Shown: piece after piece, positions 1 through 64,000 of the stretch
How the letters are laid out: the number at the start of each line of letters is the position of its first letter
Numbering within the stretch: the first letter of the stretch is position 1
DNA from: a virus
Strand: one strand, 5' to 3'
Virus record (IMG/VR): IMGVR_UViG_3300008108_000039
Span: 62,001 to 126,000 of that record
Length of the DNA: 64,000 nucleotides
Position numbers and translations under genes: made by a program
The notes under the pieces: model-generated
Databases searched by the model: none
What the model saw: the letters and a program-made list of their open reading frames with translations, nothing else
What the model was told of the DNA's origin: nothing

Positions 1-6
1 GAATAT

Positions 7-528
7 TTACAATCTTTGCTTATCTCCTTGCCATTGCCCATTATATTTTTCAGTAGATTCACATTCGTGAAAATAGATTTGAGCAACTCTTGCATCTTTT
101 TCAATAAAAATTGGTTCAGTTACCATCATTATTGTACCCATATTATCAGTTTCAAATCCAGGATCAAATACAGGACTATTAATCAAAGCCCCATTTCTCC
201 ATAATGATGATCGTTGTTTAATAAAGGCTACACGGTTATCAGGAATTTTGCATCCTTCCCAAAATGTAATATCATATGTATAAGGATGCAATAACCATCC
301 ATCTACTCCATCTAAGTTAATTATTTCTACTGGTGTATAAGTAGTTAATTGGGTTTTATTTTTTAATACTTTACCAATTGGACCTTGGGCATAAGCACTA
401 CCTCCAATTTTATTACCTACTTTATTTACAGCTTTTAGTGATAAGTCATAACCAACTTGTGCTGGTTTTCCTTTAGTATGTTCTAATTTAAGTAAACCTT
501 CGTCTATAATCTGAGATGAATTAAGCAT
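7..528 (-). CDS. dcd: dCTP deaminase / dUTPase-fold nucleotide enzyme
   Basis: The 173-residue protein belongs to the trimeric dCTP deaminase/dUTPase fold, which removes dCTP or dUTP and supplies dUMP for thymidylate synthesis. Visible signatures are VGYDLS (residues 25-30), RSSLWRNG (106-113), FDPGFE (121-126) and ARVAQIYFH (146-154), which match the family's RSSLxRxG, DPGF and terminal 'riaQl' motifs. Length is close to bacterial Dcd (about 190). It is the last gene before the left edge and is preceded by a homing endonuclease. Whether it deaminates dCTP or only hydrolyses dUTP cannot be decided by eye. A role in the phage's dNTP supply is inferred from the nearby reductase and modification genes. 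Confidence 0.8.
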   Translation of the reverse strand: MLNSSQIIDEGLLKLEHTKGKPAQVGYDLSLKAVNKVGNKIGGSAYAQGPIGKVLKNKTQLTTYTPVEIINLDGVDGWLLHPYTYDITFWEGCKIPDNRVAFIKQRSSLWRNGALINSPVFDPGFETDNMGTIMMVTEPIFIEKDARVAQIYFHECESTEKYNGQWQGDKQRL

Positions 529-553
529 AACTTTATTTTATTTTTAAATTTAA

Positions 554-1342
554 TTATTTTTCTTTATATTTCCAAATAAAACCACCTGCACTTTTTTGTT
601 TACCTCTACAACAAGCATATATACCGGTACTGTCTATATTATAAAATCTTCCTGCTTCAGACTGAGATGTCCATTCTTTAATAAAATTACCTTGTAAATC
701 ATATTGACCAACACATTTATTCCATCTACTATTTTTTCTCATTTTTTCAATAGTGGTGGTAGATTTAGATTTTTTATTTAGTTCTATTCCTGCTTTTATT
801 TTATCTTTCACCCACTGAGGTCTTGTTTTGTTAGATAAATAATGATTTGGATCTTTATTTTTTTCTGTTTTTTCTAAATTAGGTCTATTGATCATTTCTG
901 ATAATTTATCTCCAAAATTTATTGGTTTGGATTTGTTAGATAATGCTTTTGAAACTAATAATCTACTTTCCATTGATCTAATTTTGCCTGTTGTCTTTAA
1001 AGAATGATCAATTTTCATTTGTTCAGTTCTTACAACACCATTTCCTCCTTCTCCTCCTTTAGTTAAATTTAATCCAAATGTATTATTGTTATAATGATAA
1101 GAATTATAATGATTTATCCAATATATTTCACGATCATTTAATTGGTCTTCGTTACATTCTTCTATTATTTCAAATATATGCTTATCCCAACCATATTTTT
1201 GAAGCGAATTATATATTTTAGTTTGTTTATTATTTTCCTTTAAATGTTTATAGTTTTTAAATCTACTAATAATATTTTTACTTTTACCTATATAAATTGC
1301 TCCTAAAGGATTGGTAATTTTATATATTCCACATTTTATCAT
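554..1342 (-). CDS. GIY-YIG homing endonuclease with NUMOD-type DNA-binding tail
   Basis: This 262-residue protein begins with a GIY-YIG nuclease domain: GIYKIT at residues 5-10, then AIYIGKSKN, with RFKNYKHL and a later 'DREIYWI' containing the catalytic-type Glu. The C-terminal part has the NUMOD1-like segment GQYDLQGNFIKEW followed by SQSEAGRFYNID, typical of DNA-recognition modules in phage homing enzymes. It is free-standing between dcd and folE and is not inside an intron that I can see. An ATATTTAT late-type element lies 15 bases upstream of the ATG, so it is probably expressed separately from its neighbours. Its job is likely self-spread by cutting homologous alleles; this follows from the family. 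Confidence 0.9.
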   Translation of the reverse strand: MIKCGIYKITNPLGAIYIGKSKNIISRFKNYKHLKENNKQTKIYNSLQKYGWDKHIFEIIEECNEDQLNDREIYWINHYNSYHYNNNTFGLNLTKGGEGGNGVVRTEQMKIDHSLKTTGKIRSMESRLLVSKALSNKSKPINFGDKLSEMINRPNLEKTEKNKDPNHYLSNKTRPQWVKDKIKAGIELNKKSKSTTTIEKMRKNSRWNKCVGQYDLQGNFIKEWTSQSEAGRFYNIDSTGIYACCRGKQKSAGGFIWKYKEK

Positions 1343-1357
1343 AATATATTGTTTGCA

Positions 1358-1365
1358 ATAAATAT
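1358..1365 (-). promoter_or_regulatory. Candidate late promoter element ATATTTAT
   Basis: The coding strand reads ATATTTAT 15 bases ahead of the GIY-YIG gene start at 1342. It is one of about 20 same-orientation copies in this window; function is inferred from position only. Confidence 0.45.
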
Positions 1366-1387
1366 GTGGTGCTTGTAGAGAACAACA

Positions 1388-2023
1388 TTATTTCATGGGT
1401 GTTCCATTCATGTGGATAGCTGACATTAATTCTTCTCTAACAAGATTATCTTTTTCAAGAAAGACACCGCTGAATTTATTTGTGGTCATTGTAGAACCAT
1501 GCTTTATTCCCCTTGAACTACAGCATGTATGTTTACAAGCAATACTTACTGCTACTGATGGACAATCCATTTTAGTAGCTAAATAATCATGAATTTGTTG
1601 TGTTAATGATTCTTGCATTTGTGGTCTACGAGAAAACCATTCAACAATACGATTTAATTTACTTAAACCTATTACTTGTGCACCTGGTACATAGGCTAAT
1701 GTAGCATAACCTGTAAATGCAAGATTATGGTGTGCACACATACTAACAATAGGAATACCTGATTGAATTACTAATCCATTATATCCATCATCATTAGGGA
1801 ATACTGTAATATTTGGTTCGTCAGTAATACTACCTACAATTAAATCTTTAAGCCATGCTTTAGCTACACGACGAGGAGTATCTACTGTTTGTCTATCAGC
1901 TTCATAATCAAAACCAACGGCATTTAGGAATTGTCCATATGCTTCGGCAGCTTTATCAATCATTTGCTCAATTTGTTCTGGTGTACGAGCTAAATTACCA
2001 TTTGATTTTTTTAATAATTCCAT
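1388..2023 (-). CDS. folE: GTP cyclohydrolase I (first step to preQ0)
   Basis: This 211-residue protein matches GTP cyclohydrolase I, which converts GTP to dihydroneopterin triphosphate. The zinc ligands are present: C96 and H99 in CAHHN, and C167 in TCCSSRG (the family's CxxxRG). Other signatures are SKLNRIVEWFSRRPQMQE and TPRRVAKAW. Length equals that of bacterial FolE (about 190-220). The product feeds both folate and 7-deazaguanine synthesis. Because queE, queC, queD and a TGT-like gene follow within 6 kb on the same strand, supplying the preQ0 pathway is the likely role. No late-type motif precedes it, which fits early expression. Confidence 0.95.
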   Translation of the reverse strand: MELLKKSNGNLARTPEQIEQMIDKAAEAYGQFLNAVGFDYEADRQTVDTPRRVAKAWLKDLIVGSITDEPNITVFPNDDGYNGLVIQSGIPIVSMCAHHNLAFTGYATLAYVPGAQVIGLSKLNRIVEWFSRRPQMQESLTQQIHDYLATKMDCPSVAVSIACKHTCCSSRGIKHGSTMTTNKFSGVFLEKDNLVREELMSAIHMNGTPMK

Positions 2024-2039
2024 ATTATATTTTTAATGT

Positions 2040-2249
2040 TTATAATTCTTCCTCTGTCAACTCTATTAAATTCTCAGTATGTAATATAGCAGGTATTCCT
2101 GTTTCTATATTTTGACAATAAGAATGACCATCCATACCTTCTACCTCTCCAAAACAGGCAAATACAGCTCCTTCGAATGGATTTGGATTATTCTTTTTCC
2201 AATTATCGTCGAAAGAATCATAATCGTATTTAACAAGTTTTATTTTCAT
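2040..2249 (-). CDS. Small acidic protein of unknown function
   Basis: A 69-residue acidic protein that I do not recognise. It has an aromatic/Asp-rich start (YDYDSFDDNW) and a C-terminal ELTEEEL tail; no membrane segment or clear metal site is visible. Its start overlaps the 3' end of the upstream 52-residue gene by 20 bases, and folE follows 16 bases downstream, so it is translated as part of the folE-queE transcript. It sits among modification genes but there is no motif to link it to them. Confidence 0.65.
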   Translation of the reverse strand: MKIKLVKYDYDSFDDNWKKNNPNPFEGAVFACFGEVEGMDGHSYCQNIETGIPAILHTENLIELTEEEL

Positions 2250-2388
2250 ATTTATTCATTTGATTTACAACATCTTTAATACTCTTCACCCAAGCACCTA
2301 TAATATCTCTTCTCCAGTTCCAAATTGAGTTATGCGCATCCCAAATTTCTTTTGGTACTTCTACATATATGATTCTTTCCTTTTTCAT
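2230..2388 (-). CDS. 52-residue protein of unknown function
   Basis: A short reading frame from ATG at 2388 to TAA at 2230 fills what would otherwise be a 140-base gap. The product starts MKKERIIYVEVPKEIWDAH and has a Trp-rich middle (IWNWRRD) and a helical Lys/Val C-terminus. The ATG lies one base after the upstream gene's stop codon, and its own end overlaps the next gene, which is the packed arrangement used throughout this block. The composition is protein-like, not random. Function unknown. Confidence 0.6.
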   Translation of the reverse strand: MKKERIIYVEVPKEIWDAHNSIWNWRRDIIGAWVKSIKDVVNQMNKYENKTC

Positions 2389-2389
2389 A

Positions 2390-2695
2390 TTAATTGTTTA
2401 ATGTTTTCTCAAATAATACTTTCAATTTATCTTTAAAGATTGTCATCACTATATCTTCAGCTATGAGGTACCCGTATGGACTAAGCATATCTTCACAAAG
2501 TTGATATCCTAAGAAATAGTTTTCTTCGATGCCTAACAAAGCCATTTTAGTTAAAACTCCTAGTTGGCCAATTGGATAGTGTTCTGATGGTTCTGTTCTA
2601 GTCATTTCACCTATAATCTCAACTTCTAAATCTTTATTGACATGTTTCAATAGATTAATGGCGGCTATAATAACAGGACTGATTTCGTTATTCAT
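2390..2695 (-). CDS. Conserved-looking 101-residue protein, function unknown
   Basis: I do not recognise this protein. It is mostly helical and acidic, with no cysteine-rich site, signal peptide or membrane segment. It begins one base after the queE start region on the coding strand and ends one base before the next small gene, so it is firmly part of the folE-queE transcription unit. A helper role in the modification pathway is possible but only by position. Confidence 0.65.
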   Translation of the reverse strand: MNNEISPVIIAAINLLKHVNKDLEVEIIGEMTRTEPSEHYPIGQLGVLTKMALLGIEENYFLGYQLCEDMLSPYGYLIAEDIVMTIFKDKLKVLFEKTLNN

Positions 2696-2696
2696 A

Positions 2697-3587
2697 CTAT
2701 ACGTTTAATGTTTTATTCCAAGCCGCAATATGCAAACGAGTTAAACCACGGAATCTATATTTCTTTGCCATTTCAAGACAGAATTGAGTACGCTCTTCAA
2801 AATCTTTAACATCGTCTAAACCAGGCATACAAACTACATTTTTAAGTGGGATATTGAATGGTTCTACAAAATCACGGAATAGTTCCTTAACATCATCTTC
2901 TGTACTAATAACAAATTTGAATTGGTAATTTTTATGTTCCATAATACGCTTAATAGCGGCAGGTACAATACGTTGTTTTTCAGTCATACCTGAGTTTGAT
3001 AACTTAGGTGAGCAGTTGATTTGATCTAATATGTCAAATAGAGGTTGATCGATATAAACTGTACCATTTGTTTCTATTTCATTATATTGGCTGTTTCCAT
3101 TTCTTTTTCTATATTTAATACTCTCTCCATTATATAATGGAACTTGTACATGGTTAGCAAAATCAACCATTGCCCAATATTTAAAGAAATTAACAATAGC
3201 TTCTTGATGACCTTTAATTGTAGGTTCACCACCAGTCCAAATAATGTGAATTAAACCACTCTTGATATCATCATATATACCCTGTTCCTTCCATCTGTCA
3301 ATTAGATATTGAAACTCTTTATCTTCACCTCTCCAAGCCCATTGTGAGAGAGAATCACACGTCCATGTTGCTTTACCTTCAGCATGAAGATCACCAACAA
3401 TTATCTCTCCATCTTCTAATAATTTATCTTTAACTATTTGATTCATATGTTTTTTGGATAGTCCGCAGCTAAGATTGCATATTCCTAGTCTTACAAAATA
3501 TGAAGGTACTCCTGTGCTTATTCCTTCTCCTTGAACGCTATAAAAGTCGCTACTAATTAATAATTTATTTGGGTCTATCTTACTCAT
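2697..3587 (-). CDS. queE: 7-carboxy-7-deazaguanine synthase (radical SAM)
   Basis: QueE rearranges 6-carboxy-tetrahydropterin to 7-carboxy-7-deazaguanine using a radical SAM 4Fe-4S cluster. The protein shows SVQGEGISTGVPSYFVRLGIC near the N-terminus, TGGEPT in the middle and 'EIETNGT' further on, all typical of QueE. The cluster motif is unusual: C37 and C41 (CNLSC) are followed by the third cysteine only at C77 (WTCD), with 35 residues between, where standard QueE has two. At 296 residues it is longer than bacterial QueE (about 210-220), largely because of this and another insertion. It lies between folE and queC in the preQ0 cassette. Confidence 0.92.
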   Translation of the reverse strand: MSKIDPNKLLISSDFYSVQGEGISTGVPSYFVRLGICNLSCGLSKKHMNQIVKDKLLEDGEIIVGDLHAEGKATWTCDSLSQWAWRGEDKEFQYLIDRWKEQGIYDDIKSGLIHIIWTGGEPTIKGHQEAIVNFFKYWAMVDFANHVQVPLYNGESIKYRKRNGNSQYNEIETNGTVYIDQPLFDILDQINCSPKLSNSGMTEKQRIVPAAIKRIMEHKNYQFKFVISTEDDVKELFRDFVEPFNIPLKNVVCMPGLDDVKDFEERTQFCLEMAKKYRFRGLTRLHIAAWNKTLNV

Positions 3588-3590
3588 TTT

Positions 3591-3962
3591 CTACAATTTA
3601 ATTTCATTTCTAATTTGTTCTAGGGCAGAGCTGGGCATATGTCTTACGCAGTAGTCCACAATATGCTTCAATTCATGTGGTTGTATAATCATAAATTCTA
3701 GGGAGTATTCTACATTTTCACCTAATTCAACTTCCCTTATCTGTGGTGCTACCTTAGGGTTCAATTCCACTGCTATTTTTTGAATCATGGCATCCTGAAC
3801 TACATTTAATCCATAATGCATTTTAAGTTCTGATACAAGCTCTTTAGGATACTGTACTTTAACAGTGTAGAAGTTATTTTCTAGTACCTTACCCTGTTTA
3901 TAATCGGTTAGAGCTTTAAGCAAGTCTCTATGTAGTTCTATACCTTCTAGATTTACACTCAT
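3591..3962 (-). CDS. Unknown 123-residue protein
   Basis: I do not recognise this protein. It has a mixed alpha/beta composition with an HELKHIVDYC segment near the C-terminus; the HELKH stretch resembles a metalloprotease HExxH by letter pattern but has the spacing HE-L-K-H, so it could only be read as such with a proper fold match. It overlaps the upstream gene by four bases (ATGA) and ends three bases before queE, indicating coupled translation within the cassette transcript. Confidence 0.65.
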   Translation of the reverse strand: MSVNLEGIELHRDLLKALTDYKQGKVLENNFYTVKVQYPKELVSELKMHYGLNVVQDAMIQKIAVELNPKVAPQIREVELGENVEYSLEFMIIQPHELKHIVDYCVRHMPSSALEQIRNEIKL

Positions 3963-4159
3963 TTTCTACGATTTGATTTTTTAGCAGGAGCTTTTTCTTC
4001 AGCTTGTACTTCAGGTTTTGGTTCCGGTTCGGGAGTACGATTAGATGACTTCCACTCTGATTTTGAAACATACTGCCAGGTACGGCCTACCATTTGATAG
4101 GCCTGTCTATCATCTACTCTAACGATGTTACCTGTTTTTGAATTTTTGATACACTTCAT
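3959..4159 (-). CDS. Small basic-tailed phage protein, function unknown
   Basis: The product starts MKCIKNSKTGNIVRVDD, continues with a Trp/Tyr segment (GRTWQYVSKSEWK) and ends in a Pro/Glu then Lys/Arg tail. I chose the ATG at 4159 over one at 4171 because GGAGG lies about six bases before it, which is rare in this window, and because it overlaps the stop codon of the upstream 41-residue gene as ATGA. That is 66 residues. Short 'MKCIK...A..mV..W.yvpKsEWK' proteins are common in phages, but I know no function. Confidence 0.7.
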   Translation of the reverse strand: MKCIKNSKTGNIVRVDDRQAYQMVGRTWQYVSKSEWKSSNRTPEPEPKPEVQAEEKAPAKKSNRRK

Positions 4160-4281
4160 AGTTTCCTCCATGTTTTTAGATAATTAAATATACAAAATAA
4201 ATTTGGCCATTCAGTAATTGCTATAAGACTAAAATGTTTTTCACCACATAATCCTAATATATGTTCTATAATATGTATCAT
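4156..4281 (-). CDS. 41-residue protein coupled to both neighbours
   Basis: A reading frame from ATG at 4281 to TGA at 4156 encodes 41 residues beginning MIHIIEHILGLCGEKHFS. Both ends overlap neighbouring genes as ATGA: its start overlaps the stop of the membrane protein gene, and its stop overlaps the start at 4159. This double coupling and the non-random hydrophobic sequence make it a real gene. The GLCGEKHFS segment recalls very small phage proteins with a 'LGxCGExH' motif, from memory only. No function is known to me. Confidence 0.6.
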   Translation of the reverse strand: MIHIIEHILGLCGEKHFSLIAITEWPNLFCIFNYLKTWRKL

Positions 4282-4526
4282 TTTTTCTTTTTAAAATATA
4301 CAGTACCTGCAGTACCGATAAACGCACCTAATACAGCTGCTATAATTAATGATTTATCTTCAACATAACTAGTAGTAATAAAAGAACTTGCTACAATAAT
4401 AAGAGAGGACCAAATACCAGCAGCTATTGCTTTACGTTCTTCTACTTTAATAAAATAATAAGTCCAACAAACATCAGCTATAATCATAGCTACCATAACA
4501 CCTATAAAACTTAATATATAACTCAT
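4278..4526 (-). CDS. Small integral membrane protein
   Basis: 82 residues with three hydrophobic segments (about 2-26, 32-52 and 60-76) and a Lys-rich C-terminus (YFKKKK), so it should sit in the inner membrane with a cytoplasmic basic tail. A holin-like role is possible from size and topology, but its place in the early modification block argues against a lysis function. It is the first gene after the terminator at 4542-4567, so it may start its own transcript or be read through. Confidence 0.7.
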   Translation of the reverse strand: MSYILSFIGVMVAMIIADVCWTYYFIKVEERKAIAAGIWSSLIIVASSFITTSYVEDKSLIIAAVLGAFIGTAGTVYFKKKK

Positions 4527-4541
4527 AATTTTAAAATTAAA

Positions 4542-4567
4542 AATATCCCCTTAATACAGGGGATATT
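4542..4567 (-). terminator. Intrinsic terminator
   Basis: A perfect 9-bp stem (AATATCCCC / GGGGATATT) with an 8-base loop is followed on the minus strand by TTTTAATTTT. It lies just after the small HTH gene and should end or attenuate the queC-side transcript. Confidence 0.8.
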
Positions 4568-4583
4568 ACTTGAAATTAGTGAA

Positions 4584-4793
4584 TTAAGCTAATTCACTGT
4601 TTTTGATTCTACGACGAGACATGTTATACATCGCACTTGCAAGATCACCGTTTACTCCACGTTCACCACGTAACACGTAGTTTACATAACGAGAAGTAAG
4701 ACCAGTTGTTTCTGCAAGACGTGTAGTGTCTCCTTGGCGTTTGCGTGCTGTAAAAAAAGCAAGCTTAGCTGTTTTGTTTAGTCTTCTTGACAT
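4584..4793 (-). CDS. Small helix-turn-helix DNA-binding protein
   Basis: 69 residues, strongly basic, with a helix-turn-helix of the XRE/lambda-repressor-like type: DTTRLAETTGLTSRYVNYVL (residues 22-41) reads as helix 2, turn and recognition helix, followed by GERGVNG. It probably binds DNA as a small regulator or nucleoid-like protein. It sits between an HNH endonuclease gene and a terminator. Its target is unknown. Confidence 0.65.
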   Translation of the reverse strand: MSRRLNKTAKLAFFTARKRQGDTTRLAETTGLTSRYVNYVLRGERGVNGDLASAMYNMSRRRIKNSELA

Positions 4794-4795
4794 AA

Positions 4796-5107
4796 CTATA
4801 TTTGGTTTTGATTTAAATATTCTTCTATCTTTATTCCTTTTTCTTTCTCTTGATGATGGAAATCTCTATGACAATTGGAACAAAGAATAACACATTTATC
4901 TATTTCTTGTTTTATTCGTTTCCAACTATATCTAAAACCTTGGCTTATTTTAAAATTTTTTTCTTTAGGATCAATATGGTGAAAATCAAGTAAATGATTT
5001 TTATCTTCTCCACATTTTAAACACGACAATGAATTTTTAAAATCATTTATTTTTTCACGTTGTTGTTTTACATATGTCCTTCTATAGTTTTTTTTAACTT
5101 CTAACAT
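4796..5107 (-). CDS. HNH endonuclease (probable homing enzyme)
   Basis: The 103-residue protein carries a compact HNH nuclease with zinc-binding cysteines: CLKCGED (residues about 34-40), LLDFHHIDPKEKNF, then CVILCSNCHRDFHH. The paired CxxC motifs and the central DFHHID with CHRDFHH are the classic HNH core. It overlaps the queC 3' end by 14 bases, so it has inserted at the end of queC without breaking the gene. It may be a free-standing homing endonuclease; a role in the modification pathway is less likely. Confidence 0.85.
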   Translation of the reverse strand: MLEVKKNYRRTYVKQQREKINDFKNSLSCLKCGEDKNHLLDFHHIDPKEKNFKISQGFRYSWKRIKQEIDKCVILCSNCHRDFHHQEKEKGIKIEEYLNQNQI

Positions 5108-5978
5108 TGTTTAGTTTACTATGTTCAACTAAAACTTTTAAAACATGATCACGAGCCGTTTCCCAACTTACAGGTCCGTTTTCTAGATCTGCATATGCTA
5201 CAGGATCAGGACGTCCTAGTTTAATAAATGCTTCTATACGTTCTACAGATGCTGCTGATTTATAATCGGAATACCATGTACCTGATGTTACTATGTCTGC
5301 CCAAGCATGTTTAATGAAAATTGGTTTATAAGACGTATTGGTACGGCTATATACTTCATCAAAGTTTAAACCTAATTTTTCACAACATTTCAAACCATCT
5401 TCCAATATTTCAAATTTACTTCCTTCAAGATATGGAGTATAGAAACTAACTAATTCTGAATCCCAATTTCCGATTTTAAATGCTTCAAAATCAGCATCTC
5501 TAAATTCCTGTCTACAATCAGGGTATATGGCATGGTCACCAGCGTGAATACCTAATGCAATTTCTACTGGTTGTTTTTCACCTTTAGTTGCTAATGACAA
5601 TGCTACTGCTTGAATAATTGAACTAAATATCTTATTACGATTAGGAACAACAGTTTCTTTCATATTGTCCTGTTCGTAATGTCCTTCAGGAACATCTTGT
5701 CCACCTGTTACTAAAGCTGAATTTAGTAATTGCTGTAAACCATCTAGTTTGATAATCTGATGCTTAATTGGAGTAGTCCATTTATCTGAATGTTTAGCAA
5801 ATTCAGTTTGAATGTACTTAACTAATTCAGTAGCACGCTCTAATTCTACTTTATGTTTTTGTCCATAATCAAATGATAGAGCTGTTACTTCATAACCGTT
5901 TGCAAGTAGGTGTAATAATAATGAACTGCTATCCATACCACCTGATAGTGATAATACTGCTTTTTTATTTTGTGACAT
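5094..5978 (-). CDS. queC: preQ0 synthase (QueC-like), lacking zinc cysteines
   Basis: QueC converts 7-carboxy-7-deazaguanine plus ammonia and ATP to preQ0. The PP-loop is clear at SGGMDSS (residues 12-18), followed by ALSFDYGQKHKVELERA, then VVPNRNKIF and YPDCRQEFRDADFEAF, all QueC signatures. At 294 residues it exceeds bacterial QueC (about 220-230). The region that normally binds zinc (TxSCY...CGxCxxCxxR) reads TNTSY...SGTWYSDYKSAASVER, with no cysteine, so the structural zinc site is lost. Neighbours queE, queD and the TGT-like gene fix the pathway. The protein may act as a zinc-free QueC or have altered chemistry. Confidence 0.9.
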   Translation of the reverse strand: MSQNKKAVLSLSGGMDSSSLLLHLLANGYEVTALSFDYGQKHKVELERATELVKYIQTEFAKHSDKWTTPIKHQIIKLDGLQQLLNSALVTGGQDVPEGHYEQDNMKETVVPNRNKIFSSIIQAVALSLATKGEKQPVEIALGIHAGDHAIYPDCRQEFRDADFEAFKIGNWDSELVSFYTPYLEGSKFEILEDGLKCCEKLGLNFDEVYSRTNTSYKPIFIKHAWADIVTSGTWYSDYKSAASVERIEAFIKLGRPDPVAYADLENGPVSWETARDHVLKVLVEHSKLNNVRS

Positions 5979-5987
5979 ATGAATTAT

Positions 5988-6194
5988 TTATTGATTTAAA
6001 TTACCTGCAGCCTTAAAATATAATTCTAAAAATGTTTTTGGATATAAACAAACTTCTCCTGAATAAGATGGGTTTGAAATTGTTCTTGTTTTAATTTTAA
6101 TACCAATTGATGTAGCTACTTCTGCTACTTGTTTTCCTAAATTTTTACCTGCGGCTTTACCTAAGAAATCATAAAGTGATACAAAATTTTCCAT
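5988..6194 (-). CDS. Small conserved-type protein, function unknown
   Basis: 68 residues starting MENFVSLYDFLGKAAGKNLG, then a basic middle and a LYPKTFLELYF C-terminus. The pattern 'SLYDyLGkAAG...lYp..FL..YF' resembles small hypothetical proteins found in Bacteroidota and their phages, from memory. It lies between the TGT-like gene and queC with 9- and 15-base gaps, so it is co-transcribed with them. There is no basis for a function. Confidence 0.65.
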   Translation of the reverse strand: MENFVSLYDFLGKAAGKNLGKQVAEVATSIGIKIKTRTISNPSYSGEVCLYPKTFLELYFKAAGNLNQ

Positions 6195-6209
6195 AACTTA
6201 ATTTGTTTT

Positions 6210-7001
6210 TTATTTAATAAATGATTTAAACCTTTGTACATTAAAGATAATATCTTCTATTTTGTCTTCCAAATTTTTCTCAAAATAATATTCTAATTTA
6301 TGTTCCGGTTTGAAATTAATTCCACTATCATGATAACGAACACCTTCAGCTCCAACTAAAATAGGATTAGACGTATCTACTGATTTAATAAATGGCCAAT
6401 CTTTATAAGACATGAATTCTTGAGGTAATGAACATCCTAATAAATGATGATATATGTCTTTTCTTATAGTATTTTTTTCAACTAAGCGTCTAATAAGTTC
6501 CATTCTACCATACATTTGCTTTTTTAATTTAGGCATACTACTTTCATATTCTTTCTCATATGCTATACTAGAATGGTTAAAAGCAATATGAGTATATCCT
6601 AAGTCAACCAATGTTTGATAAGTTGTAATTAATTCTCCCATAGTTTTACCCTGGCATACAGCCATTAGATTTGTTTCTTTAGGTAAATATTGTTTGTAAT
6701 TAATTATCCAACTTTTAGCATTAACTAAAGTAGTAGTAGCATCATTCCAGGCATCAGGTACAATGAATATATTTGGTTTAATTAAATTAATTTTTTCTAA
6801 TAAATCTTCTATTGTGTGAGTTACTCCCTCAAATAGACCATTATCACAGATTATAAATGAACCTGGTTTTTCTCTATATTCTAACATATGAGTTTTATAT
6901 TGAGGGTATTGGTCTGTTAAATGAGGTAAAACATATTGATAATCATTCCATTCTAAACTTTCCTTTAAAAAACATAAAGATACTTCATGACTAACCTTCA
7001 T
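6210..7001 (-). CDS. dpdA: DpdA/TGT-like DNA guanine transglycosylase
   Basis: This 263-residue protein resembles the tRNA-guanine transglycosylase superfamily, whose DpdA members exchange guanine in DNA for a 7-deazaguanine base. The ordered features are CDNGLFEG (residues 52-59, like the DSGxFQ pocket), VPDAWND (81-87), VCQGKTMGEL then DLGYTHIAFNH (115-143, like the 'vQG...G.....gg' strand), HHLLGCS and a late SVDTS (207-211) that could hold the nucleophilic Asp. It is shorter than tRNA TGT (about 370-390) and no CxCxxC..H zinc site is visible. It overlaps queD by 11 bases, directly tying it to preQ0 synthesis. The family is strongly inferred; the exact DpdA subtype is not. Confidence 0.8.
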   Translation of the reverse strand: MKVSHEVSLCFLKESLEWNDYQYVLPHLTDQYPQYKTHMLEYREKPGSFIICDNGLFEGVTHTIEDLLEKINLIKPNIFIVPDAWNDATTTLVNAKSWIINYKQYLPKETNLMAVCQGKTMGELITTYQTLVDLGYTHIAFNHSSIAYEKEYESSMPKLKKQMYGRMELIRRLVEKNTIRKDIYHHLLGCSLPQEFMSYKDWPFIKSVDTSNPILVGAEGVRYHDSGINFKPEHKLEYYFEKNLEDKIEDIIFNVQRFKSFIK

Positions 7002-7455
7002 ATATAGCTGTATTTTTACTATGTTCCATAAATTCTACTCTTACAACTTTAACTCTACCACTAGTTTCTTCTTGAATAAATGTATTTAATTTATCATAAA
7101 TAAATTTAGCAAATTGTTCTGCTCCTACAGCTGGTATTATTCTTAATTGTATTATGCCTAGTTGATCCATTGTTTTAAATCCACCTAATCCTGGGTCATC
7201 TTCTGCTACAATTGTAGTATGATCAAACATATAATCCATCCATGCTTTAGGATTTTTACCATCAATAGTACCTTTAGCTCTTTTCATCCCTCCAAAATCC
7301 CAAACCCAGTTTCTTTCATCTAAATCACCTTCAAACCACACTCTAAATGATACTCCATATCCGTGGAGAAATTTACAATGAGTTCCTTCTGCTTTCCATT
7401 GGCGAAATACAGTACTATATCCATCAAACAATTTTGTTGATTGAAATTTTGGCAT
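6991..7455 (-). CDS. queD: 6-carboxytetrahydropterin synthase (QueD-like)
   Basis: QueD turns dihydroneopterin triphosphate into 6-carboxy-tetrahydropterin. The 154-residue protein has THCKFLHGYGVSF (residues 25-37) with the catalytic-type C27, WVWDFGGMK, MFDHTTIVAEDDP and PAVGAEQFAKFI, which follow the family order. The usual zinc motif HGH is HGY here, so at least one zinc ligand differs, and the earlier 'AAH' ligand is not evident. Phage QueD-like proteins of this shape exist, so this is likely a lineage feature. It overlaps the start of dpdA. Confidence 0.88.
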   Translation of the reverse strand: MPKFQSTKLFDGYSTVFRQWKAEGTHCKFLHGYGVSFRVWFEGDLDERNWVWDFGGMKRAKGTIDGKNPKAWMDYMFDHTTIVAEDDPGLGGFKTMDQLGIIQLRIIPAVGAEQFAKFIYDKLNTFIQEETSGRVKVVRVEFMEHSKNTAIYEG

Positions 7456-7458
7456 AAT

Positions 7459-7662
7459 TTAATTTTTATAAGTAACGCTTGGTCTAAACAATATAGTGGC
7501 TAATAAATTTAGTCCTACTGCTTGCCAGAATGAAATAGAAGGCAAACTAAATAAACTAGGCATTAACCAATTCCACAATAGTTGTAATGGTAATCCTAAT
7601 AATAAAACTACTATTAAAACTAAAAATACAACGTACAAAACAGTGTTAAAATTATTCTTCAT
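7459..7662 (-). CDS. Small two-segment membrane protein
   Basis: 67 residues with two hydrophobic stretches (about 8-30 and 44-60) joined by a Trp/Pro-rich loop, LLWNWLMPSLFSLPSISFW. I recall similar 'LPxxLLWNWLMP.LF.LP.I.fWQA.GL' proteins in Bacteroidota genomes, but no function. It lies 4 bases after queD's upstream border in the same direction and overlaps the next upstream gene by 11 bases. Membrane location is a safe inference; a role in modification is not supported. Confidence 0.7.
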   Translation of the reverse strand: MKNNFNTVLYVVFLVLIVVLLLGLPLQLLWNWLMPSLFSLPSISFWQAVGLNLLATILFRPSVTYKN

Positions 7663-7822
7663 TTTCTATATTATTTATTATTCCATTTAATGATTGTTCA
7701 ATTTTAGAAACAATTGCTAATAATTCATTTAGCATATCCATTTGTTCTTCAGGAGTTGATACACTTATATTTTTTTGTATTTCAAGTACTCTTTCGTGTA
7801 CTGTTTTATCTATTTCTTCCAT
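7652..7822 (-). CDS. 56-residue coiled-coil-like protein
   Basis: A frame from ATG at 7822 to TAA at 7652 encodes 56 residues starting MEEIDKTVHERVLEIQKN. It is acidic and strongly helical with a heptad-like Leu/Ile/Val pattern, so it is probably a short coiled coil. It fills the gap between two genes exactly, starting one base from the CCGxGC gene and overlapping the membrane gene by 11 bases. Function unknown. Confidence 0.6.
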   Translation of the reverse strand: MEEIDKTVHERVLEIQKNISVSTPEEQMDMLNELLAIVSKIEQSLNGIINNIENEE

Positions 7823-7823
7823 C

Positions 7824-8045
<222 letters not shown>

Positions 8046-8099
8046 CTATAAACACCATTAATTATATTTTGTACAAGATTGTCATGCATAGTTATATAT

Positions 8100-8291
8100 T
8101 TAATCATCTGATTCAACTACATGATTCATCACAGTAACACTATTAATATTACCAAGTGGAGGTGGAGTTCCTGTAGTAATAGTTGCGTGAGTCTGTTGAG
8201 GACAAGCAACACACATAATTGTAGTGGGAGAATACACTCTTTTACATTTAGGACATTCCCAACCTTGTTGTATAAAATTTGTTTGAAACAT
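8100..8291 (-). CDS. Small zinc-ribbon protein
   Basis: 63 residues with CPKCKRVYSP (residues 14-23) and CVACPQQ (27-33), forming a CxxC...CxxC zinc ribbon near the N-terminus, followed by a Thr/Pro-rich tail and an acidic end (VVESDD). It could be a protein- or nucleic-acid-binding adaptor. It lies between the second GIY-YIG gene and the CCGxGC gene. The exact role is unknown. Confidence 0.65.
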   Translation of the reverse strand: MFQTNFIQQGWECPKCKRVYSPTTIMCVACPQQTHATITTGTPPPLGNINSVTVMNHVVESDD

Positions 8292-8317
8292 ATATTAATT
8301 TTTAAATATTAATTTCA

Positions 8318-8905
8318 TCATTTATAATCCCATTTATAATTTTTATATTGTTCTCTTCTACCTTTACAGCATTGAATAATATATATTTCACTTAATTTTA
8401 AAGAACTAGATGCTTCTTTTATTGTGTTCCACTCTTTAATAACGTTTCCCTCTAAATCTTTTTGATATACTTGTTTATTATTTTTTCTATTCTGGTATGA
8501 TGGGTGGTTTTGTTTAGCTAATGATATTTTAAGATTATGTTCTGGTGTAAATTTTCTACCTTTTAACTTTTTATTTCTGTTTTTAATAGATTGTTCAGAC
8601 CATTTTATTCCTTTTGATCCACTTTCACCACCTTCACTTTTATTAACTAATATACCATTTTCTTCATATCCTACTCTACCATATAATTTAATATAGTATT
8701 GTTCTTTATTAGCAGCTTGTTCTAATGTTAGATCATTATGAACTAATTCAACAATAGGATTACCATGTTTTTTAACATAATTTATCCAATGTTTATTTCG
8801 TCCTCTGCCTTTATCCCATGCTCTTCTATCTAATCCTAATCCAACATAGAATATTTCTTTTGTTATTGGATTACGATGGAAGTAAATATAATATGTATTT
8901 ATCAT
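8318..8905 (-). CDS. GIY-YIG-type homing endonuclease
   Basis: 195 residues. The N-terminus has a variant GIY-YIG core, TYYIYFHRNP (residues 4-13) and IFYVGLGLDRRAW, followed by the helix with NKEQYYIKLYG that holds the catalytic-type Glu. The C-terminal part repeats the NUMOD-like theme QVYQKDLEGNVIKEWNTIKEAS. It is free-standing next to the reductase gene, with its own ATATTTAT element 24 bases upstream and the reductase terminator immediately beyond that. It is likely selfish and independently expressed. Confidence 0.85.
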   Translation of the reverse strand: MINTYYIYFHRNPITKEIFYVGLGLDRRAWDKGRGRNKHWINYVKKHGNPIVELVHNDLTLEQAANKEQYYIKLYGRVGYEENGILVNKSEGGESGSKGIKWSEQSIKNRNKKLKGRKFTPEHNLKISLAKQNHPSYQNRKNNKQVYQKDLEGNVIKEWNTIKEASSSLKLSEIYIIQCCKGRREQYKNYKWDYK

Positions 8906-8929
8906 CGATATTTGTTGTTTTAGTCGATA

Positions 8930-8937
8930 ATAAATAT
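8930..8937 (-). promoter_or_regulatory. Candidate late promoter element ATATTTAT
   Basis: Lies 24 bases upstream of the GIY-YIG start at 8905 and directly downstream of the reductase terminator, which is where a new transcription start would be needed. Confidence 0.5.
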
Positions 8938-8939
8938 TA

Positions 8940-8958
8940 GGGCCCTCAATGAGGGCCC
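8940..8958 (-). terminator. Intrinsic terminator after ribonucleotide reductase
   Basis: An 8-bp perfect GC-rich stem (GGGCCCTC / GAGGGCCC) with a 3-base loop lies 7 bases after the reductase stop codon. The minus strand continues with a moderately T-rich CTAATATTTATT. Confidence 0.75.
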
Positions 8959-8965
8959 ATTTTAT

Positions 8966-10816
8966 TTATATTTCACAGTTATTCCCAGCGCAGGCGAGAT
9001 TTTCCCCTAACACTGTATTGTCGTCAAATTCTACCACCTTACTTAAATCTACAGAATGAAGATGATTTACCATTTTGTTAAATTGTTCTTCAGTGATTGT
9101 TTCAAAAGGTGCTTGAGTATAAGTGTGATCTGAGAAAGGCAAAACTGATAGACCATTAAATGTGTCCTTATATTTCCACATCCATTCTCCTACTTCTTTC
9201 CATTCTTCATTTCTAACAGATATAGTTGCAGATACATTATTTGTATTAGCTCCCTTACGATGGCCTTTTCTTACCCACTCCATATTAAACTTTCTAACAC
9301 GTTCTAATAACATCAATGCTGATTCTTCACTGCGTATAATAGCACCTTCTGGTGCTTTTTGTGGAATAGATATTACAGCTTGGATAGTAGGTTTAAAGAA
9401 ATCGTCTTCTAATAGTTCTGGGTGGTGAATTGCTAGATGAGTATAGATTGCTTCGTTTTTGCCTACTCTAATACGTCTGATATAATGTTTATCATGCCAG
9501 CTATGAATACCACTGCTACTTCCTAATACTAATGATGAAGTACCTGATGGTTTAACTGTAGTTACACGAGCTGCTTTATTTACACCAATAAGTTCAGCAA
9601 CACGAGCATTTTCTTCTTTAGCTAAATCAGCTGCTTTCTTTAAATCATATTTTAGTACAGCTCCTGATCCAATACCTGTCATACCAACACCTAATAAAGC
9701 ATCTTTTTCAGTTGTTTTTTGCCATATATCTCTTAAGTAATGGAAATTAGTATAGGCGGCTTGTAATGTACCAATAAAGGCACCTACACGTACTCTTTCA
9801 TTTAAATCTTCTTGTGATTCAACATTTGAAACATTTATTTCACATAAATTACAAAATTGGAAAGGACGTAAAGCAATTTCACAACATGGATTTGTTCCCC
9901 AATCTTTATCATTGCTAAAGTAAATACCCGGTTCACCAGATCCACTTAATTCAATTTTCTTCCATAATTTATAAAATTCTTCTTCATCAATTTTATGACG
10001 TAATACTACTGCTGAGTTGTTGGCACGGCCACGTTGAGGGTTTTCTTCCCACCAGTTACCAAATTTACAAGTCAACATTTCTTCATCATCCAAATCAAAT
10101 AATGCAATAAGAGCAGCACGACGAATACCTCCACTTAATACAGCATCAGCAATATGACAAGCCATATCATGAACTTCTACTGATGATAATTTTTCACCAT
10201 TTTTCTTGCGCTCAAATATTTTTTGTAAATTAAATAAACATTCTTTTAATGGCTCAGGACCAGGTGCTTTACCACCTACAGTAATTAATTGAGCACCTTT
10301 AGGACGAATATCTCTAAAGTCAAATAGTGGAAGTGGAGCTCCCTGAAAATATGCTTTGCAAAGCATTCTAACAGCATCTGCCCATCCTTCAATACTATCT
10401 CCTACTAAATATCTTTTATGTTTAGTTGGAATTTTAATTTCAGGTAGTTTTTCAATATGATGTGTTTGAACTGAGTATCCTACTCCACATCCTGAAAGTA
10501 ATAAAAACATTATTTCACTAAATGCTCTCCAATCATCAATAGGAAGAAAAGAACAATTAAATATACGAGCATTATTAAGTTCAATGGGCTTACCAGCGAA
10601 TTGCAAACTGCGCATTGAAGGCAAGACTTTTTTAGCATAAACCAATTTATAGGCTTCTTCGATTTCATCTTTTAATTGAGGGAATTTATTTTGATGCATT
10701 TCTTTATTTCTCGTAACCAATTCTTCCCAAGTTTCTCTTCTATTTACTTCAGGTCTGAATTTTGCATACTTCATATAAGTGGTAATATCACTTAATATAT
10801 TTTGTGTTACATCCAT
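8966..10816 (-). CDS. nrdJ: Adenosylcobalamin-dependent ribonucleotide reductase (class II, RTPR-like)
   Basis: 616 residues resembling the monomeric class II reductase that makes dNTPs using a B12 radical. Key residues are visible: C88 (NCSF) and C322 as the redox pair, C311 in NPCCEI as the radical cysteine with N309 and E313, and the C-terminal CxxxxC (CAGNNC) that is regenerated by thioredoxin. The spacing C311-C322 is the same 11 as in the Lactobacillus enzyme. It is shorter than that protein (739), so it may lack part of the regulatory or cobalamin-binding insertions. A thioredoxin gene lies 19 bases upstream. Use of host B12 is implied; no cobalamin riboswitch fits in the short leader. 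Confidence 0.9.
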   Translation of the reverse strand: MDVTQNILSDITTYMKYAKFRPEVNRRETWEELVTRNKEMHQNKFPQLKDEIEEAYKLVYAKKVLPSMRSLQFAGKPIELNNARIFNCSFLPIDDWRAFSEIMFLLLSGCGVGYSVQTHHIEKLPEIKIPTKHKRYLVGDSIEGWADAVRMLCKAYFQGAPLPLFDFRDIRPKGAQLITVGGKAPGPEPLKECLFNLQKIFERKKNGEKLSSVEVHDMACHIADAVLSGGIRRAALIALFDLDDEEMLTCKFGNWWEENPQRGRANNSAVVLRHKIDEEEFYKLWKKIELSGSGEPGIYFSNDKDWGTNPCCEIALRPFQFCNLCEINVSNVESQEDLNERVRVGAFIGTLQAAYTNFHYLRDIWQKTTEKDALLGVGMTGIGSGAVLKYDLKKAADLAKEENARVAELIGVNKAARVTTVKPSGTSSLVLGSSSGIHSWHDKHYIRRIRVGKNEAIYTHLAIHHPELLEDDFFKPTIQAVISIPQKAPEGAIIRSEESALMLLERVRKFNMEWVRKGHRKGANTNNVSATISVRNEEWKEVGEWMWKYKDTFNGLSVLPFSDHTYTQAPFETITEEQFNKMVNHLHSVDLSKVVEFDDNTVLGENLACAGNNCEI

Positions 10817-10835
10817 TTTTTTATTGTTTTTGTTA

Positions 10836-11096
10836 TTAAATAAGTGAATTAATAGTATCTACATATATAGATTTTGATTGTATCCCAGAAAAACGTTGTT
10901 TAGCAACTCCATCTTTGAAAAATATAACTGTTGGTACACTAGTTATCATATTATTTGATACTTCATTAGGAGATGCATCTACATCTATTGTTTCAAATTG
11001 TACATTTGGAAATAATCCTTCTAATTGTTCAAAAAGAGGAGCAAGCTGTTTGCATGGAGAGCACCAGCTCGCCGTAAATCTTTTAACCTTTATCAT
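10836..11096 (-). CDS. Thioredoxin
   Basis: A thioredoxin-fold disulfide reductase with FTASWCSPCKQLAPLFEQL, where WCSPC replaces the usual WCGPC, then 'IDVDASPNE' and SVPTVIFF with the conserved cis-Pro. I chose the ATG at 11096 (86 residues) over 11135 because the fold starts directly at MIKVKRF and because an ATATTTAT element falls inside the longer version, 19 bases before this start. It probably reduces the C-terminal cysteines of the class II reductase encoded just downstream. Confidence 0.88.
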   Translation of the reverse strand: MIKVKRFTASWCSPCKQLAPLFEQLEGLFPNVQFETIDVDASPNEVSNNMITSVPTVIFFKDGVAKQRFSGIQSKSIYVDTINSLI

Positions 11097-11115
11097 AATT
11101 TTATTTTGTGTAGTT

Positions 11116-11123
11116 ATAAATAT
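11116..11123 (-). promoter_or_regulatory. Candidate late promoter element ATATTTAT
   Basis: 19 bases upstream of the thioredoxin ATG at 11096. It is the only copy ahead of a metabolic gene in the replication block, and it supports the shorter thioredoxin start. Confidence 0.4.
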
Positions 11124-11134
11124 AGCACATATCA

Positions 11135-12442
11135 CTAATCCTTACTAAGTTCAAAAAACTTTTGTTGAAGATAATCTCTATCATCTGTTGTTACATTACT
11201 AAAACTATTAATAGGTTTAGAATCATCTTCATCATCGTCATCTAATGGATTTTCATTTATTTCTATCTTTCCAGTTGAAGTATCTATTCTAGATCCAAAT
11301 GTTAATCCATCGGGACCATATCTATTTCCCATAATATGCCAATTGCCAGTTCCATTAATTCTATCTTTTCTTCCTCTAGCTAGAGATATAAGTATATCTG
11401 CTATCATAATTTTATCATAGGAACCAGCAGCGTGTTTACCTTCTAAAATAGCTTCACCAGCACCAGTTCTATTTGCTTGTGATGGAGATACAAGCGGCAC
11501 ACCTTTTTCTGCTGCTAATGCTTTAGCTTGAATGTAAACATCATCAATTTCATCTTTGGTCCCTTTTTTACTTTTAGATCGAACATAATCTAAATAATCA
11601 ATAATAATTAGATCAGGTTTAAAATCATGTTGAGTTTCTAATTGTTGAATATGAGCTTCTATTGTATCAAATGATGCTCTTTTAGGTGGATAAGCTTTAA
11701 TAATAACTTTACCTTTTACTTTAGTAACAATTTCTGATACTTTATCTCTATGTTTTTCTAATTGATCAACAGGTATCCCAGTAAATATAGCATCGTATCC
11801 AGCAAAAGCTCCCATTGCAGCTACGGCCCATGATTTACCACCTTTAGGATTACCAAATATTAATACTAAATCACCTTTACCGTATCCACCTTGTGTTAAA
11901 TTATTAAATGTTTTCCAAGGAAATGGTATTGGGTTTCTATCATCTTCTCTATAGCGTGATTCTATATCTTTATCATATTCGTGACCTATATTCTTATCTT
12001 CACCTGCTTTAAGTGCATTATTAATTAATGTTCTAATACTATCATAATCTCCCATATTAAGCAAATCGACTGATGTCATAATTGCTTTTTTCATTTGTTG
12101 ATTTTTACAGAAATTAGTAAATTCTGCTTCTACCCATTCTAGATCTTTTGATTGGGATTCTTTATATGCTTCTCTTAATCCTTCAGTAATAGCTATTTTT
12201 AATACTTCATTATCCATTTTTTTAACTTCTGTAGCTAATACTTCTATGGTAGGTACAGTATGATATTTTTGAAAATATTCTTGTATTTTACCTATAATCC
12301 ATTGATTCGATTGATTTTCAAAATATTCTTTTTCTAATGAATCTGATACATTTATTAAGAAATTCTTTTGTGTTAATAATGCACCAATAACTTTAATTTG
12401 AAATTGAGGTCCGTATTGTACTAATTTTGCTAGGGTTGTCAT
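11135..12442 (-). CDS. Replicative DNA helicase (DnaB/gp41-like)
   Basis: 435 residues of a hexameric SF4 helicase, close in length to T4 gp41 (475). The N-terminal helical domain is followed by the RecA-like core with Walker A GNPKGGKSW, Walker B LIIIDYLDYV, then the Q/sensor region SPSQANRTGAGE and an arginine-rich IADILISLARGRKDR. The tail is acidic (DDDDEDD), which may contact the SSB or a loader. It unwinds the fork on the lagging strand. It is in line with the exonuclease, UvsX and SSB genes; no primase is seen in this window. Confidence 0.92.
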   Translation of the reverse strand: MTTLAKLVQYGPQFQIKVIGALLTQKNFLINVSDSLEKEYFENQSNQWIIGKIQEYFQKYHTVPTIEVLATEVKKMDNEVLKIAITEGLREAYKESQSKDLEWVEAEFTNFCKNQQMKKAIMTSVDLLNMGDYDSIRTLINNALKAGEDKNIGHEYDKDIESRYREDDRNPIPFPWKTFNNLTQGGYGKGDLVLIFGNPKGGKSWAVAAMGAFAGYDAIFTGIPVDQLEKHRDKVSEIVTKVKGKVIIKAYPPKRASFDTIEAHIQQLETQHDFKPDLIIIDYLDYVRSKSKKGTKDEIDDVYIQAKALAAEKGVPLVSPSQANRTGAGEAILEGKHAAGSYDKIMIADILISLARGRKDRINGTGNWHIMGNRYGPDGLTFGSRIDTSTGKIEINENPLDDDDEDDSKPINSFSNVTTDDRDYLQQKFFELSKD

Positions 12443-12456
12443 AACTTTTTTTAAAT

Positions 12457-13482
12457 TTACTTAAAAGAATTGAGATATCCAAAAACTTCATTTAACCATG
12501 ACTCTACATTAGATATTGATTCTCCTAATTTATCATTAACATATAACTGATGAAATAAGTATTTATTTAATTCATATGAATTAGTGAATAATTCTTTTAC
12601 TAGTTGTTTATTTTCAGGTGAAATAAAATCACCTTTTAACGACATTAGTTGTTTATTAATTTCTAATTGATGTCTTCGTTCTACAACTGATAAAAATAAT
12701 TTATTATCATTAATTCGTTCTGAAGATTTTTCTATGATACTTTCTAAAGGAACATAATAATTACCTGTTAATTCTGGGAATAGTTTTATTAATTTTTTAG
12801 GACCTAAACCAGTAATACCAGGTACATTATCAGATACATCACCTAATAATATTTTATAATTAATATAGTTGGAACTACTAACCCCATGTTCAGTTAATAC
12901 ATCTTTTGGTTTGTATATTTTCTTTTTAGTAGGAGAATATACTACTGTTTTGTCTGATACTAATTGTAAAAAATCCTGATCAGCAGACATTATAGTTATA
13001 TTTTTAGTATTACTATGTTTTTCAAAAAGTAATGCTAAATACCCTATAATATCATCTGCTTCTAATCCATCAACACTGATAATACTTACTGGAAGACATT
13101 TTAGGTACAAAATCAAACGTTCCATTTGATTATTTATACTTTCAGCTTCTTCATCTTTAGATTGAAACATAGTCTTGTTAACAACACGACTAGTGCTGCG
13201 ATTTGCTTTATATTCAGGATATAAATTTCTCCTTGCATTCGAACCTCCTATTCCATCAAATACAATAATTACTTTAGTTGGATTAGTCATCTTGATAGCA
13301 TAACCTATTGATTTTAAAAAACCAGTTAAACCCCCGATGTGAGCACCATCGGGGTTAACATGGTTTATCATAGTGAAATTTCTTAAGAATGCATTTAATC
13401 CATCTATTATTAATATTGATTCTAATTGAGAACGAGTATCAGGTTGAATACTTGAAATTAATTCAAAGTATTTATTCTTCAT
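12457..13482 (-). CDS. 5'-3' exonuclease / flap endonuclease (T4 RNase H-like)
   Basis: 341 residues of the FEN/5'-nuclease family that removes RNA primers and flaps. The metal-binding acidic residues lie in IIDGLNAF, IIVFDGIGG, GLEADDIIGYL and MSADQDFLQLV, and LLGDVSDNVPGITGLGPKK is the helix-3-turn-helix DNA-binding loop. An arginine-rich arch (NARRNLYPEYKANR) follows the second motif. It overlaps uvsX by 11 bases. It is likely the phage equivalent of T4 RNase H. Confidence 0.92.
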   Translation of the reverse strand: MKNKYFELISSIQPDTRSQLESILIIDGLNAFLRNFTMINHVNPDGAHIGGLTGFLKSIGYAIKMTNPTKVIIVFDGIGGSNARRNLYPEYKANRSTSRVVNKTMFQSKDEEAESINNQMERLILYLKCLPVSIISVDGLEADDIIGYLALLFEKHSNTKNITIMSADQDFLQLVSDKTVVYSPTKKKIYKPKDVLTEHGVSSSNYINYKILLGDVSDNVPGITGLGPKKLIKLFPELTGNYYVPLESIIEKSSERINDNKLFLSVVERRHQLEINKQLMSLKGDFISPENKQLVKELFTNSYELNKYLFHQLYVNDKLGESISNVESWLNEVFGYLNSFK

Positions 13483-14569
13483 TGTCTACATCTATTATAG
13501 GAGATATTTTACTGCTTTCCTCCCATTCACTATTATCTTCTATTTGTATTAAATCAGCAACATCTACTTGTTCACTAAACCACTCATGAGCATATTGTTT
13601 TTTATACTCTTTAATAGCTTCAGGAGTGTCAGGCATGAAGCCATGAGGTGTTACAATTACTGTTGATGTAGTTGCTATACCATAATCAGCATGAATTTTA
13701 TCAATAGCAATTTTAGTACGTTTAGCAAATTCTACTTTCTTACCTTTATGTTGTACACTAATTTTGGAAGTACCGCTATTAGTTATATTACCAAATGTAG
13801 CAACAATTGTAGCATCCCAATACATTGCATTACCACCTTTATTTGTCATTTTAGGTTGAGACATAGGTGTTAAAGCTGGTTGTACACCTGTTTTATTAAT
13901 TACAAACAATGTATTAGTGTAAGGGTATTTTTCTTTACGTGATAATGGAAACTGTTGATTGATAAAATTACCAAACTGAGTAGCCATTGCTCCGGCATTC
14001 CACATTGGATTATTACTACCCTGTTTAACACTCATTTCACAAGGAATAGAACCAACTGAATCCCATAAAAATAATAAATCAAATGGAAGTTTTCCTTGAG
14101 CTTGTTCATTTAATATATCAGCAATAAATGCTGCTACATCTTCAATTGTATTTAATGAACCTCTATCAGTATATAAGAAAAATCCTTTATAATCTACTAC
14201 TTCTCCAGTAGCAGTATCGGGTATTGCTTCACATTGAAATCCCATTTTTTGAGCATGTGAAAAATCCCATTTCATCTCTGTAATAATAAAAACAGGTAAT
14301 ATTCCCATTTTTTGGGCTGTAGTAGCCGCTTCGATTAATAGAGTAGTTTTACCTGTATCTGAACCTCCTCTAGCAACAAATACATGTCCCATAGGAACAC
14401 CAGGAACAGAAAGAGCTTCTTTTAATGCATCCGAAAATGGTATCCATCGTTGCTTTTTAAACTTAGATGATTCTCCTAAAAATTTTGATTTTTTAAATTT
14501 ATCAATATCAAAGGATTGTTTTAGCGACTCAGATAATACCTGAGTTAAACTGTCTTTACTTTTAGCCAT
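13472..14569 (-). CDS. uvsX: RecA-like recombinase UvsX
   Basis: 365 residues of the T4 UvsX/RecA family, which promotes strand invasion for recombination-dependent replication. Walker A is GGSDTGKTT, Walker B is LLFLWDSVGSIP, and an NKTGVQP segment marks the L2 side. Length compares with 391 for T4 UvsX. The C-terminus is acidic, as is usual for regulated RecA proteins. It is followed after two bases by the SSB gene on the upstream side, so recombination and replication genes are co-transcribed. Confidence 0.93.
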   Translation of the reverse strand: MAKSKDSLTQVLSESLKQSFDIDKFKKSKFLGESSKFKKQRWIPFSDALKEALSVPGVPMGHVFVARGGSDTGKTTLLIEAATTAQKMGILPVFIITEMKWDFSHAQKMGFQCEAIPDTATGEVVDYKGFFLYTDRGSLNTIEDVAAFIADILNEQAQGKLPFDLLFLWDSVGSIPCEMSVKQGSNNPMWNAGAMATQFGNFINQQFPLSRKEKYPYTNTLFVINKTGVQPALTPMSQPKMTNKGGNAMYWDATIVATFGNITNSGTSKISVQHKGKKVEFAKRTKIAIDKIHADYGIATTSTVIVTPHGFMPDTPEAIKEYKKQYAHEWFSEQVDVADLIQIEDNSEWEESSKISPIIDVDNEE

Positions 14570-14571
14570 TA

Positions 14572-15387
14572 TTATTCGTTAAATAGTGAGTCAAATTTAT
14601 CTGCAGCGTTTTCTTTAGGTTTGATATCTAAAGAATATGATTGAACAGGTGCATTTATTTCTTTAATAAAATCATCCTCTTCATCTTCATCTTTAGATAC
14701 AATAGGTGCTTCAGTTTCTTCCTCAGGATTTAACCATTTTTGTAATACATCTTTAAGCTGATCGTAAGAATATTTACGATTAATCGCTAAAATATCTGTT
14801 TGTTCTTCTAATGCTTTAGTAACAAAAGCAGCATCTTCAGAAATAGGAGTTGATTTTACTTTAGGACGTAAAGTACATTTAACACCTTTTCTTCCTGCTA
14901 TTACATCATCAATAGCTTCAACTGTAAAGTCTCTACCATCAGTAATGTTTGTAAAATCACCATAATCTTCATCAGCAGCAATACCCATTAACTGGTCATT
15001 TACCAATTTACCTACTTCCCACAAACGAACACCTTGTGATTCTTCTCCACGTACAACTACAGGAATAAAATAACGAACTTTAGGAGAAATTTTGTTTGCT
15101 AATGTCCAATCATCTTTATCAGAAGATTTACGTAATTTTTGGGTAAAATCAACAATTGGATCAGCTTCACCCCAATTAGTAAGAGCTAAAATAGGGCCTT
15201 TAGAAAAACCATAGTGCATTTGAACTTCACGCAATGGCCATTCTTTTCTGAATTTGTTAGGTACAATACGAATTTGGTATTTACCTGCTTTTGGTTTCCA
15301 GAAAATTTTTGAATAATCGATTTTTTCGCGCTTAGCGCCTTTGTTGGCATTGTCTGCCAGTTTTTGTTTGACAAATGATAAATCCAT
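14572..15387 (-). CDS. Single-stranded DNA-binding protein (gp32-like)
   Basis: 271 residues resembling T4 gp32 (301). The N-terminal basic helix leads to a core with KAGKYQIRIVPNKFRKEWPLRE and SPKVRYFIPVVVRGEESQGVRLWEVG patterns, typical of T4-like SSBs, and the C-terminus is acidic and ends near FDSLF. The zinc-binding Cys/His site of T4 gp32 is absent, as in some relatives. It should coat ssDNA and coordinate helicase, UvsX and nuclease. A host-like promoter (15412-15443) may drive it. Confidence 0.88.
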   Translation of the reverse strand: MDLSFVKQKLADNANKGAKREKIDYSKIFWKPKAGKYQIRIVPNKFRKEWPLREVQMHYGFSKGPILALTNWGEADPIVDFTQKLRKSSDKDDWTLANKISPKVRYFIPVVVRGEESQGVRLWEVGKLVNDQLMGIAADEDYGDFTNITDGRDFTVEAIDDVIAGRKGVKCTLRPKVKSTPISEDAAFVTKALEEQTDILAINRKYSYDQLKDVLQKWLNPEEETEAPIVSKDEDEEDDFIKEINAPVQSYSLDIKPKENAADKFDSLFNE

Positions 15388-15411
15388 AACTTTTGTTTTT
15401 ATGTTTAAAAT

Positions 15412-15443
15412 TAAATATACGATCTTTAAGATGAATAACCAAA
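15412..15443 (-). promoter_or_regulatory. Possible Bacteroidota-type promoter for SSB
   Basis: The minus strand has TTTG (15443-15440), then 20 bases, then TATATTTA (15419-15412). This resembles the -33 TTTG / -7 TAnnTTTG consensus of Bacteroidota with one mismatch. It lies 25 bases before the SSB start. Confidence 0.35.
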
Positions 15444-15448
15444 AATTC

Positions 15449-15790
15449 TTAAGAAATTACTAAACTGTAATCTCCTGCTCCTTTTAAACGATATGTTGTA
15501 CCAGTAACTGCTGCTGCTGGCGTAAAAGTAAAAGATGATATACCTGGAGGAACAACTACTCCGGCTACGTAAGCATCTCTAACTAGTCCCATAGAGGCCG
15601 ATACGTCATATGTTCCTAAAAAATTAGGAGGTGTAATTCCTGTATAGTATAAATTATTAGGACCTGGTATTGTTTCCATTACAAAAAATGATGATCCACT
15701 AAGATTATTAAATTGAAATAATTTCAACCCAGATAGATCTTCACCTATTGTTCCATTTTCACGAAGCTGATTAGCAGTATAACTTGCCAT
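15449..15790 (-). CDS. Unknown beta-rich protein
   Basis: 113 residues, Gly/Ser/Thr/Pro-rich with little charge and a C-terminus ending GDYSLVIS, so probably a beta-sandwich. Such composition is more like a virion or decoration protein than a replication factor. It stands alone between the polymerase block and SSB and overlaps the upstream gene by one base. I do not recognise it. Confidence 0.6.
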   Translation of the reverse strand: MASYTANQLRENGTIGEDLSGLKLFQFNNLSGSSFFVMETIPGPNNLYYTGITPPNFLGTYDVSASMGLVRDAYVAGVVVPPGISSFTFTPAAAVTGTTYRLKGAGDYSLVIS

Positions 15791-16209
15791 TATTTAGATA
15801 AATCTATAATTTTATGAATAGATGTGTCTAGTTTTCTTAGATTAGGACCATCAGTTAATAATATACAATTTTTATATTGATTCCAATCAACTATAAAATT
15901 TTTGTCTAATATACCTTCATTTAATGATTTAATAAGTGTATTTAATGCATTAATTGTATATAAGGTATTTGTTTCTTTTTTACGATGTAATAAAATGGTA
16001 TTAGCCATAGGAATTTCATTAGAATTTCCTGTGTCTATATTATAAGTACACATTAATTCATCGCTTTGTTGTGATTCTAAAATAAATATTTTATTAAATA
16101 GAATTGTATAGCGACGATTAATGGTATTTACTGTTTCTTCCAAATCCAATGGAGTTGTGAATGTACAGAATAATTTGTTCAAATCTAGTTCAATTAATTG
16201 TTCAGTCAT
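15790..16209 (-). CDS. Unknown 139-residue protein
   Basis: No known motif is visible. The protein has an acidic N-terminus (EQLIELDLNKLF) and alternating hydrophobic strands with a helical NALNTLIKSLNEG segment. It lies six bases downstream of the polymerase-like gene on the coding strand and may act with it, but this is position only. An ATATTTAT copy overlaps its start codon and also reads as a T4-type TATAAATA on the minus strand, so its promoter status is unclear. Confidence 0.6.
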   Translation of the reverse strand: MTEQLIELDLNKLFCTFTTPLDLEETVNTINRRYTILFNKIFILESQQSDELMCTYNIDTGNSNEIPMANTILLHRKKETNTLYTINALNTLIKSLNEGILDKNFIVDWNQYKNCILLTDGPNLRKLDTSIHKIIDLSK

Positions 16210-16215
16210 AAATAT

Positions 16216-17526
16216 TTATATTTCTTTTAAACCATGATATGATTTACCACATTTTACAGTTACTGGGTATTTTATTATATTTATAAGTTCTTGTATTATA
16301 TATTTTTCAGTATTGTCCAAATCAAATAAAAAGGCATCATAAGTATATAATACTAATTTAGTTTTTTTATATTTTAAATAATCTAATATTGTTGTAAGTA
16401 TTTGAACATTAGTAGATGTTTCATAACTTTGAACAACATAATTCAATAATTTAGCTTGTGTCATACCTTCTAATTCACTACGTCTAAATGTTCTATTAAC
16501 ACAATTAATCATACCACTATGCTGATAGTCGTCCCATAACGAATCAGTATAACTTACTATATCTTTAAAAAACGGTTTATATTGATACTCTTTCCATACT
16601 CCTCCATATAACTGTTTAAATGTTAATTCTTTTGCTTCTTGTTGTGATACACCTAATATTTCACCTAAATAATCATATGTGTTTCTATCTTTAGGAAAAT
16701 AAAAATCAATCAATTCACCAATTAATCGTGGATGATAACCTTGAATGTCTATCTCTACAAAAGAATCGTATTCTGGTTTATAACACATTCTTTCACCATT
16801 TTCCTTATTTAATGCTGCATAGTTAGTACTATTAAATGTGTTAGATGGGCGAGAGGTTGTAGTATATAAATTATATTGAGTGTATATTTTACTGCGAAAT
16901 AAATTAAATTCAGGATATTGCAACTTATCCCGATAAAAATCAATAAAGCAGTTTTTATCAACCTTTATGCCGTTTTTTTCGATTTGATAGAATACGTTTG
17001 TAGCAATAAAATTTTGAAATTGAAATTGTGTATTATTTGGAGTATACTTTTGAACAATAGGTAGAATAACATTAAATATTGCTTCACTCTCTTCATAATG
17101 TTTGCTAATAGGAATTAGACAATTAACATTAGGTAAATTAGTATGTTTATTATAATAATAATTAATACATTTATTATCTAAAGCATCTGTTAAATCAGCA
17201 AATTCTAATAAATGAACATCATACAATTTATCTGCTAATGAATATACCCAATGTAATGCTTCTTTTTTATCTATTACCCACAAATTATCTGTACTATTTG
17301 ACAACCAATTAGTTAATGTTGTTTTATCAATACCAAATGATTCATTATGATCAACACAAAGTATATATCCTTTTTTTGATTTTTGTGGGTTTAAAGGACG
17401 GATGTAAATTAAGCTTAAATCAGTAAGAGCAGGGTGAAAATTATCATTTTTTGGAATGAATCTAATAAAACAATCTTTAAAATGTAATTGTGATAGTTGA
17501 TCAAATTTTTCGATAATATAAAACAT
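16216..17526 (-). CDS. Divergent family-A DNA polymerase (palm/fingers only)
   Basis: 436 residues. The C-terminal half reads as a family-A polymerase: TTTSRPSNTFNSTNYAALNK resembles the 'tGRlsS..pNLQN' template loop, EIDIQGYHPRLIG fits motif A (metal-binding Asp, with His where the conserved Glu usually is), QEAKELTFKQLYGG fits motif B (K....f..YG), and LYTYDAFLFDL fits motif C. The N-terminal 180 residues show no convincing 3'-5' exonuclease motifs. Length is well below that of complete Pol I or T7-type enzymes. It may be an accessory polymerase or the main one if no other exists outside this window. Confidence 0.65.
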   Translation of the reverse strand: MFYIIEKFDQLSQLHFKDCFIRFIPKNDNFHPALTDLSLIYIRPLNPQKSKKGYILCVDHNESFGIDKTTLTNWLSNSTDNLWVIDKKEALHWVYSLADKLYDVHLLEFADLTDALDNKCINYYYNKHTNLPNVNCLIPISKHYEESEAIFNVILPIVQKYTPNNTQFQFQNFIATNVFYQIEKNGIKVDKNCFIDFYRDKLQYPEFNLFRSKIYTQYNLYTTTSRPSNTFNSTNYAALNKENGERMCYKPEYDSFVEIDIQGYHPRLIGELIDFYFPKDRNTYDYLGEILGVSQQEAKELTFKQLYGGVWKEYQYKPFFKDIVSYTDSLWDDYQHSGMINCVNRTFRRSELEGMTQAKLLNYVVQSYETSTNVQILTTILDYLKYKKTKLVLYTYDAFLFDLDNTEKYIIQELINIIKYPVTVKCGKSYHGLKEI

Positions 17527-17566
17527 ATAGCATAACCTTTAATAATCTAAATATAAAAAAGATTTT

Positions 17567-18034
17567 TTAGCCAAACAACCAAGCTTTTAATCCTGGTAGT
17601 TGTGTGTTAGCTTGGTCTATAGTTTGATCATTTCCTATATATGTAGTTTGATAAAGAGGATTTGTTTTAACATTATCATATGTTTCTTTATCTATTTCTT
17701 TTATCAGAATAGGTTGGACTGTAATTTGTCTACAAAAATATCTTATAGCCGAATCAGCTATAAATTGTTTAGATCTAATTAAAGGTAATTGCAAATTTTG
17801 AGATGATATTCCTGATATGGCGGAATAAGTTGCCGTTGAAGATACATTAAGCAATTTATTTGTTTTATTTTCAGGAATAAGTTCAGGAGCATTTTTATTA
17901 TATTTTTTTCCAGCATAGAAAGAACCATTTAATTCATAATAATATCCTTGATAAGGAGTATTTGTAGAAGCTACTCTATACTCTCCACCTTGAGTATACT
18001 TACCTGTTTGTATTATGTTATTTGGTATTACCAT
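17567..18034 (-). CDS. Unknown, probable baseplate-associated protein
   Basis: 155 residues, Tyr/Thr/Asn-rich at the N-terminus (GEYRVASTNTPYQGYYYELN) and ending QLPGLKAWLFG. I do not recognise a domain. It lies three bases after the large hub protein gene in the same direction, at the end of the baseplate block, so a structural or assembly role is inferred from position only. Confidence 0.6.
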   Translation of the reverse strand: MVIPNNIIQTGKYTQGGEYRVASTNTPYQGYYYELNGSFYAGKKYNKNAPELIPENKTNKLLNVSSTATYSAISGISSQNLQLPLIRSKQFIADSAIRYFCRQITVQPILIKEIDKETYDNVKTNPLYQTTYIGNDQTIDQANTQLPGLKAWLFG

Positions 18035-18036
18035 TA

Positions 18037-21000
18037 TTAAGCTCCTTTAGTTGTTACATCAAATGATATATGAAAATGTTTACCTGTTGCATGTTTTGTA
18101 GGAGTATCATATTCATTTAAATATCTAAATTTGGGCTGCATTTTATTAAATTCTTCTAACACACTAACTACTTTTTTAATATTATCGTTTGTTGCAGGAC
18201 TTATTGTAAAATCAATTGCTTTACCTACTTGGTGATTACTAAACTGTTGTAAATTTTGATGAAATACATCATTACCTCCTGTTATTTCTAATTTAATATC
18301 AGGATATCTTTGTTTAATAGTTTCTAATACAGATCCTGCTATTGCTGCAATTCCTTGTTCTATTTCTCCCCCACTATTTAATTGATTTTTTTTAACAGTA
18401 GCAATATTTCTTTCAGTTACATATTTTTCTAAATTACTAGCATTTGGATTATTAAATCCAGGAGAAAGTGTTTCTGTTGCTGGGTTTAAAGCTGCTGAAA
18501 GTATTGTGTTTAAATTTAAGTCTTCAAATTTAATAGCATTATTATCATTTTGTAATACTATATTTAGCGAATCTATTTTTGTAACCCAATCCCCACCAGA
18601 TATAGTGTGGCTAATAGAAGTAATAGCATTACCTAATTGAACACCAACTTTTTCTCCTCTATATCCTTTGGGTAATACATTTTTAGGTAACCTAAACATA
18701 TGACCTATTACTAAACCTCCAATACCATCCATATCAATAGATAATTTAGTTGGTATCAAATTTCTATTACTACCTGGAGATTGTGTAATTGATTGGAAAT
18801 AAGCTATAACATCTCTTAAACTGTTTTTAGCATTTGAAAATAAAGATGAAAAATTGGGTGTATTTTCTTTATTATTAACTGGTGTGTTATAATTAAGGGA
18901 TTCAAATGCTTTTATTATGTTAGCTAAAGAATTTATTGAAGTATTGTTATTATTAACACTAATATTATCATTAATTAATTTTTCTGGTATTATTCTATCC
19001 GTTATATTTTTATTAAAATCAATCATAGTATTAGTTTGCATACCTAATTGACCTCCTTTTACTTGAGCTCCTATTGCAATTATTGAACTTTGTTCAGGAA
19101 ATATTTGTGATTGTAAACTATAAGATCTTACTACTGATTGTAAGTTGTGTACTTGTAATTCAAATAATTTATTATAAATTGCTTTTTCAGGTTCAGTGTA
19201 ATTAATGTCTATTACCCTTGCTATCTTGTTATCAACAGGATCAACATGAATTTCAAAATTATTAATATTACCTATAGATGCTTGTATATCTCTAATTATG
19301 GTTTTAATATAGTTATATAAATTAATTTCATTTTTTTCTTTTTTGTCTTGAGCTTCAAGATTAATATCTATTGCTTTTTGATAAAGATAATCAACATTAA
19401 CATAAATATTTTTTATAATTCCTATTTCACTATACTTATTATTATAAAAATAATCTTGCTGCAGGTTTTTTAAAAATTGTAAATTAGATATCGCTTTTTC
19501 AGCTCCCTGGATAATAACTGTTTGAGATTCATTATTAATTTCAATTGCTGGTTCCAATTCAAATTTTTCGATTTTATTAGGATCTCTTTGTGGGAAAATT
19601 TTTGCATTTATTGAAACTTTATTTAATTCTTCTACTAGTTTATTACCAAGATTAATATCAGCATTTTTTAATTTTTCATTAAGAACTTCTTGTAAATTTT
19701 CATATTCATTTTCTGTTTTAATTAAACCATTAATGAAATTGTATATATTTCTATTTTTTATTTGAGAAAAACCTCTTATAAGAGAAACTCTATCATAGGA
19801 AGCTCCAAAAAATCCACTTTCACCTTTATATCCTTTTTTAATATCATCAAATGCTTTTTTTGCTGCTTCATAATCAGGATTTCCTTCAGTTACTTTTTTT
19901 ACATCAGTAACTATATTTTGTGCTTTATCATACCATAATGGACTTTTAATTAAACATACTCTAGGGTCTACAGATACTTGTAATGGATGGGCAATGCAAT
20001 ATAAATCTTTTTTACCATCACTGTCATATTCAGTTGAATATGCTGACAGCTCTAATAGTGTTTCTCCATTTGGTGAGAAAGCTATAATATATTTATTAAG
20101 TACATCAAACATACATTCTAATGTAATATAAACTTGATCATTACTATTATATGATAAGTTAGTATCCGCATTAGTACCTTTGGCATATGGTAAATAAAGT
20201 GATACTGCTTTATCTTTAAATATAGAATTATTTGTATATGATAAATTACCAGTTTGTTTAGCTTCTCTTATTTTAAAATAAGCTTCAGCCCATATACCTG
20301 CTATTGTATTATATTTTCCATATTTTTCTAACCAGTAAGATGACTGACTTCCAAATCCAGTAAATTCATTATTTAATTTACCATCTTTTGGCTCCTGAAT
20401 AGCAGTTGCTGGTGTGTAATTTATTTTAAGAGATTCAATTAATTCTCCTGTAGATATAATAGTTGTTGTACAATCATATCCTCCATCTGGTCTAGCTGAC
20501 CATTGGTAGTTTTTAATATAACCAAACATTGCATCATAATTACCAGAATAATCTATTGATTTTTTATATAATTCTTGAAATAATATTGTTCTGCTAGTTG
20601 GAGTTTTATTAATAATATCATAATAATCAATAAAATTAGATTGATAATTACCTTTATTATCTATATAAGGTACCCATCCCCATTCTACTAATACTGTATA
20701 ACCAGGGCGCATATATAATACTTCTAAATCTTCTAGTTGTTGAATATCCCAGCATTGAAAATTTACTGTTATTTCTCTTAATGAACCATAAGCTGATTTA
20801 GATTTAATTTCAGCCGACGTTATTCCAGGCATTGGGCGAATACCTCTTTGATATGGGTTATTAGGAGTATTTCCTATATTACTGTAAGCGCTAGTTTGAA
20901 AATCACCTAATCCTGATTTTAATTTTGCATTTTTTAAATTTGTACTTTGAGAATCTACATTTAAAGTACCTCCTTGCAAAACATATTTTTTAGCTAAATC

Positions 21001-21159
21001 ATTTGAATTATTTACATTAACACTAGAAGACATTCTAATCCAAGCGTTGCGTGAATTAATATATTGTAAAGCTTGAGGAGTTCTACCATATATAGCATCT
21101 TGACGACGCTTTAATTGTTCTTTTACGTGTTCAGCAAATGTACTTTTGAATATTGACAT
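18037..21159 (-). CDS. Large baseplate hub protein with C-terminal M15-type peptidase domain
   Basis: 1040 residues from the ATG at 21159; an ATG 33 bases earlier would overlap the upstream gene, while this one lies seven bases after its stop. The N-terminal part (AYGSLREITVNFQCWDIQQ, VLVEWGW) resembles hub-type tail proteins of T4-like marine phages. The last 80 residues hold HQVGKAIDFTI and GKHFHISFD, matching HxxxxxxD and HxH of D-Ala-D-Ala carboxypeptidase-like (M15) enzymes. This suggests a cell-wall-cutting domain at the tail tip, taking the role that lysozyme plays in T4 gp5. Zinc-dependence is inferred. Confidence 0.75.
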   Translation of the reverse strand: MSIFKSTFAEHVKEQLKRRQDAIYGRTPQALQYINSRNAWIRMSSSVNVNNSNDLAKKYVLQGGTLNVDSQSTNLKNAKLKSGLGDFQTSAYSNIGNTPNNPYQRGIRPMPGITSAEIKSKSAYGSLREITVNFQCWDIQQLEDLEVLYMRPGYTVLVEWGWVPYIDNKGNYQSNFIDYYDIINKTPTSRTILFQELYKKSIDYSGNYDAMFGYIKNYQWSARPDGGYDCTTTIISTGELIESLKINYTPATAIQEPKDGKLNNEFTGFGSQSSYWLEKYGKYNTIAGIWAEAYFKIREAKQTGNLSYTNNSIFKDKAVSLYLPYAKGTNADTNLSYNSNDQVYITLECMFDVLNKYIIAFSPNGETLLELSAYSTEYDSDGKKDLYCIAHPLQVSVDPRVCLIKSPLWYDKAQNIVTDVKKVTEGNPDYEAAKKAFDDIKKGYKGESGFFGASYDRVSLIRGFSQIKNRNIYNFINGLIKTENEYENLQEVLNEKLKNADINLGNKLVEELNKVSINAKIFPQRDPNKIEKFELEPAIEINNESQTVIIQGAEKAISNLQFLKNLQQDYFYNNKYSEIGIIKNIYVNVDYLYQKAIDINLEAQDKKEKNEINLYNYIKTIIRDIQASIGNINNFEIHVDPVDNKIARVIDINYTEPEKAIYNKLFELQVHNLQSVVRSYSLQSQIFPEQSSIIAIGAQVKGGQLGMQTNTMIDFNKNITDRIIPEKLINDNISVNNNNTSINSLANIIKAFESLNYNTPVNNKENTPNFSSLFSNAKNSLRDVIAYFQSITQSPGSNRNLIPTKLSIDMDGIGGLVIGHMFRLPKNVLPKGYRGEKVGVQLGNAITSISHTISGGDWVTKIDSLNIVLQNDNNAIKFEDLNLNTILSAALNPATETLSPGFNNPNASNLEKYVTERNIATVKKNQLNSGGEIEQGIAAIAGSVLETIKQRYPDIKLEITGGNDVFHQNLQQFSNHQVGKAIDFTISPATNDNIKKVVSVLEEFNKMQPKFRYLNEYDTPTKHATGKHFHISFDVTTKGA

Positions 21160-21166
21160 ATAACAT

Positions 21167-21469
21167 TTATCTAGCTTTATTAAATTCTTCAAATAAATTT
21201 AAAACAAAATTTAAATCCGTTGGTATTCTTAATTGAGTACCAGGTAATGGGATTAAACCATTTGTAGCATTATTATTTGCCACAGATATTATCCACCATA
21301 ATTTAGGGTCATTATAATAAGAATTTGCTAAAGTATCAAATCTATCTCCTACAGTTGTAATAACATACACATCACTTTCCGATAGTGGTATATTAGGATA
21401 ATACTTTTGTTTATAGTAAGGTTTACCCTGATTTGTTTGTAATGTATTTGGGTTATTATAACGTTCCAT
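21167..21469 (-). CDS. LysM-domain baseplate protein (gp53-like)
   Basis: 100 residues. The segment VYVITTVGDRFDTLANSYYNDPKLWWIISVAN followed by IPLPGTQLRIPTD is a LysM fold, as in the C-terminus of T4 gp53 and small tail-hub LysM proteins of other myoviruses. It probably helps assemble the baseplate, not bind host peptidoglycan from outside. It abuts the large hub gene downstream and overlaps the next upstream gene by one base. Confidence 0.75.
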   Translation of the reverse strand: MERYNNPNTLQTNQGKPYYKQKYYPNIPLSESDVYVITTVGDRFDTLANSYYNDPKLWWIISVANNNATNGLIPLPGTQLRIPTDLNFVLNLFEEFNKAR

Positions 21470-23553
21470 TATTTAATGAATTGATAATCATTTATATTTT
21501 GAGCAATATGAGATATTTTTTCTGATTTAGAAGATATTAAATTAACACCTTTAGTTTGTGAACCAATAGGGGTAAATGTCATATTTACTTCTACTATATG
21601 AGGTAAAATTAATTCTTTAGTTCCATTAGGTAATGGTTCATTTATTGCTATTTCCCAAGGTGAATCTTGAGGTATATTATACGACAAACTATTTAAAATT
21701 CCTAATTGCCCATCAATCCAGTTACCAACAGTCATTCTTACTAATGAACCTCTCATTAATATTCCATTTTCTCCACCATAATCTGGCATTAAATTACCCA
21801 TTAAATAATTTAATTTTTGATACATTGGTTCCATTTCATCCGCTGATAAAGCCGCTGCTTTAAAACTAATTTGAATTTTACGACCAAAACCATTATATAT
21901 ATAAAAATCTTCACCTCGTCCTATATACTTAACTGAGTTCCAGGTAGCATCTACGCTATCTGATAATTGTGTTAAATATGCTCTAAATACCATCCATTGA
22001 GCTCCATTAGGATTATCTGTATTTAACGATTGAATTCTAAATTTAACTAGATCATTAATATTTATATCTTTTCCATTTATATTTATTACATCAATGCTAG
22101 TACCAGCTTTAGCTGAAAATATAGGTGTCAGATTTATTAAATCTTTTCTCCCACTACCAACTCTTGTTTCACGATTTTTCAATGACCATGAACCATTAAC
22201 AGTAACTACTTCTCCATATCCATTTTTATAAACTATATTTGAATTAGTAGTATTATATGAATTTAAAGAACTAGAAATTTGATATCCTTCAGTACCTGAT
22301 GTTTTAGTAAATATATTATAATTGTTTATTTGTGTGTTTATTTTTTCACGTAATTTTTGATATGTTACTATTTCACCTTGATCTATTTGAGAAGGTATTA
22401 CTGTTGGATTTCTTAAATCAATATTATTTATTATTGAATTTGCGGTTTCAGCAAAAGTAGAACTAGTTGAAGATAAATATTGATTAGATACTCCTAAAGC
22501 TTTTGCATAATTAATTGATACTACAGGTTTAAAGAAATTTTTAGCATATATCTCTGGTGTTTGATCAACTTGAGAAGGTATATTTGTTGGAGTATTATCA
22601 TTAATATTATTATCAATTATTTTTTTATCATTAATAGGAGTTCTAAGAAATAAACTACCTAAAACAGTTCCTATTCTAGATATAGTGTTAGATTTAAGTT
22701 CAAAATTAGAACCTTTTGCAATATATCTATTTGATACTCCTAAACTACCAGCATAGTTTATTTTTCCTCTTTCTTCTTGAATAGGTAATTTATTAGGCCA
22801 GTTTACATCACCAGTAAAATCATAACGCTTAATAAGCGTATTTCCTATACCATATACTGAACCTGGTCCTCCTATATATCGGTCTATAATTAATTCTTGA
22901 GGATTTCGAGTTGGGATTCTAAATGGAAATCCAAGCAATGCAATAGCATTATTTAAAAAACCAACTAATCTTCTTGCTTTAGATGGTGGACGTTCATTTC
23001 CTATTAGTTTACTTTTTAATCCAACTAATCTATTATTTTTACTGTTTTGATTATTTGCTTGAGCTACAGCTAAATACTTAGTGCTATCATCTTGAATAGG
23101 TAATAAACCATGTCTATCAAAATGTTGTCCTAAAGCAGTAACAGGAACTTGTGCTAATGTATTTACACCTAAATTATAAATGCGAGTAGGTTGTAATAAA
23201 CCATTTGTTAAGGGACCTATATCACCTGTTAATAAAGTGCTTATAAAACCATTACCACCTTTTTTAGTTTCTAATCGAGGATTAGTTAACTGCATTCCCA
23301 CTTGTCTAGCTATAAACAATGGGCCTTTAGGTGCATCTTTAAAAAATTTAGAAATGCGTATTTTATCTGTTTTAGAAGCTTCTAAAGCTCCTTTAAATCC
23401 ACCTCTAACAAAAGTATCATCAAAAGGTACAGTAGCATTTGTTGTTGTAGGTATATCTTTTTGAATATAGGGTTGTCCACTAGACCCACCACCAGGTCTG
23501 TCACCACCATATTTAAGTGATTTAAGATTTGTTTTAAGGTCAAGTAATGGCAT
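21469..23553 (-). CDS. Probable baseplate structural protein
   Basis: 694 residues, with no domain I can name. It is Asn/Ile/Ser-rich with repeated 'NYA(G/K)(S/A)LGVSN(R/Q)Y' segments (near residues 265 and 345) that look like an internal duplication. The C-terminal half contains more compact strands (FYIYNGFGRKIQISFKA, VEVNMTFTPIG) typical of tail proteins. Its place between the LysM gene and the tape measure indicates a central baseplate or hub component. The function is inferred from position. Confidence 0.65.
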   Translation of the reverse strand: MPLLDLKTNLKSLKYGGDRPGGGSSGQPYIQKDIPTTTNATVPFDDTFVRGGFKGALEASKTDKIRISKFFKDAPKGPLFIARQVGMQLTNPRLETKKGGNGFISTLLTGDIGPLTNGLLQPTRIYNLGVNTLAQVPVTALGQHFDRHGLLPIQDDSTKYLAVAQANNQNSKNNRLVGLKSKLIGNERPPSKARRLVGFLNNAIALLGFPFRIPTRNPQELIIDRYIGGPGSVYGIGNTLIKRYDFTGDVNWPNKLPIQEERGKINYAGSLGVSNRYIAKGSNFELKSNTISRIGTVLGSLFLRTPINDKKIIDNNINDNTPTNIPSQVDQTPEIYAKNFFKPVVSINYAKALGVSNQYLSSTSSTFAETANSIINNIDLRNPTVIPSQIDQGEIVTYQKLREKINTQINNYNIFTKTSGTEGYQISSSLNSYNTTNSNIVYKNGYGEVVTVNGSWSLKNRETRVGSGRKDLINLTPIFSAKAGTSIDVININGKDININDLVKFRIQSLNTDNPNGAQWMVFRAYLTQLSDSVDATWNSVKYIGRGEDFYIYNGFGRKIQISFKAAALSADEMEPMYQKLNYLMGNLMPDYGGENGILMRGSLVRMTVGNWIDGQLGILNSLSYNIPQDSPWEIAINEPLPNGTKELILPHIVEVNMTFTPIGSQTKGVNLISSKSEKISHIAQNINDYQFIK

Positions 23554-23558
23554 GGTGC

Positions 23559-23798
23559 TTACTTACCATATTTTTTATTAGGTCCGTATTTATCTTTGCT
23601 ATCGTTAATATCTAAACGTGACGGAGTAGGTTTAGTATCTTCACCACTAATTTTTCTCCATTTAATTTTAGGAGTACCTGTTGTAGAGTATGTAAGATGC
23701 AGTGAATCCGGTGGAACAGGATCAACACCAAATCGTGCTGGTTTTTCACCTTTTAAACCTAAAAGACTAGATTTTATTTTACTTAATAATTGAGACAT
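23559..23798 (-). CDS. Small basic protein in tail block
   Basis: 79 residues, basic and Pro/Lys/Asp-rich, starting MSQLLSKIKSSLLGLKGEKP. It shows no domain. It has a candidate late element 17 bases upstream and lies between the tape measure gene and the 694-residue baseplate gene, so it is likely a late tail or baseplate assembly component. Confidence 0.6.
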   Translation of the reverse strand: MSQLLSKIKSSLLGLKGEKPARFGVDPVPPDSLHLTYSTTGTPKIKWRKISGEDTKPTPSRLDINDSKDKYGPNKKYGK

Positions 23799-23815
23799 AG
23801 TATTAATATTTTGGT

Positions 23816-23823
23816 ATAAATAT
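23816..23823 (-). promoter_or_regulatory. Candidate late promoter element ATATTTAT
   Basis: 17 bases upstream of the start at 23798. The wider coding-strand context is CAAATATTTATACC. Confidence 0.5.
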
Positions 23824-23830
23824 TTGAGTA

Positions 23831-25918
23831 TTAGGCTAGTTTGTATGAATTTTGCACTAATGTTGATCCTACCTTATTGCTATCCATTTTAATGGATGTA
23901 TCTTTATTATATAGTCTATCTACGGATGCTTTAACTTCTTTTATAGCATTTATCATTGGTGTTAAATCTGTTCCTAACATTCCTGCAGCTCTTGGGGAAC
24001 TTAATGGAATAATAGCTTCAGGACCGGCTTCACCAATAGTAGCATTATTTATTTCACTTGTAACAATACCACCTGATGCAAATTCTTTTTGTTTTTTATT
24101 ACCCATCAGCGTTTCTACACCTAATATAATACCACCTAATGCAGCTAAACTTAATAAACCTTTAATTGGGTTCATAAAAGTCATAATTCCAATAACTGTA
24201 AATAATATTCCTTTTAATATTGATCCAAAAGTATTTGCTGGGCCTAATATTCCGTTAATAGCATCACCTATTAATCTAAATGGAGCCCCAATTAATGTTA
24301 CAACTTGTAAAGCATCTGATAGTAAACTTAGCATTAACCCTAACGGACCTGCTACTAAGTTACCTAATAAATCTTTTAATTTATCTACGGCATTATTAAA
24401 TTTTTCTTGAGATGTTAATTGCTCCATTCTTTGAAGTGCTTCTTTACCACCAAGTGCTAATATTTCCTCTCTTGACTTATTTAAATATTGTTGTTTAAAT
24501 AATTGATCTGATAAAGCATCAGCTGATAATCCTAAAGCTTCAGCTAATGATTTTTGAGCAATAACATTCATTTCAGAGAATGTATTAAAATCAACTGCTT
24601 GTGCTGATAATTCTTCGGCAACTGCTTTTTGATCACCCATTAAAGCAGCCATTCTTGCTCTTTCTAAATTTATTTGTTTACCTGTAATTAATTCTGCTTT
24701 AAGTTCATTCTCAATTGATGATTCAAAATTAAGTAATGATTCAGCTTGAGATTTTGTTTGTTCAAGAGTAGTACCTAGAGCCTGTGTTTTAGCTATTGCT
24801 TCAGCTATAGCAGCAGGATTAGCTTTAAAATTTGCTAATAATTGTCCTGATACTTTACCTGTTTGTTCTAATATTTTTCTATTATCTAAACGTAGTTTAG
24901 TTTCTTGTTTTACTTTTTCAATAGCACCAACAGTATTAATTGTAATTTGTCTTGCATTTTTACCTGTTGCTAAAGTAATTTTAGATAAACCAATAGCTGC
25001 TTCTTCACTAATTTTAACTTTTTGAGTTAAATTAATAAATTCCTGATTAATACCTTGAGAAAGTATTCTTGTAACCCCTAAAGCATCACTTAATTTAGAT
25101 TGAGCTTCTAAAAGTTTAGTTGTTGAAATAGCAGTGTCATTTATAGCTCTACTTTGTTCAACAAATTGTTCTCTTATTAAAAATGCTTCACCTCTAGTTA
25201 TTACTAATGATCTATTAAGGGCAATAATTTGCTTTTCAGCCTCTACCATTTTAGATACTATAAAAGCTAAAATAGTAAGAGGATCTACTAGTCCTTTTAC
25301 TAAACTTTTTCCTAATGAATTTAATCCGGCTTTTAAAGTTGTAAATCTATTTGCTCCTTGTTTAGCAGCTGCTTCTTGAATATTTTCTAAAACTTTTTCA
25401 CTGTCTATTAATCCTCCTAATATAGGTATTTTATTTAGACCTTTTACTATACTGCCTAAATTACCCATTGCTTTTTTTATTTCTTCAGCTTTTTTTCTTT
25501 GCTCTTCTAATTTATTTAATCCTTCATCTATTTCTGCATTTAGATTATTTTGTAATTTTTCCTTTTCACCTAAAGTTATTAATTCATTTTGTAAAGCATT
25601 TTGTAAATCAATTTGTATTAATTTTTGTTTATTTTTTAAATTTTCTATTTGTTTATTAATATCTTTAGAAGTAAGTTGACCTTTATTTAATTTATTTTGA
25701 TTTTCCAAAATTTGTCCACTACTTTTTCCTAAGTTGTTTATAGATGATGTTAAATCAAATTTTATTTTTTTAGTTAATTGTTTAGTAGTAGCATCAGCAT
25801 CTATTAAATTCCTATTTAAATTAGCTCTAAGATTAGCTCCTAAACTATCAAAAGCATCTTTTAATGCTGCTACTGATTCTTGTGTTTCTTGTAATATTTC
25901 TTCTGGTGTTTTAGCCAT
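23831..25918 (-). CDS. Tail tape measure protein
   Basis: 695 residues with long coiled-coil stretches over residues 1-160, a hydrophobic middle (near 510-600, including FTVIGIMTFMNPIKGLLSLA) and a C-terminal GGIVTSEINNATIGEAGPEAII-type region, which is a hallmark of many tape measure proteins. It sets tail length and helps DNA ejection. It sits directly after the two tail-chaperone genes, the canonical order for tails. It is short for the family, so a tail of roughly 100 nm would follow from the general length rule; this is inference. Confidence 0.85.
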   Translation of the reverse strand: MAKTPEEILQETQESVAALKDAFDSLGANLRANLNRNLIDADATTKQLTKKIKFDLTSSINNLGKSSGQILENQNKLNKGQLTSKDINKQIENLKNKQKLIQIDLQNALQNELITLGEKEKLQNNLNAEIDEGLNKLEEQRKKAEEIKKAMGNLGSIVKGLNKIPILGGLIDSEKVLENIQEAAAKQGANRFTTLKAGLNSLGKSLVKGLVDPLTILAFIVSKMVEAEKQIIALNRSLVITRGEAFLIREQFVEQSRAINDTAISTTKLLEAQSKLSDALGVTRILSQGINQEFINLTQKVKISEEAAIGLSKITLATGKNARQITINTVGAIEKVKQETKLRLDNRKILEQTGKVSGQLLANFKANPAAIAEAIAKTQALGTTLEQTKSQAESLLNFESSIENELKAELITGKQINLERARMAALMGDQKAVAEELSAQAVDFNTFSEMNVIAQKSLAEALGLSADALSDQLFKQQYLNKSREEILALGGKEALQRMEQLTSQEKFNNAVDKLKDLLGNLVAGPLGLMLSLLSDALQVVTLIGAPFRLIGDAINGILGPANTFGSILKGILFTVIGIMTFMNPIKGLLSLAALGGIILGVETLMGNKKQKEFASGGIVTSEINNATIGEAGPEAIIPLSSPRAAGMLGTDLTPMINAIKEVKASVDRLYNKDTSIKMDSNKVGSTLVQNSYKLA

Positions 25919-25939
25919 AATATATTATTGTTGTTCCGT

Positions 25940-25947
25940 ATAAATAT
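25940..25947 (-). promoter_or_regulatory. Candidate late promoter element ATATTTAT
   Basis: 21 bases upstream of the tape measure ATG at 25918. Confidence 0.5.
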
Positions 25948-25959
25948 TAAAAGAAACGC

Positions 25960-26250
25960 CTACTTTCGTGGCGCTTTTGTTGTATATGTTGGTTGTTTTG
26001 GGTTAATAGCAGGACCTTTAGCATTAGTTTGACCTTTATTTTTCAACATATTTTGTTGTTTTTCGGTTTCTTCCTTTTGTTTTTCATAATACTCACGTAT
26101 TGTTTCAAAAGTAAAACGACGCAACCATATAGGCATATTGTAAACCGTTGCCCAATCATAACCGCCTTGACCATGAAAAACTATTTCATGGATTGTTTTA
26201 AATAATGCTAATCTATACTCCCGAGTCAGGCCAAAAAAAGTTAAGTCCAA
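25960..26250 (-). CDS. Tail assembly chaperone, distal part (gp51-like), possibly made by frameshift
   Basis: The open frame gives about 96 residues containing TIHEIVFHGQGGYDWATVYNMPIWLRRFTF and a charged, helical Glu/Gln/Lys tail. 'W..v..mPiwlRr' recalls tail-assembly chaperone and T4 gp51-type proteins. There is no ATG before the middle of the frame; the only early start is TTG at 26250, inside the end of the upstream gene. The frame is offset by +1 from that gene and they share a run of seven T. It may therefore be translated mainly as a fusion with the upstream protein, as the G-T pair of other phages is. Confidence 0.7.
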   Translation of the reverse strand: MDLTFFGLTREYRLALFKTIHEIVFHGQGGYDWATVYNMPIWLRRFTFETIREYYEKQKEETEKQQNMLKNKGQTNAKGPAINPKQPTYTTKAPRK

Positions 26251-26953
26251 TATTAAATTCTACGCCCTCCCCAACGTAGTCTGGATCACTAGGAGTAAAT
26301 TTCATTTCTATATCAGGCGATACTTCTGAATAATATTGACGAAGAGCTCTTGCGTCGGGTGCTAATAAAGCTGTGTCTACAAACTCACGAACTGATTTAG
26401 CTTCGCGGTTACCATTAATAGAGGTAATAATATATTTTAAACGAGTTGTAACTTCAGTTGTGGCGTTTGGATTTACTTTTTTTAATCCTTTAATTTCGGC
26501 TTCGATTTTTTGTTCATCACCGTGTGTTAGCAGTTTAAAAGTAACTACATTTCCTGTTTTAGGTAAAGTAAAAGTAAATTCATTACCATTTTTATACAAG
26601 GATTCGTTAAGTTCTTTTTCTTTTAGTTGTGATAAATCAATGGTTTCTTGTTTACCACTATATTCAATAACATAATCTTTACCATAACCTAAAACGCGTG
26701 CTGCAATTAAAATTGCATTTTTATCACCAACTAATAATTCATTATAATCAATTGATGTTACAATCATTGATTGTAGTAATTTATCAATTACTGTTCCGTT
26801 TTTAATATAATTGACATTAGTAAGAATATCTTCTTCCTTAGCTGTCATATATTTTAATTCTACTTCACCTTTAGAAAGTGGTGATTCTTTTGGGTACAAT
26901 AAACCTTTTGAAGGTAATGTAACTGTTTCGGTTGGAATTTTAAATTCAGACAT
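26213..26953 (-). CDS. Tail/baseplate hub assembly protein (gp26-like)
   Basis: 246 residues resembling the T4-type baseplate hub assembly family (gp26, T4_baseplate). It starts with TVTLPSKGLLYP, a common opening in this family, continues with VELKYMTAKEEDILTN and has an HGDEQKIEAEIKGL segment. It precedes the tape measure by one gene, where tail-assembly chaperones are encoded. The last ten codons overlap the downstream frame; a T7 run at codons 239-241 may allow some ribosomes to shift. Confidence 0.82.
   Translation of the reverse strand: MSEFKIPTETVTLPSKGLLYPKESPLSKGEVELKYMTAKEEDILTNVNYIKNGTVIDKLLQSMIVTSIDYNELLVGDKNAILIAARVLGYGKDYVIEYSGKQETIDLSQLKEKELNESLYKNGNEFTFTLPKTGNVVTFKLLTHGDEQKIEAEIKGLKKVNPNATTEVTTRLKYIITSINGNREAKSVREFVDTALLAPDARALRQYYSEVSPDIEMKFTPSDPDYVGEGVEFNIGLNFFWPDSGV
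26233..26239 (-). promoter_or_regulatory. Possible programmed frameshift site (T7 run)
   Basis: The coding strand reads AAC TTT TTT TGG in the upstream frame and ACT TTT TTT GGC in the downstream frame. Seven consecutive T would allow a +1 or -2 slip that joins the two chaperone frames into one long product. Confidence 0.5.
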
Positions 26954-26974
26954 ATAACATTTTAATTTGTGTAT

Positions 26975-26982
26975 ATAAATAT
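26975..26982 (-). promoter_or_regulatory. Candidate late promoter element ATATTTAT
   Basis: 21 bases upstream of the gp26-like start at 26953. Its context TTTTTGCATATATTTAT is identical over 17 bases to the copy at 51109. Confidence 0.5.
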
Positions 26983-26991
26983 ATGCAAAAA

Positions 26992-27747
26992 CTATTTTTT
27001 AACCAAATCTAATAATATTTGCTTAACATATTTAATATTATTATTAATATCATCTTCCCAAAAACGTAGCAATGTATAGCCATTATCTAATGCCCATTGT
27101 GATTTAATAGAGTCTTTAATTAAATTACGTTTTTGTGTTTCATATTTAGGAATATTATGTTTACTATTCGGGTTACAATGCCAAAAATCACCATCTACCT
27201 CAATAATAATATTATGTTTTGGTAAATAAAAATCATAAAATGCTTTAATATCTTTAGCGTAAAAGAATTGCTGATATTCTATATCTAATAAATCTAATAT
27301 ATTAGCAAATGTTTTTTCTAATTTAGATGTGTGATTATGATCAGTTATAAGTACACGTTGAATTGCTGTTTCGCTCATTTTATCTTTAGTAGCCTGGCTG
27401 TGTACTCTACCAACTCCAAATCCATCAGCTTTGGGACGAGATATACCTTTACCACCTTTACTAATTTTTTGTTTGATCTCTTCAGATCGATTCTGTGATA
27501 CTTTGTCTAATATGTGATTATATTCACCTGAAGCGAACTTGGCTTTACGGGTACTTATAATAGCATTTACACGTTTTTCAGATTTGGGGTCACCAAAGTG
27601 ACCAGCTACACGGGATTGATGTCCACTTATCCATTTACAATAATCTTTTAATTTTGCTTCATAACGTGTTTGTTGACCACACCCACATTGGCATGTTGGG
27701 TGGATACCATTGTATTTGTCTTGTATTATTTTATCCTTTTTAAGCAT
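26992..27747 (-). CDS. Homing endonuclease with Vsr-like (EDxHD) nuclease domain
   Basis: 251 residues. The N-terminus has a small Cys site (CQCGCGQQT), then a basic NUMOD-like middle (KQKISKGGKG, SQATKDKMSE). The C-terminus contains FYDFYLPKHNIIIEVDGDFWH then GYTLLRFWEDDI, the core of very-short-patch-repair-like nucleases used by phage EDxHD homing enzymes. It is inserted between the tail tube gene and the chaperone genes, with its own late-type element in the preceding hairpin loop. It probably spreads by cutting tail-gene intergenic sites. Confidence 0.82.
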   Translation of the reverse strand: MLKKDKIIQDKYNGIHPTCQCGCGQQTRYEAKLKDYCKWISGHQSRVAGHFGDPKSEKRVNAIISTRKAKFASGEYNHILDKVSQNRSEEIKQKISKGGKGISRPKADGFGVGRVHSQATKDKMSETAIQRVLITDHNHTSKLEKTFANILDLLDIEYQQFFYAKDIKAFYDFYLPKHNIIIEVDGDFWHCNPNSKHNIPKYETQKRNLIKDSIKSQWALDNGYTLLRFWEDDINNNIKYVKQILLDLVKK

Positions 27748-27752
27748 AAAGA

Positions 27753-27788
27753 AACCCTCTTGTATACTGATAAATATACGAGAGGGTT
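27753..27788 (-). terminator. Intrinsic terminator after tail tube gene
   Basis: A 14-bp stem with one G-T wobble (AACCCTCT...AGAGGGTT arms extended by GTATA/TATAC) and an 8-base loop is followed on the minus strand by TTTCTTT. It lies 49 bases after the tube gene stop and just before the homing endonuclease. Confidence 0.75.
27770..27777 (-). promoter_or_regulatory. Candidate late promoter element within terminator loop
   Basis: ATATTTAT lies in the loop and upper stem of the hairpin, 22 bases before the homing endonuclease ATG, so this site may end one transcript and start the next. Confidence 0.45.
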
Positions 27789-27836
27789 AAAAAATATGCT
27801 TTGGACGATATTGTTTTTAATTGAGTATAAAGCGCA

Positions 27837-28322
27837 TCAAAAATTTAATACACAATAATCCATAGCGATTGTTACTGATAAATTAATTGCGGCATCACTT
27901 GCCCAATCATAATCACCAAAAGTAGCTGTTTTTACATAAGCTCCTTTAACAATCCACTCACCTACTACATCACCTACAGGACCTAAAATATCTAATGTTA
28001 AATCTTTTTTATAAAAATCAGAATAACCATCACGACCTGTTATTGATTCGTGTGCTAAACGAGCCCACTCCATTACAGCTTGAGCTCCAGATGGAGTTAC
28101 AGGATCATATAATTCTAAAGTCATATCATTCCATCTTACTTTACCTTTTACTTTACGGTAAACATTGATGTGGTCTAAAATAATTTCACCAGCTTCAAAT
28201 CCAGGAGCAGATGCTTTTTTAATCAAATATGCAGGAATACCATCTACATACATGATAAAGCGGTTTTGAACTTTTGGTTCAAAAGCGGTAAACATTATTT
28301 CATTTGCGTCTAATACAGGCAT
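27837..28322 (-). CDS. Tail tube protein (gp19-like)
   Basis: 161 residues, almost the same length as T4 gp19 (163). Typical features are FEPKVQNRFIMYVDGIPAYLIK near the N-terminus, MTLELYDPVTPSGAQAVMEW in the middle and WVKGAYVKTATFGDYDWA-type strands near the end. It polymerises as the inner tube of the contractile tail. The sheath gene lies immediately upstream and a terminator immediately downstream, the usual high-expression pair. Confidence 0.92.
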   Translation of the reverse strand: MPVLDANEIMFTAFEPKVQNRFIMYVDGIPAYLIKKASAPGFEAGEIILDHINVYRKVKGKVRWNDMTLELYDPVTPSGAQAVMEWARLAHESITGRDGYSDFYKKDLTLDILGPVGDVVGEWIVKGAYVKTATFGDYDWASDAAINLSVTIAMDYCVLNF

Positions 28323-28347
28323 TTTATTTTATTTTTTATTGCTATCA

Positions 28348-28355
28348 ATAAATAT
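28348..28355 (-). promoter_or_regulatory. Candidate late promoter element ATATTTAT
   Basis: 25 bases upstream of the tail tube start at 28322, within the sheath-tube spacer. Confidence 0.5.
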
Positions 28356-28371
28356 TAGCAACTACACCCCC

Positions 28372-30132
28372 TTATGCAGGGAATGTAGCGCCAGTTGGTT
28401 GAATATTAAAGTTTAATATAATGAATTCAGCAGTCTTAGTTGGTTGAATATAAATCTGACCTACTAACTGATTTCTATCAATTACATCAGGAGTGTTATT
28501 CGTATCGTCCATTATTACTCTATATGCAAATAAACCTTGACGTTGAGCTACTGATTCTAAATATGGATTAACTTGTGCTAAGAATCTATTACGTGTAACA
28601 TTTGTATTTTGTTCAAATACTAAGTTACGAGATACTTGACCAATAAATCCTTTTAAGGCAATTAACAAACGACGAACATTTACACGATCTAAAGCTGTTG
28701 CTCTACGTTGTAATGTTTTTTGTCCATATACTACTACTCCTTCACTTGGGAATGTAGCTAATGGGTTAACGTTTGCATTGTATAATACATCACGATCAGC
28801 TTGAGATAATCTTCTTTCAGCTCTTAATACATTTGGTACACCACCACGATTAATACCGGCAGGTGCAAACCAAGGTTGAGCTACTTGATCATTAAATGCT
28901 AACACACCACCCATTACTGTTGATGGAGGACACCATACTGCCTTACCTAAATTAGAACTAAATAATTGAACCCAAGGCCAATAAGTTCCAGCATAATTAC
29001 TAGATTGACCAGCTGCAGATGTTGCAGCACCAATTACTGTGCTACCGTATCCTTTAGTATCAATAATAGCAAAAGCATCACCTCTACTTTCTACAGTTGA
29101 AATCATAGTTGAAGCCGCTGCATTATCTAAGGTAACACCAGGAGCTAATAATACGTTAAATGAATATTCATCACTATTTAATAATAAATTAAAGGCATTT
29201 TGATAATCAGTAGCTGAAAATCCTTGTATATTTGTTGCTGAAATGTTTTCATTCATTAATTGAACTGCATTTGTAGCCGCAACACCACCTGTAAAAGCTC
29301 CACCAATTGAACCACTACCTAAAGCAGGTAAACCACCAGCATATGTAGTACCAGTTCCGTTAGGGATAACAGAACCAGATTTATAAAATCCGTTATTATC
29401 TAAAGAATCTACTTGAGGGTTTACTACTGATCTAACACGAACATATTGAGAAGCGTTAGCATATGAACCTGTAAGTTCCACAAAAGGAAGACCAGTAGTT
29501 GAATCTACTCTATATACAGGTTTAATATCACCAATTACACGAGAAATAAAATTAGGTAAATTTGGATCTAATGATAAATTAGGCCAAGTTTCTAAATAAT
29601 TAGATTGAGCCGTATTGTCGTTACCAGCACGGATAGCTAAAGTAAATGTACCACTACCTGTGTTAACTTGTGTTACTTCCCAACGCACATTAAGTGTACT
29701 ACCACTTACTAAAGCACCAGCAACTATAGAGCCACTATTGTTCATTACATCACCCCAAGCAAGGGTTTCAAGAACAAATGAAGCTTCATTTGCTACTGCA
29801 GGTCCAGAAGCTGTAACTGAAGCTGAAGCATATACAGATACATTTGCACTACCACTAATAACACGAGTTACTAATAATGTTTGACCACCGTTACTAAAAA
29901 ATTCACGAGCAGCTTGTGAAGTTAGATATTCATAGTAATAACTAGCACTTCTAAAGGTTTCACCAAATTGAGCTGCATATTCAGAGTATGAAGTTATAAC
30001 AGTAGGTACTAATGGTTGACCTTTTACTGTAGGACCAACTAATGCAGTTGCAGTACCTTGTATACCTCTTTGTACTAAAGAAGCATCACTTTCATTCTGA
30101 AAAACGCCGGGACTTATAATTTTTTCTGACAT
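28372..30132 (-). CDS. Tail sheath protein (gp18-like)
   Basis: 586 residues (T4 gp18 has 659). It starts MSEKIISPGVFQNESDASLV and reads through TATALVGPTVKGQPLVPTV, a conserved sheath N-terminus; the C-terminal domain includes ERRLSQADRDVLYNANVNP and LLIALKGFIGQVSRNLVFEQN, both typical sheath core segments. It forms the contractile outer tail. It is separated from tube by a short spacer with a late-type element. Confidence 0.95.
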   Translation of the reverse strand: MSEKIISPGVFQNESDASLVQRGIQGTATALVGPTVKGQPLVPTVITSYSEYAAQFGETFRSASYYYEYLTSQAAREFFSNGGQTLLVTRVISGSANVSVYASASVTASGPAVANEASFVLETLAWGDVMNNSGSIVAGALVSGSTLNVRWEVTQVNTGSGTFTLAIRAGNDNTAQSNYLETWPNLSLDPNLPNFISRVIGDIKPVYRVDSTTGLPFVELTGSYANASQYVRVRSVVNPQVDSLDNNGFYKSGSVIPNGTGTTYAGGLPALGSGSIGGAFTGGVAATNAVQLMNENISATNIQGFSATDYQNAFNLLLNSDEYSFNVLLAPGVTLDNAAASTMISTVESRGDAFAIIDTKGYGSTVIGAATSAAGQSSNYAGTYWPWVQLFSSNLGKAVWCPPSTVMGGVLAFNDQVAQPWFAPAGINRGGVPNVLRAERRLSQADRDVLYNANVNPLATFPSEGVVVYGQKTLQRRATALDRVNVRRLLIALKGFIGQVSRNLVFEQNTNVTRNRFLAQVNPYLESVAQRQGLFAYRVIMDDTNNTPDVIDRNQLVGQIYIQPTKTAEFIILNFNIQPTGATFPA

Positions 30133-30174
30133 TTTATATTATTATTTTTGGAATTTATTAGGATTAACCTAACA

Positions 30175-30182
30175 ATAAATAT
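30175..30182 (-). promoter_or_regulatory. Candidate late promoter element ATATTTAT
   Basis: 42 bases upstream of the sheath start at 30132. Confidence 0.45.
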
Positions 30183-30206
30183 CCAAAAACCGTAATAAAA
30201 TGCAGA

Positions 30207-30476
30207 TTATTGTTGAATAGGTGTAATTTCCCCTGTTTCGGAATTAATATCACCAGCTCCGTATTTTTCTTCGAGTGTTTTAATTAATTCTAATTCTTGT
30301 TTGCTGATTGTTGTGATATCAGATATTAAACCTTTTTTTTCTTCTTGAAGTTTTTCAATTTGTTGTTGAAATGCAATAATTTGCGTTTCAGCTACACCAA
30401 TTTCAAATACGGTTTGATTATATCTTGATTGTAAATCTTTAATAGATTGTAATTCTTCTGTTGTTAATGTTTTCAT
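30207..30476 (-). CDS. Small coiled-coil protein
   Basis: 89 residues with a long heptad pattern from about residue 5 to 70 (QSIKDLQSRYNQTVFEIG, QQQIEKLQEEKKG), so it is a helical coiled coil. The end is Gly/Thr/Glu-rich. It lies upstream of sheath and downstream of a zinc-ribbon gene. Function unknown; a chaperone or scaffolding role is only a guess from fold. Confidence 0.65.
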   Translation of the reverse strand: MKTLTTEELQSIKDLQSRYNQTVFEIGVAETQIIAFQQQIEKLQEEKKGLISDITTISKQELELIKTLEEKYGAGDINSETGEITPIQQ

Positions 30477-30483
30477 ATACTTT

Positions 30484-30717
30484 TTATTTTGTCCAAAACT
30501 TTTTAGGGCATGCTTCAGGACCCGGTAATGGTGAAAATACTTTTTTATCTAAGGGGCATCCACATTCTCCACAAATATGAATATTTAAAGCTTTAATGTA
30601 CTTTTTATAAGAACAAGTATCACAAATATTAGCTCTATGTCTAGCTATTTCTTCATCTTCAGAAGATGGATTAGCTGCAGTTACCCATGATTGAAATATT
30701 TCACTAATTTTGTTCAT
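30484..30717 (-). CDS. Cysteine-rich zinc-binding protein
   Basis: 77 residues from the ATG at 30717; this overlaps the upstream gene by only 14 bases, whereas the 30774 start would overlap it far more. The core ICDTCSYKK...HICGECGCPLDKK...EACPKKFW has paired CxxC / CxxCxC and a late Cys, a zinc-binding arrangement seen in small proteins of this type in phages and Bacteroidota. Its binding partner is unknown. Confidence 0.68.
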   Translation of the reverse strand: MNKISEIFQSWVTAANPSSEDEEIARHRANICDTCSYKKYIKALNIHICGECGCPLDKKVFSPLPGPEACPKKFWTK

Positions 30718-31159
30718 CTTCGGTAACCAATTTAAAAAATACTGGGTAGTTATTGTCTGATTTAAGATCTTCAAACGAGCTAAGAGGAAATGGTTTATAT
30801 TCTAATTCCTTTTCTTCATTTAATAACATCTTAAATTCATTTTGAAATTCCATAAATTTTGGATTTACAGTATTTTCAGTTTGTTCATCACCTTCTGTAA
30901 GGTAAAGTGATATACTATATCCTCCGCTTTCATTAACTTCACCGTATTTTTTAATCAATTCATCTTTCAAAGATTCAATAGCTTGTTTTTCAACAGTTAT
31001 TTTTTTAGCTAATTCTGTTAGCCAATATTTAGTTGTAAGTTTTAAATTTTCACTTAACAAACCAGTACTTAGCTGTTCACCTGTTGATTGATTCACAACA
31101 CCGTTTAACTCCGAATCTAATTGATAAAATTCGAGTAACTTTAAACTAATTGTAGCCAT
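30704..31159 (-). CDS. Unknown 151-residue acidic protein
   Basis: Predicted to be largely helical and acidic, with no recognisable motif. The first half has LLEFYQLDSELNGVVN and a lysine-containing helix TVEKQAIESLKDELIKKYGE. It overlaps the zinc-binding gene and is three bases from the next upstream gene, so all four small genes here form one unit in front of the sheath. Confidence 0.62.
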   Translation of the reverse strand: MATISLKLLEFYQLDSELNGVVNQSTGEQLSTGLLSENLKLTTKYWLTELAKKITVEKQAIESLKDELIKKYGEVNESGGYSISLYLTEGDEQTENTVNPKFMEFQNEFKMLLNEEKELEYKPFPLSSFEDLKSDNNYPVFFKLVTEDEQN

Positions 31160-31162
31160 TAA

Positions 31163-31525
31163 TTATTTTGATTTTTTGGTAGGTTTTTTAGTAGTAGCTT
31201 TTTTAGTAGCAGTTTTTTTAACTTTTCTTACTACTTCGTTTGCTTCGGTAACAGCAGATGCTACTGTTTCAGAAGATGTACCTAAAGGAGCACCAAAATA
31301 TTCTACAACCTTTTTATTTTGTACTTCAGAATCAGGAGCATTATAAATACCTACAGGAGCTCCAAAATGTTCTACAACATTTTTTGAATTTTCAGAAGAT
31401 TTTACAGGATTTTCTACAACCACTTCAAATGTGCTGTTAGAGGTTTTTACTTTTTTCGATACAAGTTGTTTTACAACTAAGAAAAATACTGCAGCTGCAG
31501 CTAAAAAGAGAATGAATGTTAGCAT
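31163..31525 (-). CDS. Membrane-anchored protein with duplicated motif and lysine-rich tail
   Basis: 120 residues. Residues 1-20 form a hydrophobic anchor (LTFILFLAAAAVFFLVV). The middle has a short duplication, VVEHFGAPVG and VVEYFGAPLG, 24 residues apart. The end is KKTATKKATTKKPTKKSK, a histone-H1-like Lys/Thr tail. So the protein is probably tethered to the inner membrane with a DNA- or envelope-binding tail. A late-type element is 25 bases upstream. I know no family. Confidence 0.68.
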   Translation of the reverse strand: MLTFILFLAAAAVFFLVVKQLVSKKVKTSNSTFEVVVENPVKSSENSKNVVEHFGAPVGIYNAPDSEVQNKKVVEYFGAPLGTSSETVASAVTEANEVVRKVKKTATKKATTKKPTKKSK

Positions 31526-31550
31526 AAATTTTATTTTTTATTTATTTGAT

Positions 31551-31558
31551 ATAAATAT
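31551..31558 (-). promoter_or_regulatory. Candidate late promoter element ATATTTAT
   Basis: 25 bases upstream of the membrane-anchored gene start at 31525, with TTTTG directly before it. Confidence 0.5.
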
Positions 31559-31586
31559 ATACAAAAGATGGGAGACAACCAAATTT

Positions 31587-31748
31587 TTATTTATTTTTTA
31601 AGATAAATAAAGATTCCTCTGTTTCTTGTATACTACTTTCTAGTTTAATTATTGATTCTAAATCTCCATTACTTAATGCTAGATTTTTCAAATTATATAA
31701 ATTAGCAAGTTTATTCTCTAATATTTTAATTATTTCATCTATTTTCAC
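31587..31748 (-). CDS. 53-residue coiled-coil protein with GTG start
   Basis: A frame opens with GTG at 31748 (the preceding codon is a stop) and ends at TAA 31587. The product has heptads throughout (IKILENKLANLYNLKNLA, IIKLESSIQETEES). It lies 19 bases after the stop of the 953-residue gene, in a gap that is otherwise empty. The unusual start lowers confidence. Function unknown. Confidence 0.5.
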   Translation of the reverse strand: MKIDEIIKILENKLANLYNLKNLALSNGDLESIIKLESSIQETEESLFILKNK

Positions 31749-31767
31749 CTAAATAAAATTTTAACTA

Positions 31768-34629
31768 TTAATAATATAGCATTGATCTCATAACCTCAAC
31801 AGATGTGTGTTTTATAATCCATAGATATTTTAACCCATCAGGTGTAGTAAATACTTCCATTCTATTACCAATAATAGCAGCTCCCGGGTTTCCAAAAGGT
31901 GCAAATCCTGCACCATGTACTTGATTAGTAGTAACATCTAAATAATAAAATCTCATAGTAGCATCTTTTGTAAAGTAAATTCTATCACCACCATCATAAG
32001 CATACATTGTACCTGTTGTTAAAGTTTCTGGTTGTGGGCTTGTTGCTAACACTTCTACTTTATCTGTTGGAATATCAATGTAATCAAAGTTATTAACTGC
32101 ACCACCTCTTGCTATATAAATTCTTCTTCCACGTAAATTAGGATCTGAATTACCTTGTACCCATTGAGCTTCAATTCCTGTACTTCTAATAGGTTGTTGT
32201 AATATGGCATATGATGAACTTACAAGACCAGGTGCAGTACCAAGTGCAGCAAATGTAAGAGTGTTGTTTGTATTACTAGCTATAGTAGATTCTTGTCCTT
32301 GACCAGTACCAGTTAATATTTTTATTCTTCGACCTGCAAAAAAGTTAGTTAACCAACCAGAAGAACTTATTTGTCCAAGAGCAGCACTTTGAGAATAGTT
32401 AACAAGATATGTTCCTATACTACTACTTTGGAAAGTATTTGGTCCAAAAGCAGTAATAAATGTACCTGGTGCTACAAAACTTCCTGTTATTACTGAGCCT
32501 ATTCCTAAACCTCCTGTAACAAAAGAGTTTAATGTAACTGTTAATACGTTTCCTGCTATTGAACCAGAACCAAGAAAGCTAGTGTTTATGTCTTGTAAAG
32601 TAGTTGTTGATGGAGCACTACCAGTGGCAAAACCAGTATACATAGATCCTATCATTTCAGGTCTTGTTATGATATATCTTGAAACTCCATTAATAGGAGC
32701 AGTATTTGCTACTGTAGCAAATGTTAATGTAGTAGCAGTATTTGATAATATTCTTAGGTTTTGACCTGATACTAAACCAGAAGCAGCAGTCATTGTAGAT
32801 GTTACCATATGTACAACATAGTTAGCCCATTGATTTACTCTCCAGTTTTTAGTTGTATCAGATAATTGTGTTTGACTTTGTAAACCAGTTAAAGTAGTTG
32901 ACGCTGGAGTTCCAGGCATTGTATAGGTAAAGGTTAAAGGGGTAGGTACTGATACAATAGTAAATGTACCATTAAAGTTAGCATCAGTAGCACCTCTTAC
33001 TGTTACTGTTTGGCCTGCTCTATAACTATGAGTAACGGCCATAGTAACAGTAGCTGTTGTAGTTACGTTAGCAAGTGAAGCAATCGCTTGAGGTCTATTA
33101 GAACCAAGTTGAACAGAACCACTGCATGCTAAACCACCATCTTCGTCTCTACCAAAAGTCATTAAATCATCAGATATATTTAATATATGGGCAGTAGCAT
33201 TATTTCCTAAGAAAAGATAATTTTTATCTGTATCAGCAGTTATAGTATAAACAGATGTATTATCTAAAGCTACAGAAGATGAACCATATAACGTTAAAGA
33301 ACTAGAGTTATTTGATAAAATAGGAGCATATAAACCCGTTCCACTACCACTAGTAATACGTACAGCATAATTTTTCCATCTATTTACAGACCAGTTTTTA
33401 GTAGAATCTACTAATAACCCAAAAGATCCAGATGTTGCTCTACCAGCATCAAATCCATCTATGAAATATTGTGAACCAGAATTAGGTGCTACAGACATTG
33501 TTTCATAAGTTAATGTAGTAGCAGTATTTGATAATATTCTAGCTTGTTGACCTTCTCCTTGTCCGCTCCATATTCTTACATAATAACTTCCACTAATACT
33601 ACTACTAGCCCATTGATTTGTAAGCCATGCTTTTGAGGTATCTGTTAAGCTAGATGTAGTACCAGTTATAGTTGCTACACCTCTTTCCCATATTGTAGCT
33701 TGATCTCCTGTTCTTTCAATAGTGGCATCAGTACCAACAGACGCTATATTATTAGTTACTGCTGATCTAACATACCATGTATCTGTAATTATATCATATT
33801 GTTGTAATGTATAGAATGGAGTAGCAGCAGCAGATGATGCTAAAAGTATAGCTCCTCCTTCTACTTTATAACGAGATGAAGAATCAGGTATAATAGACCA
33901 AGGATTATCAAGAGTAGCAATAGAAGCTTCTATATTCACTACGGTTTGGGAACCAGCTGCAGAAGCAATAGCAGGAGAAAATACAGCAGGGTTTGCAAAA
34001 GTTTCATGTGGTACCATTAATGAATCACCTAAAACAAGTAAACTAGATGAATTAGCTAATATTCTTCTTACTTGACCTACACCTGAGTTTTGTACTACTC
34101 TTGCTTGATAACCAGCCCATTGATTTATTCTCCAGTTTTTAGTAGAATCTGTTATACTTATGTTACCAATAGTATTTGATACAGCTGTAGCTACAGCCAT
34201 ATCTTCTATTCTAGAATCATCAATATCAGTAATAGTTCTTCTCTGACCTGCACCAGTACCAGCAACAATAGAAATATCATATCCTCGAAAAGCTTTACCA
34301 AAATATGCAGGAATATAAACACTATTAGCACTAGCTGATATTATATTACCTTCAACTCCTGCAGACATTAAAAATCTCATTTCTGAGAATGTTGTTGGAG
34401 TTATTGGAGGTGATTGTAACTGCATATAAGTATCAGTCCAAGTGTCGTATCTCCAAAAGCTAGTGGCCGCATTTAGATAGTAGATATATCTACCAAAGTT
34501 AATATGCATTACAGGATTTAAAGCAGTACATGTTGCTGATATAGCTGAGCTATTACCTCCTTGTGCATCTCTTAATCTTTCCCATACTGGTAAATCTATT
34601 CCTAATTTGTTGTTGTTTATTACTCCCAT
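31768..34629 (-). CDS. Large repeat-containing virion protein
   Basis: 953 residues with five divergent copies of a module 'DSTKNWxxNQWxxYxVRI.SG.G.GQ..ILSNT.TTLT', near plus-strand positions 34100-34200, 33540-33640, 33300-33420, 32700-32880 and 32230-32370. The modules alternate with beta-rich spacers. The C-terminus (TGTMYAYDGGDRIYFTKDATM) is more propeller-like. Modular beta proteins of this kind are common in phage tail fibres and decoration structures. It lies upstream of the fibre genes' end, so a tail-surface location is likely; the receptor is unknown. Confidence 0.72.
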   Translation of the reverse strand: MGVINNNKLGIDLPVWERLRDAQGGNSSAISATCTALNPVMHINFGRYIYYLNAATSFWRYDTWTDTYMQLQSPPITPTTFSEMRFLMSAGVEGNIISASANSVYIPAYFGKAFRGYDISIVAGTGAGQRRTITDIDDSRIEDMAVATAVSNTIGNISITDSTKNWRINQWAGYQARVVQNSGVGQVRRILANSSSLLVLGDSLMVPHETFANPAVFSPAIASAAGSQTVVNIEASIATLDNPWSIIPDSSSRYKVEGGAILLASSAAATPFYTLQQYDIITDTWYVRSAVTNNIASVGTDATIERTGDQATIWERGVATITGTTSSLTDTSKAWLTNQWASSSISGSYYVRIWSGQGEGQQARILSNTATTLTYETMSVAPNSGSQYFIDGFDAGRATSGSFGLLVDSTKNWSVNRWKNYAVRITSGSGTGLYAPILSNNSSSLTLYGSSSVALDNTSVYTITADTDKNYLFLGNNATAHILNISDDLMTFGRDEDGGLACSGSVQLGSNRPQAIASLANVTTTATVTMAVTHSYRAGQTVTVRGATDANFNGTFTIVSVPTPLTFTYTMPGTPASTTLTGLQSQTQLSDTTKNWRVNQWANYVVHMVTSTMTAASGLVSGQNLRILSNTATTLTFATVANTAPINGVSRYIITRPEMIGSMYTGFATGSAPSTTTLQDINTSFLGSGSIAGNVLTVTLNSFVTGGLGIGSVITGSFVAPGTFITAFGPNTFQSSSIGTYLVNYSQSAALGQISSSGWLTNFFAGRRIKILTGTGQGQESTIASNTNNTLTFAALGTAPGLVSSSYAILQQPIRSTGIEAQWVQGNSDPNLRGRRIYIARGGAVNNFDYIDIPTDKVEVLATSPQPETLTTGTMYAYDGGDRIYFTKDATMRFYYLDVTTNQVHGAGFAPFGNPGAAIIGNRMEVFTTPDGLKYLWIIKHTSVEVMRSMLYY

Positions 34630-34640
34630 TATTTATAATT

Positions 34641-34961
34641 TTATGATATTTTACTTCTTAATCCGGTATTGTACATAATTCTTTGGTTCATCATTTGAAA
34701 ATCTACGTTAGTATAACCACCAAAGTTACCAATTGAGTTTGTACCTGCTGGTAAGGCGTTTGTTATACCTGTGACTGCACTTACAGTACCTACAGTTGTT
34801 ATAGTAGATAATGTTAAACCAGTCGTTATTGCATCTATTGTTATTCTTTGTCTTTGAGCAGCATCTTGCGCTGTAGATGGTTCTAATGCTCTTAATATAC
34901 GTCTTAATAATATTATTGAGTCATCTGTTGAAGCATTTTTTGGTACTTGATTGTATGCCAT
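34641..34961 (-). CDS. Small structural protein before the repeat protein
   Basis: 106 residues beginning MAYNQVPKNASTDDSIILLRRILRALEPS and then Thr/Ala/Gly-rich strands ending NTGLRSKIS. The 'D.ilLRrIlraLep...D..qRqRi' opening recurs in small phage tail proteins. It lies 11 bases before the 953-residue gene and may assemble with it. Function inferred by position. Confidence 0.62.
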   Translation of the reverse strand: MAYNQVPKNASTDDSIILLRRILRALEPSTAQDAAQRQRITIDAITTGLTLSTITTVGTVSAVTGITNALPAGTNSIGNFGGYTNVDFQMMNQRIMYNTGLRSKIS

Positions 34962-34963
34962 AT

Positions 34964-35530
34964 TTAATATATTATATAGTTAGTATCGTTTGGAGAAATA
35001 TCTATTGAATTATATGGATTATCAATAACTACTATTGTTCCATCATCTATCATGCTAAAGTCACTTACATAAATAGTAGCAGATCCTTCTATTAATTTTA
35101 TTGTGTATTGATTTTTATTCCCCGCAGGAGGTGGTAATATAAATGTATTTACACCTCTCGAAGAATAAATATATCTATCTCCATTACCTGCAGGAGGTGT
35201 TACTGTTGAATTTAGTGTAGGAGATATGTTTACTGTTAGTCCGCCTCCACCACCACCTCCACCAGCTACAGCTAAAGCAAATGATGCTGTAGTAGCGAAT
35301 GATGCTGTACCTTGTAATGAACCTGTTATACTACCACTTACTCTTAGGGAACCTGTTACAGTGTGGATATCGGATATTATATTACCGATTTTTAAACCCG
35401 TATCGGATACTTGAAATTCTATTCCAGAACCAGTAACAATAGTAAAACCGCCTGATACCGCTAAAGATCCGGTTACGGCTGAATTGTTTAAAGAAAATAA
35501 ACCATTTCTGGCTACGAATTCGTTTGGCAT
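34964..35530 (-). CDS. Small fibre-like protein with Gly/Ser/Thr repeats
   Basis: 188 residues. The middle reads TVTGSLRVSGSITGSLQGTASFATTASFA, the same beta-repeat style as the large fibre at 38771-41059, and includes GLKIGNIISDIHTVTGSL, a close copy of a segment inside that fibre. A run of eight glycines follows. The C-terminus is a compact beta domain. It looks like a shortened or split fibre that shares modules with its neighbours by recombination. Confidence 0.68.
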   Translation of the reverse strand: MPNEFVARNGLFSLNNSAVTGSLAVSGGFTIVTGSGIEFQVSDTGLKIGNIISDIHTVTGSLRVSGSITGSLQGTASFATTASFALAVAGGGGGGGGLTVNISPTLNSTVTPPAGNGDRYIYSSRGVNTFILPPPAGNKNQYTIKLIEGSATIYVSDFSMIDDGTIVVIDNPYNSIDISPNDTNYIIY

Positions 35531-35578
35531 TGTTTTTCTTTGTTTAGTTCCCTATCCCTAAAATAAAGATTGCTGATA

Positions 35579-35586
35579 ATAAATAT
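35579..35586 (-). promoter_or_regulatory. Candidate late promoter element ATATTTAT
   Basis: 48 bases upstream of the small fibre-like gene start at 35530. Confidence 0.4.
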
Positions 35587-35590
35587 GTAA

Positions 35591-36364
35591 TTATAAACCA
35601 AATCTTGATTTTAGTGCATTATAGTTTTGTGATACTTCTGAAGCTGATAATACTTTATTATATGTTAATACTTGAGCTATTGCCCCGTTAAAGTATGTGC
35701 CATTGCTTATCGATACTCCTAAACTGAAAGGACCATTTGTGTCAGCATTCCAATCAGTTCCACTAGTCATAGTCGCTGTATTTAACCCTGTAGACTTATA
35801 TAGATAAACATTAATTGTTTTAGTTTGACCTGTACCTGGAGCGTTGATGGTTACGGTAACAAAATTCCAAATATTTGTATCTACAGCTAAGCCTGAAGAC
35901 AGGAATGTCCAAGCTGCATTTGTTGAGGTTCTCCACTCCACAACAAGAGTGTTTGTATTAAGATCAAATAATAAACCTGGCGTTCTGTATGTTCCGTATC
36001 TATCATAGATATAGGCAAAGTTTCCACTATTATTACCATTTTTTCTTAGCCATAAAGAAAAACTGTGACTTTGACTATTACTAAAAAGAGTGTTACTATT
36101 ATTTACTAAATCAGCATAATCATCTGTCCCGTCAAACACAATATTACCACTATTAGCACTACTAAAAGTAGGACCATTAACTAATGTTCCGTTATTTCCA
36201 TTTCCACTTAAATCAGTCCATGTTGTTCCACTACCGGGATATGATGCTGTATTTCCAGCATCTAAATACAGTACTAATCCATCTGTTATTATTGTGGGTA
36301 AGGGTGCAACTCTAAATCCTCCACTACTAACTCTAAATCCACCACTATTAATTCTAAATGACAT
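35591..36364 (-). CDS. LamG/concanavalin A-like adhesin (paralogue 1)
   Basis: 257 residues. After a short repeat (INSGGFRVSSGGFRV) comes a LamG-type jelly roll: GLVLYLDAGNTASYPGSGTTW, then DLSGNGNNGTL, IVFDGTDDYADL and SFSLWLRKN, ending in an ALKSRFGL C-terminus. Such domains bind glycans or proteins on cell surfaces. It is the first of four paralogues in tandem; the shared C-terminal 'NY.A.K.RFGL' suggests gene duplication. Receptor binding is inferred from fold and location. Confidence 0.8.
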   Translation of the reverse strand: MSFRINSGGFRVSSGGFRVAPLPTIITDGLVLYLDAGNTASYPGSGTTWTDLSGNGNNGTLVNGPTFSSANSGNIVFDGTDDYADLVNNSNTLFSNSQSHSFSLWLRKNGNNSGNFAYIYDRYGTYRTPGLLFDLNTNTLVVEWRTSTNAAWTFLSSGLAVDTNIWNFVTVTINAPGTGQTKTINVYLYKSTGLNTATMTSGTDWNADTNGPFSLGVSISNGTYFNGAIAQVLTYNKVLSASEVSQNYNALKSRFGL

Positions 36365-36374
36365 TTTTAAAAAT

Positions 36375-36632
36375 TTAAGGTAGAGATCCTGTAATTGGTT
36401 TGCTCCAAAAAGAACCAGTTAAAATATTTAACATTTGAGGATAAGTATACGGCCCCTCTTTAGTTGACATACTTCCTAAAAAAGAAGGTGCAGATCCACT
36501 ATCAAATTTAATAAATGATTTTGTACCATCTACTGATCTTCTAAGTGTGTTAGCTGTACTTTCTTTAACTTCTTCGAAGTCTATTTTGTTAATTTCGCTA
36601 ACATTAAAAATGTAAAAAATTCTGTTTTCCAT
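36375..36632 (-). CDS. Small protein within adhesin array
   Basis: 85 residues, starting MENRIFYIFNVSEINKIDFEEVKES and ending in a Gly/Ser/Pro stretch (TGSFWSKPITGSLP). No domain is recognised. It is enclosed by two LamG-type genes with gaps of 10 and 12 bases, so it is probably a small tail-attached or assembly factor for them. Confidence 0.6.
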   Translation of the reverse strand: MENRIFYIFNVSEINKIDFEEVKESTANTLRRSVDGTKSFIKFDSGSAPSFLGSMSTKEGPYTYPQMLNILTGSFWSKPITGSLP

Positions 36633-36644
36633 TGTTTTGTGTTT

Positions 36645-37421
36645 TTATAATTCAAATCTATCTTTATATGCATTAAAATTTTGTGCTATTTCCTTATCAG
36701 ATAATACCCTATCATATACCATCATAGGACCTAAATTACCAGTAAATTGATCTGAATTACCGGTATTAAAATTAGATCCAAATGTTATTGTATTAGCATT
36801 ATTGTTTACCCATGCATAAGAACCTATGTTGGTAGTGCCTATTGTTATACCGTTCCTATAAACTCTAAACTTTAAGTTTACTCTATCTATTGACGCGCAC
36901 CAAAAAGCCCATCTATACCTAGTTTCACAATTTATTACCTGTGGTACTTCGACCTTAATGTTGGGAAAGTACCCAAAACTACCGTTAGAACCTTGTAAGT
37001 CAAAACCTCCTGTTGAGTCGTATGGTTGGCCGTCGAATATCGATTGAATTACTCTATAAGTTACTTGTGGAGAGAATTGGTTACCAGAATTCCATATGTT
37101 CCATATTTCTACGTAACCGTTTGGGGTTCTAGGTCCTGTTCTTTTTATCCAAGCACAAACAGTAAAAAAATTTCCTGTATCTTTGGTTCTAGTGTTGACA
37201 GGCATTGTAGCATAATCATCTGTTCCGTCAAAAGTAATAGATCCACCTCCATCAGTTGAGTAAGCAGGACCATTTTGTAAAGTCATATTATTTCCAACAC
37301 CGCTTAAATCAAATATAGTTGAACCGCTACCAGGGTACGATGATAAGTTACCTGGATCTATTAAAAATATAGATCCACTAGAAGCAACAAAAGGTCTTGG
37401 TCCACCATTTAATGTACTCAT
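36645..37421 (-). CDS. LamG/concanavalin A-like adhesin (paralogue 2)
   Basis: 258 residues with the same framework: GSIFLIDPGNLSSYPGSGST, DLSGVGNNMTL, ITFDGTDDYATM and a C-terminal NFNAYKDRFEL. It differs most from the other three in the middle (a longer loop rich in Tyr/Asn and cysteine), which is expected of receptor-contacting surfaces. It overlaps paralogue 3 by four bases (ATGA), so the array is translationally coupled. Confidence 0.8.
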   Translation of the reverse strand: MSTLNGGPRPFVASSGSIFLIDPGNLSSYPGSGSTIFDLSGVGNNMTLQNGPAYSTDGGGSITFDGTDDYATMPVNTRTKDTGNFFTVCAWIKRTGPRTPNGYVEIWNIWNSGNQFSPQVTYRVIQSIFDGQPYDSTGGFDLQGSNGSFGYFPNIKVEVPQVINCETRYRWAFWCASIDRVNLKFRVYRNGITIGTTNIGSYAWVNNNANTITFGSNFNTGNSDQFTGNLGPMMVYDRVLSDKEIAQNFNAYKDRFEL

Positions 37422-38095
37422 AATCCATACCTCCCTTTTTGTGCGTTGTAGTTTTGTAATACTTCTGATGCTGATAAACCTCTATTATAAATTAAAAAAT
37501 TTGATAGGTTTCCATTTAAATTACCTCCAGTCCCGTCAAATCTTACTCCTACTGTTACATCCGAAGTGCCATTAAGTGGATTTCCAGTTCTTGTTCCTGA
37601 ATTGTCAAGTGAATTATTTAAATAGATACTTGATAGATTTGATTTAAAAGTAACTGTACCAAAATACCATATATTTTGAGTTATGTTTGCATTAGTCTGT
37701 AACCATCCTCCTGATGTTCCTTCCACAAAAAAAGATAATTTTGATGAAGTTTGCCCTGAAGGGCCTATTCCTACATACCAAGAGTTATTACCTTTAGTGA
37801 CTATATAATTATCCACATCCTTTTTACTAATAAACCAAAAACATATACTAAATTCAGAAACATTAAAAATAGAATTATGAGATACATTAACATAATCATC
37901 AGTACCATCAAACACAATATTACCACTATTAGCACTACTAAAAGTAGGACCATTTGTAAGAGTACCGTTATTTTTATATGCGCTTAAATCTCTCCATGTA
38001 GTTCCACTACCTGGGTAAGATGCTTTATTTCCAGCATCTAAATATAATACTAATCCATCAGTAACTACATTATTATATCCTACTCTCCCACTCAT
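37418..38095 (-). CDS. LamG/concanavalin A-like adhesin (paralogue 3)
   Basis: 225 residues: GLVLYLDAGNKASYPGSGTTW, DLSAYKNNGTL, IVFDGTDDYVNV, then EFSICFWFISKK and a C-terminal NYNAQKGRYGL. The N-terminal half is nearly identical to paralogue 1 while the loops differ. It overlaps genes on both sides by four bases. It is the shortest of the four, and lacks the N-terminal SGGFRV repeat. Confidence 0.8.
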   Translation of the reverse strand: MSGRVGYNNVVTDGLVLYLDAGNKASYPGSGTTWRDLSAYKNNGTLTNGPTFSSANSGNIVFDGTDDYVNVSHNSIFNVSEFSICFWFISKKDVDNYIVTKGNNSWYVGIGPSGQTSSKLSFFVEGTSGGWLQTNANITQNIWYFGTVTFKSNLSSIYLNNSLDNSGTRTGNPLNGTSDVTVGVRFDGTGGNLNGNLSNFLIYNRGLSASEVLQNYNAQKGRYGL

Positions 38096-38781
38096 AGTCC
38101 AAATCTTGATTTTTGCGCATAATAATTTTGAAATACTTCTTTGTCTGATAATGCTCTATTATATAATCTTACTATTGAGATGTTAGCTGCTAGTTCAAAT
38201 CCTGTACCTGTAGAATAACGAGAAATAAAAAGTTGTCGAACAGGTGTAGTAGCACTTCCAATAGCTAAAGATTTGTTTAATATCCCGTTAATATACATTT
38301 TTGCAAAATCCCCGCTTTTTTCTGTTACACATACATGATAATATACATTTGCCGAATAGGTTGAAGATGGCCGTATTGAAGTAGCTGCATCGTAACCGTA
38401 AATCCAACCGCTTCCGTTTCCAAGAAGGGAATTAAAATATCCCTCACTTATTTCTAATCTAATACCTACGTCTAAATCTAAAATCATTTGTTGGTTAGTA
38501 GTATAAGTAGGTATTTTAATAAACACTTCTTTAGTTAACTCTGATAAACCTTGAATGTTTGTAGTGGTGACAGCATAATCATCAGTACCATCAAAAACGA
38601 TGCTACCACCATTAGCACTATCGAAAGTCGGTCCATTCGTTAATGTTCCGTTATATCCATTTCCACTTAAATCAGTCCATGTTGTACCACTACCAGGATA
38701 TGATGCAGGATTTCCAGCATCTAAATGTAAAACCATTCCGCTGGTAACTATGCTAGGTCTTGGTCCAAAACTATATGCCAC
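38092..38781 (-). CDS. LamG/concanavalin A-like adhesin (paralogue 4)
   Basis: 229 residues: GMVLHLDAGNPASYPGSGTTW, DLSGNGYNGTL, IVFDGTDDYAVT, ending NYYAQKSRFGL. It is the paralogue nearest to the large fibre gene and overlaps that gene's end by 11 bases. Position and sharing of the N-terminal strand set suggest the four proteins assemble onto the same tail structure, perhaps as alternative tips; this is inference. Confidence 0.8.
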   Translation of the reverse strand: MAYSFGPRPSIVTSGMVLHLDAGNPASYPGSGTTWTDLSGNGYNGTLTNGPTFDSANGGSIVFDGTDDYAVTTTNIQGLSELTKEVFIKIPTYTTNQQMILDLDVGIRLEISEGYFNSLLGNGSGWIYGYDAATSIRPSSTYSANVYYHVCVTEKSGDFAKMYINGILNKSLAIGSATTPVRQLFISRYSTGTGFELAANISIVRLYNRALSDKEVFQNYYAQKSRFGL

Positions 38782-41059
38782 GTATTATTGATTTAATTTT
38801 CCAATTCGGTGTTGATGTAGATCCTGTTACTACAAGGTTACTACCCGATACAAATGCCGCAAAGGTTACTCCCGAGGTATTTCCAAAATCTACGGTAGAG
38901 TAATCCGTGTATTGCGCTAAGGAACCACTCCATGTGGCCATAAATGTTCCTACTCTAACAGAATTATTTAATCGTACGGTATAATCTATAAAAACACCAT
39001 CGTATGATGCCGTAGGTACGCTTGCTATCAAATTCACACTGGAAGTAGAAGAAAACGGTATTAAGTTAGTGGTGTTTAATGAGGGAGCCAAATAACTTCC
39101 CATTAACACTCTACCATCGGAAAATGCTTCTAGTACAGGTAAACCTGATGCATCCGACACTACGAATAATGATCCCGACAAGCTATCTGTTATAGAAAAT
39201 AATTCACCTTGTGAACCTTGTATTAATATTATTGGTTGAGATGATCCTGAACCTACAATTATAAGTCTTTGAGTTCCAGAACCAGAAATATAGATAGATG
39301 AAGCAGATACATTACCTGTCATTACTGCTGAACCTGTTAGTATTAAGCTGCCTGTTATAATTGCTGAACCGGTAAAGGGAAATGCAGATCCACCCCCGCC
39401 CGCTACTGTGATTGGGAACGTAGTTCCGTCTCCTTTTGTAAAAGTAATAGTGTTAGATGCTACAGAGGCTGTTACTAAAGCATTTGGTGTAAATGATGCT
39501 GTAGCAGCTGTTATAGCGTTTGATATTGAACCGCTAAAGAATGAAGCAGATACAGCATTAAATGCCCAACTAGCAGTTCCGAATAATGATCCAGTAACAT
39601 TACCTCTTAGAGAACCAGTTATACTACCACTTAATATTAAAGAACCTGTTACAGTGTGAATATCAGTTAATGCATTTCCTATTTTTATACCTGTAGAAGA
39701 TATTACTAATTCTTCAGGACCACCTAAATTTACCCCAAAAGAACCAGTAACTGATACACTACCCGATAACGAAGTAGAACCAGTTACAATTAGACTACCA
39801 GTAATAATTGCTGAACCAGTGTATGGGAATGATGCTCCTCCACCTCCACCACTTCCTGTGTTAACAGTAATAGGAAATGTAGTTCCATCTCCTTTAGTAA
39901 AGGTGATAATATTAGAAGAAACAGATGCTGTTATAAGAGCGTTTGGTGTAAATGAAGCTGTAGCTGCAAATGAAGCCGAAGTTGCATTTATTGCATTAGC
40001 TATTGAACCACTAAAAAATGAAGCAGTAGCTGCAAAAGATGCAGATATGGTTTGAGATGAACTAATAGCAAATGAAGCAGTTAATGTATTTATTATACTA
40101 CCAGATACAGTTATTGAACCGGATATTAGTACTGAACCTGTTATTGTTTGATTACCTCTGAAAATGTTTGAACCAGTAGTAGCAAATGATCCTGTTCTGG
40201 AGTTTAATGATGATGTAAATGATAATATACTAGCGCTAAAGTTATTTATTGAACTACTAAAGTTTAATAATGATGCTGTTTGAGCATTTAATGAAGCAGT
40301 AGCTAATAATATTGAGCTACTAAAATTATATATTGATGCAGTAGCGGCATTTATTGAACTAGTATAGTTATTGAAAGATCCGGTTTGTATAAACTGAGTA
40401 CTGTCTAATCCATCTAATAAATCAGCATTGTTAGCATATGATGCTGTACCAAATAAAGATGATGTTATTCCTAAAGTTGTTGTTAAAGAACCAGTTACTA
40501 TTACGCTGCCAGAAAATGAACTAGATCCTGTTACAACTAGACTACCAGTAATAATAGCAGAACCAGTAAATGGAAATGTAGCTCCACCTCCACCACCACC
40601 TGAACCAGTATTAACTGTAATTGGAAATGTAGTTCCGTCTCCTTTGGTGAATGTTATTGTATTAGATGTTACCGAAGCTGTTACAAGAGCGTTTGGTGTA
40701 AACGAAGCAGATATAGCATTAATTGCCCAACTAGCTGTACCAAATAATGAACCTGTAAACCCACCTAATGATGTTATACTTCCTGTTACAATTAAAGAAC
40801 CACTAGTTGTTATACTACCAGATATTACTAATGAACCACTAATATTACTTCCTACTACTTGCCAACTAGAATTTAATGATGGTTGTGTTGCGTCTAATAA
40901 AACATATAATGTATTATTATCTTGTTGAAATACGACTAAACCTTTATATACATTAGCAGTAGATAATCCTAACCTAGCGGCCTGATTTGCTAATGCAAAC
41001 CTAGCATCTGCAGGCTCTGTACTTGTTATATTAAAACCACCAGGTAATACAATTGGCAT
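38771..41059 (-). CDS. Large modular tail fibre
   Basis: 762 residues. The N-terminus (FNITSTEPADARFALANQAA) is an attachment-type segment; the rest is built from 'TGSLxVTGSxxxSGS' and 'FGTASWAxNAxSASF' beta repeats with three larger copies of SNTITFTKGDGTTFPITV followed by a poly-Gly and PFTGSAIITGSL. The C-terminal 110 residues form a separate domain (IDYTVRLNNSVRVGTFMATW). It is likely a trimeric receptor-binding fibre. Copies within the gene at DNA level favour recombination. Confidence 0.8.
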   Translation of the reverse strand: MPIVLPGGFNITSTEPADARFALANQAARLGLSTANVYKGLVVFQQDNNTLYVLLDATQPSLNSSWQVVGSNISGSLVISGSITTSGSLIVTGSITSLGGFTGSLFGTASWAINAISASFTPNALVTASVTSNTITFTKGDGTTFPITVNTGSGGGGGGATFPFTGSAIITGSLVVTGSSSFSGSVIVTGSLTTTLGITSSLFGTASYANNADLLDGLDSTQFIQTGSFNNYTSSINAATASIYNFSSSILLATASLNAQTASLLNFSSSINNFSASILSFTSSLNSRTGSFATTGSNIFRGNQTITGSVLISGSITVSGSIINTLTASFAISSSQTISASFAATASFFSGSIANAINATSASFAATASFTPNALITASVSSNIITFTKGDGTTFPITVNTGSGGGGGASFPYTGSAIITGSLIVTGSTSLSGSVSVTGSFGVNLGGPEELVISSTGIKIGNALTDIHTVTGSLILSGSITGSLRGNVTGSLFGTASWAFNAVSASFFSGSISNAITAATASFTPNALVTASVASNTITFTKGDGTTFPITVAGGGGSAFPFTGSAIITGSLILTGSAVMTGNVSASSIYISGSGTQRLIIVGSGSSQPIILIQGSQGELFSITDSLSGSLFVVSDASGLPVLEAFSDGRVLMGSYLAPSLNTTNLIPFSSTSSVNLIASVPTASYDGVFIDYTVRLNNSVRVGTFMATWSGSLAQYTDYSTVDFGNTSGVTFAAFVSGSNLVVTGSTSTPNWKIKSIIRGI
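39340..40700. repeat. Three divergent repeat modules inside the large fibre gene
   Basis: A block of about 160 bases encoding TKGDGTTFPITV, a glycine run and FTGSAIITGSL occurs near 40540-40700, 39780-39960 and 39340-39500 with point differences. A related half-module lies at about 42700-42890 in the next gene. It offers homology for loop-out or domain exchange. Confidence 0.7.
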
Positions 41060-41072
41060 TTAGTTAGTTATT

Positions 41073-43046
41073 TTAAGTTAATACATAAGTTATTGAATTA
41101 CCAGCACCACCTGCTTGTAATAAATTAGTTCGATATACTTTATAATCTCCAACAGATGAAGAAGTAAATAAACTTAATACCCCAAATCCAGCTGATGTGA
41201 TATTTGTTAAAAATGATAATGAACCATTATATACAATGTAATGATATTTATCTCCTGTCCAGTTTATAGTTACTGATTGTCCTGTAGCTGTTGTTGTTCC
41301 TTTTTGAATAACTCCTACACTACCTCCTATAGTTGTATCCCAAGCTCCAATATGTTCTATATTAGCTTGAGTTAAACTAGCTGACACTATAGCACCTGAT
41401 CTTAAACTTCTAATTTTAGTAAATGTACTAGTTCCAAAAACAGATGCAGTTAATGCAGGACTATTATCAGATCCATTTACACCTGAAGATGAATATGATG
41501 CAGTAGCAGCTATAATAATACTTACTGAACCTGTTAAAGATCCAGTTACATTTAAAGGTGATGCTATTGATGATGTTAAAAAGTTAAATGTCCAACCGTT
41601 ACTAGCTCCTGATGCTGTAGTAAAGGTTATACTACCTGTAGCTCCTTGTTCTATTTGGTTTGAAGTTGCTCCTAATTGTACAGTTGCAGTTGGTGTTACT
41701 GTTGGGTTACCAGGGTTTGTTTTACTTAAAGCTCCTGTTAATGAAGCACTTCTAACAAGTATAGTTCCATCAGCAGGATTACTAGCTGTTACTTGTAAAT
41801 TATATACAAAACTTCCAGAAGTTATTGTAGTATAATTTAATGTAGTTCCGGTTCCAGTTTGAGCTAATAAAACAGAACCTGTAAATATTGAAGCTGAAAT
41901 TAATGTATATCCATTATTAGACCATACAGCTGATGCTGTATAATCATCTAAAACTCTATTAAATCTATCTGTATTAAAAGTAGAATTAAATGAAAATGAA
42001 GTTATTGAATGTGTTGCTGGGGTTCCAAAAATAAGTTTAAGTCTACCATCAACAAAAGTTACTGCTACTTCAGTAGAATAATCTAATACTTCTATTTGTG
42101 ATAGAGTTTCTATACTAGAAGTTACATATTGTATATTCGATAAACCAGCATACGATGATGATAAAGCATAGGACGATGAAATAGGATTTCCATTAGTCCA
42201 TATACTACCACTTCTTACTAGTGATTGTCCTGTAGTTGGACTTGTTATTCTAACATCATGTAATTCATCAAGTTCATAACCGTTATCGATTCTAACATAC
42301 ATAGAACCATTAATTCCCTGAACTCTTAATACTTGACCTAATCTTACTCCATGTAATGGAGCTAATGGAGCTGAACCAGTCATTGATCCGCTTGATGCTA
42401 AGAATAATAATTGTCCTGCTGTATAAAGAGATGTATCTATACCTAATAACTTACCTTCTGTCATTACATAACCAAAGGCTTGATCAGGTATATCTTGATT
42501 AGTTAATCCTAAAGTATTTGCTGAGTTAGCATCGTCAGTCCAATCCGCTAAAGCTATTAATGCATTATCACCTGTAGCTCCTGATATTCTAACAACTTTT
42601 CCTTTATCAATTTGTTGACCTGTAGTATTCTTAACGTATATAAGAACATCTTGGGTATTCATTGATCCCTCAGCAAATGATGCTGATAAAGCATAGGATG
42701 AACTTATTGCATTTGAAACAGAACCACTAAAATATGATGCTGATAAAGCATTGATTGCCCAACTAGCAGTTCCGAATAATGAACCTGTAAATCCTTGTGT
42801 TGCTGTAGCAGAACCTGTTATTATTAGGCTACCAGAAATAAAAGCCGAACCAGTAAAAGGAAATCCAGTTCCTGTTCCTCCACCACCGCTTCCTATTTCT
42901 ACTATACTTTGGACTCCATTATCTTTTTTAAGGAATACCTTACCATCAAAAGTGTTTATGGCTAACTCACCAAGATCTAACGATGAAGTTGTTGGAACTT
43001 TGCCAGGAACGGCACTGCGTTTAAGTTGTAGTTTATTTACAGCCAT
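41073..43046 (-). CDS. Tail fibre or tail protein with shared N-terminal module
   Basis: 657 residues. It starts VNKLQLKRSAVPGKVPTTSS with LDLGELAINTFDGKVFLKK, the N-terminal pattern of many phage fibre and tropism proteins, then FPFTGSAFISGSLIITGSAT and FGTASWAINALSASY, shared with the 762-residue fibre. The centre has IYVKNTTGQQIDKGKVVRIS and QVLRVQGINGSMYVRIDNGYELDEL, and the C-terminus has Ser/Thr/Gly-rich Ig-like strands. It is likely a second fibre or connector. Confidence 0.78.
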   Translation of the reverse strand: MAVNKLQLKRSAVPGKVPTTSSLDLGELAINTFDGKVFLKKDNGVQSIVEIGSGGGGTGTGFPFTGSAFISGSLIITGSATATQGFTGSLFGTASWAINALSASYFSGSVSNAISSSYALSASFAEGSMNTQDVLIYVKNTTGQQIDKGKVVRISGATGDNALIALADWTDDANSANTLGLTNQDIPDQAFGYVMTEGKLLGIDTSLYTAGQLLFLASSGSMTGSAPLAPLHGVRLGQVLRVQGINGSMYVRIDNGYELDELHDVRITSPTTGQSLVRSGSIWTNGNPISSSYALSSSYAGLSNIQYVTSSIETLSQIEVLDYSTEVAVTFVDGRLKLIFGTPATHSITSFSFNSTFNTDRFNRVLDDYTASAVWSNNGYTLISASIFTGSVLLAQTGTGTTLNYTTITSGSFVYNLQVTASNPADGTILVRSASLTGALSKTNPGNPTVTPTATVQLGATSNQIEQGATGSITFTTASGASNGWTFNFLTSSIASPLNVTGSLTGSVSIIIAATASYSSSGVNGSDNSPALTASVFGTSTFTKIRSLRSGAIVSASLTQANIEHIGAWDTTIGGSVGVIQKGTTTATGQSVTINWTGDKYHYIVYNGSLSFLTNITSAGFGVLSLFTSSSVGDYKVYRTNLLQAGGAGNSITYVLT

Positions 43047-43103
43047 ATATATGGGTCCTTTTTAATAGTATATACTAGGTATAGTAGCTTATATAAGCCA
43101 CGT

Positions 43104-43111
43104 ATAAATAT
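43104..43111 (-). promoter_or_regulatory. Candidate late promoter element ATATTTAT
   Basis: 57 bases upstream of the start at 43046. A perfect 12-base palindrome GCTTATATAAGC (43087-43098) lies between this element and the gene. Confidence 0.45.
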
Positions 43112-43116
43112 TGCTA

Positions 43117-43344
43117 TTAGTAAGAACCAGCATCAATAATGTCAACGTTTATTGAGCCACTTGTATTTAATGAAGCTGATGCTACAGATGGAGCATTAAC
43201 TATAAAGAATGAACCAGAAACATTTAATGCTGTTTTTGTTGGATTATCTTGTACTGCAGATAATGAGCCTGATACACTAAGTTCATTAGTGTTTGCATTA
43301 TAACTAATATTACTAAGTATTTGTTTAAGTTTTAATCGTGCCAT
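43117..43344 (-). CDS. Small structural protein with fibre-type repeats
   Basis: 75 residues: basic N-terminus (MARLKLKQILSNISYN) then beta-strand repeats ELSVSGSLSAV and ALNVSGSFFIV. It resembles the base part of the neighbouring fibres in composition. Gaps of 2 and 70 bases flank it. It may be a connector between the tail and fibres; uncertain. Confidence 0.6.
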   Translation of the reverse strand: MARLKLKQILSNISYNANTNELSVSGSLSAVQDNPTKTALNVSGSFFIVNAPSVASASLNTSGSINVDIIDAGSY

Positions 43345-43346
43345 TA

Positions 43347-43673
43347 TTATGCAAATTTTCCTATTGCTATTACTTCATCGTCTGCTTCTAGAGAAAAACC
43401 TATAGAATTTGTATCAAATGTTATAGATACTCCCCCCGAATAATTATTAAATGAAACAAAAGATGATGGAATATTTTGACTGTTTATGAAAAATATAAAA
43501 TTATTTATAGTAGTAGCTGGTAGTAAAGATGATGGTTGTAATATAGTAGCTCCAGTAAATATTGCTGTATTAGGAACAGTAATAATGTCTGCTTTAATAG
43601 ATTTATTTGTATTAATATACAAAATATCTTGTGGAGATAGTGCTTGATTTATATTAATATATGCATTTGCCAT
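43347..43673 (-). CDS. Paralogue of the gp15-like protein's C-terminal domain
   Basis: 108 residues, highly similar to the last 105 residues of the gene at 43673-44926: both share LNTNK-type/INTNK, KADIITVPN, FTGA, LPATTINNFIF and LEADDEVIAIGKF. This looks like a tandem partial duplication that gave a free-standing copy of the domain. The overlap by one base shows coupling. Its separate role may be to attach to the fibres; inference. Confidence 0.72.
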   Translation of the reverse strand: MANAYININQALSPQDILYINTNKSIKADIITVPNTAIFTGATILQPSSLLPATTINNFIFFINSQNIPSSFVSFNNYSGGVSITFDTNSIGFSLEADDEVIAIGKFA

Positions 43674-44926
43674 TATTGAAATTTTCCTATTGCTATCACT
43701 TCATCATCTGCTTCTAAAGTATATCCTAATAAATTAGTATCAAATTGAACTCTAACACCAGAACCATCAGCTACGAACGAAGCTACAGATGAGGGTACAT
43801 ATTGTCCATTGATATAAAATATAAAATTATTAATTGTTGTAGCTGGTAACTGTGATGTAGCGGGTGGGTTTAATATTAAAGCTCCAGTAAATAATGCTTG
43901 ATTAGGTACTGTGATAATATCAGCTTTAAGTGGTTTATTTGTATTTAAGTAGGTTAAATCACCAAGAGCCGCAGCATTAATAGTTGTATTATAAACAACA
44001 TTTCCATCACCAATAAATGAAGTGGAACCTACAGTATTATTAGCAGGCATTTGAGCAGCAGGATTAACATTATTAAGATTTTCAACAGTTTCTAAACCAA
44101 ATACAACCTGAGCTTTGGAATAATACATATTAGAGGCAGCTGCTCTTTTATTAATAGTATCTGGTATTAGGTATCCATTTAATGTTAGAGTGAAGTTTGT
44201 TCTTGCTGCCATATCTTCACCTTGTTGCATTATAGTTGTAATAGCAAAGTTATCTATTCTAACTCTAAAATTCCATCGTGAATAATCTCCCCAATATGAA
44301 TCAGAAGCATATTCAATAGCTTCAATTAATTTATTGTTTTGTTCTACAAAGTTTGTAAATAAAACACAATCATAAGTTACGGTTACATAATCAGGTACTA
44401 CAGAAACATAGTATTGTTTTGAAGGTATTCTATTAGTTAAAACAGAAAAATTATCATAAAAGTTTTTAGCATTATATTTAGTTTCAAATACTTGAAATAA
44501 ATGACTTTTATTACCATCTAATTTATTACCTAAATTTCTATCTTTTTCAACATTAGTACGATAATACATGATAAGAGGAGCCATTATCTTTCCAGCAGCA
44601 TCACGATAATATCCATCGTTTTGAACAGCTTTCCATCTTTCAGAACTACCATATAATATAGGTACAGGAACACGAGTATTATTTTGTATTACTGTAGGTT
44701 TAATAACATTACTAAAATAATAGTGTATTGCTTGATCTATATCTGTTAAACTAACAGCCATGTCTTTTACATCATCATTTTTATGTGATATATCTAAAGC
44801 CCTATTTCTAGAAAATACATTTTCCCCATCACCATCTGGTTTGCCCATATTACTTAAATATGGGTCAACAGATGCTTGTGATATTTCAGCAGCTGTACGT
44901 GGTCTTGGTTTTATAGGGCGTGGCAT
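43673..44926 (-). CDS. Tail sheath terminator/stabiliser (gp15-like) with extra C-terminal domain
   Basis: 417 residues. The N-terminal 270 residues resemble T4 gp15, the tail completion protein: RVPVPILYGSSERWKAVQ, IMAPLIMYYRTN and VPDYVTVTYDCVLFTNFVEQ then KLIEAIEYAS follow the family's order. The C-terminal 110 residues are an added domain also found alone in the neighbouring gene. It should cap the sheath and connect the tail to the neck. The neighbouring neck genes support this. Confidence 0.68.
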   Translation of the reverse strand: MPRPIKPRPRTAAEISQASVDPYLSNMGKPDGDGENVFSRNRALDISHKNDDVKDMAVSLTDIDQAIHYYFSNVIKPTVIQNNTRVPVPILYGSSERWKAVQNDGYYRDAAGKIMAPLIMYYRTNVEKDRNLGNKLDGNKSHLFQVFETKYNAKNFYDNFSVLTNRIPSKQYYVSVVPDYVTVTYDCVLFTNFVEQNNKLIEAIEYASDSYWGDYSRWNFRVRIDNFAITTIMQQGEDMAARTNFTLTLNGYLIPDTINKRAAASNMYYSKAQVVFGLETVENLNNVNPAAQMPANNTVGSTSFIGDGNVVYNTTINAAALGDLTYLNTNKPLKADIITVPNQALFTGALILNPPATSQLPATTINNFIFYINGQYVPSSVASFVADGSGVRVQFDTNLLGYTLEADDEVIAIGKFQ

Positions 44927-45309
44927 TATATTCTACCTTGTTTTTGTAATGCTAATAATTTATCTAAAGCATTCATAGCTTTAAATAATTGATTATATAA
45001 TTTATTAATTTCTTTAGCTGTATTTTTTATATCAGGATTAGAAGAAAACATAAATACATCAAATTCTCTTTTATTTTGAATTACATCTCTTTTAATTTGA
45101 TCAATTTTAGGTAAACTAATTACTTGAGACGTTGAAGTTTCAGGACGACTAGGATCTGGAGGTAAATTAACTAATATTGATCCTTTTTTTAATAAGTCTT
45201 CATATTCTTCTGGTGTTAAATCAGCTATAGTAATTTCTTTACCTGGTTCTCTATCAGCGTATATCTTTTTTGGTTTCTCTAACTCTAATAAATCTATTAA
45301 TTTTATCAT
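44926..45309 (-). CDS. Unknown neck-region protein with CTS-like N-terminus
   Basis: 127 residues, starting MIKLIDLLELEKPKKIYAD and then a helical charged body ending in QKQGRI. The first ten residues match those of the gene at 45886-46224 (MIKLIDILTE) and resemble short capsid-targeting peptides that end in (L/I)xE. It overlaps the gp15-like gene by one base. No domain is known to me. Confidence 0.6.
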   Translation of the reverse strand: MIKLIDLLELEKPKKIYADREPGKEITIADLTPEEYEDLLKKGSILVNLPPDPSRPETSTSQVISLPKIDQIKRDVIQNKREFDVFMFSSNPDIKNTAKEINKLYNQLFKAMNALDKLLALQKQGRI

Positions 45310-45311
45310 AA

Positions 45312-45881
45312 TTATAATCTTTCTAAGTTTATACCTAAGGTTTCAACACGAGCATAGTGTGCTGTAACAATAATTGAAATTGATAAACCAAAATTATCAT
45401 TATCAGATGAAAATGAGTATTCTGGTTGTTTACCTACAAAAAGTTGATTTTCTACAACACTATCAACTTCATAATAGTCATTATTCCACACAATAACATC
45501 TCCTACTTCTGGTACTATATTATATGATGTTGATATAGTAGAAGTATACCCTCCAGCTACATATCTTATATTTGTATAGTTAATAGGATCTTCATCATAT
45601 CCTGCTAAATCATCTTTTAAAAATCTACAAGTTATATCTTGATTAACATCAGGACCAAAATTATCTGTAGTCCACTCAGGTGGTGTTCTTTCTATTAAGC
45701 AATTTATTAATACAGGATCATTAAATATTTTAGTACCATTAGCTTCACCATATAAATTATGTTCAGATCTTTCTAAATTTATTTTATAATATCCTACTTG
45801 TTGTTGAATAATGTTGTTTACCAATTCACGATTGATATGTCTAATTAATGAGGCATCACGAGCGGTTCCAAATAAACTCAT
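45312..45881 (-). CDS. Neck / head closure protein (gp14-like)
   Basis: 189 residues beginning SLFGTARDASLIRHINRELVNNII, which matches the conserved start of T4-like gp14 neck proteins, and continuing with ERTPPEWTTDNFGPDVNQ and beta-rich strands to LGINLERL. It should form part of the connector between portal and tail together with gp13. It is located between the gp13- and gp15-like genes, as in other T4-type phages. Confidence 0.72.
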   Translation of the reverse strand: MSLFGTARDASLIRHINRELVNNIIQQQVGYYKINLERSEHNLYGEANGTKIFNDPVLINCLIERTPPEWTTDNFGPDVNQDITCRFLKDDLAGYDEDPINYTNIRYVAGGYTSTISTSYNIVPEVGDVIVWNNDYYEVDSVVENQLFVGKQPEYSFSSDNDNFGLSISIIVTAHYARVETLGINLERL

Positions 45882-45885
45882 ATTA

Positions 45886-46224
45886 TTAGTATTGTCCTAC
45901 TTTTTCAATAGTGTTAAAGCGCGGAATAAACTGTAATAAACCTTGTATTTTATTAGCTGATAAAGCATCCATTTTAATTGAGTCAATAGCAGCTTTAGGT
46001 TCTTTTAAAGCAAGATACTTTATTTTAAGTAAAGCATATTGGTGTTTATCAGTACTTTTACTTCTAAGAAAATCATTTTGTTCAACAGTAACTACTACTA
46101 CGTCCTTTAATCCTCTAATTTCATTATAAATAAATACTTGGTTAACATTTTTTGAAGTTTTAATTAATACTTCAATTTTATATAATACAAGAGCTTCTGT
46201 TAATATGTCTATTAATTTAATCAT
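45886..46224 (-). CDS. Unknown neck-region protein with CTS-like N-terminus
   Basis: 112 residues. It begins MIKLIDILTEALVLYKIEV, a short helix ending in LTE followed by Ala, very like the T4 internal protein leader MKTYQEFIAEA. The body is a compact alpha/beta domain (VVVVTVEQ, ALLKIKYLALKEPKAAID). It is conserved-looking but unnamed. It lies between gp13- and gp14-like genes and may be packaged or processed in the prohead. Confidence 0.62.
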   Translation of the reverse strand: MIKLIDILTEALVLYKIEVLIKTSKNVNQVFIYNEIRGLKDVVVVTVEQNDFLRSKSTDKHQYALLKIKYLALKEPKAAIDSIKMDALSANKIQGLLQFIPRFNTIEKVGQY

Positions 46225-47379
46225 TTAGAAAATATAAATTGGGAGAGGTATATTATTTAGTTGTTTTTGAATATATTCTGTTTCACTAGCTTGATTTTCA
46301 AGTTGTGTTTTACGAGATGTTACATCTAAAGTTGCACGTAATTGTGTTAAAAGATCTTCTTTTTCTTTTCTAGCATCAGTTAATAAATCCTGTTGATTTA
46401 ATGTTACCTCAGCTCCAGGAATAGGTACTGTACCATATTTTCCTCTAACATATGCTAAAGTTTCTTTTATTAAAGCTAAAGCATATTGACGAATCCACTG
46501 TTTACCAATTGAATTAATTTGTAGATAAACTGGATTTTGGTATGGTACATTTGATACATTAGTAACTAAATTAGTTCTACTATCTACTACAGGATTATTT
46601 CTTTCATCTACTAATATATAATGAAACCATAATTTATCATTGTATCCTGGAGTAACTGTTGTAGGTATAGGAAATAATCTTAATTTATTATTTACTAAAT
46701 CAAATGAAAATGCTGATTTTCTAATTTGATCATTAAATTCAATAGCTTGAATTTTCATTACATCAAAGAAAATAGGCATTAATAAAAAGTTAATACCAGG
46801 TGAAAATTGTCCAAACCCAAAGGTTTCAAGTAGTGATTGAATACCAGTACCTGTACCTGCATATGGATCAAAATAACGAACAATTGCAGGAGGAGATTCA
46901 AAAAATACTTTTTTTACTTCAATAGATCCAGTTATACCTGAAGCCGATACAGCTGCTTGTAAATCATAATCTTGTACTCCTGATATTAAGGTACATGAAC
47001 CAGTATATATATTAATTTTTCCACCAGTTCCCGCTTCAGTAGCATATGTTTCTGAGATTCGAATTATGCTACCCATATTAGGTGTTACAACAGCATTATT
47101 TAATGAATTTCCTGTTGTAGTACCTTCTAAATTAAGATAATTTTCGCGAACTTTCCATTGGTATACTTCATTACCATAAGTAGTAACTGCTTCTTCAAAA
47201 GCAGCATAAAATGATCCTGATTGTAATTCAACTTCTACTAAGGGGTATCCTAGACGACTTGCACACCATTGTGCTACTTTATCTGCAGATCCTGAAAATT
47301 CAGTATCTGTATCATAAAATCCAAATGGTGTTTGGCCAGGATTAAATGCTGATGTTCCATTCCAAATTGCTACGTTCAT
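46225..47379 (-). CDS. Neck / head-tail adaptor protein (gp13-like)
   Basis: 384 residues. An N-terminal block with KVAQWCASRLGYPLVEVELQ and AAFEEAVTTYGNEVYQW, then long beta regions and LLMPIFFDVMKIQAIEFND, fits T4-type adaptor proteins upstream of gp14. The C-terminus has a helical QQDLLTDARKEKEDLLTQL. It should sit beneath the portal. A late-type element lies 22 bases upstream. The match to gp13 is by context and partial pattern. Confidence 0.62.
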   Translation of the reverse strand: MNVAIWNGTSAFNPGQTPFGFYDTDTEFSGSADKVAQWCASRLGYPLVEVELQSGSFYAAFEEAVTTYGNEVYQWKVRENYLNLEGTTTGNSLNNAVVTPNMGSIIRISETYATEAGTGGKINIYTGSCTLISGVQDYDLQAAVSASGITGSIEVKKVFFESPPAIVRYFDPYAGTGTGIQSLLETFGFGQFSPGINFLLMPIFFDVMKIQAIEFNDQIRKSAFSFDLVNNKLRLFPIPTTVTPGYNDKLWFHYILVDERNNPVVDSRTNLVTNVSNVPYQNPVYLQINSIGKQWIRQYALALIKETLAYVRGKYGTVPIPGAEVTLNQQDLLTDARKEKEDLLTQLRATLDVTSRKTQLENQASETEYIQKQLNNIPLPIYIF

Positions 47380-47401
47380 TATTAAGTAGTATTTATCACG
47401 T

Positions 47402-47409
47402 ATAAATAT
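47402..47409 (-). promoter_or_regulatory. Candidate late promoter element ATATTTAT
   Basis: 22 bases upstream of the gp13-like start at 47379, overlapping the upstream phoH-side spacer. Confidence 0.5.
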
Positions 47410-47411
47410 AA

Positions 47412-48080
47412 CTACTTTCCGTATTCGTATTCAAGTATTTTACCAACTAAATCGGATCTGTGGTTTTCTTTAAGCTTAACCCACTTAATTTCTTCGATTT
47501 TTTTAGATAATTCGATAACATAATTTAAGCCGTTTATTTCGCCCGTTTTGGAGTTGATATCGGTCTGTTCATTATCACCGTTAATAACAATTTTACCACT
47601 TTTTCCTAAACGAGTTAATATAGCTAACATTTCTCCTTTAGTAAGGTTTTGTGCTTCTTCTACTATTAGAATATCATCAATTGTTTTACCACGAATAAAT
47701 TGTACTGGTAGTGCTTTTATTTTACCTTCTTCTATTAAATTAGGTACTTCATTCTTATTGGTGCAACATTTATTAAGATTTTCAATAAGAGCTTCCATAT
47801 AAGGATCAAATTTTTCATTTAATGCTCCTGGAAGATATCCTAATGATTTACCCACTTCAATTGCTGCTCGTGTATTGTAAATACAATTTATTTGTTTTTT
47901 CTTTAAAAAATCTAGTGCAGCTTGAGCACATACTAATGATTTACCTGATCCTGCTCTACCTGTTATAACTACAATTTGGTTTTCTATTATTAATCGTTTT
48001 GCTTCTTTTTGTTCTTCATTTAATTGAATAGAACTAATAGCTTTAATATCATTTTTTCTTTCCCGGTTAGGTTCTTTCAT
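47412..48080 (-). CDS. phoH: PhoH-like P-loop ATPase
   Basis: 222 residues of the PhoH family: QIVVITGRAGSGKSLVCAQAA (Walker A), DDILIVEEAQNL (Walker B-like), INGDNEQTD (motif III) and HRSDLVGKI at the end. Many phages carry phoH; it is a predicted ATPase of unsettled role (RNA-related or phosphate-stress). It lies between the gp13-like gene and the capsid gene terminator, with its own late-type element 15 bases upstream. Function in infection remains unproven. Confidence 0.9.
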   Translation of the reverse strand: MKEPNRERKNDIKAISSIQLNEEQKEAKRLIIENQIVVITGRAGSGKSLVCAQAALDFLKKKQINCIYNTRAAIEVGKSLGYLPGALNEKFDPYMEALIENLNKCCTNKNEVPNLIEEGKIKALPVQFIRGKTIDDILIVEEAQNLTKGEMLAILTRLGKSGKIVINGDNEQTDINSKTGEINGLNYVIELSKKIEEIKWVKLKENHRSDLVGKILEYEYGK

Positions 48081-48095
48081 ATAACATTATTTGAT

Positions 48096-48103
48096 ATAAA
48101 TAT
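48096..48103 (-). promoter_or_regulatory. Candidate late promoter element ATATTTAT
   Basis: 15 bases upstream of phoH at 48080 and just after the capsid gene terminator, so it would restart transcription there. Confidence 0.5.
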
Positions 48104-48111
48104 AAAAAAGA

Positions 48112-48136
48112 AGACCCGAACATTAAGTTCGGGTCT
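48112..48136 (-). terminator. Intrinsic terminator after major capsid gene
   Basis: A perfect 10-bp stem (AGACCCGAAC / GTTCGGGTCT) with a 5-base loop, followed by TCTTTTTTATAT on the minus strand. A second short TAGCC/GGCTA hairpin lies between it and the capsid stop codon. Confidence 0.88.
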
Positions 48137-48173
48137 CTTATTTATAGCCTTACGGGGCTAAGTTATATTAGGA

Positions 48174-49805
48174 TTAGACAGTATCTAAACCGTGTACATA
48201 CACCTTAGCGTAGTAGTCAGGACGAATCATTCTCTTAGCGTAACGAGTCATCAAACCTTTACGTGGAGTGAAGGTATTTGGATCGTAAAGCAATGGAGTC
48301 ATGATTAATGGTACATAAGGAGCAAATACAGCACCACACTCTAAGAACTGATTACCTTTGTAACCCATTAAGATTACGTTCTCAGTCATGTATGGGTTTT
48401 TATAAACCTTGTAGCGGCTGTTTAAGCTACCTACTTTCTGAATACCAAAGTTAAACTCTGATTTTTCACCATCACCATCAGAAGCAAATCCAGGGATTGA
48501 TTCAATGATAGTAGCAATTGTCGGAGAGATACACATAAAGTTTGCACCACCTCTTAAAGTTAATTGGTGAATTCTGTTAGATACTTTTTGTAGTTTAGTA
48601 CCTAAAGTTTGATACCAACCACCTTGTGTATTAAAGAATGCAGAAGCAGCTGATACAAATGAAGTACCATTCCATACAATGTTGTTATTAGCACTCCAGT
48701 AATCAACAGTGAAGGCGTTTTGAATCAACATATCTAATAACTCAAGATCAATTTCCATAGAAATATATTGAGATAAGATACCAGTTAATTCAGCTTCAGC
48801 ATCTACACTATGATAAGCGTTAAGATCCTGAGCAAATTCTGGAGTCCATTGTGCTTTTAACTTACGAGTTCTAGCAACAATAGGCTCAGATTTTAACGAT
48901 ACGTTAATTTCAGGAATATTGATAGGTTGAGCTTGAGAAATCTGACCAGCAGTAGCAGATCCGAATGCATCTTCGAAATCACCACGAGCAGCAGGAGTAG
49001 TAGCTTTGTTATATTGTAATACACCAGAACCACTAGCTTGGTTCATACTAACAAGATCAGCAGTAATGAATACTAATGCGTTGTTAGAACCACTAAGTCT
49101 AGTAAACTGTTGTAACAAGTTAACAGTGTTAATGCTACCAACACCACCAGAACCTGAAACAAAGTTAAATGCTCTAATACCTAAAGTATCAAAAGAGCTA
49201 GAAACTAAATCATAAGCAGATCCAGAAATAACAATTTTTCTTAAGCTACCAGTAGCATAAGTGGTATCAAAGAAAACATCAGCACCAGTTACAGAAGCAG
49301 TAGTAAATAATACTGATTGAGTAGCGATGTTCAATGAGTAACCAAATTTACCAGCACCATATAAAGAACCAGTAGGGTTAGTTACGTTAGTAGTAGGATC
49401 AGCACTGTAAAGAGATTGGTTTAAACCTAAAGGCTGTACGTTTGTACCATATTTGAAATCCAAATAGAATACAAGACCAGAAGGTAAGTTCATAGGTTGA
49501 ACGCTAACGAACTCTTTTGCAGCGATATCACCAAATACACGGCGAACTAAAGGTAAAGCAACACCAGCCCAGTTTTCTGAGTTGTAACCACCACCAAGTT
49601 GTGAGTTGGTACCACCAGTTTGGCTAGCTTCTGTAACTAATTGTTTAGCTTGGTTTTCAAGCAAGGTAGCCATGACATTCTTGTCATTTTCACCTTTTAA
49701 TCCTTCTAACAAACCAGATTTGGTCCATTTAGAGGATAATTTTTTAGCGTCATCCATTACAACTTTGTATTGGTTTGAGCTTTCTAATAATTGTTGAATG
49801 TTCAT
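48174..49805 (-). CDS. Major capsid protein (gp23-like)
   Basis: 543 residues (T4 gp23 has 521). The N-terminal scaffold-like part is followed by LVTEASQTGG, where the LxTE/A pattern at residue 59 matches the gp21 processing site of T4 gp23 (LTE/AEIGG). Then come GVALPLVRRVFGDIAAKEFVSVQPMN, the conserved gp23 start of the mature protein, and RKLKAQWTPEFAQDLNAYHSVDAEAELTGILS, a strong capsid signature. The C-terminal APYVPLIMTPLLYDP is also typical. It forms the capsid lattice, after cleavage by the protease encoded about 2 kb upstream. Confidence 0.96.
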   Translation of the reverse strand: MNIQQLLESSNQYKVVMDDAKKLSSKWTKSGLLEGLKGENDKNVMATLLENQAKQLVTEASQTGGTNSQLGGGYNSENWAGVALPLVRRVFGDIAAKEFVSVQPMNLPSGLVFYLDFKYGTNVQPLGLNQSLYSADPTTNVTNPTGSLYGAGKFGYSLNIATQSVLFTTASVTGADVFFDTTYATGSLRKIVISGSAYDLVSSSFDTLGIRAFNFVSGSGGVGSINTVNLLQQFTRLSGSNNALVFITADLVSMNQASGSGVLQYNKATTPAARGDFEDAFGSATAGQISQAQPINIPEINVSLKSEPIVARTRKLKAQWTPEFAQDLNAYHSVDAEAELTGILSQYISMEIDLELLDMLIQNAFTVDYWSANNNIVWNGTSFVSAASAFFNTQGGWYQTLGTKLQKVSNRIHQLTLRGGANFMCISPTIATIIESIPGFASDGDGEKSEFNFGIQKVGSLNSRYKVYKNPYMTENVILMGYKGNQFLECGAVFAPYVPLIMTPLLYDPNTFTPRKGLMTRYAKRMIRPDYYAKVYVHGLDTV

Positions 49806-49835
49806 CTTAAATTGAATTAAGGGGTTTAAAATTTT

Positions 49836-50993
49836 TTATTTAATAATGTTTGCAAGTTTTTGCATACGAGTAATAACATCATTTGATTCAACTATTGTTG
49901 CCTTAGGAGCAACACCAGCAGCTTTAGAAGCAAATCCTAATGATTCTTTAATTTGAGTTTTCTTAGCACCAAAATTAGATTTTTCAATAGATTCAAATAA
50001 TTCTTTAGCTTGAGCCGGAGTAGTTGCTTTATCAAACGAAGCAATTACTTTTAATTTTTGTGATTCATTTAAATTTTTAGCTTTGAAGATTTTGTTAACA
50101 TAAAGCAACTTAGCATTTAATAAGTTTACTTCATTTAACTCATTACGAAGAGCATTGATAGTATCGATTGCTTCTTTCATTTCGTCTTTTTCTTCTTTTT
50201 CTTTTTTGTCTTTTTTCTTAGCTTCGTACATATCATCTTTATCATCGTCGTCAGCTTCGTCTAAAGCATCTAATTCAGCTAATAATTCTTCTAAATCAAC
50301 TTCTTCTTCATCACTTACACCTACTTCTTCACCAGCATCTCCCATATCTACACTCATTTCTTCTTCACCACCGCCCATTTCTAGTTCATCACCAGGAACT
50401 CCTAGTTCATCACCAGCATTAGCATCTAGTTCAGCAGAAATAACATCTTTGATAAGGTCTTTTAACTGATCAACTGTAAGGTCAGTAATTTTTTCATCTT
50501 CAGCTTCAACTTCTTCCTCGTCATCAGATTCTTCATCTTCTTCAGATTCTTCATCTTCATCTTCGGATTCGTCTTTAGCTTCTTTTACTTCTTTTTTTTC
50601 TTCGTCTTCATCTTTTTTCTTTTTAGCTTCGTCTAATGAATCTTCTTCATCTAATTCAGCTAAAATAGCAGATAAATCGAAATCTTCTTCAAGATCTTCA
50701 TCGCCTTCTCTTTTCATCATACCATTTACATCACCTTCTCCTGGATTTCCTTGTTCAACACTACCAAATCCTGTGTTTTGTTGTTCATCAGATGTATCGT
50801 AAGGTTGCATATAATCAATCTCTTCGATATCATCTTCTTCTAATTCCATTTCTTGCAATTTTGCAGAAATCATGGATTGTAGTTTTGGTGATAAGGCTTC
50901 TTCAAGAGCAGCTTTGGCATTTGCAAGAGCAGCTTCGCGTACTTGTTTAGCATCAGCGATGGCTTCTTTGAACAAATCTTTGTTTGTACTCAT
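49836..50993 (-). CDS. Prohead core scaffold (gp22-like), highly acidic
   Basis: 385 residues with long runs of Glu/Asp/Lys (EDEDEESEEDEESDDEEEVE region near residues 140-165) and helical N- and C-terminal parts. In order and composition it matches the T4 gp22 scaffold, directly upstream of the capsid gene. It starts with an AAGGAGA Shine-Dalgarno, rare here, fitting very high expression. The C-terminus ends RMQKLANIIK, one of four late genes with this motif. It is expected to be degraded by the protease before DNA packaging. Confidence 0.78.
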   Translation of the reverse strand: MSTNKDLFKEAIADAKQVREAALANAKAALEEALSPKLQSMISAKLQEMELEEDDIEEIDYMQPYDTSDEQQNTGFGSVEQGNPGEGDVNGMMKREGDEDLEEDFDLSAILAELDEEDSLDEAKKKKDEDEEKKEVKEAKDESEDEDEESEEDEESDDEEEVEAEDEKITDLTVDQLKDLIKDVISAELDANAGDELGVPGDELEMGGGEEEMSVDMGDAGEEVGVSDEEEVDLEELLAELDALDEADDDDKDDMYEAKKKDKKEKEEKDEMKEAIDTINALRNELNEVNLLNAKLLYVNKIFKAKNLNESQKLKVIASFDKATTPAQAKELFESIEKSNFGAKKTQIKESLGFASKAAGVAPKATIVESNDVITRMQKLANIIK

Positions 50994-51144
50994 TTTGTTT
51001 TTCTCCTTAAATTTTTTGTGGAAGTAAGCTTATTAGATCAAGCTTAATAGTGGGTTTATAAATACCAAGCTACCATAAATGTAAGTGGGTAGCTATTATA
51101 GGATATCCATAAATATATGCAAAAATTAAAAACCGCAAAAAACA
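50994..51144 (-). promoter_or_regulatory. Structured 5' leader of the scaffold/capsid transcript
   Basis: This 151-base gap holds an ATATTTAT element at 51109-51116, then an inverted repeat AGCTACC/GGTAGCT (51068-51094, 13-base loop) and a second TAAGCTT/AAGCTTA (51025-51046, 8-base loop), then AAGGAGA before the ATG at 50993. It is the longest untranslated leader in the window and may stabilise the abundant capsid mRNA. Confidence 0.5.
51109..51116 (-). promoter_or_regulatory. Candidate late promoter element ATATTTAT
   Basis: 115 bases ahead of the scaffold start at 50993. Its surroundings (TTTTTGCATATATTTAT) match the element at 26975 over 17 bases. Confidence 0.5.
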
Positions 51145-51759
51145 TTAACATAGAGGACATACCCCTGTACTTGTGCAAATAATTTCTGTAATTAAACTAT
51201 TAACTTTACTATAATCTTTGACAGTTTGTATTTGTTTTCCCTCAGCTAATTTCATATATGCTTGAGGTGTTGAAGGAACACTAACAAGATCCCAACAAAG
51301 TAATTCAAAATCGTCTTGTACTTCAACAGTTTCGCCTAATTGTTTAACACTTCCCATACCACGTGATGAAATACCAAGAGGAATGTTAGACATTACTAAT
51401 GCTTTAGCTATGTTACCTGATGGTGTAGGTAATAGTTGTAGTTTACCCATTAGATCATTACCCTTCCACCATACTTCTGTTACAATATGTGAAGCATTAG
51501 ATAAATTTACAACAGATGATTCAGGGTGATCAAGTTCTCCTAAAGCAGTACGTGTTTTAACAGGACCCTCTACATATTTTTTAACTTCTCTTTCAAGAAT
51601 TTCACGAGGATACACACGACCATTACCATTCTTTTGTTCTGCTTCTTGTAATTTACCAACAAGGGTAACAAGAGATTTACCTTCACCTAGTTGCTTATTT
51701 TCAGCAATAGTAAATTTAGCACTATAAAATGGGGTATGATCTATTAATAAGGATTTCAT
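51145..51759 (-). CDS. Prohead maturation protease (gp21-like)
   Basis: 204 residues from ATG 51759, which starts one base after the upstream stop; an ATG at 51777 would overlap that gene. It matches the T4 gp21 serine protease: GELDHPES (H78) and LGISSRGMGS (S131/S132) hold the catalytic His and Ser, preceded by NGNGRVYPREIL, the family's 'NgRvYp' motif. It cleaves scaffold and capsid proteins after (L/I)xE. Its location upstream of gp22- and gp23-like genes is canonical. Confidence 0.93.
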   Translation of the reverse strand: MKSLLIDHTPFYSAKFTIAENKQLGEGKSLVTLVGKLQEAEQKNGNGRVYPREILEREVKKYVEGPVKTRTALGELDHPESSVVNLSNASHIVTEVWWKGNDLMGKLQLLPTPSGNIAKALVMSNIPLGISSRGMGSVKQLGETVEVQDDFELLCWDLVSVPSTPQAYMKLAEGKQIQTVKDYSKVNSLITEIICTSTGVCPLC

Positions 51760-51760
51760 A

Positions 51761-52711
51761 TTATTTATTTTCAGCATCTATATTATCACGTCCATCATAA
51801 TATTCATTTATTGCTTCATGAACCATTTCTTCAAGTTGTTTTTTAAATTTTTCAAATGAAGCACCTAAATTAACACCAGGACGAAATTCTTTTGGTTTTT
51901 CAACTTTTTTATCATCTTTTTTATCAGAAGATGGTTGAGGATTTGTTTCTTCTTTATTTTCCTTTATTTTCTTTTTTTCAACTTTAACTTTTTTCATTCC
52001 TCTAGCCTTATCAACAGCATTTTTTTCAGTATAAAATTTCATTTGGTGATCTTCAGGTTTTGAAGAATCCATTGTTTGCATTTCATTTCCTGGTGTACCT
52101 GTTAATTTATAAATTGTATAATAAAATGAATCTTTTTTAAGATTTTTCATTACTATTTTAACAATTTCATCATATGATTTTTCAGGATGGCATTCATGTT
52201 CAATAGTAATACCATCTACTAATTCGTTAAAATTAACATTGGCTTTTTCATCAAATTGACCGTATTCTGTTTTTCCGTTAATATTTACAGATTTATTTAT
52301 TGATTCACTAATTCCACCTTCAAAATCATCAAATTTAGTATATTTACCACTTTCTTCTTCTTCACCTTTTTTAATCATATTATTAAATTCATCATCATTT
52401 TCAGGAAATATTTCAGAAGCAATAGCAATAGCTTCAGCTTGAGATAATCCCATTTCATCTTCTAAAGCAGCAACCGCACTAATATAGTCCCCCATTTGTT
52501 TAGCTAATTCTTCAGCAGTAGCACGCATTGCTTCTTCAGGCCCCATTGACTCAACTAAAATTCCTTTGTTTTTAAGAATTTTTATAGAATCATCAAATGA
52601 TGTTACATTAGTAACATATTGAGGAAAAGTCATGCGAATATTTCTCATAAAATTCGCTTGGGATATTTTACCTTCTTTTAAATCGCGGTATTGGTTTGCT
52701 ATACTTTTCAT
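51761..52711 (-). CDS. Unknown prohead-associated protein
   Basis: 316 residues. The N-terminus NQYRDLKEGKISQANFMRNIRM with PQYVTNVTSFDDSIKILKNKGIL is a motif seen in several T4-like head-cluster proteins, from memory. The centre contains an acidic helix and DGITIEHECHPEKSYDE; the C-terminus is Lys-rich, then ends HEAINEYYDG. It sits beside the protease gene and may be a core or packaged protein. The role is inferred from position. Confidence 0.65.
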   Translation of the reverse strand: MKSIANQYRDLKEGKISQANFMRNIRMTFPQYVTNVTSFDDSIKILKNKGILVESMGPEEAMRATAEELAKQMGDYISAVAALEDEMGLSQAEAIAIASEIFPENDDEFNNMIKKGEEEESGKYTKFDDFEGGISESINKSVNINGKTEYGQFDEKANVNFNELVDGITIEHECHPEKSYDEIVKIVMKNLKKDSFYYTIYKLTGTPGNEMQTMDSSKPEDHQMKFYTEKNAVDKARGMKKVKVEKKKIKENKEETNPQPSSDKKDDKKVEKPKEFRPGVNLGASFEKFKKQLEEMVHEAINEYYDGRDNIDAENK

Positions 52712-52717
52712 GTTATT

Positions 52718-52846
52718 TTATTTTCCTTGTCCTCTATAATTTTTTTCAGTTCGGTCGTGTTTATTATAAGATTTTTGTGCTTTTCCTCTTTTACGTTTAC
52801 CAAAAGATATTTTTTGGCTACTTCCTGCAGATTTAGATTTTGCCAT
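52718..52846 (-). CDS. 42-residue very basic protein
   Basis: A frame from ATG at 52846 (sharing its A/T with the upstream stop as TAATG) to TAA at 52718. The product begins MAKSKSAGSSQKISFGKRKR and ends RGQGK; it is almost all Lys/Arg/Ser/Gly. I recall short 'FGKRKkGKA.Ks.....yRGQGr' proteins in other T4-like phages. It could be a small core or DNA-condensing protein. It lies between head-cluster genes. Confidence 0.7.
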   Translation of the reverse strand: MAKSKSAGSSQKISFGKRKRGKAQKSYNKHDRTEKNYRGQGK

Positions 52847-53388
52847 TATTGTTTAAGATTATTTACTTTATTATTTAAATGATTTACCATCTCTGCTATT
52901 TGAGTAACTGCTTTTTCTGTTCTTCCCCAATATTTTACACCATCTCCTTCACTTAATTCTTGCTTCATGCGTTGGGTATAATCAACAATACGATCAATTT
53001 CATTTAATTTACGCTTTACTTCACGCATTGCTTTATGAAGTTGTTCAGCTTTAGTTCTGTATTTAACTTCATTTTTAAATTGTTTATATGTTGCTTCGTT
53101 TAGCAATTCTTGCTTAATAATATCTTGAATATTCATATGTTCTTTATATAGTTTGTAAGTTGGTTTTTTACCAAAAAATGATTTATAGTCGTATACTTTA
53201 GAATCACTTGGCATCCCTTTAGGTACTCTTTTCATTCCTTCACCTTCAGAAGCTTTTGTAGCAGCGTTTGTTTTTTGTCCTTTTTTAGAGAACGCGTATG
53301 GAGTAGAATAACCAGGCACATTGGCTGTTGTAGATTCTTCATCTAACAATTCGCGAACAATTTGCTTTATATATTCTTTAATGTTCAC
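52846..53388 (-). CDS. Head-cluster protein with two CTS-like helices
   Basis: 180 residues. Two copies of an amphipathic start-like segment occur: MNIKEYIKQIVRELLDE at residue 1 and MNIQDIIKQELLNE at residue 85. Both end in a (L)LxE pattern of the gp21 cleavage type. The remainder is helical and charged. It may be a packaged internal protein or a fusion of two; the protease link is inferred. It lies between the basic 42-residue gene and the 285-residue head gene. Confidence 0.68.
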   Translation of the reverse strand: MNIKEYIKQIVRELLDEESTTANVPGYSTPYAFSKKGQKTNAATKASEGEGMKRVPKGMPSDSKVYDYKSFFGKKPTYKLYKEHMNIQDIIKQELLNEATYKQFKNEVKYRTKAEQLHKAMREVKRKLNEIDRIVDYTQRMKQELSEGDGVKYWGRTEKAVTQIAEMVNHLNNKVNNLKQ

Positions 53389-54246
53389 CTATTTTACTGC
53401 TTTTAACTCATTAATTAATTGGTGAAACTGTAAAAGAGAAACAATATTCTCATCTTTTACATTTTGATTTTTATCTAAAGGTTGCAATAATGTAACTACC
53501 TCAGCTAATTTAATTTGAGTAGTTTTATCTGTTACAGTTTGAGCTAAATTATTTAAAGTTTTTTTAATTAAATTAAATTGCTCATTAACAAATTCTTTTA
53601 GTTTAGTAGTATTAGACACATTATTAATATATTCTTTCAATATTAATTTTTGAACATTAGATAAAACAGTATATTTTTCATTAAATTTTTCTAACATTAT
53701 TTTATAAGCTAAAATGCGGGTACCAGTGTCCATTTTACTATATTCTTCTAATACACGATCTTTAACACCTTCAACATTAACTTCTTTACGAGTAATATGT
53801 TCTAGTAATGTTATCTTATTATCTATAATTTGAGAAGGTTCAATAAATTCTAATGATCCATGTGCTTCAATTAAATTAGATACAGCAGCATATTGTGAAT
53901 AGTTATTAATTTTTGCTTTAAAGAATACCTCAATATCGTAACTATTGCGAATTTCTTTAATCAAATTATATTTTTCTTTGCGTAAAGCCGTTTTATTTAA
54001 ACGTGAAGATATTTCAAGTATTGATGTAATTAATAATTCTGCTTTACCTTCAGTTAATGCCTTGCTGGTTATAACAGCTTGGTATAATTTATGTTCTTTT
54101 GCTAGTTCAGTTTTATTAAAATATTTTTTAACAATGTTAATTGCTGCAGAATCTTTACCAGATACTGTATCAGATGCAATCTGTCTAACTAAAAGTTCAA
54201 ATAAAATACCAGTGTTTTTGTACTTTGAATGTTTTATTTTATTCAT
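53389..54246 (-). CDS. Conserved head-cluster protein, function unknown
   Basis: 285 residues, almost entirely helical. It starts HSKYKNTGILFELLVRQIASD and continues DSAAINIVKKYFNKTELAKEH, a pattern I recall from T4-like phage head modules. The body holds HITRKEVNVEGVKDRVLEEY and a helical C-terminus. A late-type element lies 25 bases upstream. It is between portal and protease genes, so it is likely a prohead component; the function is not known. Confidence 0.68.
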   Translation of the reverse strand: MNKIKHSKYKNTGILFELLVRQIASDTVSGKDSAAINIVKKYFNKTELAKEHKLYQAVITSKALTEGKAELLITSILEISSRLNKTALRKEKYNLIKEIRNSYDIEVFFKAKINNYSQYAAVSNLIEAHGSLEFIEPSQIIDNKITLLEHITRKEVNVEGVKDRVLEEYSKMDTGTRILAYKIMLEKFNEKYTVLSNVQKLILKEYINNVSNTTKLKEFVNEQFNLIKKTLNNLAQTVTDKTTQIKLAEVVTLLQPLDKNQNVKDENIVSLLQFHQLINELKAVK

Positions 54247-54271
54247 AATGTGTAGTAGTATGGCACTATCT

Positions 54272-54279
54272 ATAAATAT
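54272..54279 (-). promoter_or_regulatory. Candidate late promoter element ATATTTAT
   Basis: 25 bases upstream of the head-cluster gene start at 54246, in the portal-side spacer. Confidence 0.5.
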
Positions 54280-54287
54280 GTTATTAT

Positions 54288-56171
54288 CTATAGTCCTTTA
54301 ATATTATTTTCATTAAGTAGTGATGGTTCTTGATCAGGTCCAAATACAATTTCTTTTCTCATTTCTTTAGGTATAGAACCTAATGAATTTTTTATTTTAT
54401 AAGATTCAGCTATTGCTATTGGTGACCCACCTTTTGGTGTTCCTTCACCAGTTTCATTAGGAGTGGATAAAGTATTATTACCAATTCTACCAGTTCTATC
54501 TTTACCTAATGGATCTTCTTGTGTATTAATAATAGATGCTTTTTCTTGAGGACGACCAATTGGACGTTTTTCATCATATCCACCAGGTACTTCTCCATTT
54601 TGTCCCATTCTACCTTTACCATATAATGATGCTAAATCGTGTGGTGTACCATATGATTTACCTGTTCTAGCAGGATCATTACCCTCATTTTCAATTTGAC
54701 CTAATCTAAAGGCACGCATTTTATCTTGAATTACTAAATCACGGTATTCATCGTATTGATCTTCACTAAATTGGAATACATTATCATATATCCAATCTGA
54801 TGGGAGTAAATTTGTATCTTGAATATTTTTTGCTAAATCAACCTTTTCTTTCCATAATGCTACTTTTTCTTGTTCAAATATAATTGAAGAATTAGTTAAT
54901 TGTAATTCAAAATTAGTTAAAGAAGCACCATCATATCCTTGAACATATAAATGCACTAAAGCAATTTTATATAATTCAGATAACATAATGCGTTGAATGC
55001 GTTCAACGGTACGAGCAAAGCGAATATCTTCAGCAGCTAATGTAGCTTTACCTTCAAGATCTTTTTCAAATCCAAAAAATGCTTTAGGTACTTTTAATGC
55101 TGCTAACATTTCATCACGTAAAAAGTTAACATCATCTATAGCTTGATATTCTAATCCTTTTAATGTATCAATTTTAGTTGTACTATCATTACCACGAGTA
55201 GGTAAATAATAATCCTCCATCATATTCATTAGGTTATACTTTAAATTGTATTCACCTGTTTGATTATCTACATAAGGAGTTTTTTTCATTTTTTGCATTA
55301 ACTTCTGCATATACCCATCAACTTCATTAGCGGGTATATTACCTACATTAACTGTAAATACACGTTTTTCTGGGGCGCGTACAATACGATGCAATAACAT
55401 TGCATCTTTCATTAGTACATATTGTTTATATGTTTTACGAGCAGGTTCAATATATGATCTACCATAAGGTAAATAATTAGCATCTGTTATTAATCTAAAG
55501 TGAGCTATTTCATAATTTTCAAATGTAATTCTACCTTCTCTATCTGCTAAACGTGTACTTACACCACCAGATGCTATTACTGATGGGTTAATTTTAAATG
55601 TTACTGAAGAAGGGTTATTAGGATCTTGACCTTCTTCACGTACCATATCATAAACGGATAATGGTGTTACACTATATACTCCAAATTTTTCTGCAATTTC
55701 TAAATGTAAATAAAAATCTCCATATTTACACATATTGCGAGTCCAAACCCAAAGATTAAATTCAATATTTAAAATATCATAAAATAAATTGTATAATATT
55801 CGTTGTATATTTTCATCTGAACTTTTAATTTGTAATACTTCTCCTACTTCATTTTTTAAAGTAGATTCATCTGCTATAATATCTAAAGTAGAAGCAATAA
55901 TTGACTCAGTATCCATAGCTTCATAATCAGTATATAACTGAAGACGAAGTGTTTGATAATTCATTGTAGGATTATATGGCATATTAGCGCCATAACGATG
56001 TAATTTAGTAAATCTATCAATTAAAGCATTTGTTTTAACATTGCCATAAGATTGAATGTTGTCTACATCTACAGTTTTTAATTGTTTACCTCCAACATTT
56101 CTTATAATAACATCTGTGTTAAATAAGCGAGATAATCTATCAAATAAACCGCTATTATTTTGTTCGGCCAT
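54288..56171 (-). CDS. Portal vertex protein (gp20-like)
   Basis: 627 residues (T4 gp20 has 524). The core is well conserved: YEAMDTESIIASTLDIIADE, LFYDILNIEFNLWVWTRNMCKYGDFY, APEKRVFTVNVGNIPANEVD and KVPKAFFGFEKDLEGKATLA with a following 'EDIRFARTVERIQRIMLSEL' helix. It makes the dodecameric channel for DNA. The C-terminal extension is Gly/Pro-rich and not conserved. The terminase gene precedes it with a 32-base gap. Confidence 0.95.
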   Translation of the reverse strand: MAEQNNSGLFDRLSRLFNTDVIIRNVGGKQLKTVDVDNIQSYGNVKTNALIDRFTKLHRYGANMPYNPTMNYQTLRLQLYTDYEAMDTESIIASTLDIIADESTLKNEVGEVLQIKSSDENIQRILYNLFYDILNIEFNLWVWTRNMCKYGDFYLHLEIAEKFGVYSVTPLSVYDMVREEGQDPNNPSSVTFKINPSVIASGGVSTRLADREGRITFENYEIAHFRLITDANYLPYGRSYIEPARKTYKQYVLMKDAMLLHRIVRAPEKRVFTVNVGNIPANEVDGYMQKLMQKMKKTPYVDNQTGEYNLKYNLMNMMEDYYLPTRGNDSTTKIDTLKGLEYQAIDDVNFLRDEMLAALKVPKAFFGFEKDLEGKATLAAEDIRFARTVERIQRIMLSELYKIALVHLYVQGYDGASLTNFELQLTNSSIIFEQEKVALWKEKVDLAKNIQDTNLLPSDWIYDNVFQFSEDQYDEYRDLVIQDKMRAFRLGQIENEGNDPARTGKSYGTPHDLASLYGKGRMGQNGEVPGGYDEKRPIGRPQEKASIINTQEDPLGKDRTGRIGNNTLSTPNETGEGTPKGGSPIAIAESYKIKNSLGSIPKEMRKEIVFGPDQEPSLLNENNIKGL

Positions 56172-56191
56172 TTTTATATTTTATTATGATT

Positions 56192-56199
56192 ATAAATAT
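56192..56199 (-). promoter_or_regulatory. Candidate late promoter element ATATTTAT
   Basis: 20 bases upstream of the portal start at 56171. Confidence 0.5.
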
Positions 56200-56203
56200 T
56201 TAT

Positions 56204-57790
56204 TTATCCTATTACCCATGTTAAATCTTCAATGTTGCCATTTCCTAAATCCATTTTATAAGGATTGTTAAAATTTGTAGGACCCGGCATTATTACTGCT
56301 GAAGTTTTAGTTATATTATTTATATTTTGACGAGTCATATTCATTCCTTGTTCATAAAATTTCATTGCTGTATCACGAGTAAATAATCCTATTCCTAATG
56401 ACATTACTAAATCATCGTTATATCCATTTTGTGCTTGTGGTTTACCATTCATCCAAATAAATACTCTTAATTCTTCTAATAATCGTTTTGAGTGAAAAAT
56501 AAATTGTCTGTCTCTAATATACGCTTCTGTTTTGGAGACAACAAGAGGTCTTGTTTTAGCGGACATAGTAAAGCCAGGAACTGTTTGCTCAGAATCCATT
56601 TTAGCCATCCATTTATCTATATGCATTTCTCCATAGACACGAGGTGAATAATATAAATTAGGATATTGTTTTTCTATAATAGTGTTTATAACATCCCATC
56701 CTACACTTGCATTTTCAACTACAAGTAAAGCATTATTATATTCAGTAGCAACAGATACCAACATATTTCCATAAGTACGAGTATCAACTTGTGATTTATA
56801 TTCAGCAACTTGTTCACACGTTGTTGCATCAATAATATGAAACGCTGAATAGTCCGAACCATCACCGCGAGCCACGTCAGCGCAAACCAAATACTGCTTA
56901 TTATAATCAGGATACTGCCAAATCCAAAAATCGCCACCCATAAAACGACGTTCAATAGGATCTTGTATAAATGTTTGTTCATAAAAAGATAATGTGTCTG
57001 ATTCAATAACAGAATTTCCAGAACCTAAAAAGTCACAGTCATACTCTTGAGCAAATTCTCGAGGAGACATGTTTGATCTTTCTGTTTTTTCCCATTCTTC
57101 ATCTCTATCAGGATGTAAATTCCAAGGCAATCTAATTGCTTTAAAACCTTTACCTTCACCAGTTCCTGATTCAGCAGATGTATACATTTTATGAAACCAA
57201 TTACCAATTCCATTAGGAGAAGATAATGCAATAATTCCTCCCCCTGTTGCAATTGTAGGTTTAATACTTGTATAAATTTTATCAATTCCTTCAATAAAAG
57301 CAGCCTCATCTACTAATAGTAAAGATACAGCATAGGATCTACCTGCATCTGATGCTGCTGATGTTGCAATTATTTGAGAATTATTAGCTAACTTTAAAGA
57401 TAATTTATTATCTGATAATGGTTTTTCTTTACCTTTTAACCAAGAAGGTAAATTATTGTACATAAATTGTACTTTATCTACCATCCCTTTAGCTGTTTCT
57501 TGTTTTGTTGCAATACAAAGTATAGTTTTATCTTTATTAAACAACATTGTCCATAAAGAAAATCCTGCAACTAAAGTAGATATACCTAATTGGCGTGATT
57601 TATTAATAATAGAAAAACGATTATTTCTAAAATCATTTAATACTTCTTCCTGGAATGGGTATAAATGGAATAATATTCTTCCTTTTTGAGGGTGTGAAAT
57701 GTAGCAATATTTGCGAAAGAAATGAACAGGATCCATGGCGCATTTGATATATTCCTGTTTGATTATTTCTTTAATATTAGTTTGTGTCAT
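56204..57790 (-). CDS. Terminase large subunit (gp17-like)
   Basis: 528 residues of the packaging motor (T4 gp17 has 610). ATPase motifs: NKSRQLGIST in the Walker A position (the usual late Lys is Ile, and a Lys lies early, as in deviant terminase motifs), LLLVDEAAFIE as Walker B, and IALSSPNG as the coupling motif. The nuclease domain shows LVCADVARGDGSDYSAF, VVENASVGW and NGYNDDLVMS with the metal-binding Asp residues. The start at 57790 leaves almost no leader; sequence conservation near EYIKCAMDPVHFF argues against a later start. No small terminase is recognised in the window. Confidence 0.95.
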   Translation of the reverse strand: MTQTNIKEIIKQEYIKCAMDPVHFFRKYCYISHPQKGRILFHLYPFQEEVLNDFRNNRFSIINKSRQLGISTLVAGFSLWTMLFNKDKTILCIATKQETAKGMVDKVQFMYNNLPSWLKGKEKPLSDNKLSLKLANNSQIIATSAASDAGRSYAVSLLLVDEAAFIEGIDKIYTSIKPTIATGGGIIALSSPNGIGNWFHKMYTSAESGTGEGKGFKAIRLPWNLHPDRDEEWEKTERSNMSPREFAQEYDCDFLGSGNSVIESDTLSFYEQTFIQDPIERRFMGGDFWIWQYPDYNKQYLVCADVARGDGSDYSAFHIIDATTCEQVAEYKSQVDTRTYGNMLVSVATEYNNALLVVENASVGWDVINTIIEKQYPNLYYSPRVYGEMHIDKWMAKMDSEQTVPGFTMSAKTRPLVVSKTEAYIRDRQFIFHSKRLLEELRVFIWMNGKPQAQNGYNDDLVMSLGIGLFTRDTAMKFYEQGMNMTRQNINNITKTSAVIMPGPTNFNNPYKMDLGNGNIEDLTWVIG

Positions 57791-57794
57791 ATAT

Positions 57795-57802
57795 ATAAAT
57801 AT
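57795..57802 (-). promoter_or_regulatory. Candidate late promoter element ATATTTAT abutting the terminase start
   Basis: Only 4 bases separate it from the terminase ATG at 57790, so transcription from it would give a leaderless mRNA. It follows the terminator's T run directly. Confidence 0.4.
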
Positions 57803-57810
57803 ACAAAAAA

Positions 57811-57834
57811 AGGTCTAACCTTGCGGTTAGACCT
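57811..57834 (-). terminator. Intrinsic terminator before terminase gene
   Basis: A perfect 10-bp stem (AGGTCTAACC / GGTTAGACCT) with a 4-base loop, followed by TTTTTTTGTATA on the minus strand. It ends the transcript of the membrane-anchored gene at 57856. Confidence 0.88.
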
Positions 57835-57855
57835 AATTTTCACGGGTGTGTTGGA

Positions 57856-58470
57856 TTATTTTAATTTAAGCTTCCAATAAGATGAAACACCATATACTAC
57901 ATTTCCATTATTGTTTAATCCTATAGTAGCACCAAATATTTGATCTTTTTTAGTTTTATATAATAAACCTGAATTTAGTTGGTTTATATTAGTTCTAGTA
58001 GCTTCTAATCCTCCACCTATATAGAGTTGACTAACAGGTTTATAAGGAATAGTTATAGTTTCTTTTATAACAGGATATTTAATATTTACTTCTGTAGATC
58101 TTCCTACAATAAGATTTTTCTGTACACTATCAGTTATTTTTACATACCCATTTGTATCAATTCGTAATGAATCTTTATGGATATTAATTGCAAGTAGTTG
58201 ATTTACAACTTCTTGATATTGTTTAACTAATTTTCCATAGTTTGTATCTGGTGTATAATGATTTATAATAGTAGTGTCATGTGAACCTATAGTAATAGTT
58301 TTAATTACTTGAGGTTTACTAATTATTAAAGAATCTTTAGTAACCCAAATTGTATCTCTCTTTACAGTAGGTAAAGAAGGAGTTGATTTTTCACAACCTC
58401 TTTGTAATAAGATAACTACTAAAAGAACTAAAACAACAAAACTTAAAAAATTATTTTTTATAAATTGCAT
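57856..58470 (-). CDS. Membrane-anchored periplasmic protein
   Basis: 204 residues. Residues 7-26 are a transmembrane anchor (LSFVVLVLLVVILLQRGCEK), then a periplasmic domain with helical KLVKQYQEVVNQLLAI and a C-terminal beta region (SQLYIGGGLEATRTN, IFGATIGLNNNGNVVY). The late beta part resembles small outer-membrane-like strands, so a spanin-type role across the envelope is possible. The Cys after the anchor is not in a good lipobox. It is the last gene before a strong terminator. Function uncertain. Confidence 0.6.
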   Translation of the reverse strand: MQFIKNNFLSFVVLVLLVVILLQRGCEKSTPSLPTVKRDTIWVTKDSLIISKPQVIKTITIGSHDTTIINHYTPDTNYGKLVKQYQEVVNQLLAINIHKDSLRIDTNGYVKITDSVQKNLIVGRSTEVNIKYPVIKETITIPYKPVSQLYIGGGLEATRTNINQLNSGLLYKTKKDQIFGATIGLNNNGNVVYGVSSYWKLKLK

Positions 58471-58475
58471 ATATT

Positions 58476-59438
58476 TTATTTTATAATACCGGCATAGTAT
58501 TGTAATTTATTTAATGTCCATTCATCTAAAGGTTCTTCTGTTTCTTCTTCAGGAGCAGCAGTTGGTGGTTCTGGTATTTCAACACCTGCTAATTTTTTAA
58601 CATAATCACTACTAGCAACCAAGCTATTAATACGTTGTTCTAATGATGTTCTTAAAGCACGTAAACGCTGTAATTCTTCAGACGGTTTGTCTTTAATGTC
58701 ACCTGCAGTGGCTTTTGATCTTTTTAATTTTAAAATATTAGATTTAGTAGCATTTAAACGGCGTTCTAATTCTCTATATTGTGTAGCTGCTTTATAATCT
58801 TCATTAGATGCCTTTGAAGAAATAGGTTCTACTTTTTCAAGTTCATCTTCACCAGGTTCAACAAGATCCTCAGAACCATCAGCATTTGGTTCACCATCAA
58901 AATACATTGCTAATGGATTTTCTGTACTACCCATAAACATATCTTCAGGTTCAGTAGCCTGACTAGGTGCTTCTTCACCAGGTTCTGGTATAGCTTCTAC
59001 TTCACCACCTGCTCCTAATCTTACTACTACTCCAGCATCTAATAATCCATTTATAACAGCATTAGCTATTTGTGGGCGAACAAAATTAAATTGTGTTTGA
59101 ATATCCTTTTTCTCAGCCCCAGGATTTTCACGAATATAATTAATAATATCAGCTAATGATACTCCACTAATACGTTTATTAGTATAAGGTTCAGTATTAA
59201 TATTATTATCAGTTAGTCTATATCCTTTAGCTGTGCGAGCCATTTCTTCAATTTCTCCTTCAGCAACTTCTGCTCTACCAGAAGATATATCGTTTTTCTT
59301 AGATTGAAGTGCTTTTATTCTAGCATCTATTGCTTTTTTTTCAGCATCTTCAGCTGCTTTTTCAATAGAAGATTCTGATTCTAATAATACTTCTTTTATA
59401 GCTTCGCGTATAATTTTACGTAATTCTTTACTTTTCAT
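58476..59438 (-). CDS. Late protein with winged-helix domain and CTS-like N-terminus
   Basis: 320 residues from ATG 59438 (MKSKELRKIIREAIKEVLLE), chosen because the ATATTTAT element at 59466 then lies 27 bases upstream, like other genes; an ATG at 59465 would leave no leader. The middle, LADIINYIRENPGAEKKDIQ with FNFVRPQIANAVINGLLDAG, reads as a winged helix-turn-helix. The end is acidic and then WTLNKLQYYAGIIK. It may be a packaged DNA-binding protein or packaging factor. Identity with small terminase is not supported. Confidence 0.6.
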   Translation of the reverse strand: MKSKELRKIIREAIKEVLLESESSIEKAAEDAEKKAIDARIKALQSKKNDISSGRAEVAEGEIEEMARTAKGYRLTDNNINTEPYTNKRISGVSLADIINYIRENPGAEKKDIQTQFNFVRPQIANAVINGLLDAGVVVRLGAGGEVEAIPEPGEEAPSQATEPEDMFMGSTENPLAMYFDGEPNADGSEDLVEPGEDELEKVEPISSKASNEDYKAATQYRELERRLNATKSNILKLKRSKATAGDIKDKPSEELQRLRALRTSLEQRINSLVASSDYVKKLAGVEIPEPPTAAPEEETEEPLDEWTLNKLQYYAGIIK

Positions 59439-59465
59439 TTTATTGTCATTCAAATTGTTCATCAT

Positions 59466-59473
59466 ATAAATAT
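59466..59473 (-). promoter_or_regulatory. Candidate late promoter element ATATTTAT
   Basis: 27 bases upstream of the chosen start at 59438; it overlaps the stop codon region of the upstream kinase gene. Confidence 0.45.
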
Positions 59474-59991
59474 TAAATATTTTGTAAAATTATAGCAATA
59501 CGTTCATCAGTTGTACCTTCTACTTGAATTAATTTTTTAGGTTTATATTCTTTTAAAGCTTCTTGTATAGTCCAATCAATCTTCATACGATAATTTAAAT
59601 CAGTTTCACGAACTCCATTATCTTCCATATCAACCCCATTAGGAGATACATAAATTACTACATCATAATAATCACGAAGATGCATAGCTGCCTCAACAAA
59701 TGCACGTTTTTCCCATTCTCCTATTGACTTAGATGATAGTGTAAATGAACATACATCCCAAATAGTTCGATCTGTAATAATATTAGGTTGTAATAATTCA
59801 GTAGCACGTTCTGCTAAAAATATAAATTGACCTGGTAATGTCGAATCAGTATTCAATGAAATACCTAGATTACTTAGGTATTTACTTCGTTCAGTTTGTA
59901 CGCTATGATCTTTAAATTGGTCTAATTCACCTAGTGCTTTAGCTAATGTAGTTTTACCTACACTCATAGTTCCTGTCAATCCTATTTTCAT
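59473..59991 (-). CDS. P-loop nucleoside/nucleotide kinase-like protein
   Basis: 172 residues. It starts KIGLTGTMSVGKTTLAKAL (Walker A, GxxxxGKT), continues QTERSKYLSNLG and NIITDRTIWDVCSF with the DR motif of kinases, and has a LID-like NGVRETDLNYR. The shape resembles AAA_28/NadR-like and thymidylate-kinase-like enzymes. The substrate is not clear: a deoxynucleotide, nicotinamide riboside or other. It overlaps the next upstream gene by 4 bases. Confidence 0.75.
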   Translation of the reverse strand: MKIGLTGTMSVGKTTLAKALGELDQFKDHSVQTERSKYLSNLGISLNTDSTLPGQFIFLAERATELLQPNIITDRTIWDVCSFTLSSKSIGEWEKRAFVEAAMHLRDYYDVVIYVSPNGVDMEDNGVRETDLNYRMKIDWTIQEALKEYKPKKLIQVEGTTDERIAIILQNI

Positions 59992-60197
59992 TTCTTATTT
60001 CTATTGTTTATTTTCTTCATTTGACGTGCTATTTTCTTTTCTTGTTTTGCATCTTTAGCACGTTGTTTAATACGCTTTTCAGCTCCCGCTTTATATTTAA
60101 TATCAACATTAATAGGACCTCTAATAAATTTATCTAAATCAAATGTCCAAGTTTCTGTTGTATCTTCATCTTCATATATACGAGTAAATTTTGCCAT
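59988..60197 (-). CDS. Small basic protein with helical tail
   Basis: 69 residues: an N-terminal strand pair (MAKFTRIYEDEDTTETWTF) and a Lys/Arg/Gln-rich helical C-terminus (KRIKQRAKDAKQEKKIARQM). It is likely to contact nucleic acid or the kinase product next door. Overlap of 4 bases with the kinase gene suggests coupling. Function unknown. Confidence 0.62.
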   Translation of the reverse strand: MAKFTRIYEDEDTTETWTFDLDKFIRGPINVDIKYKAGAEKRIKQRAKDAKQEKKIARQMKKINNRNKK

Positions 60198-60224
60198 AAA
60201 GTAAATGTATGAACTTTATTTTGA

Positions 60225-60482
60225 CTATACTCTGGCTCCTGCTGCCTTTCCTGCTGCAGTTTTGTAAAAGGGTACTCCGTTACCATCTTTTTTAAGATCT
60301 TCCCATTGTTCTTTAGTATATTTTATACCAAACAAATAATATTCAGCAGCTCGTTTATTACCTTGAGGAATAAGGGCTGCTGAATCCCAGTTATGGAATT
60401 TATTTTTCCCGTCTACATTAATGTAGTGTGCTATTGTTCCGTCTGCTAATTTAATTTTTCTTGTTCCCATTTGTATTTCCAT
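60225..60482 (-). CDS. Unknown 85-residue protein
   Basis: A small protein starting MEIQMGTRKIKLADGTIAHYIN; the ATG at 60470 (MGTRKIKL) is an equally likely start. It has HNWDSAALIPQGNKRAAEYYLFGIKYTKEQW, which looks like a compact alpha/beta fold, and a C-terminus rich in Ala/Gly/Lys. I do not recognise it. It lies between a kinase-side gene and the FAD enzyme. Confidence 0.6.
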   Translation of the reverse strand: MEIQMGTRKIKLADGTIAHYINVDGKNKFHNWDSAALIPQGNKRAAEYYLFGIKYTKEQWEDLKKDGNGVPFYKTAAGKAAGARV

Positions 60483-60525
60483 TTAAATTTTTTATATGTT
60501 TTTTGTCTGCTATTACAACATCTAA

Positions 60526-61830
60526 TTATATTTTCTTTAAAATACTTTCAGCTACATATATGGCTTGAGCACCGCTAACTGTTATTCCCCTTGCTGACAA
60601 TGCATCACCTACAAAGTGTACATTTGGATAAGTTGTTAATGATAAATCTTGATAGTTAACTAGTGGTTCTGGTGATAGATATTTTACCTCAGGAATATAC
60701 ATTCCCCAATCATCACCAAATTCAAATACTTTATTCATTTGGTCGATGAAATCAATAATATATTGTGCATATTCACCAAATGCTTCTTTAAAAATATCTA
60801 ATGTATCTATTTGATAAGCTTCAACATTTATTCCTTCAGAAGTTTTACTTACTCCTCTACGTCTTTTAGGAGAATAATATATTCCTCTACCTTCTATTGT
60901 GTTGAATTTTTGTACTACATCTCTACTCCATTCAAATGGATTATCAATACCTTTAATTTCCATTAGGATACCAAAGTTAGTCATATCGTTTCTAAATTCT
61001 TCACCTTTTTTCGCATGGCCATTGTACGTAATATCCCCATAAGTTTCCTCCACGGCCACGTAAGCGGCATTGTTATTAGTACAAAAACTACGTAAAGAAA
61101 CATTATCGAATTTTTGATAGAGTTTAAAATCATAACTAACATCAATTAATTTTTGAAAATATTTTTGTGGTGCTTCAAATCGAACACCAATTTGTACTGA
61201 TTTAGGTTCATTAGGTAATTTATAGTCATCTGCTAGTTTTTGAGCGAAATCAATACCTGATTTACCTACTGCGAATATTAGGGTATCATATGATATACCA
61301 TTAATGCTGTATTTTTCGTCTTCTGTATGTACAATATTATTATCAAATAATATGTTTATTACTTCCGTTTCCCATAAAAATTTAACACCTTTATCAACTA
61401 AATAATCATACCAACGTTTTCCTATTTCATGTAAATAATCTGTACCAATATGGTATACTGGGAATAAACGTAGTCCAAAGTGAGGTTTGATGAAGTCTGG
61501 TTCTGCTTGTGGGTTTGAATACATTATCTTAGATGGATCAGGGTGAAAGCGTTTCCACATTTCAATAGATTGATCCATTAGATCATATGCCTTTTCTTCA
61601 CCACAATACTTTGATAATTGACCACCAATTGATGTATGGTATGTAAGTTTGCCATCTGAGAAGCCTCCAGCTCCTGCAAATCCGGTCATTACTTCTTCTG
61701 GTTTGCGAACATAAGGATCATTACCTTTATCTATAATGGTAATTAACTCACCAGGATAGCCATTGTCTACTAATTTGGTTGCAGCATTTATACCTGCAAC
61801 TCCTGCTCCTACAATTACAATTTTTTTCAT
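60526..61830 (-). CDS. FAD-dependent dehydrogenase (COG2509-like)
   Basis: 434 residues from ATG 61830 (MKKIVIVGAGVAG); a longer frame starting at 61899 is rejected because it would run through a terminator hairpin. The Rossmann motif GAGVAG is at residues 8-13. Then come VMTGFAGAGGFSDGKLTYHTSIGG, a pattern I associate with uncharacterised FAD-dependent dehydrogenases, TLIFAVGKSG and the C-terminal FVGDALSARGITVSGAQAIYVAESI, the second FAD-contacting motif. The substrate is unknown. A full-length flavoprotein of this kind is unusual in a phage, and it sits in the late region. Confidence 0.85.
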   Translation of the reverse strand: MKKIVIVGAGVAGINAATKLVDNGYPGELITIIDKGNDPYVRKPEEVMTGFAGAGGFSDGKLTYHTSIGGQLSKYCGEEKAYDLMDQSIEMWKRFHPDPSKIMYSNPQAEPDFIKPHFGLRLFPVYHIGTDYLHEIGKRWYDYLVDKGVKFLWETEVINILFDNNIVHTEDEKYSINGISYDTLIFAVGKSGIDFAQKLADDYKLPNEPKSVQIGVRFEAPQKYFQKLIDVSYDFKLYQKFDNVSLRSFCTNNNAAYVAVEETYGDITYNGHAKKGEEFRNDMTNFGILMEIKGIDNPFEWSRDVVQKFNTIEGRGIYYSPKRRRGVSKTSEGINVEAYQIDTLDIFKEAFGEYAQYIIDFIDQMNKVFEFGDDWGMYIPEVKYLSPEPLVNYQDLSLTTYPNVHFVGDALSARGITVSGAQAIYVAESILKKI

Positions 61831-61874
61831 ATTATATAAAAATAATTTAATTTTTTTGATTTTCCAAATATAAG

Positions 61875-61899
61875 GTGGCCCACCTTTTGGGTGGGCCAC
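61875..61899 (-). terminator. Intrinsic terminator-like hairpin
   Basis: A perfect 10-bp GC-rich stem (GTGGCCCACC / GGTGGGCCAC) with a 5-base loop lies 61 bases after the stop at 61960. The following minus-strand bases CTTATATTTGG are only weakly T-rich, so termination may be partial. Confidence 0.7.
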
Positions 61900-61959
61900 T
61901 ACTCCAATTTATTTTTTAGGCGAACAGGCAATGAATCTGTTCTATATGTTTATTTCATA

Positions 61960-62553
61960 TTAATCTCCAGTATATTTTGCTCCACTTGGAACATCATATC
62001 CACCACCAGGACCAAAACGACTTTGCCATGCTTGTTTATCAATTTCTTTTTCTTTTGGAGTTCTTTTATCTGCAGGAAATTCTTTTGTAGGTTCTAATTT
62101 AATTGTATTTCCATCAATTAATATATCTGCAATTGGATCTTTTAAATCTAAATAATCAATTGTAGTATTTTCGTCTTTTAAAGTAATAGTACCAGACATT
62201 GTATTAATTTTCTGAATAGGTTTACCTTGTACAGTTACTGTTTGTCCTGCTTTTAAAGCAGCATCTACTTTTCTCATTACTTGAGTATCATTTATTTCGT
62301 TTATAACTGATTTAGTTGAAATACCAGCTAATTGTTGCATTCTTTTAATTTCATCCATTGTTTGTTGATTTTTAATAATACTGTCGTATTGATTCATTGT
62401 TAATGTTTTTCCAGTTTTACTTAACTCTAAAATATTTTCAGCTACTGTATGTAAATCCATATCAGTTTTTGCATCTTCACGAGCATATTCTAGTAAACGA
62501 ATAAATAAAGGTACGTCTACTGTAATTTTATCTGTAGGGTTAAATTGTATCAT
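61960..62553 (-). CDS. Late protein with LAGI motif, function unknown
   Basis: 197 residues. The N-terminal half has VDVPLFIRLLEYAREDAKTD and MDLHTVAENILELSK, a compact helical domain found in several marine phage proteins, from memory. Then EIKRMQQLAGISTKSVINEI, one of four copies of the motif in this window, and a beta-rich, Pro/Lys-rich tail. It overlaps the 161-residue gene by four bases. A late-type element lies 12 bases upstream. Confidence 0.66.
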   Translation of the reverse strand: MIQFNPTDKITVDVPLFIRLLEYAREDAKTDMDLHTVAENILELSKTGKTLTMNQYDSIIKNQQTMDEIKRMQQLAGISTKSVINEINDTQVMRKVDAALKAGQTVTVQGKPIQKINTMSGTITLKDENTTIDYLDLKDPIADILIDGNTIKLEPTKEFPADKRTPKEKEIDKQAWQSRFGPGGGYDVPSGAKYTGD

Positions 62554-63035
62554 TGGTTGTTTTCAATAAATATCCACTTAGGTGTATTTCCTAATTTTTT
62601 CCAATTTAATCCTTTAATAGCAATTTTATCTTTTACATAAAAATTACGATATGCTTTAATAGTATCACCCATTTTATATTCATCAGGCATACATTGTGGT
62701 GGAGGTATAAATTCTTTATTGGGAAGATTGGGTTCATTGTCACGAAGCCATGTAAGAACTTCTTGAGTTTTATGAGGTTTACCATAACGTTTAGTAAATT
62801 CTTTACAAATTTCTAAACCATGTTGTACAAGCCAGCGGTAATGTTGTATAGATTCACGTACCCATTTAGTAGATGGGTGATTAACGTGAGCACGCTTATA
62901 AGGTGCTTGTGAACCTGATTCCCAATGTGCTGTTGAGCACATTTGAGCGGATTCAATTTGCATTTTACGAATATGATCGTCTGCTAGTTGTTGGGCGGCT
63001 GATATTGGGTCAGCGCAAATATAAAATATATTCAT
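62550..63035 (-). CDS. Conserved phage protein of unknown function
   Basis: 161 residues with a recognisable pattern: DPISAAQQLADDHIRKMQIES, QMCSTAHWESGS, HVNHPSTKWVRES, HYRWLVQHGLEICKEFTKRYGKPHKT and CMPDEYK...AYRNFYVKDK. Proteins of this pattern are widespread in T4-like marine phages without a known role, from memory. The conserved His, Asp and Trp positions suggest an enzyme. I rejected a T4 DenV-type glycosylase as there is no shared motif order. Confidence 0.72.
   Translation of the reverse strand: MNIFYICADPISAAQQLADDHIRKMQIESAQMCSTAHWESGSQAPYKRAHVNHPSTKWVRESIQHYRWLVQHGLEICKEFTKRYGKPHKTQEVLTWLRDNEPNLPNKEFIPPPQCMPDEYKMGDTIKAYRNFYVKDKIAIKGLNWKKLGNTPKWIFIENNQ
62566..62573 (-). promoter_or_regulatory. 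Candidate late promoter element ATATTTAT
   Basis: 12 bases upstream of the start at 62553, inside the end of the preceding gene's coding sequence. Confidence 0.35.
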
Positions 63036-63073
63036 ACAATAAATGTATGAAGATTACTTTGCCTTTTTAAATA

Positions 63074-63712
63074 TTATAACACATTATACTCATTATTACC
63101 AATTTTTAAATTAGTAATTGTATTTAAATTTACTATTCTATAAGCACGTTTTGGGATATCAAATACAGGAATTAATCCTTTAGCAGCCGCATCATAAGGT
63201 AATTCACCACCTTTAAGATATGCTTTAACACCTAAACGAGCATTCATTACACGTGTTGTACCATCTTTTTTAATAAAAGTTACTGTAAAAAATTTACCTT
63301 TGGTATCTCTAATTAATTGCTCTGCTTGTTCTTTATTAATAGAACCAGGAGGAGTTTCAGGAGTTGGTGCTTCTTCTGGAGTTGGTTCATCTGATGTTTC
63401 TTGAGGGACTTCTTCATCTTGTTCATTAACAATTCCTGCTAATTTTTGTAAACGTTTAGCCTCAGGAACTAATTGTTCAAAGTCATCATTTATATCTAAA
63501 TAAAAGGTATCTTTAACACCTTTAGAATTGGATAAATGTAATTCAACATCATTTCCAAAAGGAAGTATATCATCAACACTAACTTTTTCACCTTCTTTAA
63601 AATTACCTATATCCCCAGATAATGTAAATGTTTCTCCTACTGTAAGAGAAGTAGCTTTTACTTCATTTAGATATTGTTTTATTTTTTGAATTCCATTAAA
63701 AATTTTTTTCAT
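63074..63712 (-). CDS. Late protein with CTS-like start and LAGI motif
   Basis: 212 residues. It opens MKKIFNGIQKIKQYLNEVKA, a short helix ending in LNE/V as in capsid-targeting leaders. A beta-rich domain follows, then AKRLQKLAGIVNEQDEE (the shared motif), an acidic Pro/Thr-rich linker (EPTPEEAPTPETPPG) and a C-terminal domain with TVTFIKKDGTTRVMNARLGV. The layout of targeting peptide plus linker plus domain would suit a packaged virion protein. No family is recognised. Confidence 0.65.
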   Translation of the reverse strand: MKKIFNGIQKIKQYLNEVKATSLTVGETFTLSGDIGNFKEGEKVSVDDILPFGNDVELHLSNSKGVKDTFYLDINDDFEQLVPEAKRLQKLAGIVNEQDEEVPQETSDEPTPEEAPTPETPPGSINKEQAEQLIRDTKGKFFTVTFIKKDGTTRVMNARLGVKAYLKGGELPYDAAAKGLIPVFDIPKRAYRIVNLNTITNLKIGNNEYNVL

Positions 63713-63721
63713 ACATTTATG

Positions 63722-64000
63722 TTATATTTGTGGAACTTCTTCTTCAGGAGATGGAACTTCAGGGGATGGTATTTCAGGAGCTGCTGTTTCAGGTGATGGT
63801 GGTTCGGAAGCTGATGATATATCTGCTGCTAATTCTGCGTTTTTAGTAGGAGATGATGCTCCTTTTGATGATTGTTGAATTTCTTCTTTAGGAGCATAAT
63901 TTAATTCTAATAAATTAACTATAGCTTGAGAAGCCCTTTCAGATTCTCCTACATTGTCAGGATGATATTTTTTACCAGCTATTTTAGCTGTGTAATTACC
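63722..64000 (-). CDS. Partial late protein with Pro/Glu repeat tail
   Basis: The frame is open from the right edge to TAA at 63722 (92 residues seen, 5' end missing). The visible part has a helical NVGESERASQAIVNLLELNY and then repeats of PSPE (PPSPETAAPEIPSPEVPSPE) ending EEEVPQI. The Pro/Glu repeats resemble the linker in the next gene downstream. Function unknown; the gene is truncated only by the window. Confidence 0.7.
   Translation of the reverse strand, partial: GNYTAKIAGKKYHPDNVGESERASQAIVNLLELNYAPKEEIQQSSKGASSPTKNAELAADISSASEPPSPETAAPEIPSPEVPSPEEEVPQI

Follow-up and report, generated by a model that had tools for sequence, protein, structure and literature searches.

T4-like phages of a large group, one of which infects Flavobacterium, appear to mark their late genes with TATTTATA

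Results

A strand-specific element ahead of genes in the window

The window analysed here is a 64,000-nucleotide stretch of a 167-kb virus record in which all 204 genes called by a simple caller (204/204) lie on the minus strand. The octamer ATATTTAT is found on this strand, in the coding orientation, at each of the 20 coordinates listed in the initial annotation, and five further coding-strand copies, which had not been listed, occur at 16082, 16208, 19402, 22473 and 35165, four of them wholly intragenic. In the left part of the window, late-type copies precede a GIY-YIG homing endonuclease gene at 554-1342 (element 1358..1365, 15 nt ahead), gene 8318-8905, which has a weak NUMOD1 match under the Pfam cut-off (8930..8937, 24 nt), and the thioredoxin gene 10836-11096 (11116..11123, 19 nt). 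The gp32-like SSB gene 14572-15387 is associated with a host-like, early-type box on the same strand, TATATTTAA at 15411..15418, with TTTG 20 nt upstream as judged by eye.

Further late-type copies lie ahead of genes 23559-23798 (23816..23823, 17 nt) and 23831-25918 (25940..25947, 21 nt), the baseplate hub-like gene 26213-26953 (26975..26982, here as TATATTTAT with TTTG 20 nt upstream), an HNH/homing endonuclease gene at 26992-27747 (27770..27777, 22 nt), the tail tube gene 27837-28322 (28348..28355, 25 nt), the tail sheath gene 28372-30132 (30175..30182, 42 nt), gene 31163-31525 (31551..31558, 25 nt, again TATATTTAT with TTTG 20 nt upstream), gene 34964-35530 (35579..35586, 48 nt) and the tail-fibre-like gene 41073-43046 (43104..43111, 57 nt). 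The series continues with the head-tail adaptor-like gene 46225-47379 (47402..47409, 22 nt), the PhoH-like gene 47412-48080 (48096..48103, 15 nt), gene 53389-54246 (54272..54279, 25 nt) and the portal gene 54288-56171 (56192..56199, 20 nt). The copy at 51109..51116 occupies the gap that separates the head protease gene from gene 49836-50993, 115 nt ahead of the called start of the latter; the major capsid gene 48174-49805 comes after gene 49836-50993, downstream of this element. Two copies are 58 nt and 27 nt ahead of the called starts of the terminase large subunit gene 56204-57736 (57795..57802) and of gene 58476-59438 (59466..59473); the start codons are our own calls, and the longest open reading frames at these two sites begin nearer the element, at 57790 and 59465. 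The last copy, 62566..62573, lies within the called gene 62550-62963 and 12 nt ahead of gene 61960-62553, and is the least certain promoter candidate of the set.

Of the 20 copies, 15 lie 12-27 nt ahead of the next called start, close to the approximately 14 estimated initially; the remaining five are 42, 48, 57, 58 and 115 nt away. Within the virion region (16216-58470, drawn from the annotation after the sites had been seen and including genes of unknown function), the element heads 15 of the 20 leading gaps, compared to 4 of the 18 elsewhere in the window (Fisher p = 0.0015), in agreement with the proposed association with virion genes. As also noted initially, the late-type element leads none of the preQ0, helicase, UvsX and SSB genes.

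In the 4,002 bases of noncoding DNA of the window, ATATTTAT occurs 20 times in the coding orientation and twice in the opposite one, and the corresponding numbers for the whole record are 47 and 4, copies being scored as noncoding when no more than 4 of the 8 bases fall in genes; thus, the equal frequency in both orientations that would have spoken against a directional signal is not what is found. Genome-wide, no octamer is as strongly over-represented as ATATTTAT in the 50 nt ahead of starts (31 copies against 2.5 expected under a second-order Markov model for that DNA), and its reverse complement is at background in the same zones (3 against 3.6). The both-strand count in the window, 33, only mildly exceeds chance (shuffles: mean 23.96, sd 4.77; at least 33 in 4 of 100) and was dropped as evidence. 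The signal resides in strand and placement, with raw abundance mildly raised. A motif derived by expectation maximization, with the late and host-like classes pooled, has a site in 55 of the 94 gaps that are 25 nt or longer.

Relationship to the T4 late promoter

The consensus of the T4 late promoter is TATAAATA, which in T4 ranks first among the octamers ahead of plus-strand genes (7 copies, 0.7 expected). Read in the same direction, TATTTATA and TATAAATA are alike at 6 of 8 positions, the central AA being replaced by TT. The initial annotation described the element as the reverse complement of the T4 promoter; this description is not supported, given the same-direction match and the coding orientation, mostly 12-27 nt before starts. 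The appearance of a flip arises from the self-complementary frame TAT..ATA, within which the swap of AA for TT mimics reversal. In the record, TATAAATA is not enriched (23 copies, 4 of them noncoding). In T4, TATTTATA is itself enriched when both strands are counted (6 against 0.6 expected), which counts against the reading that we favour; ahead of the plus-strand genes, it occurs twice (0.5 expected).

Conservation of the element among relatives

The lineage is large, with at least 600 IMG/VR matches in each of three protein searches. In 79 related loci picked by the capsid protein, rather than by contig-by-contig sigma content, TATTTAT is the top heptamer (312 against 39.8 expected, in 77 of the 79 contigs), and ATAAATA is near background (43 against 33.2, 25 contigs). 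The loci picked by the sigma protein described below behave similarly: TATTTAT is found 300 times in window-type loci (53.9 expected, 80/80 contigs) and 274 times in immuto-type loci (57.7 expected, 111/113 contigs), and ATAAATA 75 times (60.6 expected, 36 contigs) and 153 times (102.8 expected, 76 contigs), respectively. ATATTTAT is the top octamer in both the window-type and the capsid sets, which overlap by a few contigs. Cyanophage loci with a classic gp55 show the opposite preference, with ATAAATA at 40 against 9.4 expected (19 of 80 contigs) and TATTTAT at 1 against 4.4.

A candidate late sigma factor

A candidate sigma factor of 321 aa is encoded outside the window, at record positions 162881-163846 on the minus strand, and is 38% identical to gp118 of Flavobacterium phage immuto, annotated as "hypothetical protein". 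The search for a gp55-like sigma elsewhere in the genome, suggested initially, thus yielded a divergent homologue with a gp55-like region 2. With phrog_234, the T4 gp55 family, a genome search detected immuto gp118 at E 0.008, and a scan of gp118 against the whole PHROG library placed phrog_234 only at E 0.5, under two families of unknown function. Among the sigma family members, 7 of 19 match phrog_234 with an E-value of 1 or lower (0.026 for the best), and hhalign of the family against the gp55 alignment gave 77.6% (E 1.9e-5 over 99 columns). Sigma70_r2 (PF04542) is the commonest Pfam match, seen in 12 of 24 members at a limit of E 10 (E 8.6e-5 for the best). Neither profile matches in the window's own record, nor does Sigma70_r2 match in immuto, so that the putative gp55 homology of the record's own protein runs through its relatives.

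The structural comparison employed an AlphaFold2 model of a relative (pLDDT 75.4, pTM 0.46). Foldseek alone returned nothing below E 0.001 with this model, and the sigma alignment had no matches among solved structures up to E 10. VIA-align, which re-ranks the Foldseek list and for which Z below about 13 in helical bundles may reflect just a common arrangement, placed T4 gp55 (7d7c_F) third with Z 9.2 (127 residues, rmsd 8.0) and sigma-S (6omf_F) fifth with Z 9.0 (94 residues, 2.7 A). Subject to the caution of the tool on helical Z scores, the model appears to contain a sigma region 2 fold. The C-terminal domain, modelled separately (pLDDT 85.7), looks helix-turn-helix-like by eye. It was compared with solved structures for a possible sigma-4 identity, and no bacterial sigma chain was present among its 16 Foldseek matches (best E 3.3) or among 55 chains compared by VIA, of which an SRP chain scored highest (Z 5.3); 4bbr_M, from a TFIIB complex, gave Z 3.4. 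A search for a T4-type sliding clamp with PF02916 and phrog_223, which recovers T4 itself, found no match in the record, immuto or Mel-JY01, although a very divergent clamp is possible.

Sigma and motif in named phages

Microcystis phage Mel-JY01 encodes a sigma homologue that is 36.4% identical to immuto gp118 across 96% of the latter (E 1e-34), and in 117 of its 190 kb ATATTTAT is present 17 times against 1.5 expected, compared to 0 against 1.9 for the reverse complement; a search for related loci with the Mel-JY01 sigma returned no relatives. In Rhodothermus phage RM378, the relative is Rm378p020, annotated as hypothetical (profile E 8.4e-11), the annotated sigma factor p144 being ruled out (hhalign 0.6%). 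In 100 of 130 kb of this phage, TTATTTAA occurs 19 times against 1.1 expected, but the picture is less clean as the reverse complements are enriched too (TTAAATA 11 against 2.1, TAAATA 17 against 5.0). This enrichment, together with the weak library-wide match to gp55, lowered our confidence in both the late-promoter and the fused-sigma readings. In the uncultured LR756508, with a homologue 40.5% identical over 97%, TATTTAT is found just 4 times against 0.98 (100 of 484 kb); in the uncultured LR756511 (homologue E 1.5e-8), there was no motif enrichment in 50 of 595 kb. The profile E-values of Mel-JY01 and LR756508 were set aside, both sequences being rows of the query alignment.

Host-type promoter signals and leaders

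Bacteroidota sigma-A promoters carry TTG at −33. At the 269 late sites of the capsid loci, this TTG is found 40 times, compared to 43 at a control position. A leading TA is present at just 53 of these sites, and at 81 the base that has to be A in the host box is C. The base after TTT is A by the search pattern for late sites. In immuto-type loci, TATTTA[AG] sites have TTG upstream in 103 of 127 cases (control 30) and a leading TA in 110. The record's own genome has TTG upstream of 12 of 35 late-type sites (control 5) and TA directly before 17 of the 35, and the window-type loci have TTG at 34 of 185 (control 20); these TTG excesses suggest that some late sites may also serve the host sigma. 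Early promoters of immuto-type phages present a host-like pair, AGTTG 20 nt ahead of TATATTTAG, and early-type boxes of the own genome, identified by eye, show TTTG or GTCAAAA before TATATTTAA/TACATTTAT.

Shine-Dalgarno-like leaders show no clear excess in the window (13 of 80 genes, control 9) and none in immuto (10/220, control 42), window-type loci (103/1445, control 213), immuto-type loci (166/1701, control 335) or capsid loci (144/1122, control 161); Mel-JY01 has them in 52 of 140 genes (control 14). Flavobacteria lack such leaders, according to PMC9723704. As proof of a Bacteroidota host, the missing signal is nevertheless weak because cyanophage loci, at 193/1025 (control 181), likewise have no excess; of these leader counts, the excess in Mel-JY01 alone is drawn on as an argument.

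Discussion

The observations are probably best explained by a late promoter that consists of a −10 element only, is a variant of the T4 type and is read by a phage sigma factor. The candidate consensus is [A/C]TATTTATA, read toward the downstream gene, and the proposed reader is the host RNA polymerase with a phage sigma that most likely is the 321-aa protein with its gp55-resembling region 2; early genes would be served by other promoters, in immuto-type relatives a host-like pair. We infer from sequence that late transcription starts from the element and that this protein reads it. Two of the initial suggestions, a promoter-like element of late genes with lineage-specific recognition and a gene for a gp55-like sigma in another part of the genome, are supported.

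Transcription from a T4-type late promoter takes place late in infection and begins roughly one helical turn downstream of the element. According to PMC2988020, the T4 late promoter consists of an 8-bp −10 element, with no conserved −35 site and an AT-rich downstream sequence. The present case shares with this gp55/gp33/gp45 system the 8-bp −10 element, the lack of a conserved −35 site, which is cleaner at the capsid loci than in the window genome, the AT-rich downstream sequence and the association with virion genes, along with capsid, portal, terminase and sheath genes of the T4-like kind and a sigma-2 protein resembling gp55. It differs in the centre, AA in T4 and TT here, and in the C-terminal helical extension of the sigma, which has no clear structural match. 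The cyanophages of the Kyanoviridae are also T4-like and possess gp55 homologues, but near their gp55 genes ATAAATA, rather than TATTTAT, is enriched. A documented change to the late consensus of the T4 family exists in Aeh1, at positions −13/−12 (PMC2988020), whereas here the centre is altered.

Several other explanations have to be weighed. Because TATATTTAT resembles TAnnTTT, we considered first that the element is a slightly degenerate −7 box of the housekeeping sigma, which in Flavobacterium is TAnnTTTG at −12 to −5 (PMC9723704), so that a phage sigma would be unnecessary. The leading TA and upstream TTG at a portion of the sites in the own genome fit this view, and the early promoters of immuto-type relatives, with TATATTTAG, do match the Bacteroidota pattern. 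However, at the capsid loci the late elements show no −33 box, most of them are without the leading TA, and 81 of 269 have C at the base where A is needed; the TATTTA[AG] sites of immuto-type loci differ from them in both respects; and the element is found in Mel-JY01, with the Shine-Dalgarno-like leaders that Bacteroidota lack. A degenerate host box is accordingly unlikely. The proximity to start codons, combined with the lack of a clear Shine-Dalgarno excess in the window and hosts that may do without this signal, could instead point to translation initiation or another RNA-level signal in the 5' leader. This appears highly improbable because the element stands at no fixed distance from the start (interquartile range 15-25 nt for the own genome and 16-23 nt for capsid loci), 35 of the 36 genes led by the element come after a gap of at least 20 nt, and in Mel-JY01 the element coexists with Shine-Dalgarno-like leaders.

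Two further possibilities bear on orientation. As the reverse complement of TATAAATA is contained in ATATTTATA, a literal mirror of the T4 promoter, with the opposite strand read or antisense transcription started, could be envisaged; with all called genes on one strand and the element ahead of their starts, this is hardly credible, and the same-direction match makes a flip unnecessary. The notion that AT-rich spacers simply yield AT-rich octamers, to which the modest both-strand excess (33 against 24) would conform, is refuted by the 47 to 4 orientation bias in noncoding DNA and has virtually no chance of being correct; the excess over the composition-matched expectation and the top rank of ATATTTAT in the window-type and capsid sets also speak against it.

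A more tentative reading, which we consider possible but rather doubtful, goes beyond the phage-read late promoter: a single late sigma chain, with a gp55-like region 2 and a conserved C-terminal helical domain, would read TATTTATA without a T4-type clamp, and the C-terminal domain may replace the sigma-4 mimic gp33. Geiduschek and Kassavetis (2010) state in their review that a fused late sigma had not been found; if true, the single chain would be that missing protein. Among the papers listed from the open PMC library, no title or abstract beginning reports the element or the sigma.

Taken together, these comparisons suggest that a large group of T4-like phages, one of which infects Flavobacterium, marks late genes with TATTTATA. 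For a phage lineage that is abundant and for the most part uncultured, they provide a candidate sigma gene and a candidate transcription code, with TATTTATA for late genes and, in the immuto-type relatives, TTG plus TATATTTAG for early ones. Immuto and Flavobacterium sp. LMO8 constitute a cultured phage-host pair that allows direct testing. The pairs of gp55 with TATAAATA and of this sigma with TATTTATA amount to a natural experiment in the recognition of the −10 centre by sigma region 2, and reopen a question that the 2010 review raised, namely why the late sigma of T4 is split and tied to the replication clamp. If the more tentative single-chain reading is true, the promoter code would co-evolve with the sigma across hosts as diverse as Flavobacterium, Rhodothermus and Microcystis.

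Orientation and genomic context of the element

All 20 ATATTTAT-type sites named in the initial annotation are present in the window and lie on the coding strand. Counted on both strands, the number of sites in the window is mildly raised (33 vs 24 by chance). However, the two orientations are far from equally frequent: noncoding DNA contains 20 copies in the coding vs 2 in the opposite orientation in the window, and 47 vs 4 in the whole genome. In the 50 nt ahead of starts, no octamer is more over-represented than ATATTTAT (31 vs 2.5 expected), whereas its reverse complement occurs there 3 times vs 3.6 expected. The window spans bases 62001–126000 of a virus record (G000) 167,479 bases long. 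Unlike T4, this record carries every called gene on one strand across 167 kb (204 of 204 on the minus strand); a 3.1-kb stretch at about 23.6–26.7 kb holds no called genes.

The proposed bias towards late genes finds support. Among gaps of at least 20 nt leading a gene, [ACG]TATTTAT occurs within 75 nt in 15 of 20 in the virion region vs 4 of 18 elsewhere in the window (Fisher p = 0.0015), where the virion region (16216–58470) includes genes of unknown function and its borders were set from annotation after the sites were known. The element leads genes for terminase, portal, PhoH-like protein, head-tail adaptor, tail sheath, tail tube and baseplate hub, along with HNH endonuclease, GIY-YIG endonuclease and thioredoxin genes; these are putatively late, judging only by gene function. 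As originally described, the SSB gene lacks the late-type element and is preceded instead by TATATTTAA and a TTTG box. The elements at 26975–26982 and 31551–31558 also have TTTG 20 nt upstream, giving them the look of a hybrid host/phage promoter. The window also encodes preQ0 pathway proteins, namely GTP cyclohydrolase I, QueC and a QueD-like protein (1388–2023, 5094–5978 and 6991–7455); the QueD-like gene is 76.6% identical to Cellulophaga phage phiST across 372 bases.

Two promoter-like classes among relatives

In 79 IMG/VR loci chosen by the capsid protein of the window among the matches listed, TATTTAT is the top heptamer (312 vs 39.8; 77 of 79 contigs), and ATAAATA occurs 43 times vs 33.2. 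With duplicates removed, the 269 late sites read [A/C]TATTTATA, with frequencies of 0.67 for A and 0.30 for C at the preceding base and 0.72 for A at the following one; a TTG box in the −33 region shows no excess at these sites (40 vs 43 at the control position). In loci fetched by the sigma protein of the immuto type, after Flavobacterium phage immuto, 127 TATTTA[AG] sites form a different group, with a leading TA in 110 and TTG upstream in 103 (control 30). These TTG- and TA-preceded sites, set against the TTG-less late sites, therefore define two promoter-like classes, one host-like and one −10-only. The host-like class matches the Flavobacterium −7 box, TAnnTTTG, as given in PMC9723704. 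In phage immuto, the full form AGTTG..TATATTTAGGTAT lies mostly within the 60–77 kb small-gene region; most TATTTAT sites fall elsewhere, many of them beside structural genes. In the same region (NC_055915), a long early leader, AGTTG..TATATTTAGGTATCAATAATTAAAAC, is repeated before many small genes. The classes are less cleanly apart in the genome of the window, where TTG precedes 12 of 35 late-type sites (control 5).

By eye, a further promoter-like class is seen in G000, with GTCAAA(A) or GGCAAA(A) at about −18 upstream of TACATTTAT or TATATTTAA (about 0.4–23 kb, 66–70 kb, 125 kb and 166.7 kb). It also emerges as a consensus in window-type relatives and could represent early or middle promoters with their own activator.

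A candidate late sigma factor

T4 gp55 is a member of phrog_234. This profile found no match in the record of the window; it finds immuto gp118, annotated as hypothetical, at E 0.008 by genome search and at just E 0.5 in a library-wide scan. A candidate for the gp55-like sigma factor anticipated elsewhere in the genome was located through gene order: the counterpart of gp118, a 321-aa protein outside the window (G000 162881–163846) that is 38% identical to immuto gp118. The family aligns with gp55 by hhalign (77.6%, E 1.9e-5, 99 columns). Sigma70_r2 is the most frequent Pfam match among 24 members (12 of 24, best E 8.6e-5), with no match in the 321-aa protein itself. When Foldseek's top 682 chains for the predicted model of a relative (pLDDT 75.4) were re-aligned with VIA-align, 50 rows were sigma factors or RNA polymerase complexes, as classed from titles rather than chain by chain; these include RPSH, RPSB and RPSD, which we take to be UniProt names of sigma factors. 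T4 gp55 ranks third (Z 9.2, 127 residues, rmsd 8.0), in a range below about 13 where scores for helical bundles possibly arise by chance, and sigma-S aligns at 2.7 A across 94 residues. Foldseek alone gave no significant match for this model. All lines taken together, the presence of region 2 in this family is well supported.

The 321-aa protein (L006:18881–19846 in its own locus) carries an in-frame insertion of about 62 residues in a loop that joins two of the region-2 helices. Of the 23 other members in the alignment, just three (L156, L173 and L174) share it, and a closer relative (L146, 81% identical) does not; the distribution is therefore patchy.

Co-variation of sigma and motif

Across window-type sigma-bearing loci, TATTTAT is found in 80 of 80 contigs (300 vs 53.9; ATAAATA 75 vs 60.6), and across immuto-type loci in 111 of 113 (274 vs 57.7; ATAAATA 153 vs 102.8). 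In contrast, cyanophage loci with classic gp55 are enriched in ATAAATA (40 vs 9.4; 19 of 80 contigs) and not in TATTTAT (1 vs 4.4). Phage Mel-JY01, recorded from a Microcystis, encodes a homologue with 36.4% identity over 96% of immuto gp118 and has ATATTTAT 17 times vs 1.5, and its reverse complement not once, across the 117 kb covered of 190 kb. Rhodothermus phage RM378 encodes a more distant homologue (E 8.4e-11) and has 19 copies of TTATTTAA vs 1.1, although the reverse complement TTAAATA is raised too (11 vs 2.1); within 60 nt of annotated genes at 80–130 kb, TATTTA[AT] precedes 17 of 55 and its reverse complement 7. The RM378 homologue is Rm378p020 (NC_004735 17032–17826), annotated as hypothetical and separate from the annotated sigma factor p144. 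Two uncultured phages run counter to the co-variation: LR756508 (homologue 40.5%) has just 4 TATTTAT vs 0.98 in 100 kb of 484 kb, and LR756511 (E 1.5e-8) has no excess of the motif in the 50 kb covered of 595 kb. From co-occurrence and by analogy with T4, we infer that the candidate sigma may be linked to the promoter.

Genes of Mel-JY01 are rich in Shine-Dalgarno-like leaders (52 of 140, control 14), in contrast to those of the window (13 of 80, control 9) and immuto (10 of 220, control 42). Because the cyanophage loci likewise lack an excess (193 of 1025 vs control 181), a missing excess by itself says little.

Relation to the T4 late system

The initial annotation took the element for the T4 late promoter reversed, a reading that the comparison does not support. 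In the same direction, TATTTATA and the T4 octamer TATAAATA are alike at 6 of 8 bases, the sole difference being central TT here and central AA in T4; the exchange resembles a flip because TAT..ATA forms an inverted repeat. When octamers were counted in this way ahead of T4 plus-strand genes (75–125 kb), TATAAATA came out on top (7 vs 0.7), although this control is not entirely clean, with TATTTATA at 2 vs 0.5 on plus-strand genes and 6 vs 0.6 on both strands.

Searches with PF02916 and phrog_223 found no T4-type clamp in G000, immuto or Mel-JY01; a divergent clamp may exist, since clamp-loader genes are annotated in Mel-JY01. The DNA polymerase of G000 matches phrog_262, and the annotated polymerases are of family A in immuto and family B in Mel-JY01. 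In contrast to T4, members of the sigma family end in a conserved helical domain, about 90 residues long, at the C-terminus. This domain might stand in for gp33; compared in isolation, it gave no sigma-4 match. The question of why late sigmas in fused form do not exist is raised in a 2010 review (PMC2988020).

On the sequence evidence, the element is a real, orientation-specific, −10-only class of predicted late promoter, accompanied by a candidate sigma gene. It amounts to a novel variation on the late system of T4 and not its mirror image.

What the first reader, a model, noticed from the sequence alone, without database searches (positions are those of the whole stretch)
25960..26953. Possible programmed frameshift joining the two tail chaperones on a T7 run
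The downstream frame has no ATG before its middle and starts inside the end of the gp26-like gene. The two frames share AACTTTTTTTGGCC, where seven T allow a +1 or -2 slip from the upstream to the downstream frame. G/GT-type fusions before the tape measure are a conserved feature of long-tailed phages, but they mostly use -1 slips.
Basis: partly seen in the sequence, partly recalled or inferred. Interest (0 to 1): 0.65.

Follow-up and report, generated by a model that had tools for sequence, protein, structure and literature searches.

The report
Forward ribosome slip joins tail chaperones
This phage and about 200 relatives very probably make a second, longer version of their tail-assembly chaperone by letting ribosomes skip one base forward on a run of seven T's; the trick itself is known in other phages, but the forward direction and the extreme conservation in this large, mostly unannotated group appear new.

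Summary
On the minus strand, gp26-like ORF1 (26953-26213) and ORF2 (open 26259-25963) overlap at AACTTTTTTTGGCC (26242-26229); ORF2 lies in the +1 frame and lacks a usable start.

It is far beyond chance. In 174 distinct related loci of the window-like and Microcystis-phage-like groups, ORF2 is in the same +1 frame and a T6-7/TTTCTTT site is kept (160 exactly TTTTTTTGG). ORF2-frame conservation starts at the slip, ORF2 is under purifying selection (pN/pS 0.22; above 1 in the other frames), and 31 of 77 close relatives have no ATG/GTG/TTG until at least codon 27.

Most likely, tRNA-Phe slips +1 from UUU to UUU at UUU_UGG, giving a long gp26-ORF2 chaperone (330 aa) besides the short form. Variant sites (CUU_U as in prfB; UUC_UUU_C and CCC_A in distant kin) favour +1 over -2.

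ORF2 is homologous to the gp51 tail of T4-like phages, where the same join is made by -1 slips, or by two paralogous genes in T4. That T4 solution is already published (Vladimirov 2022), so this is a new variant of a known kind. An SD-like element about 26 nt upstream is conserved beyond coding needs and unexplained. No protein evidence exists.

The parts
26213..26953 (-). ORF1, short form of the tail-assembly chaperone (T4 gp26-like, 246 aa)
   Evidence: phrog_150 'baseplate hub' E=4.7e-10; PF12322 E=4.6e-5, 23.6 bits, just under the 24.5 cut-off; AlphaFold model pLDDT 90 matches T4-like hub assembly proteins and SP-15 hub in BFVD, E down to 1e-17
25960..26259 (-). ORF2, C-terminal 'T-like' extension, +1 frame relative to ORF1, no usable start codon
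   Evidence: pN/pS 0.22 in this frame and above 1 in the others; relatives match phrog_634 gp51 'hub assembly catalyst', 6 of 50, best 0.001; profile match to -1-class gp51 domains, reversed controls negative
26229..26242 (-). slip site AACTTTTTTTGGCC (T7 at 26233-26239; codons AAC UUU UUU_UGG CC)
   Evidence: 160 of 174 distinct loci have TTTTTTTGG, the other 14 TTTCTTT, CTTTTTT or TTTTTTTA variants
25963..26953 (-). predicted +1 fusion product, 330 aa (read to 26234, skip T at 26233, go on at GGC 26232): ...IGLNFF|GLTREYR...
   Evidence: translation; inferred, no protein evidence
26265..26272 (-). Shine-Dalgarno-like GGGGAGGG about 26 nt upstream of the T run; possible stimulatory element, role unknown
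   Evidence: SD-like 5-mer in 62 of 77 relatives against 21.0 +- 3.7 expected from synonymous resampling; 47 of 63 against 17.8 +- 3.4 in the Mel-JY01-like group
23831..25918 (-). putative tape measure protein directly downstream (context)
   Evidence: position, length and weak phrog_23574 tape-measure match, E=0.042; same place annotated tape measure in immuto
27837..28322 (-). tail tube protein (gp19-like), upstream (context)
   Evidence: phrog_4542 E=5.6e-23

Best explanation
The locus encodes one tail-assembly chaperone in two forms, as in lambda G/GT. Most ribosomes read gp26-like ORF1 to its stop (short form, 246 aa). A minority, with UUU in the P site and the single-tRNA codon UGG in the A site, slip one base forward: peptidyl-tRNA-Phe re-pairs UUU to UUU, GGC enters the A site, and ORF2 is added (long form, about 330 aa, junction ...NFF|GLT...). 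By analogy with lambda, the short form coats the tape measure and the long form's extra domain recruits the tail tube. Shown here: frame, site conservation, coding selection, homology. Inferred: +1 rather than -2, efficiency, chaperone role.
For: (1) Same +1 offset and slip site in 174 of 174 distinct loci; 198 of 201 including the SP-15-like set. (2) ORF2-frame residues are poorly conserved upstream (many stops, down to two codons before the run), then F1.00 F1.00 G0.97 L0.99 T0.95 from the T run on. (3) pN/pS 0.22 in ORF2's frame, 1.18 and 1.85 in the others. (4) 31 of 77 loci have no ATG/GTG/TTG from the upstream stop to codon 27 or later of ORF2. (5) Direction: TTCTTTC sites of distant kin permit UUU to UUC (+1) but give UCU at -2; others keep CCC_A; C variants CUU_U equal the prfB slip, and prfB itself has poly-T versions in 21 genomes (PMC12421855). 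(6) ORF1 is gp26-like and lies between tube and tape measure. (7) ORF2 is homologous to the C-terminal domain reached by -1 slips in cyanophages and kin and carried in frame by T4 gp51.
Against: No peptide, reporter or ribosome-profiling data. No conserved downstream RNA structure, and the SD-like element is at an unusual distance. -2 also fits the T7 sites, and one relative (LIS04, UUU_A) fits -2 better than +1. In LR756508 no obvious slip site was found. Chaperone function rests on homology and position; the fold match to a solved chaperone (HK97 2ob9) is not significant (E=2.4).
Confidence: 0.82

Rival explanations
1. Same two-product chaperone, but by a -2 slip (tRNA-Phe moves back two bases in the T run, as reported for phage Mu from my own knowledge), giving ...NFFF|GLT... 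with one extra Phe.
For: Seven T's allow UUU to UUU at -2; CUU to UUC also pairs in the C variants; LIS04 (UUU UUU A) fits -2 better.
Against: TTCTTTC sites of relatives (L199, L205, L207, L213, L222, L223, GXN1) would need UUU to UCU, a middle-base mismatch; CCC_A relatives cannot do -2. -2 cases are rare.
Confidence: 0.12
2. ORF2 is a separate protein translated from its own start (TTG at 26250, or a non-AUG start served by the SD-like element) or by reinitiation after the ORF1 stop.
For: TTG present in the window; SD-like GGGGAGGG 14 nt before it; 45 of 82 relatives have some ATG/GTG/TTG upstream of the site; in some -1-class phages an ATG overlaps the ORF1 stop.
Against: The TTG is not conserved; 31 of 77 loci have no standard start before codon 27; ORF2-frame stops lie 1-3 codons before the T run in 23 of 82 loci; residue conservation begins exactly at the run.
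Confidence: 0.04
3. RNA polymerase slips on the T run and the frame is corrected in the mRNA (transcriptional slippage).
For: A homopolymer of 7 T in an AT-rich genome; loss of one U or gain of two would give the right frame.
Against: TTTCTTT, TTCTTTC and CCC_A versions in relatives break the homopolymer while keeping the frame offset.
Confidence: 0.02

Closest known systems
T4-like tail-assembly chaperones gp26/gp51 (Vladimirov, Gautam & Davidson 2022, Virology 566:9; known here only by title and by the accounts in PMC10885494 and PMC12846349)
   Same: ORF1 is gp26-like; ORF2 is homologous to the gp51 C-terminal extension; short and long form of one chaperone.
   Different: T4 uses two paralogous genes on opposite strands (gp26 short; gp51 long, in frame); cyanophages, Aeh1, Ackermannviridae and others use, or appear to use, a -1 slip; here +1.
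Lambda G/GT and the conserved tail-gene frameshift (Xu et al. 2004; reviewed in PMC5009743)
   Same: Position between tube and tape measure, short plus frameshifted long product, overlapping ORFs.
   Different: Lambda slips -1; here +1 on UUU_U; no sequence relation shown.
+1 tail/capsid frameshifts of Listeria phage PSA and, very likely, haloarchaeal HSTV-2 (PMC5009743)
   Same: +1 direction in a phage structural module.
   Different: PSA uses a proline codon before a stop or pseudoknot; here Phe codons before UGG.
prfB (RF2) +1 frameshift (PMC12421855)
   Same: P-site CUU_U or UUU_U slip to UUU before a U-starting codon; the same C/T exchange at the first slip base.
   Different: A-site codon is UGG (Trp), not UGA; the SD-like element is about 26 nt, not 3 nt, upstream; no autoregulation.

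Membership tests
Frameshifted tail-assembly chaperones (G/GT type) | Gene pair between tail tube and tape measure | tested here: met
   Window gene order and annotated relative immuto.
Frameshifted tail-assembly chaperones (G/GT type) | Downstream ORF overlaps the upstream one and has no start of its own | tested here: met
   31 of 77 loci have no standard start until codon 27 or later.
Frameshifted tail-assembly chaperones (G/GT type) | Slippery site and frame offset conserved in relatives | tested here: met
   174 of 174 distinct loci in the two main groups.
Frameshifted tail-assembly chaperones (G/GT type) | Both short and fused proteins are made, fused one in the minority | not testable with these tools
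   Needs proteomics or reporters.
Frameshifted tail-assembly chaperones (G/GT type) | Chaperone fold known from solved TACs | tested here: inconclusive
   HK97 TAC 2ob9 is rank 18, E=2.4, TMt 0.47, the highest TM of the 50 listed targets; no significant match for ORF2.
T4 gp26 family (PF12322 / phrog_150) | Profile match above the curated cut-off | tested here: inconclusive
   Window ORF1 23.6 bits against cut-off 24.5; phrog_150 E=4.7e-10; fold match to T4-like hub assembly proteins.
T4 gp51 C-terminal domain (phrog_634) | Sequence homology of the extension | tested here: met
   Indirect, through intermediates: Mel-JY01-like and SP-15-like ORF2 profiles match the -1-class profile at 93% and 92%, T4 gp51 tail matches the -1 class at 93%, window clade matches Mel at 100%. 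Direct window-clade comparison is weak to the -1 class (28%) and negative to T4 (0.24%). Reversed controls below 0.4%. 6 of 50 ORF2 members hit phrog_634, best E 0.001.
prfB-type +1 slip | SD-like sequence 3 nt before the slip codon and a stop codon in the A site | tested here: not met
   SD-like element lies about 26 nt upstream; A-site codon is UGG.
Canonical -1 slip (as in most tail chaperones) | Downstream ORF in the -1 frame | tested here: not met
   +1 frame; the -1 frame ends at TGA two codons on in 76 of 77 loci.

The most novel reading that the evidence does not exclude
A large lineage of T4-related phages (Immutovirus-like, Mel-JY01-like, RM378, SP-15/GXN1-like) runs its tail chaperone on a +1 slip while the sister lineage uses -1, with back-switches in some jumbo phages, so slip direction has turned over on one conserved Phe-Phe site; and the main +1 groups use a new kind of stimulator, an SD-like element about 26 nt upstream.
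Probability: 0.35. Interest if true: 0.72.

Novelty: new variant of a known kind. Interest (0 to 1): 0.56.

Why it matters
The review literature treated T4 as the exception to tail-gene frameshifting (PMC5009743), and 'gp51' was noted as about 20% of normal length in cyanophages and missing in Aeh1 without explanation (PMC3037559). Across the gp26 family the same long/short chaperone pair appears to be made in three ways: -1 slip, +1 slip, and gene duplication in T4. If the +1 slip is real, hundreds of unannotated or half-annotated genes in aquatic phages get their correct form, and the family becomes a natural experiment in how slip direction evolves on one conserved site and whether an SD-like element far upstream can stimulate it.

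Tried and rejected
Downstream RNA structure as stimulator: alifold of the ungapped site region gives no structure (0.0) and mean z is at best -0.8 against about -0.25 in controls. Independent TTG start: not conserved. RNA polymerase slippage: broken homopolymers keep the offset. Solved structures by sequence: nothing. PDB fold search with ORF1 and ORF2: no significant match. Folding the fusion itself: the tool does not accept this frameshift code; the two parts were folded apart instead. L301 was first scored as -1 by my script; on reading it is +1. Looking up Vladimirov 2022: not held.

Full report
Observation. On the minus strand, ORF1 (26953-26213, 246 aa) ends ...GGA CTT AAC TTT TTT TGG CCT GAC TCG GGA GTA TAG. 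The +1 frame is open from 26259, after TAG, to 25963, and reads ...TTG GAC TTA ACT TTT TTT GGC CTG ACT.... AACTTTTTTTGGCC occurs once in the 167,479-base virus record that holds the window, and TTTTTTTGG three times on both strands together.

Context. The order on the strand is sheath (28372-30132), tube (27837-28322), a homing endonuclease, ORF1, ORF2, and a long protein at 23831-25918 that sits where tape measures sit. ORF1 matches phrog_150 (E=4.7e-10) and, just under its cut-off, PF12322, the T4 gp26 family. Its AlphaFold model (pLDDT 90) matches T4-like hub assembly proteins and the SP-15 hub protein in BFVD with E down to 1e-17.

Conservation. A scan of IMG/VR with ORF1 gave 80 relatives at 57-75% identity; in every one ORF2 is in the +1 frame and a T run (TTTTTTT or TTTCTTT) is kept. 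Further scans and annotated phages extended this. Counting distinct 120-nt neighbourhoods, 174 of 174 loci in the window-like and Mel-JY01-like groups are +1; 160 have TTTTTTTGG, five TTTCTTTGG, three TTTCTTTACC, three CTTTTTTGG, two TTTTTTTACCC, one TTTTTTTATCC. One further locus (L169) is cut off by its contig end and gave no call. The SP-15/GXN1-like set has 24 +1 and three -1 loci. The cultured relative Flavobacterium phage immuto has TTTCTTTGG; its record annotates only a 111-nt piece of ORF2.

Why a frameshift. Read in ORF2's frame, residues upstream of the run are weakly conserved and often stops (up to 23 of 77 at one codon position; five loci have a stop two codons before the run), whereas from the run on they are F 1.00, F 1.00, G 0.97, L 0.99, T 0.95. 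ORF2 beyond the ORF1 stop has pN/pS 0.22, against 1.18 and 1.85 in the other frames. In 31 of 77 loci there is no ATG, GTG or TTG between the upstream stop and codon 27 or later, most often codon 32 in the conserved VYNMP motif. The UUU UUU choice alone is only moderately unusual (TTT is 84% of Phe codons), while CCT at the following Pro codon (34% of Pro codons elsewhere) and GAC at the following Asp codon (22% elsewhere) are nearly fixed, which reflects coding in both frames. The third frame ends at TGA two codons on in 76 of 77 loci, so a -1 slip gives nothing useful.

Direction. Both +1 and -2 fit TTTTTTTGG. The variants separate them. TTTCTTTGG puts CUU_U in the P site, the prfB slip; prfB itself exists with a poly-T slip (TTTTTGA) in 21 genomes (PMC12421855). 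Distant kin with TTC TTT C (L199, L205, L207, L213, L222, L223, GXN1) allow UUU to UUC at +1 but would need UUU to UCU at -2. Four loci without the run (L216, L219, L221, L225) keep CCC AGT, which allows CCC to CCA at +1. LIS04 (TTT TTT AGT) is the one case that fits -2 better, and LR756508 has no clear site. I put +1 at about 0.8 and -2 at about 0.12.

Wider family. T4 gp26 and gp51 are paralogs: both match PF12322 over its whole length (8.8e-64 and 3.9e-52), and gp51 has an extra C-terminal piece matching phrog_634, the family of the tiny 'gp51' of Pelagibacter phage HTVC008M. In HTVC008M, P-SSM2, S-RIM2, phiM7, Desulfovibrio phage 7757, Aeh1, nt-1 and RHph_I34 the small ORF overlaps gp26 in the -1 frame on T TTT TTN; in Ackermannviridae (Marshall, FKP10) it overlaps at ATT TTC ATT TAA without a start codon; in K362, YC, Cygsa01, phiM7, RHph_I34 and P-SSM2 an ATG at or near the gp26 stop leaves reinitiation possible. 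The extension is one domain family: Mel-like and SP-15-like ORF2 profiles match the -1 class at 93% and 92% probability and the T4 gp51 tail matches it at 93%, with reversed controls below 0.4%; the window clade alone matches it only at 28%, but its link to Mel is 100%. A tree of 67 gp26-like proteins separates a -1 side, in which T4 gp26 and gp51 pair next to Aeh1 and nt-1, from a +1 side holding the window, RM378 and SP-15, with -1 again in RAS14/Atu_ph07 and LR756511 (L301 is mislabelled there and is +1). Slip direction has therefore probably changed more than once, though deep branches are long and some forks unsupported.

Prior art. That T4-like phages can make the chaperone pair from a short gene and a fused long gene is published (Vladimirov et al. 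2022; not held; summarised in PMC10885494, and PMC12846349, the latter also crediting it with poly-T -1 signals in T4-like phages). I reached the T4 part independently but claim no novelty for it. The searches of held open-access papers found no +1 case in this family, which does not exclude one elsewhere.

An unexplained element. An SD-like 5-mer lies about 28-33 nt before the run in most window-clade loci: 62 of 77 against 21.0 +- 3.7 expected when codons are resampled synonymously, 47 of 63 against 17.8 +- 3.4 in the Mel-like group (there split between -33 and -39), and 3 of 19 against 2.5 in the SP-15-like group; control stretches of ORF1 are mostly at expectation, with two exceptions (23 against 12.7; 13 against 3.6). 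In the -1 class GAGG-like sequence sits about 10 nt before the run, the dnaX-like distance (own knowledge), but this was not tested against coding. At 26 nt it is too far for either known mode. No conserved downstream RNA structure was found.

Verdict. A real, strongly conserved programmed frameshift site, most likely +1, producing the long form of the tail-assembly chaperone; a new variant of a known kind. Shown: frame, site, selection, homology. Inferred: direction, efficiency, function. No experimental protein evidence was available.

Noticed in passing
window 26265-26272 (-) and loci: SD-like element about 26 nt upstream of the slip run, enriched about 3-fold over synonymous expectation in two groups; no start codon at a normal distance.
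   Followed up: partly
window 26992-27747 (-): Homing-endonuclease-like gene (DUF559/Vsr-like, NUMOD3, phrog_559) inserted between the tube gene and the chaperone gene; not annotated at this place in immuto and Mel-JY01.
   Followed up: no
L112 (Aeh1), L114 (Marshall), L111 (FKP10), L109 (K362), L082 (immuto): The second chaperone ORF is unannotated or annotated only from an internal start in these public records; Aeh1 was reported to lack gp51 but has it as an overlapping -1 ORF.
   Followed up: partly
window 1388-2023, 2697-3587, 5094-5978, 6991-7455 (-): By eye a 7-deazaguanine gene set (FolE-, QueE-, QueC-, QueD-like), suggesting modified DNA; not tested.
   Followed up: no
window 554-1342 and 8318-8905 (-): By eye two GIY-YIG-type homing endonuclease genes; not tested.
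   Followed up: no
L216, L219, L221, L225: Relatives that have lost the T run but keep CCC AGT, a possible +1 site on a proline codon as in Listeria phage PSA.
   Followed up: no
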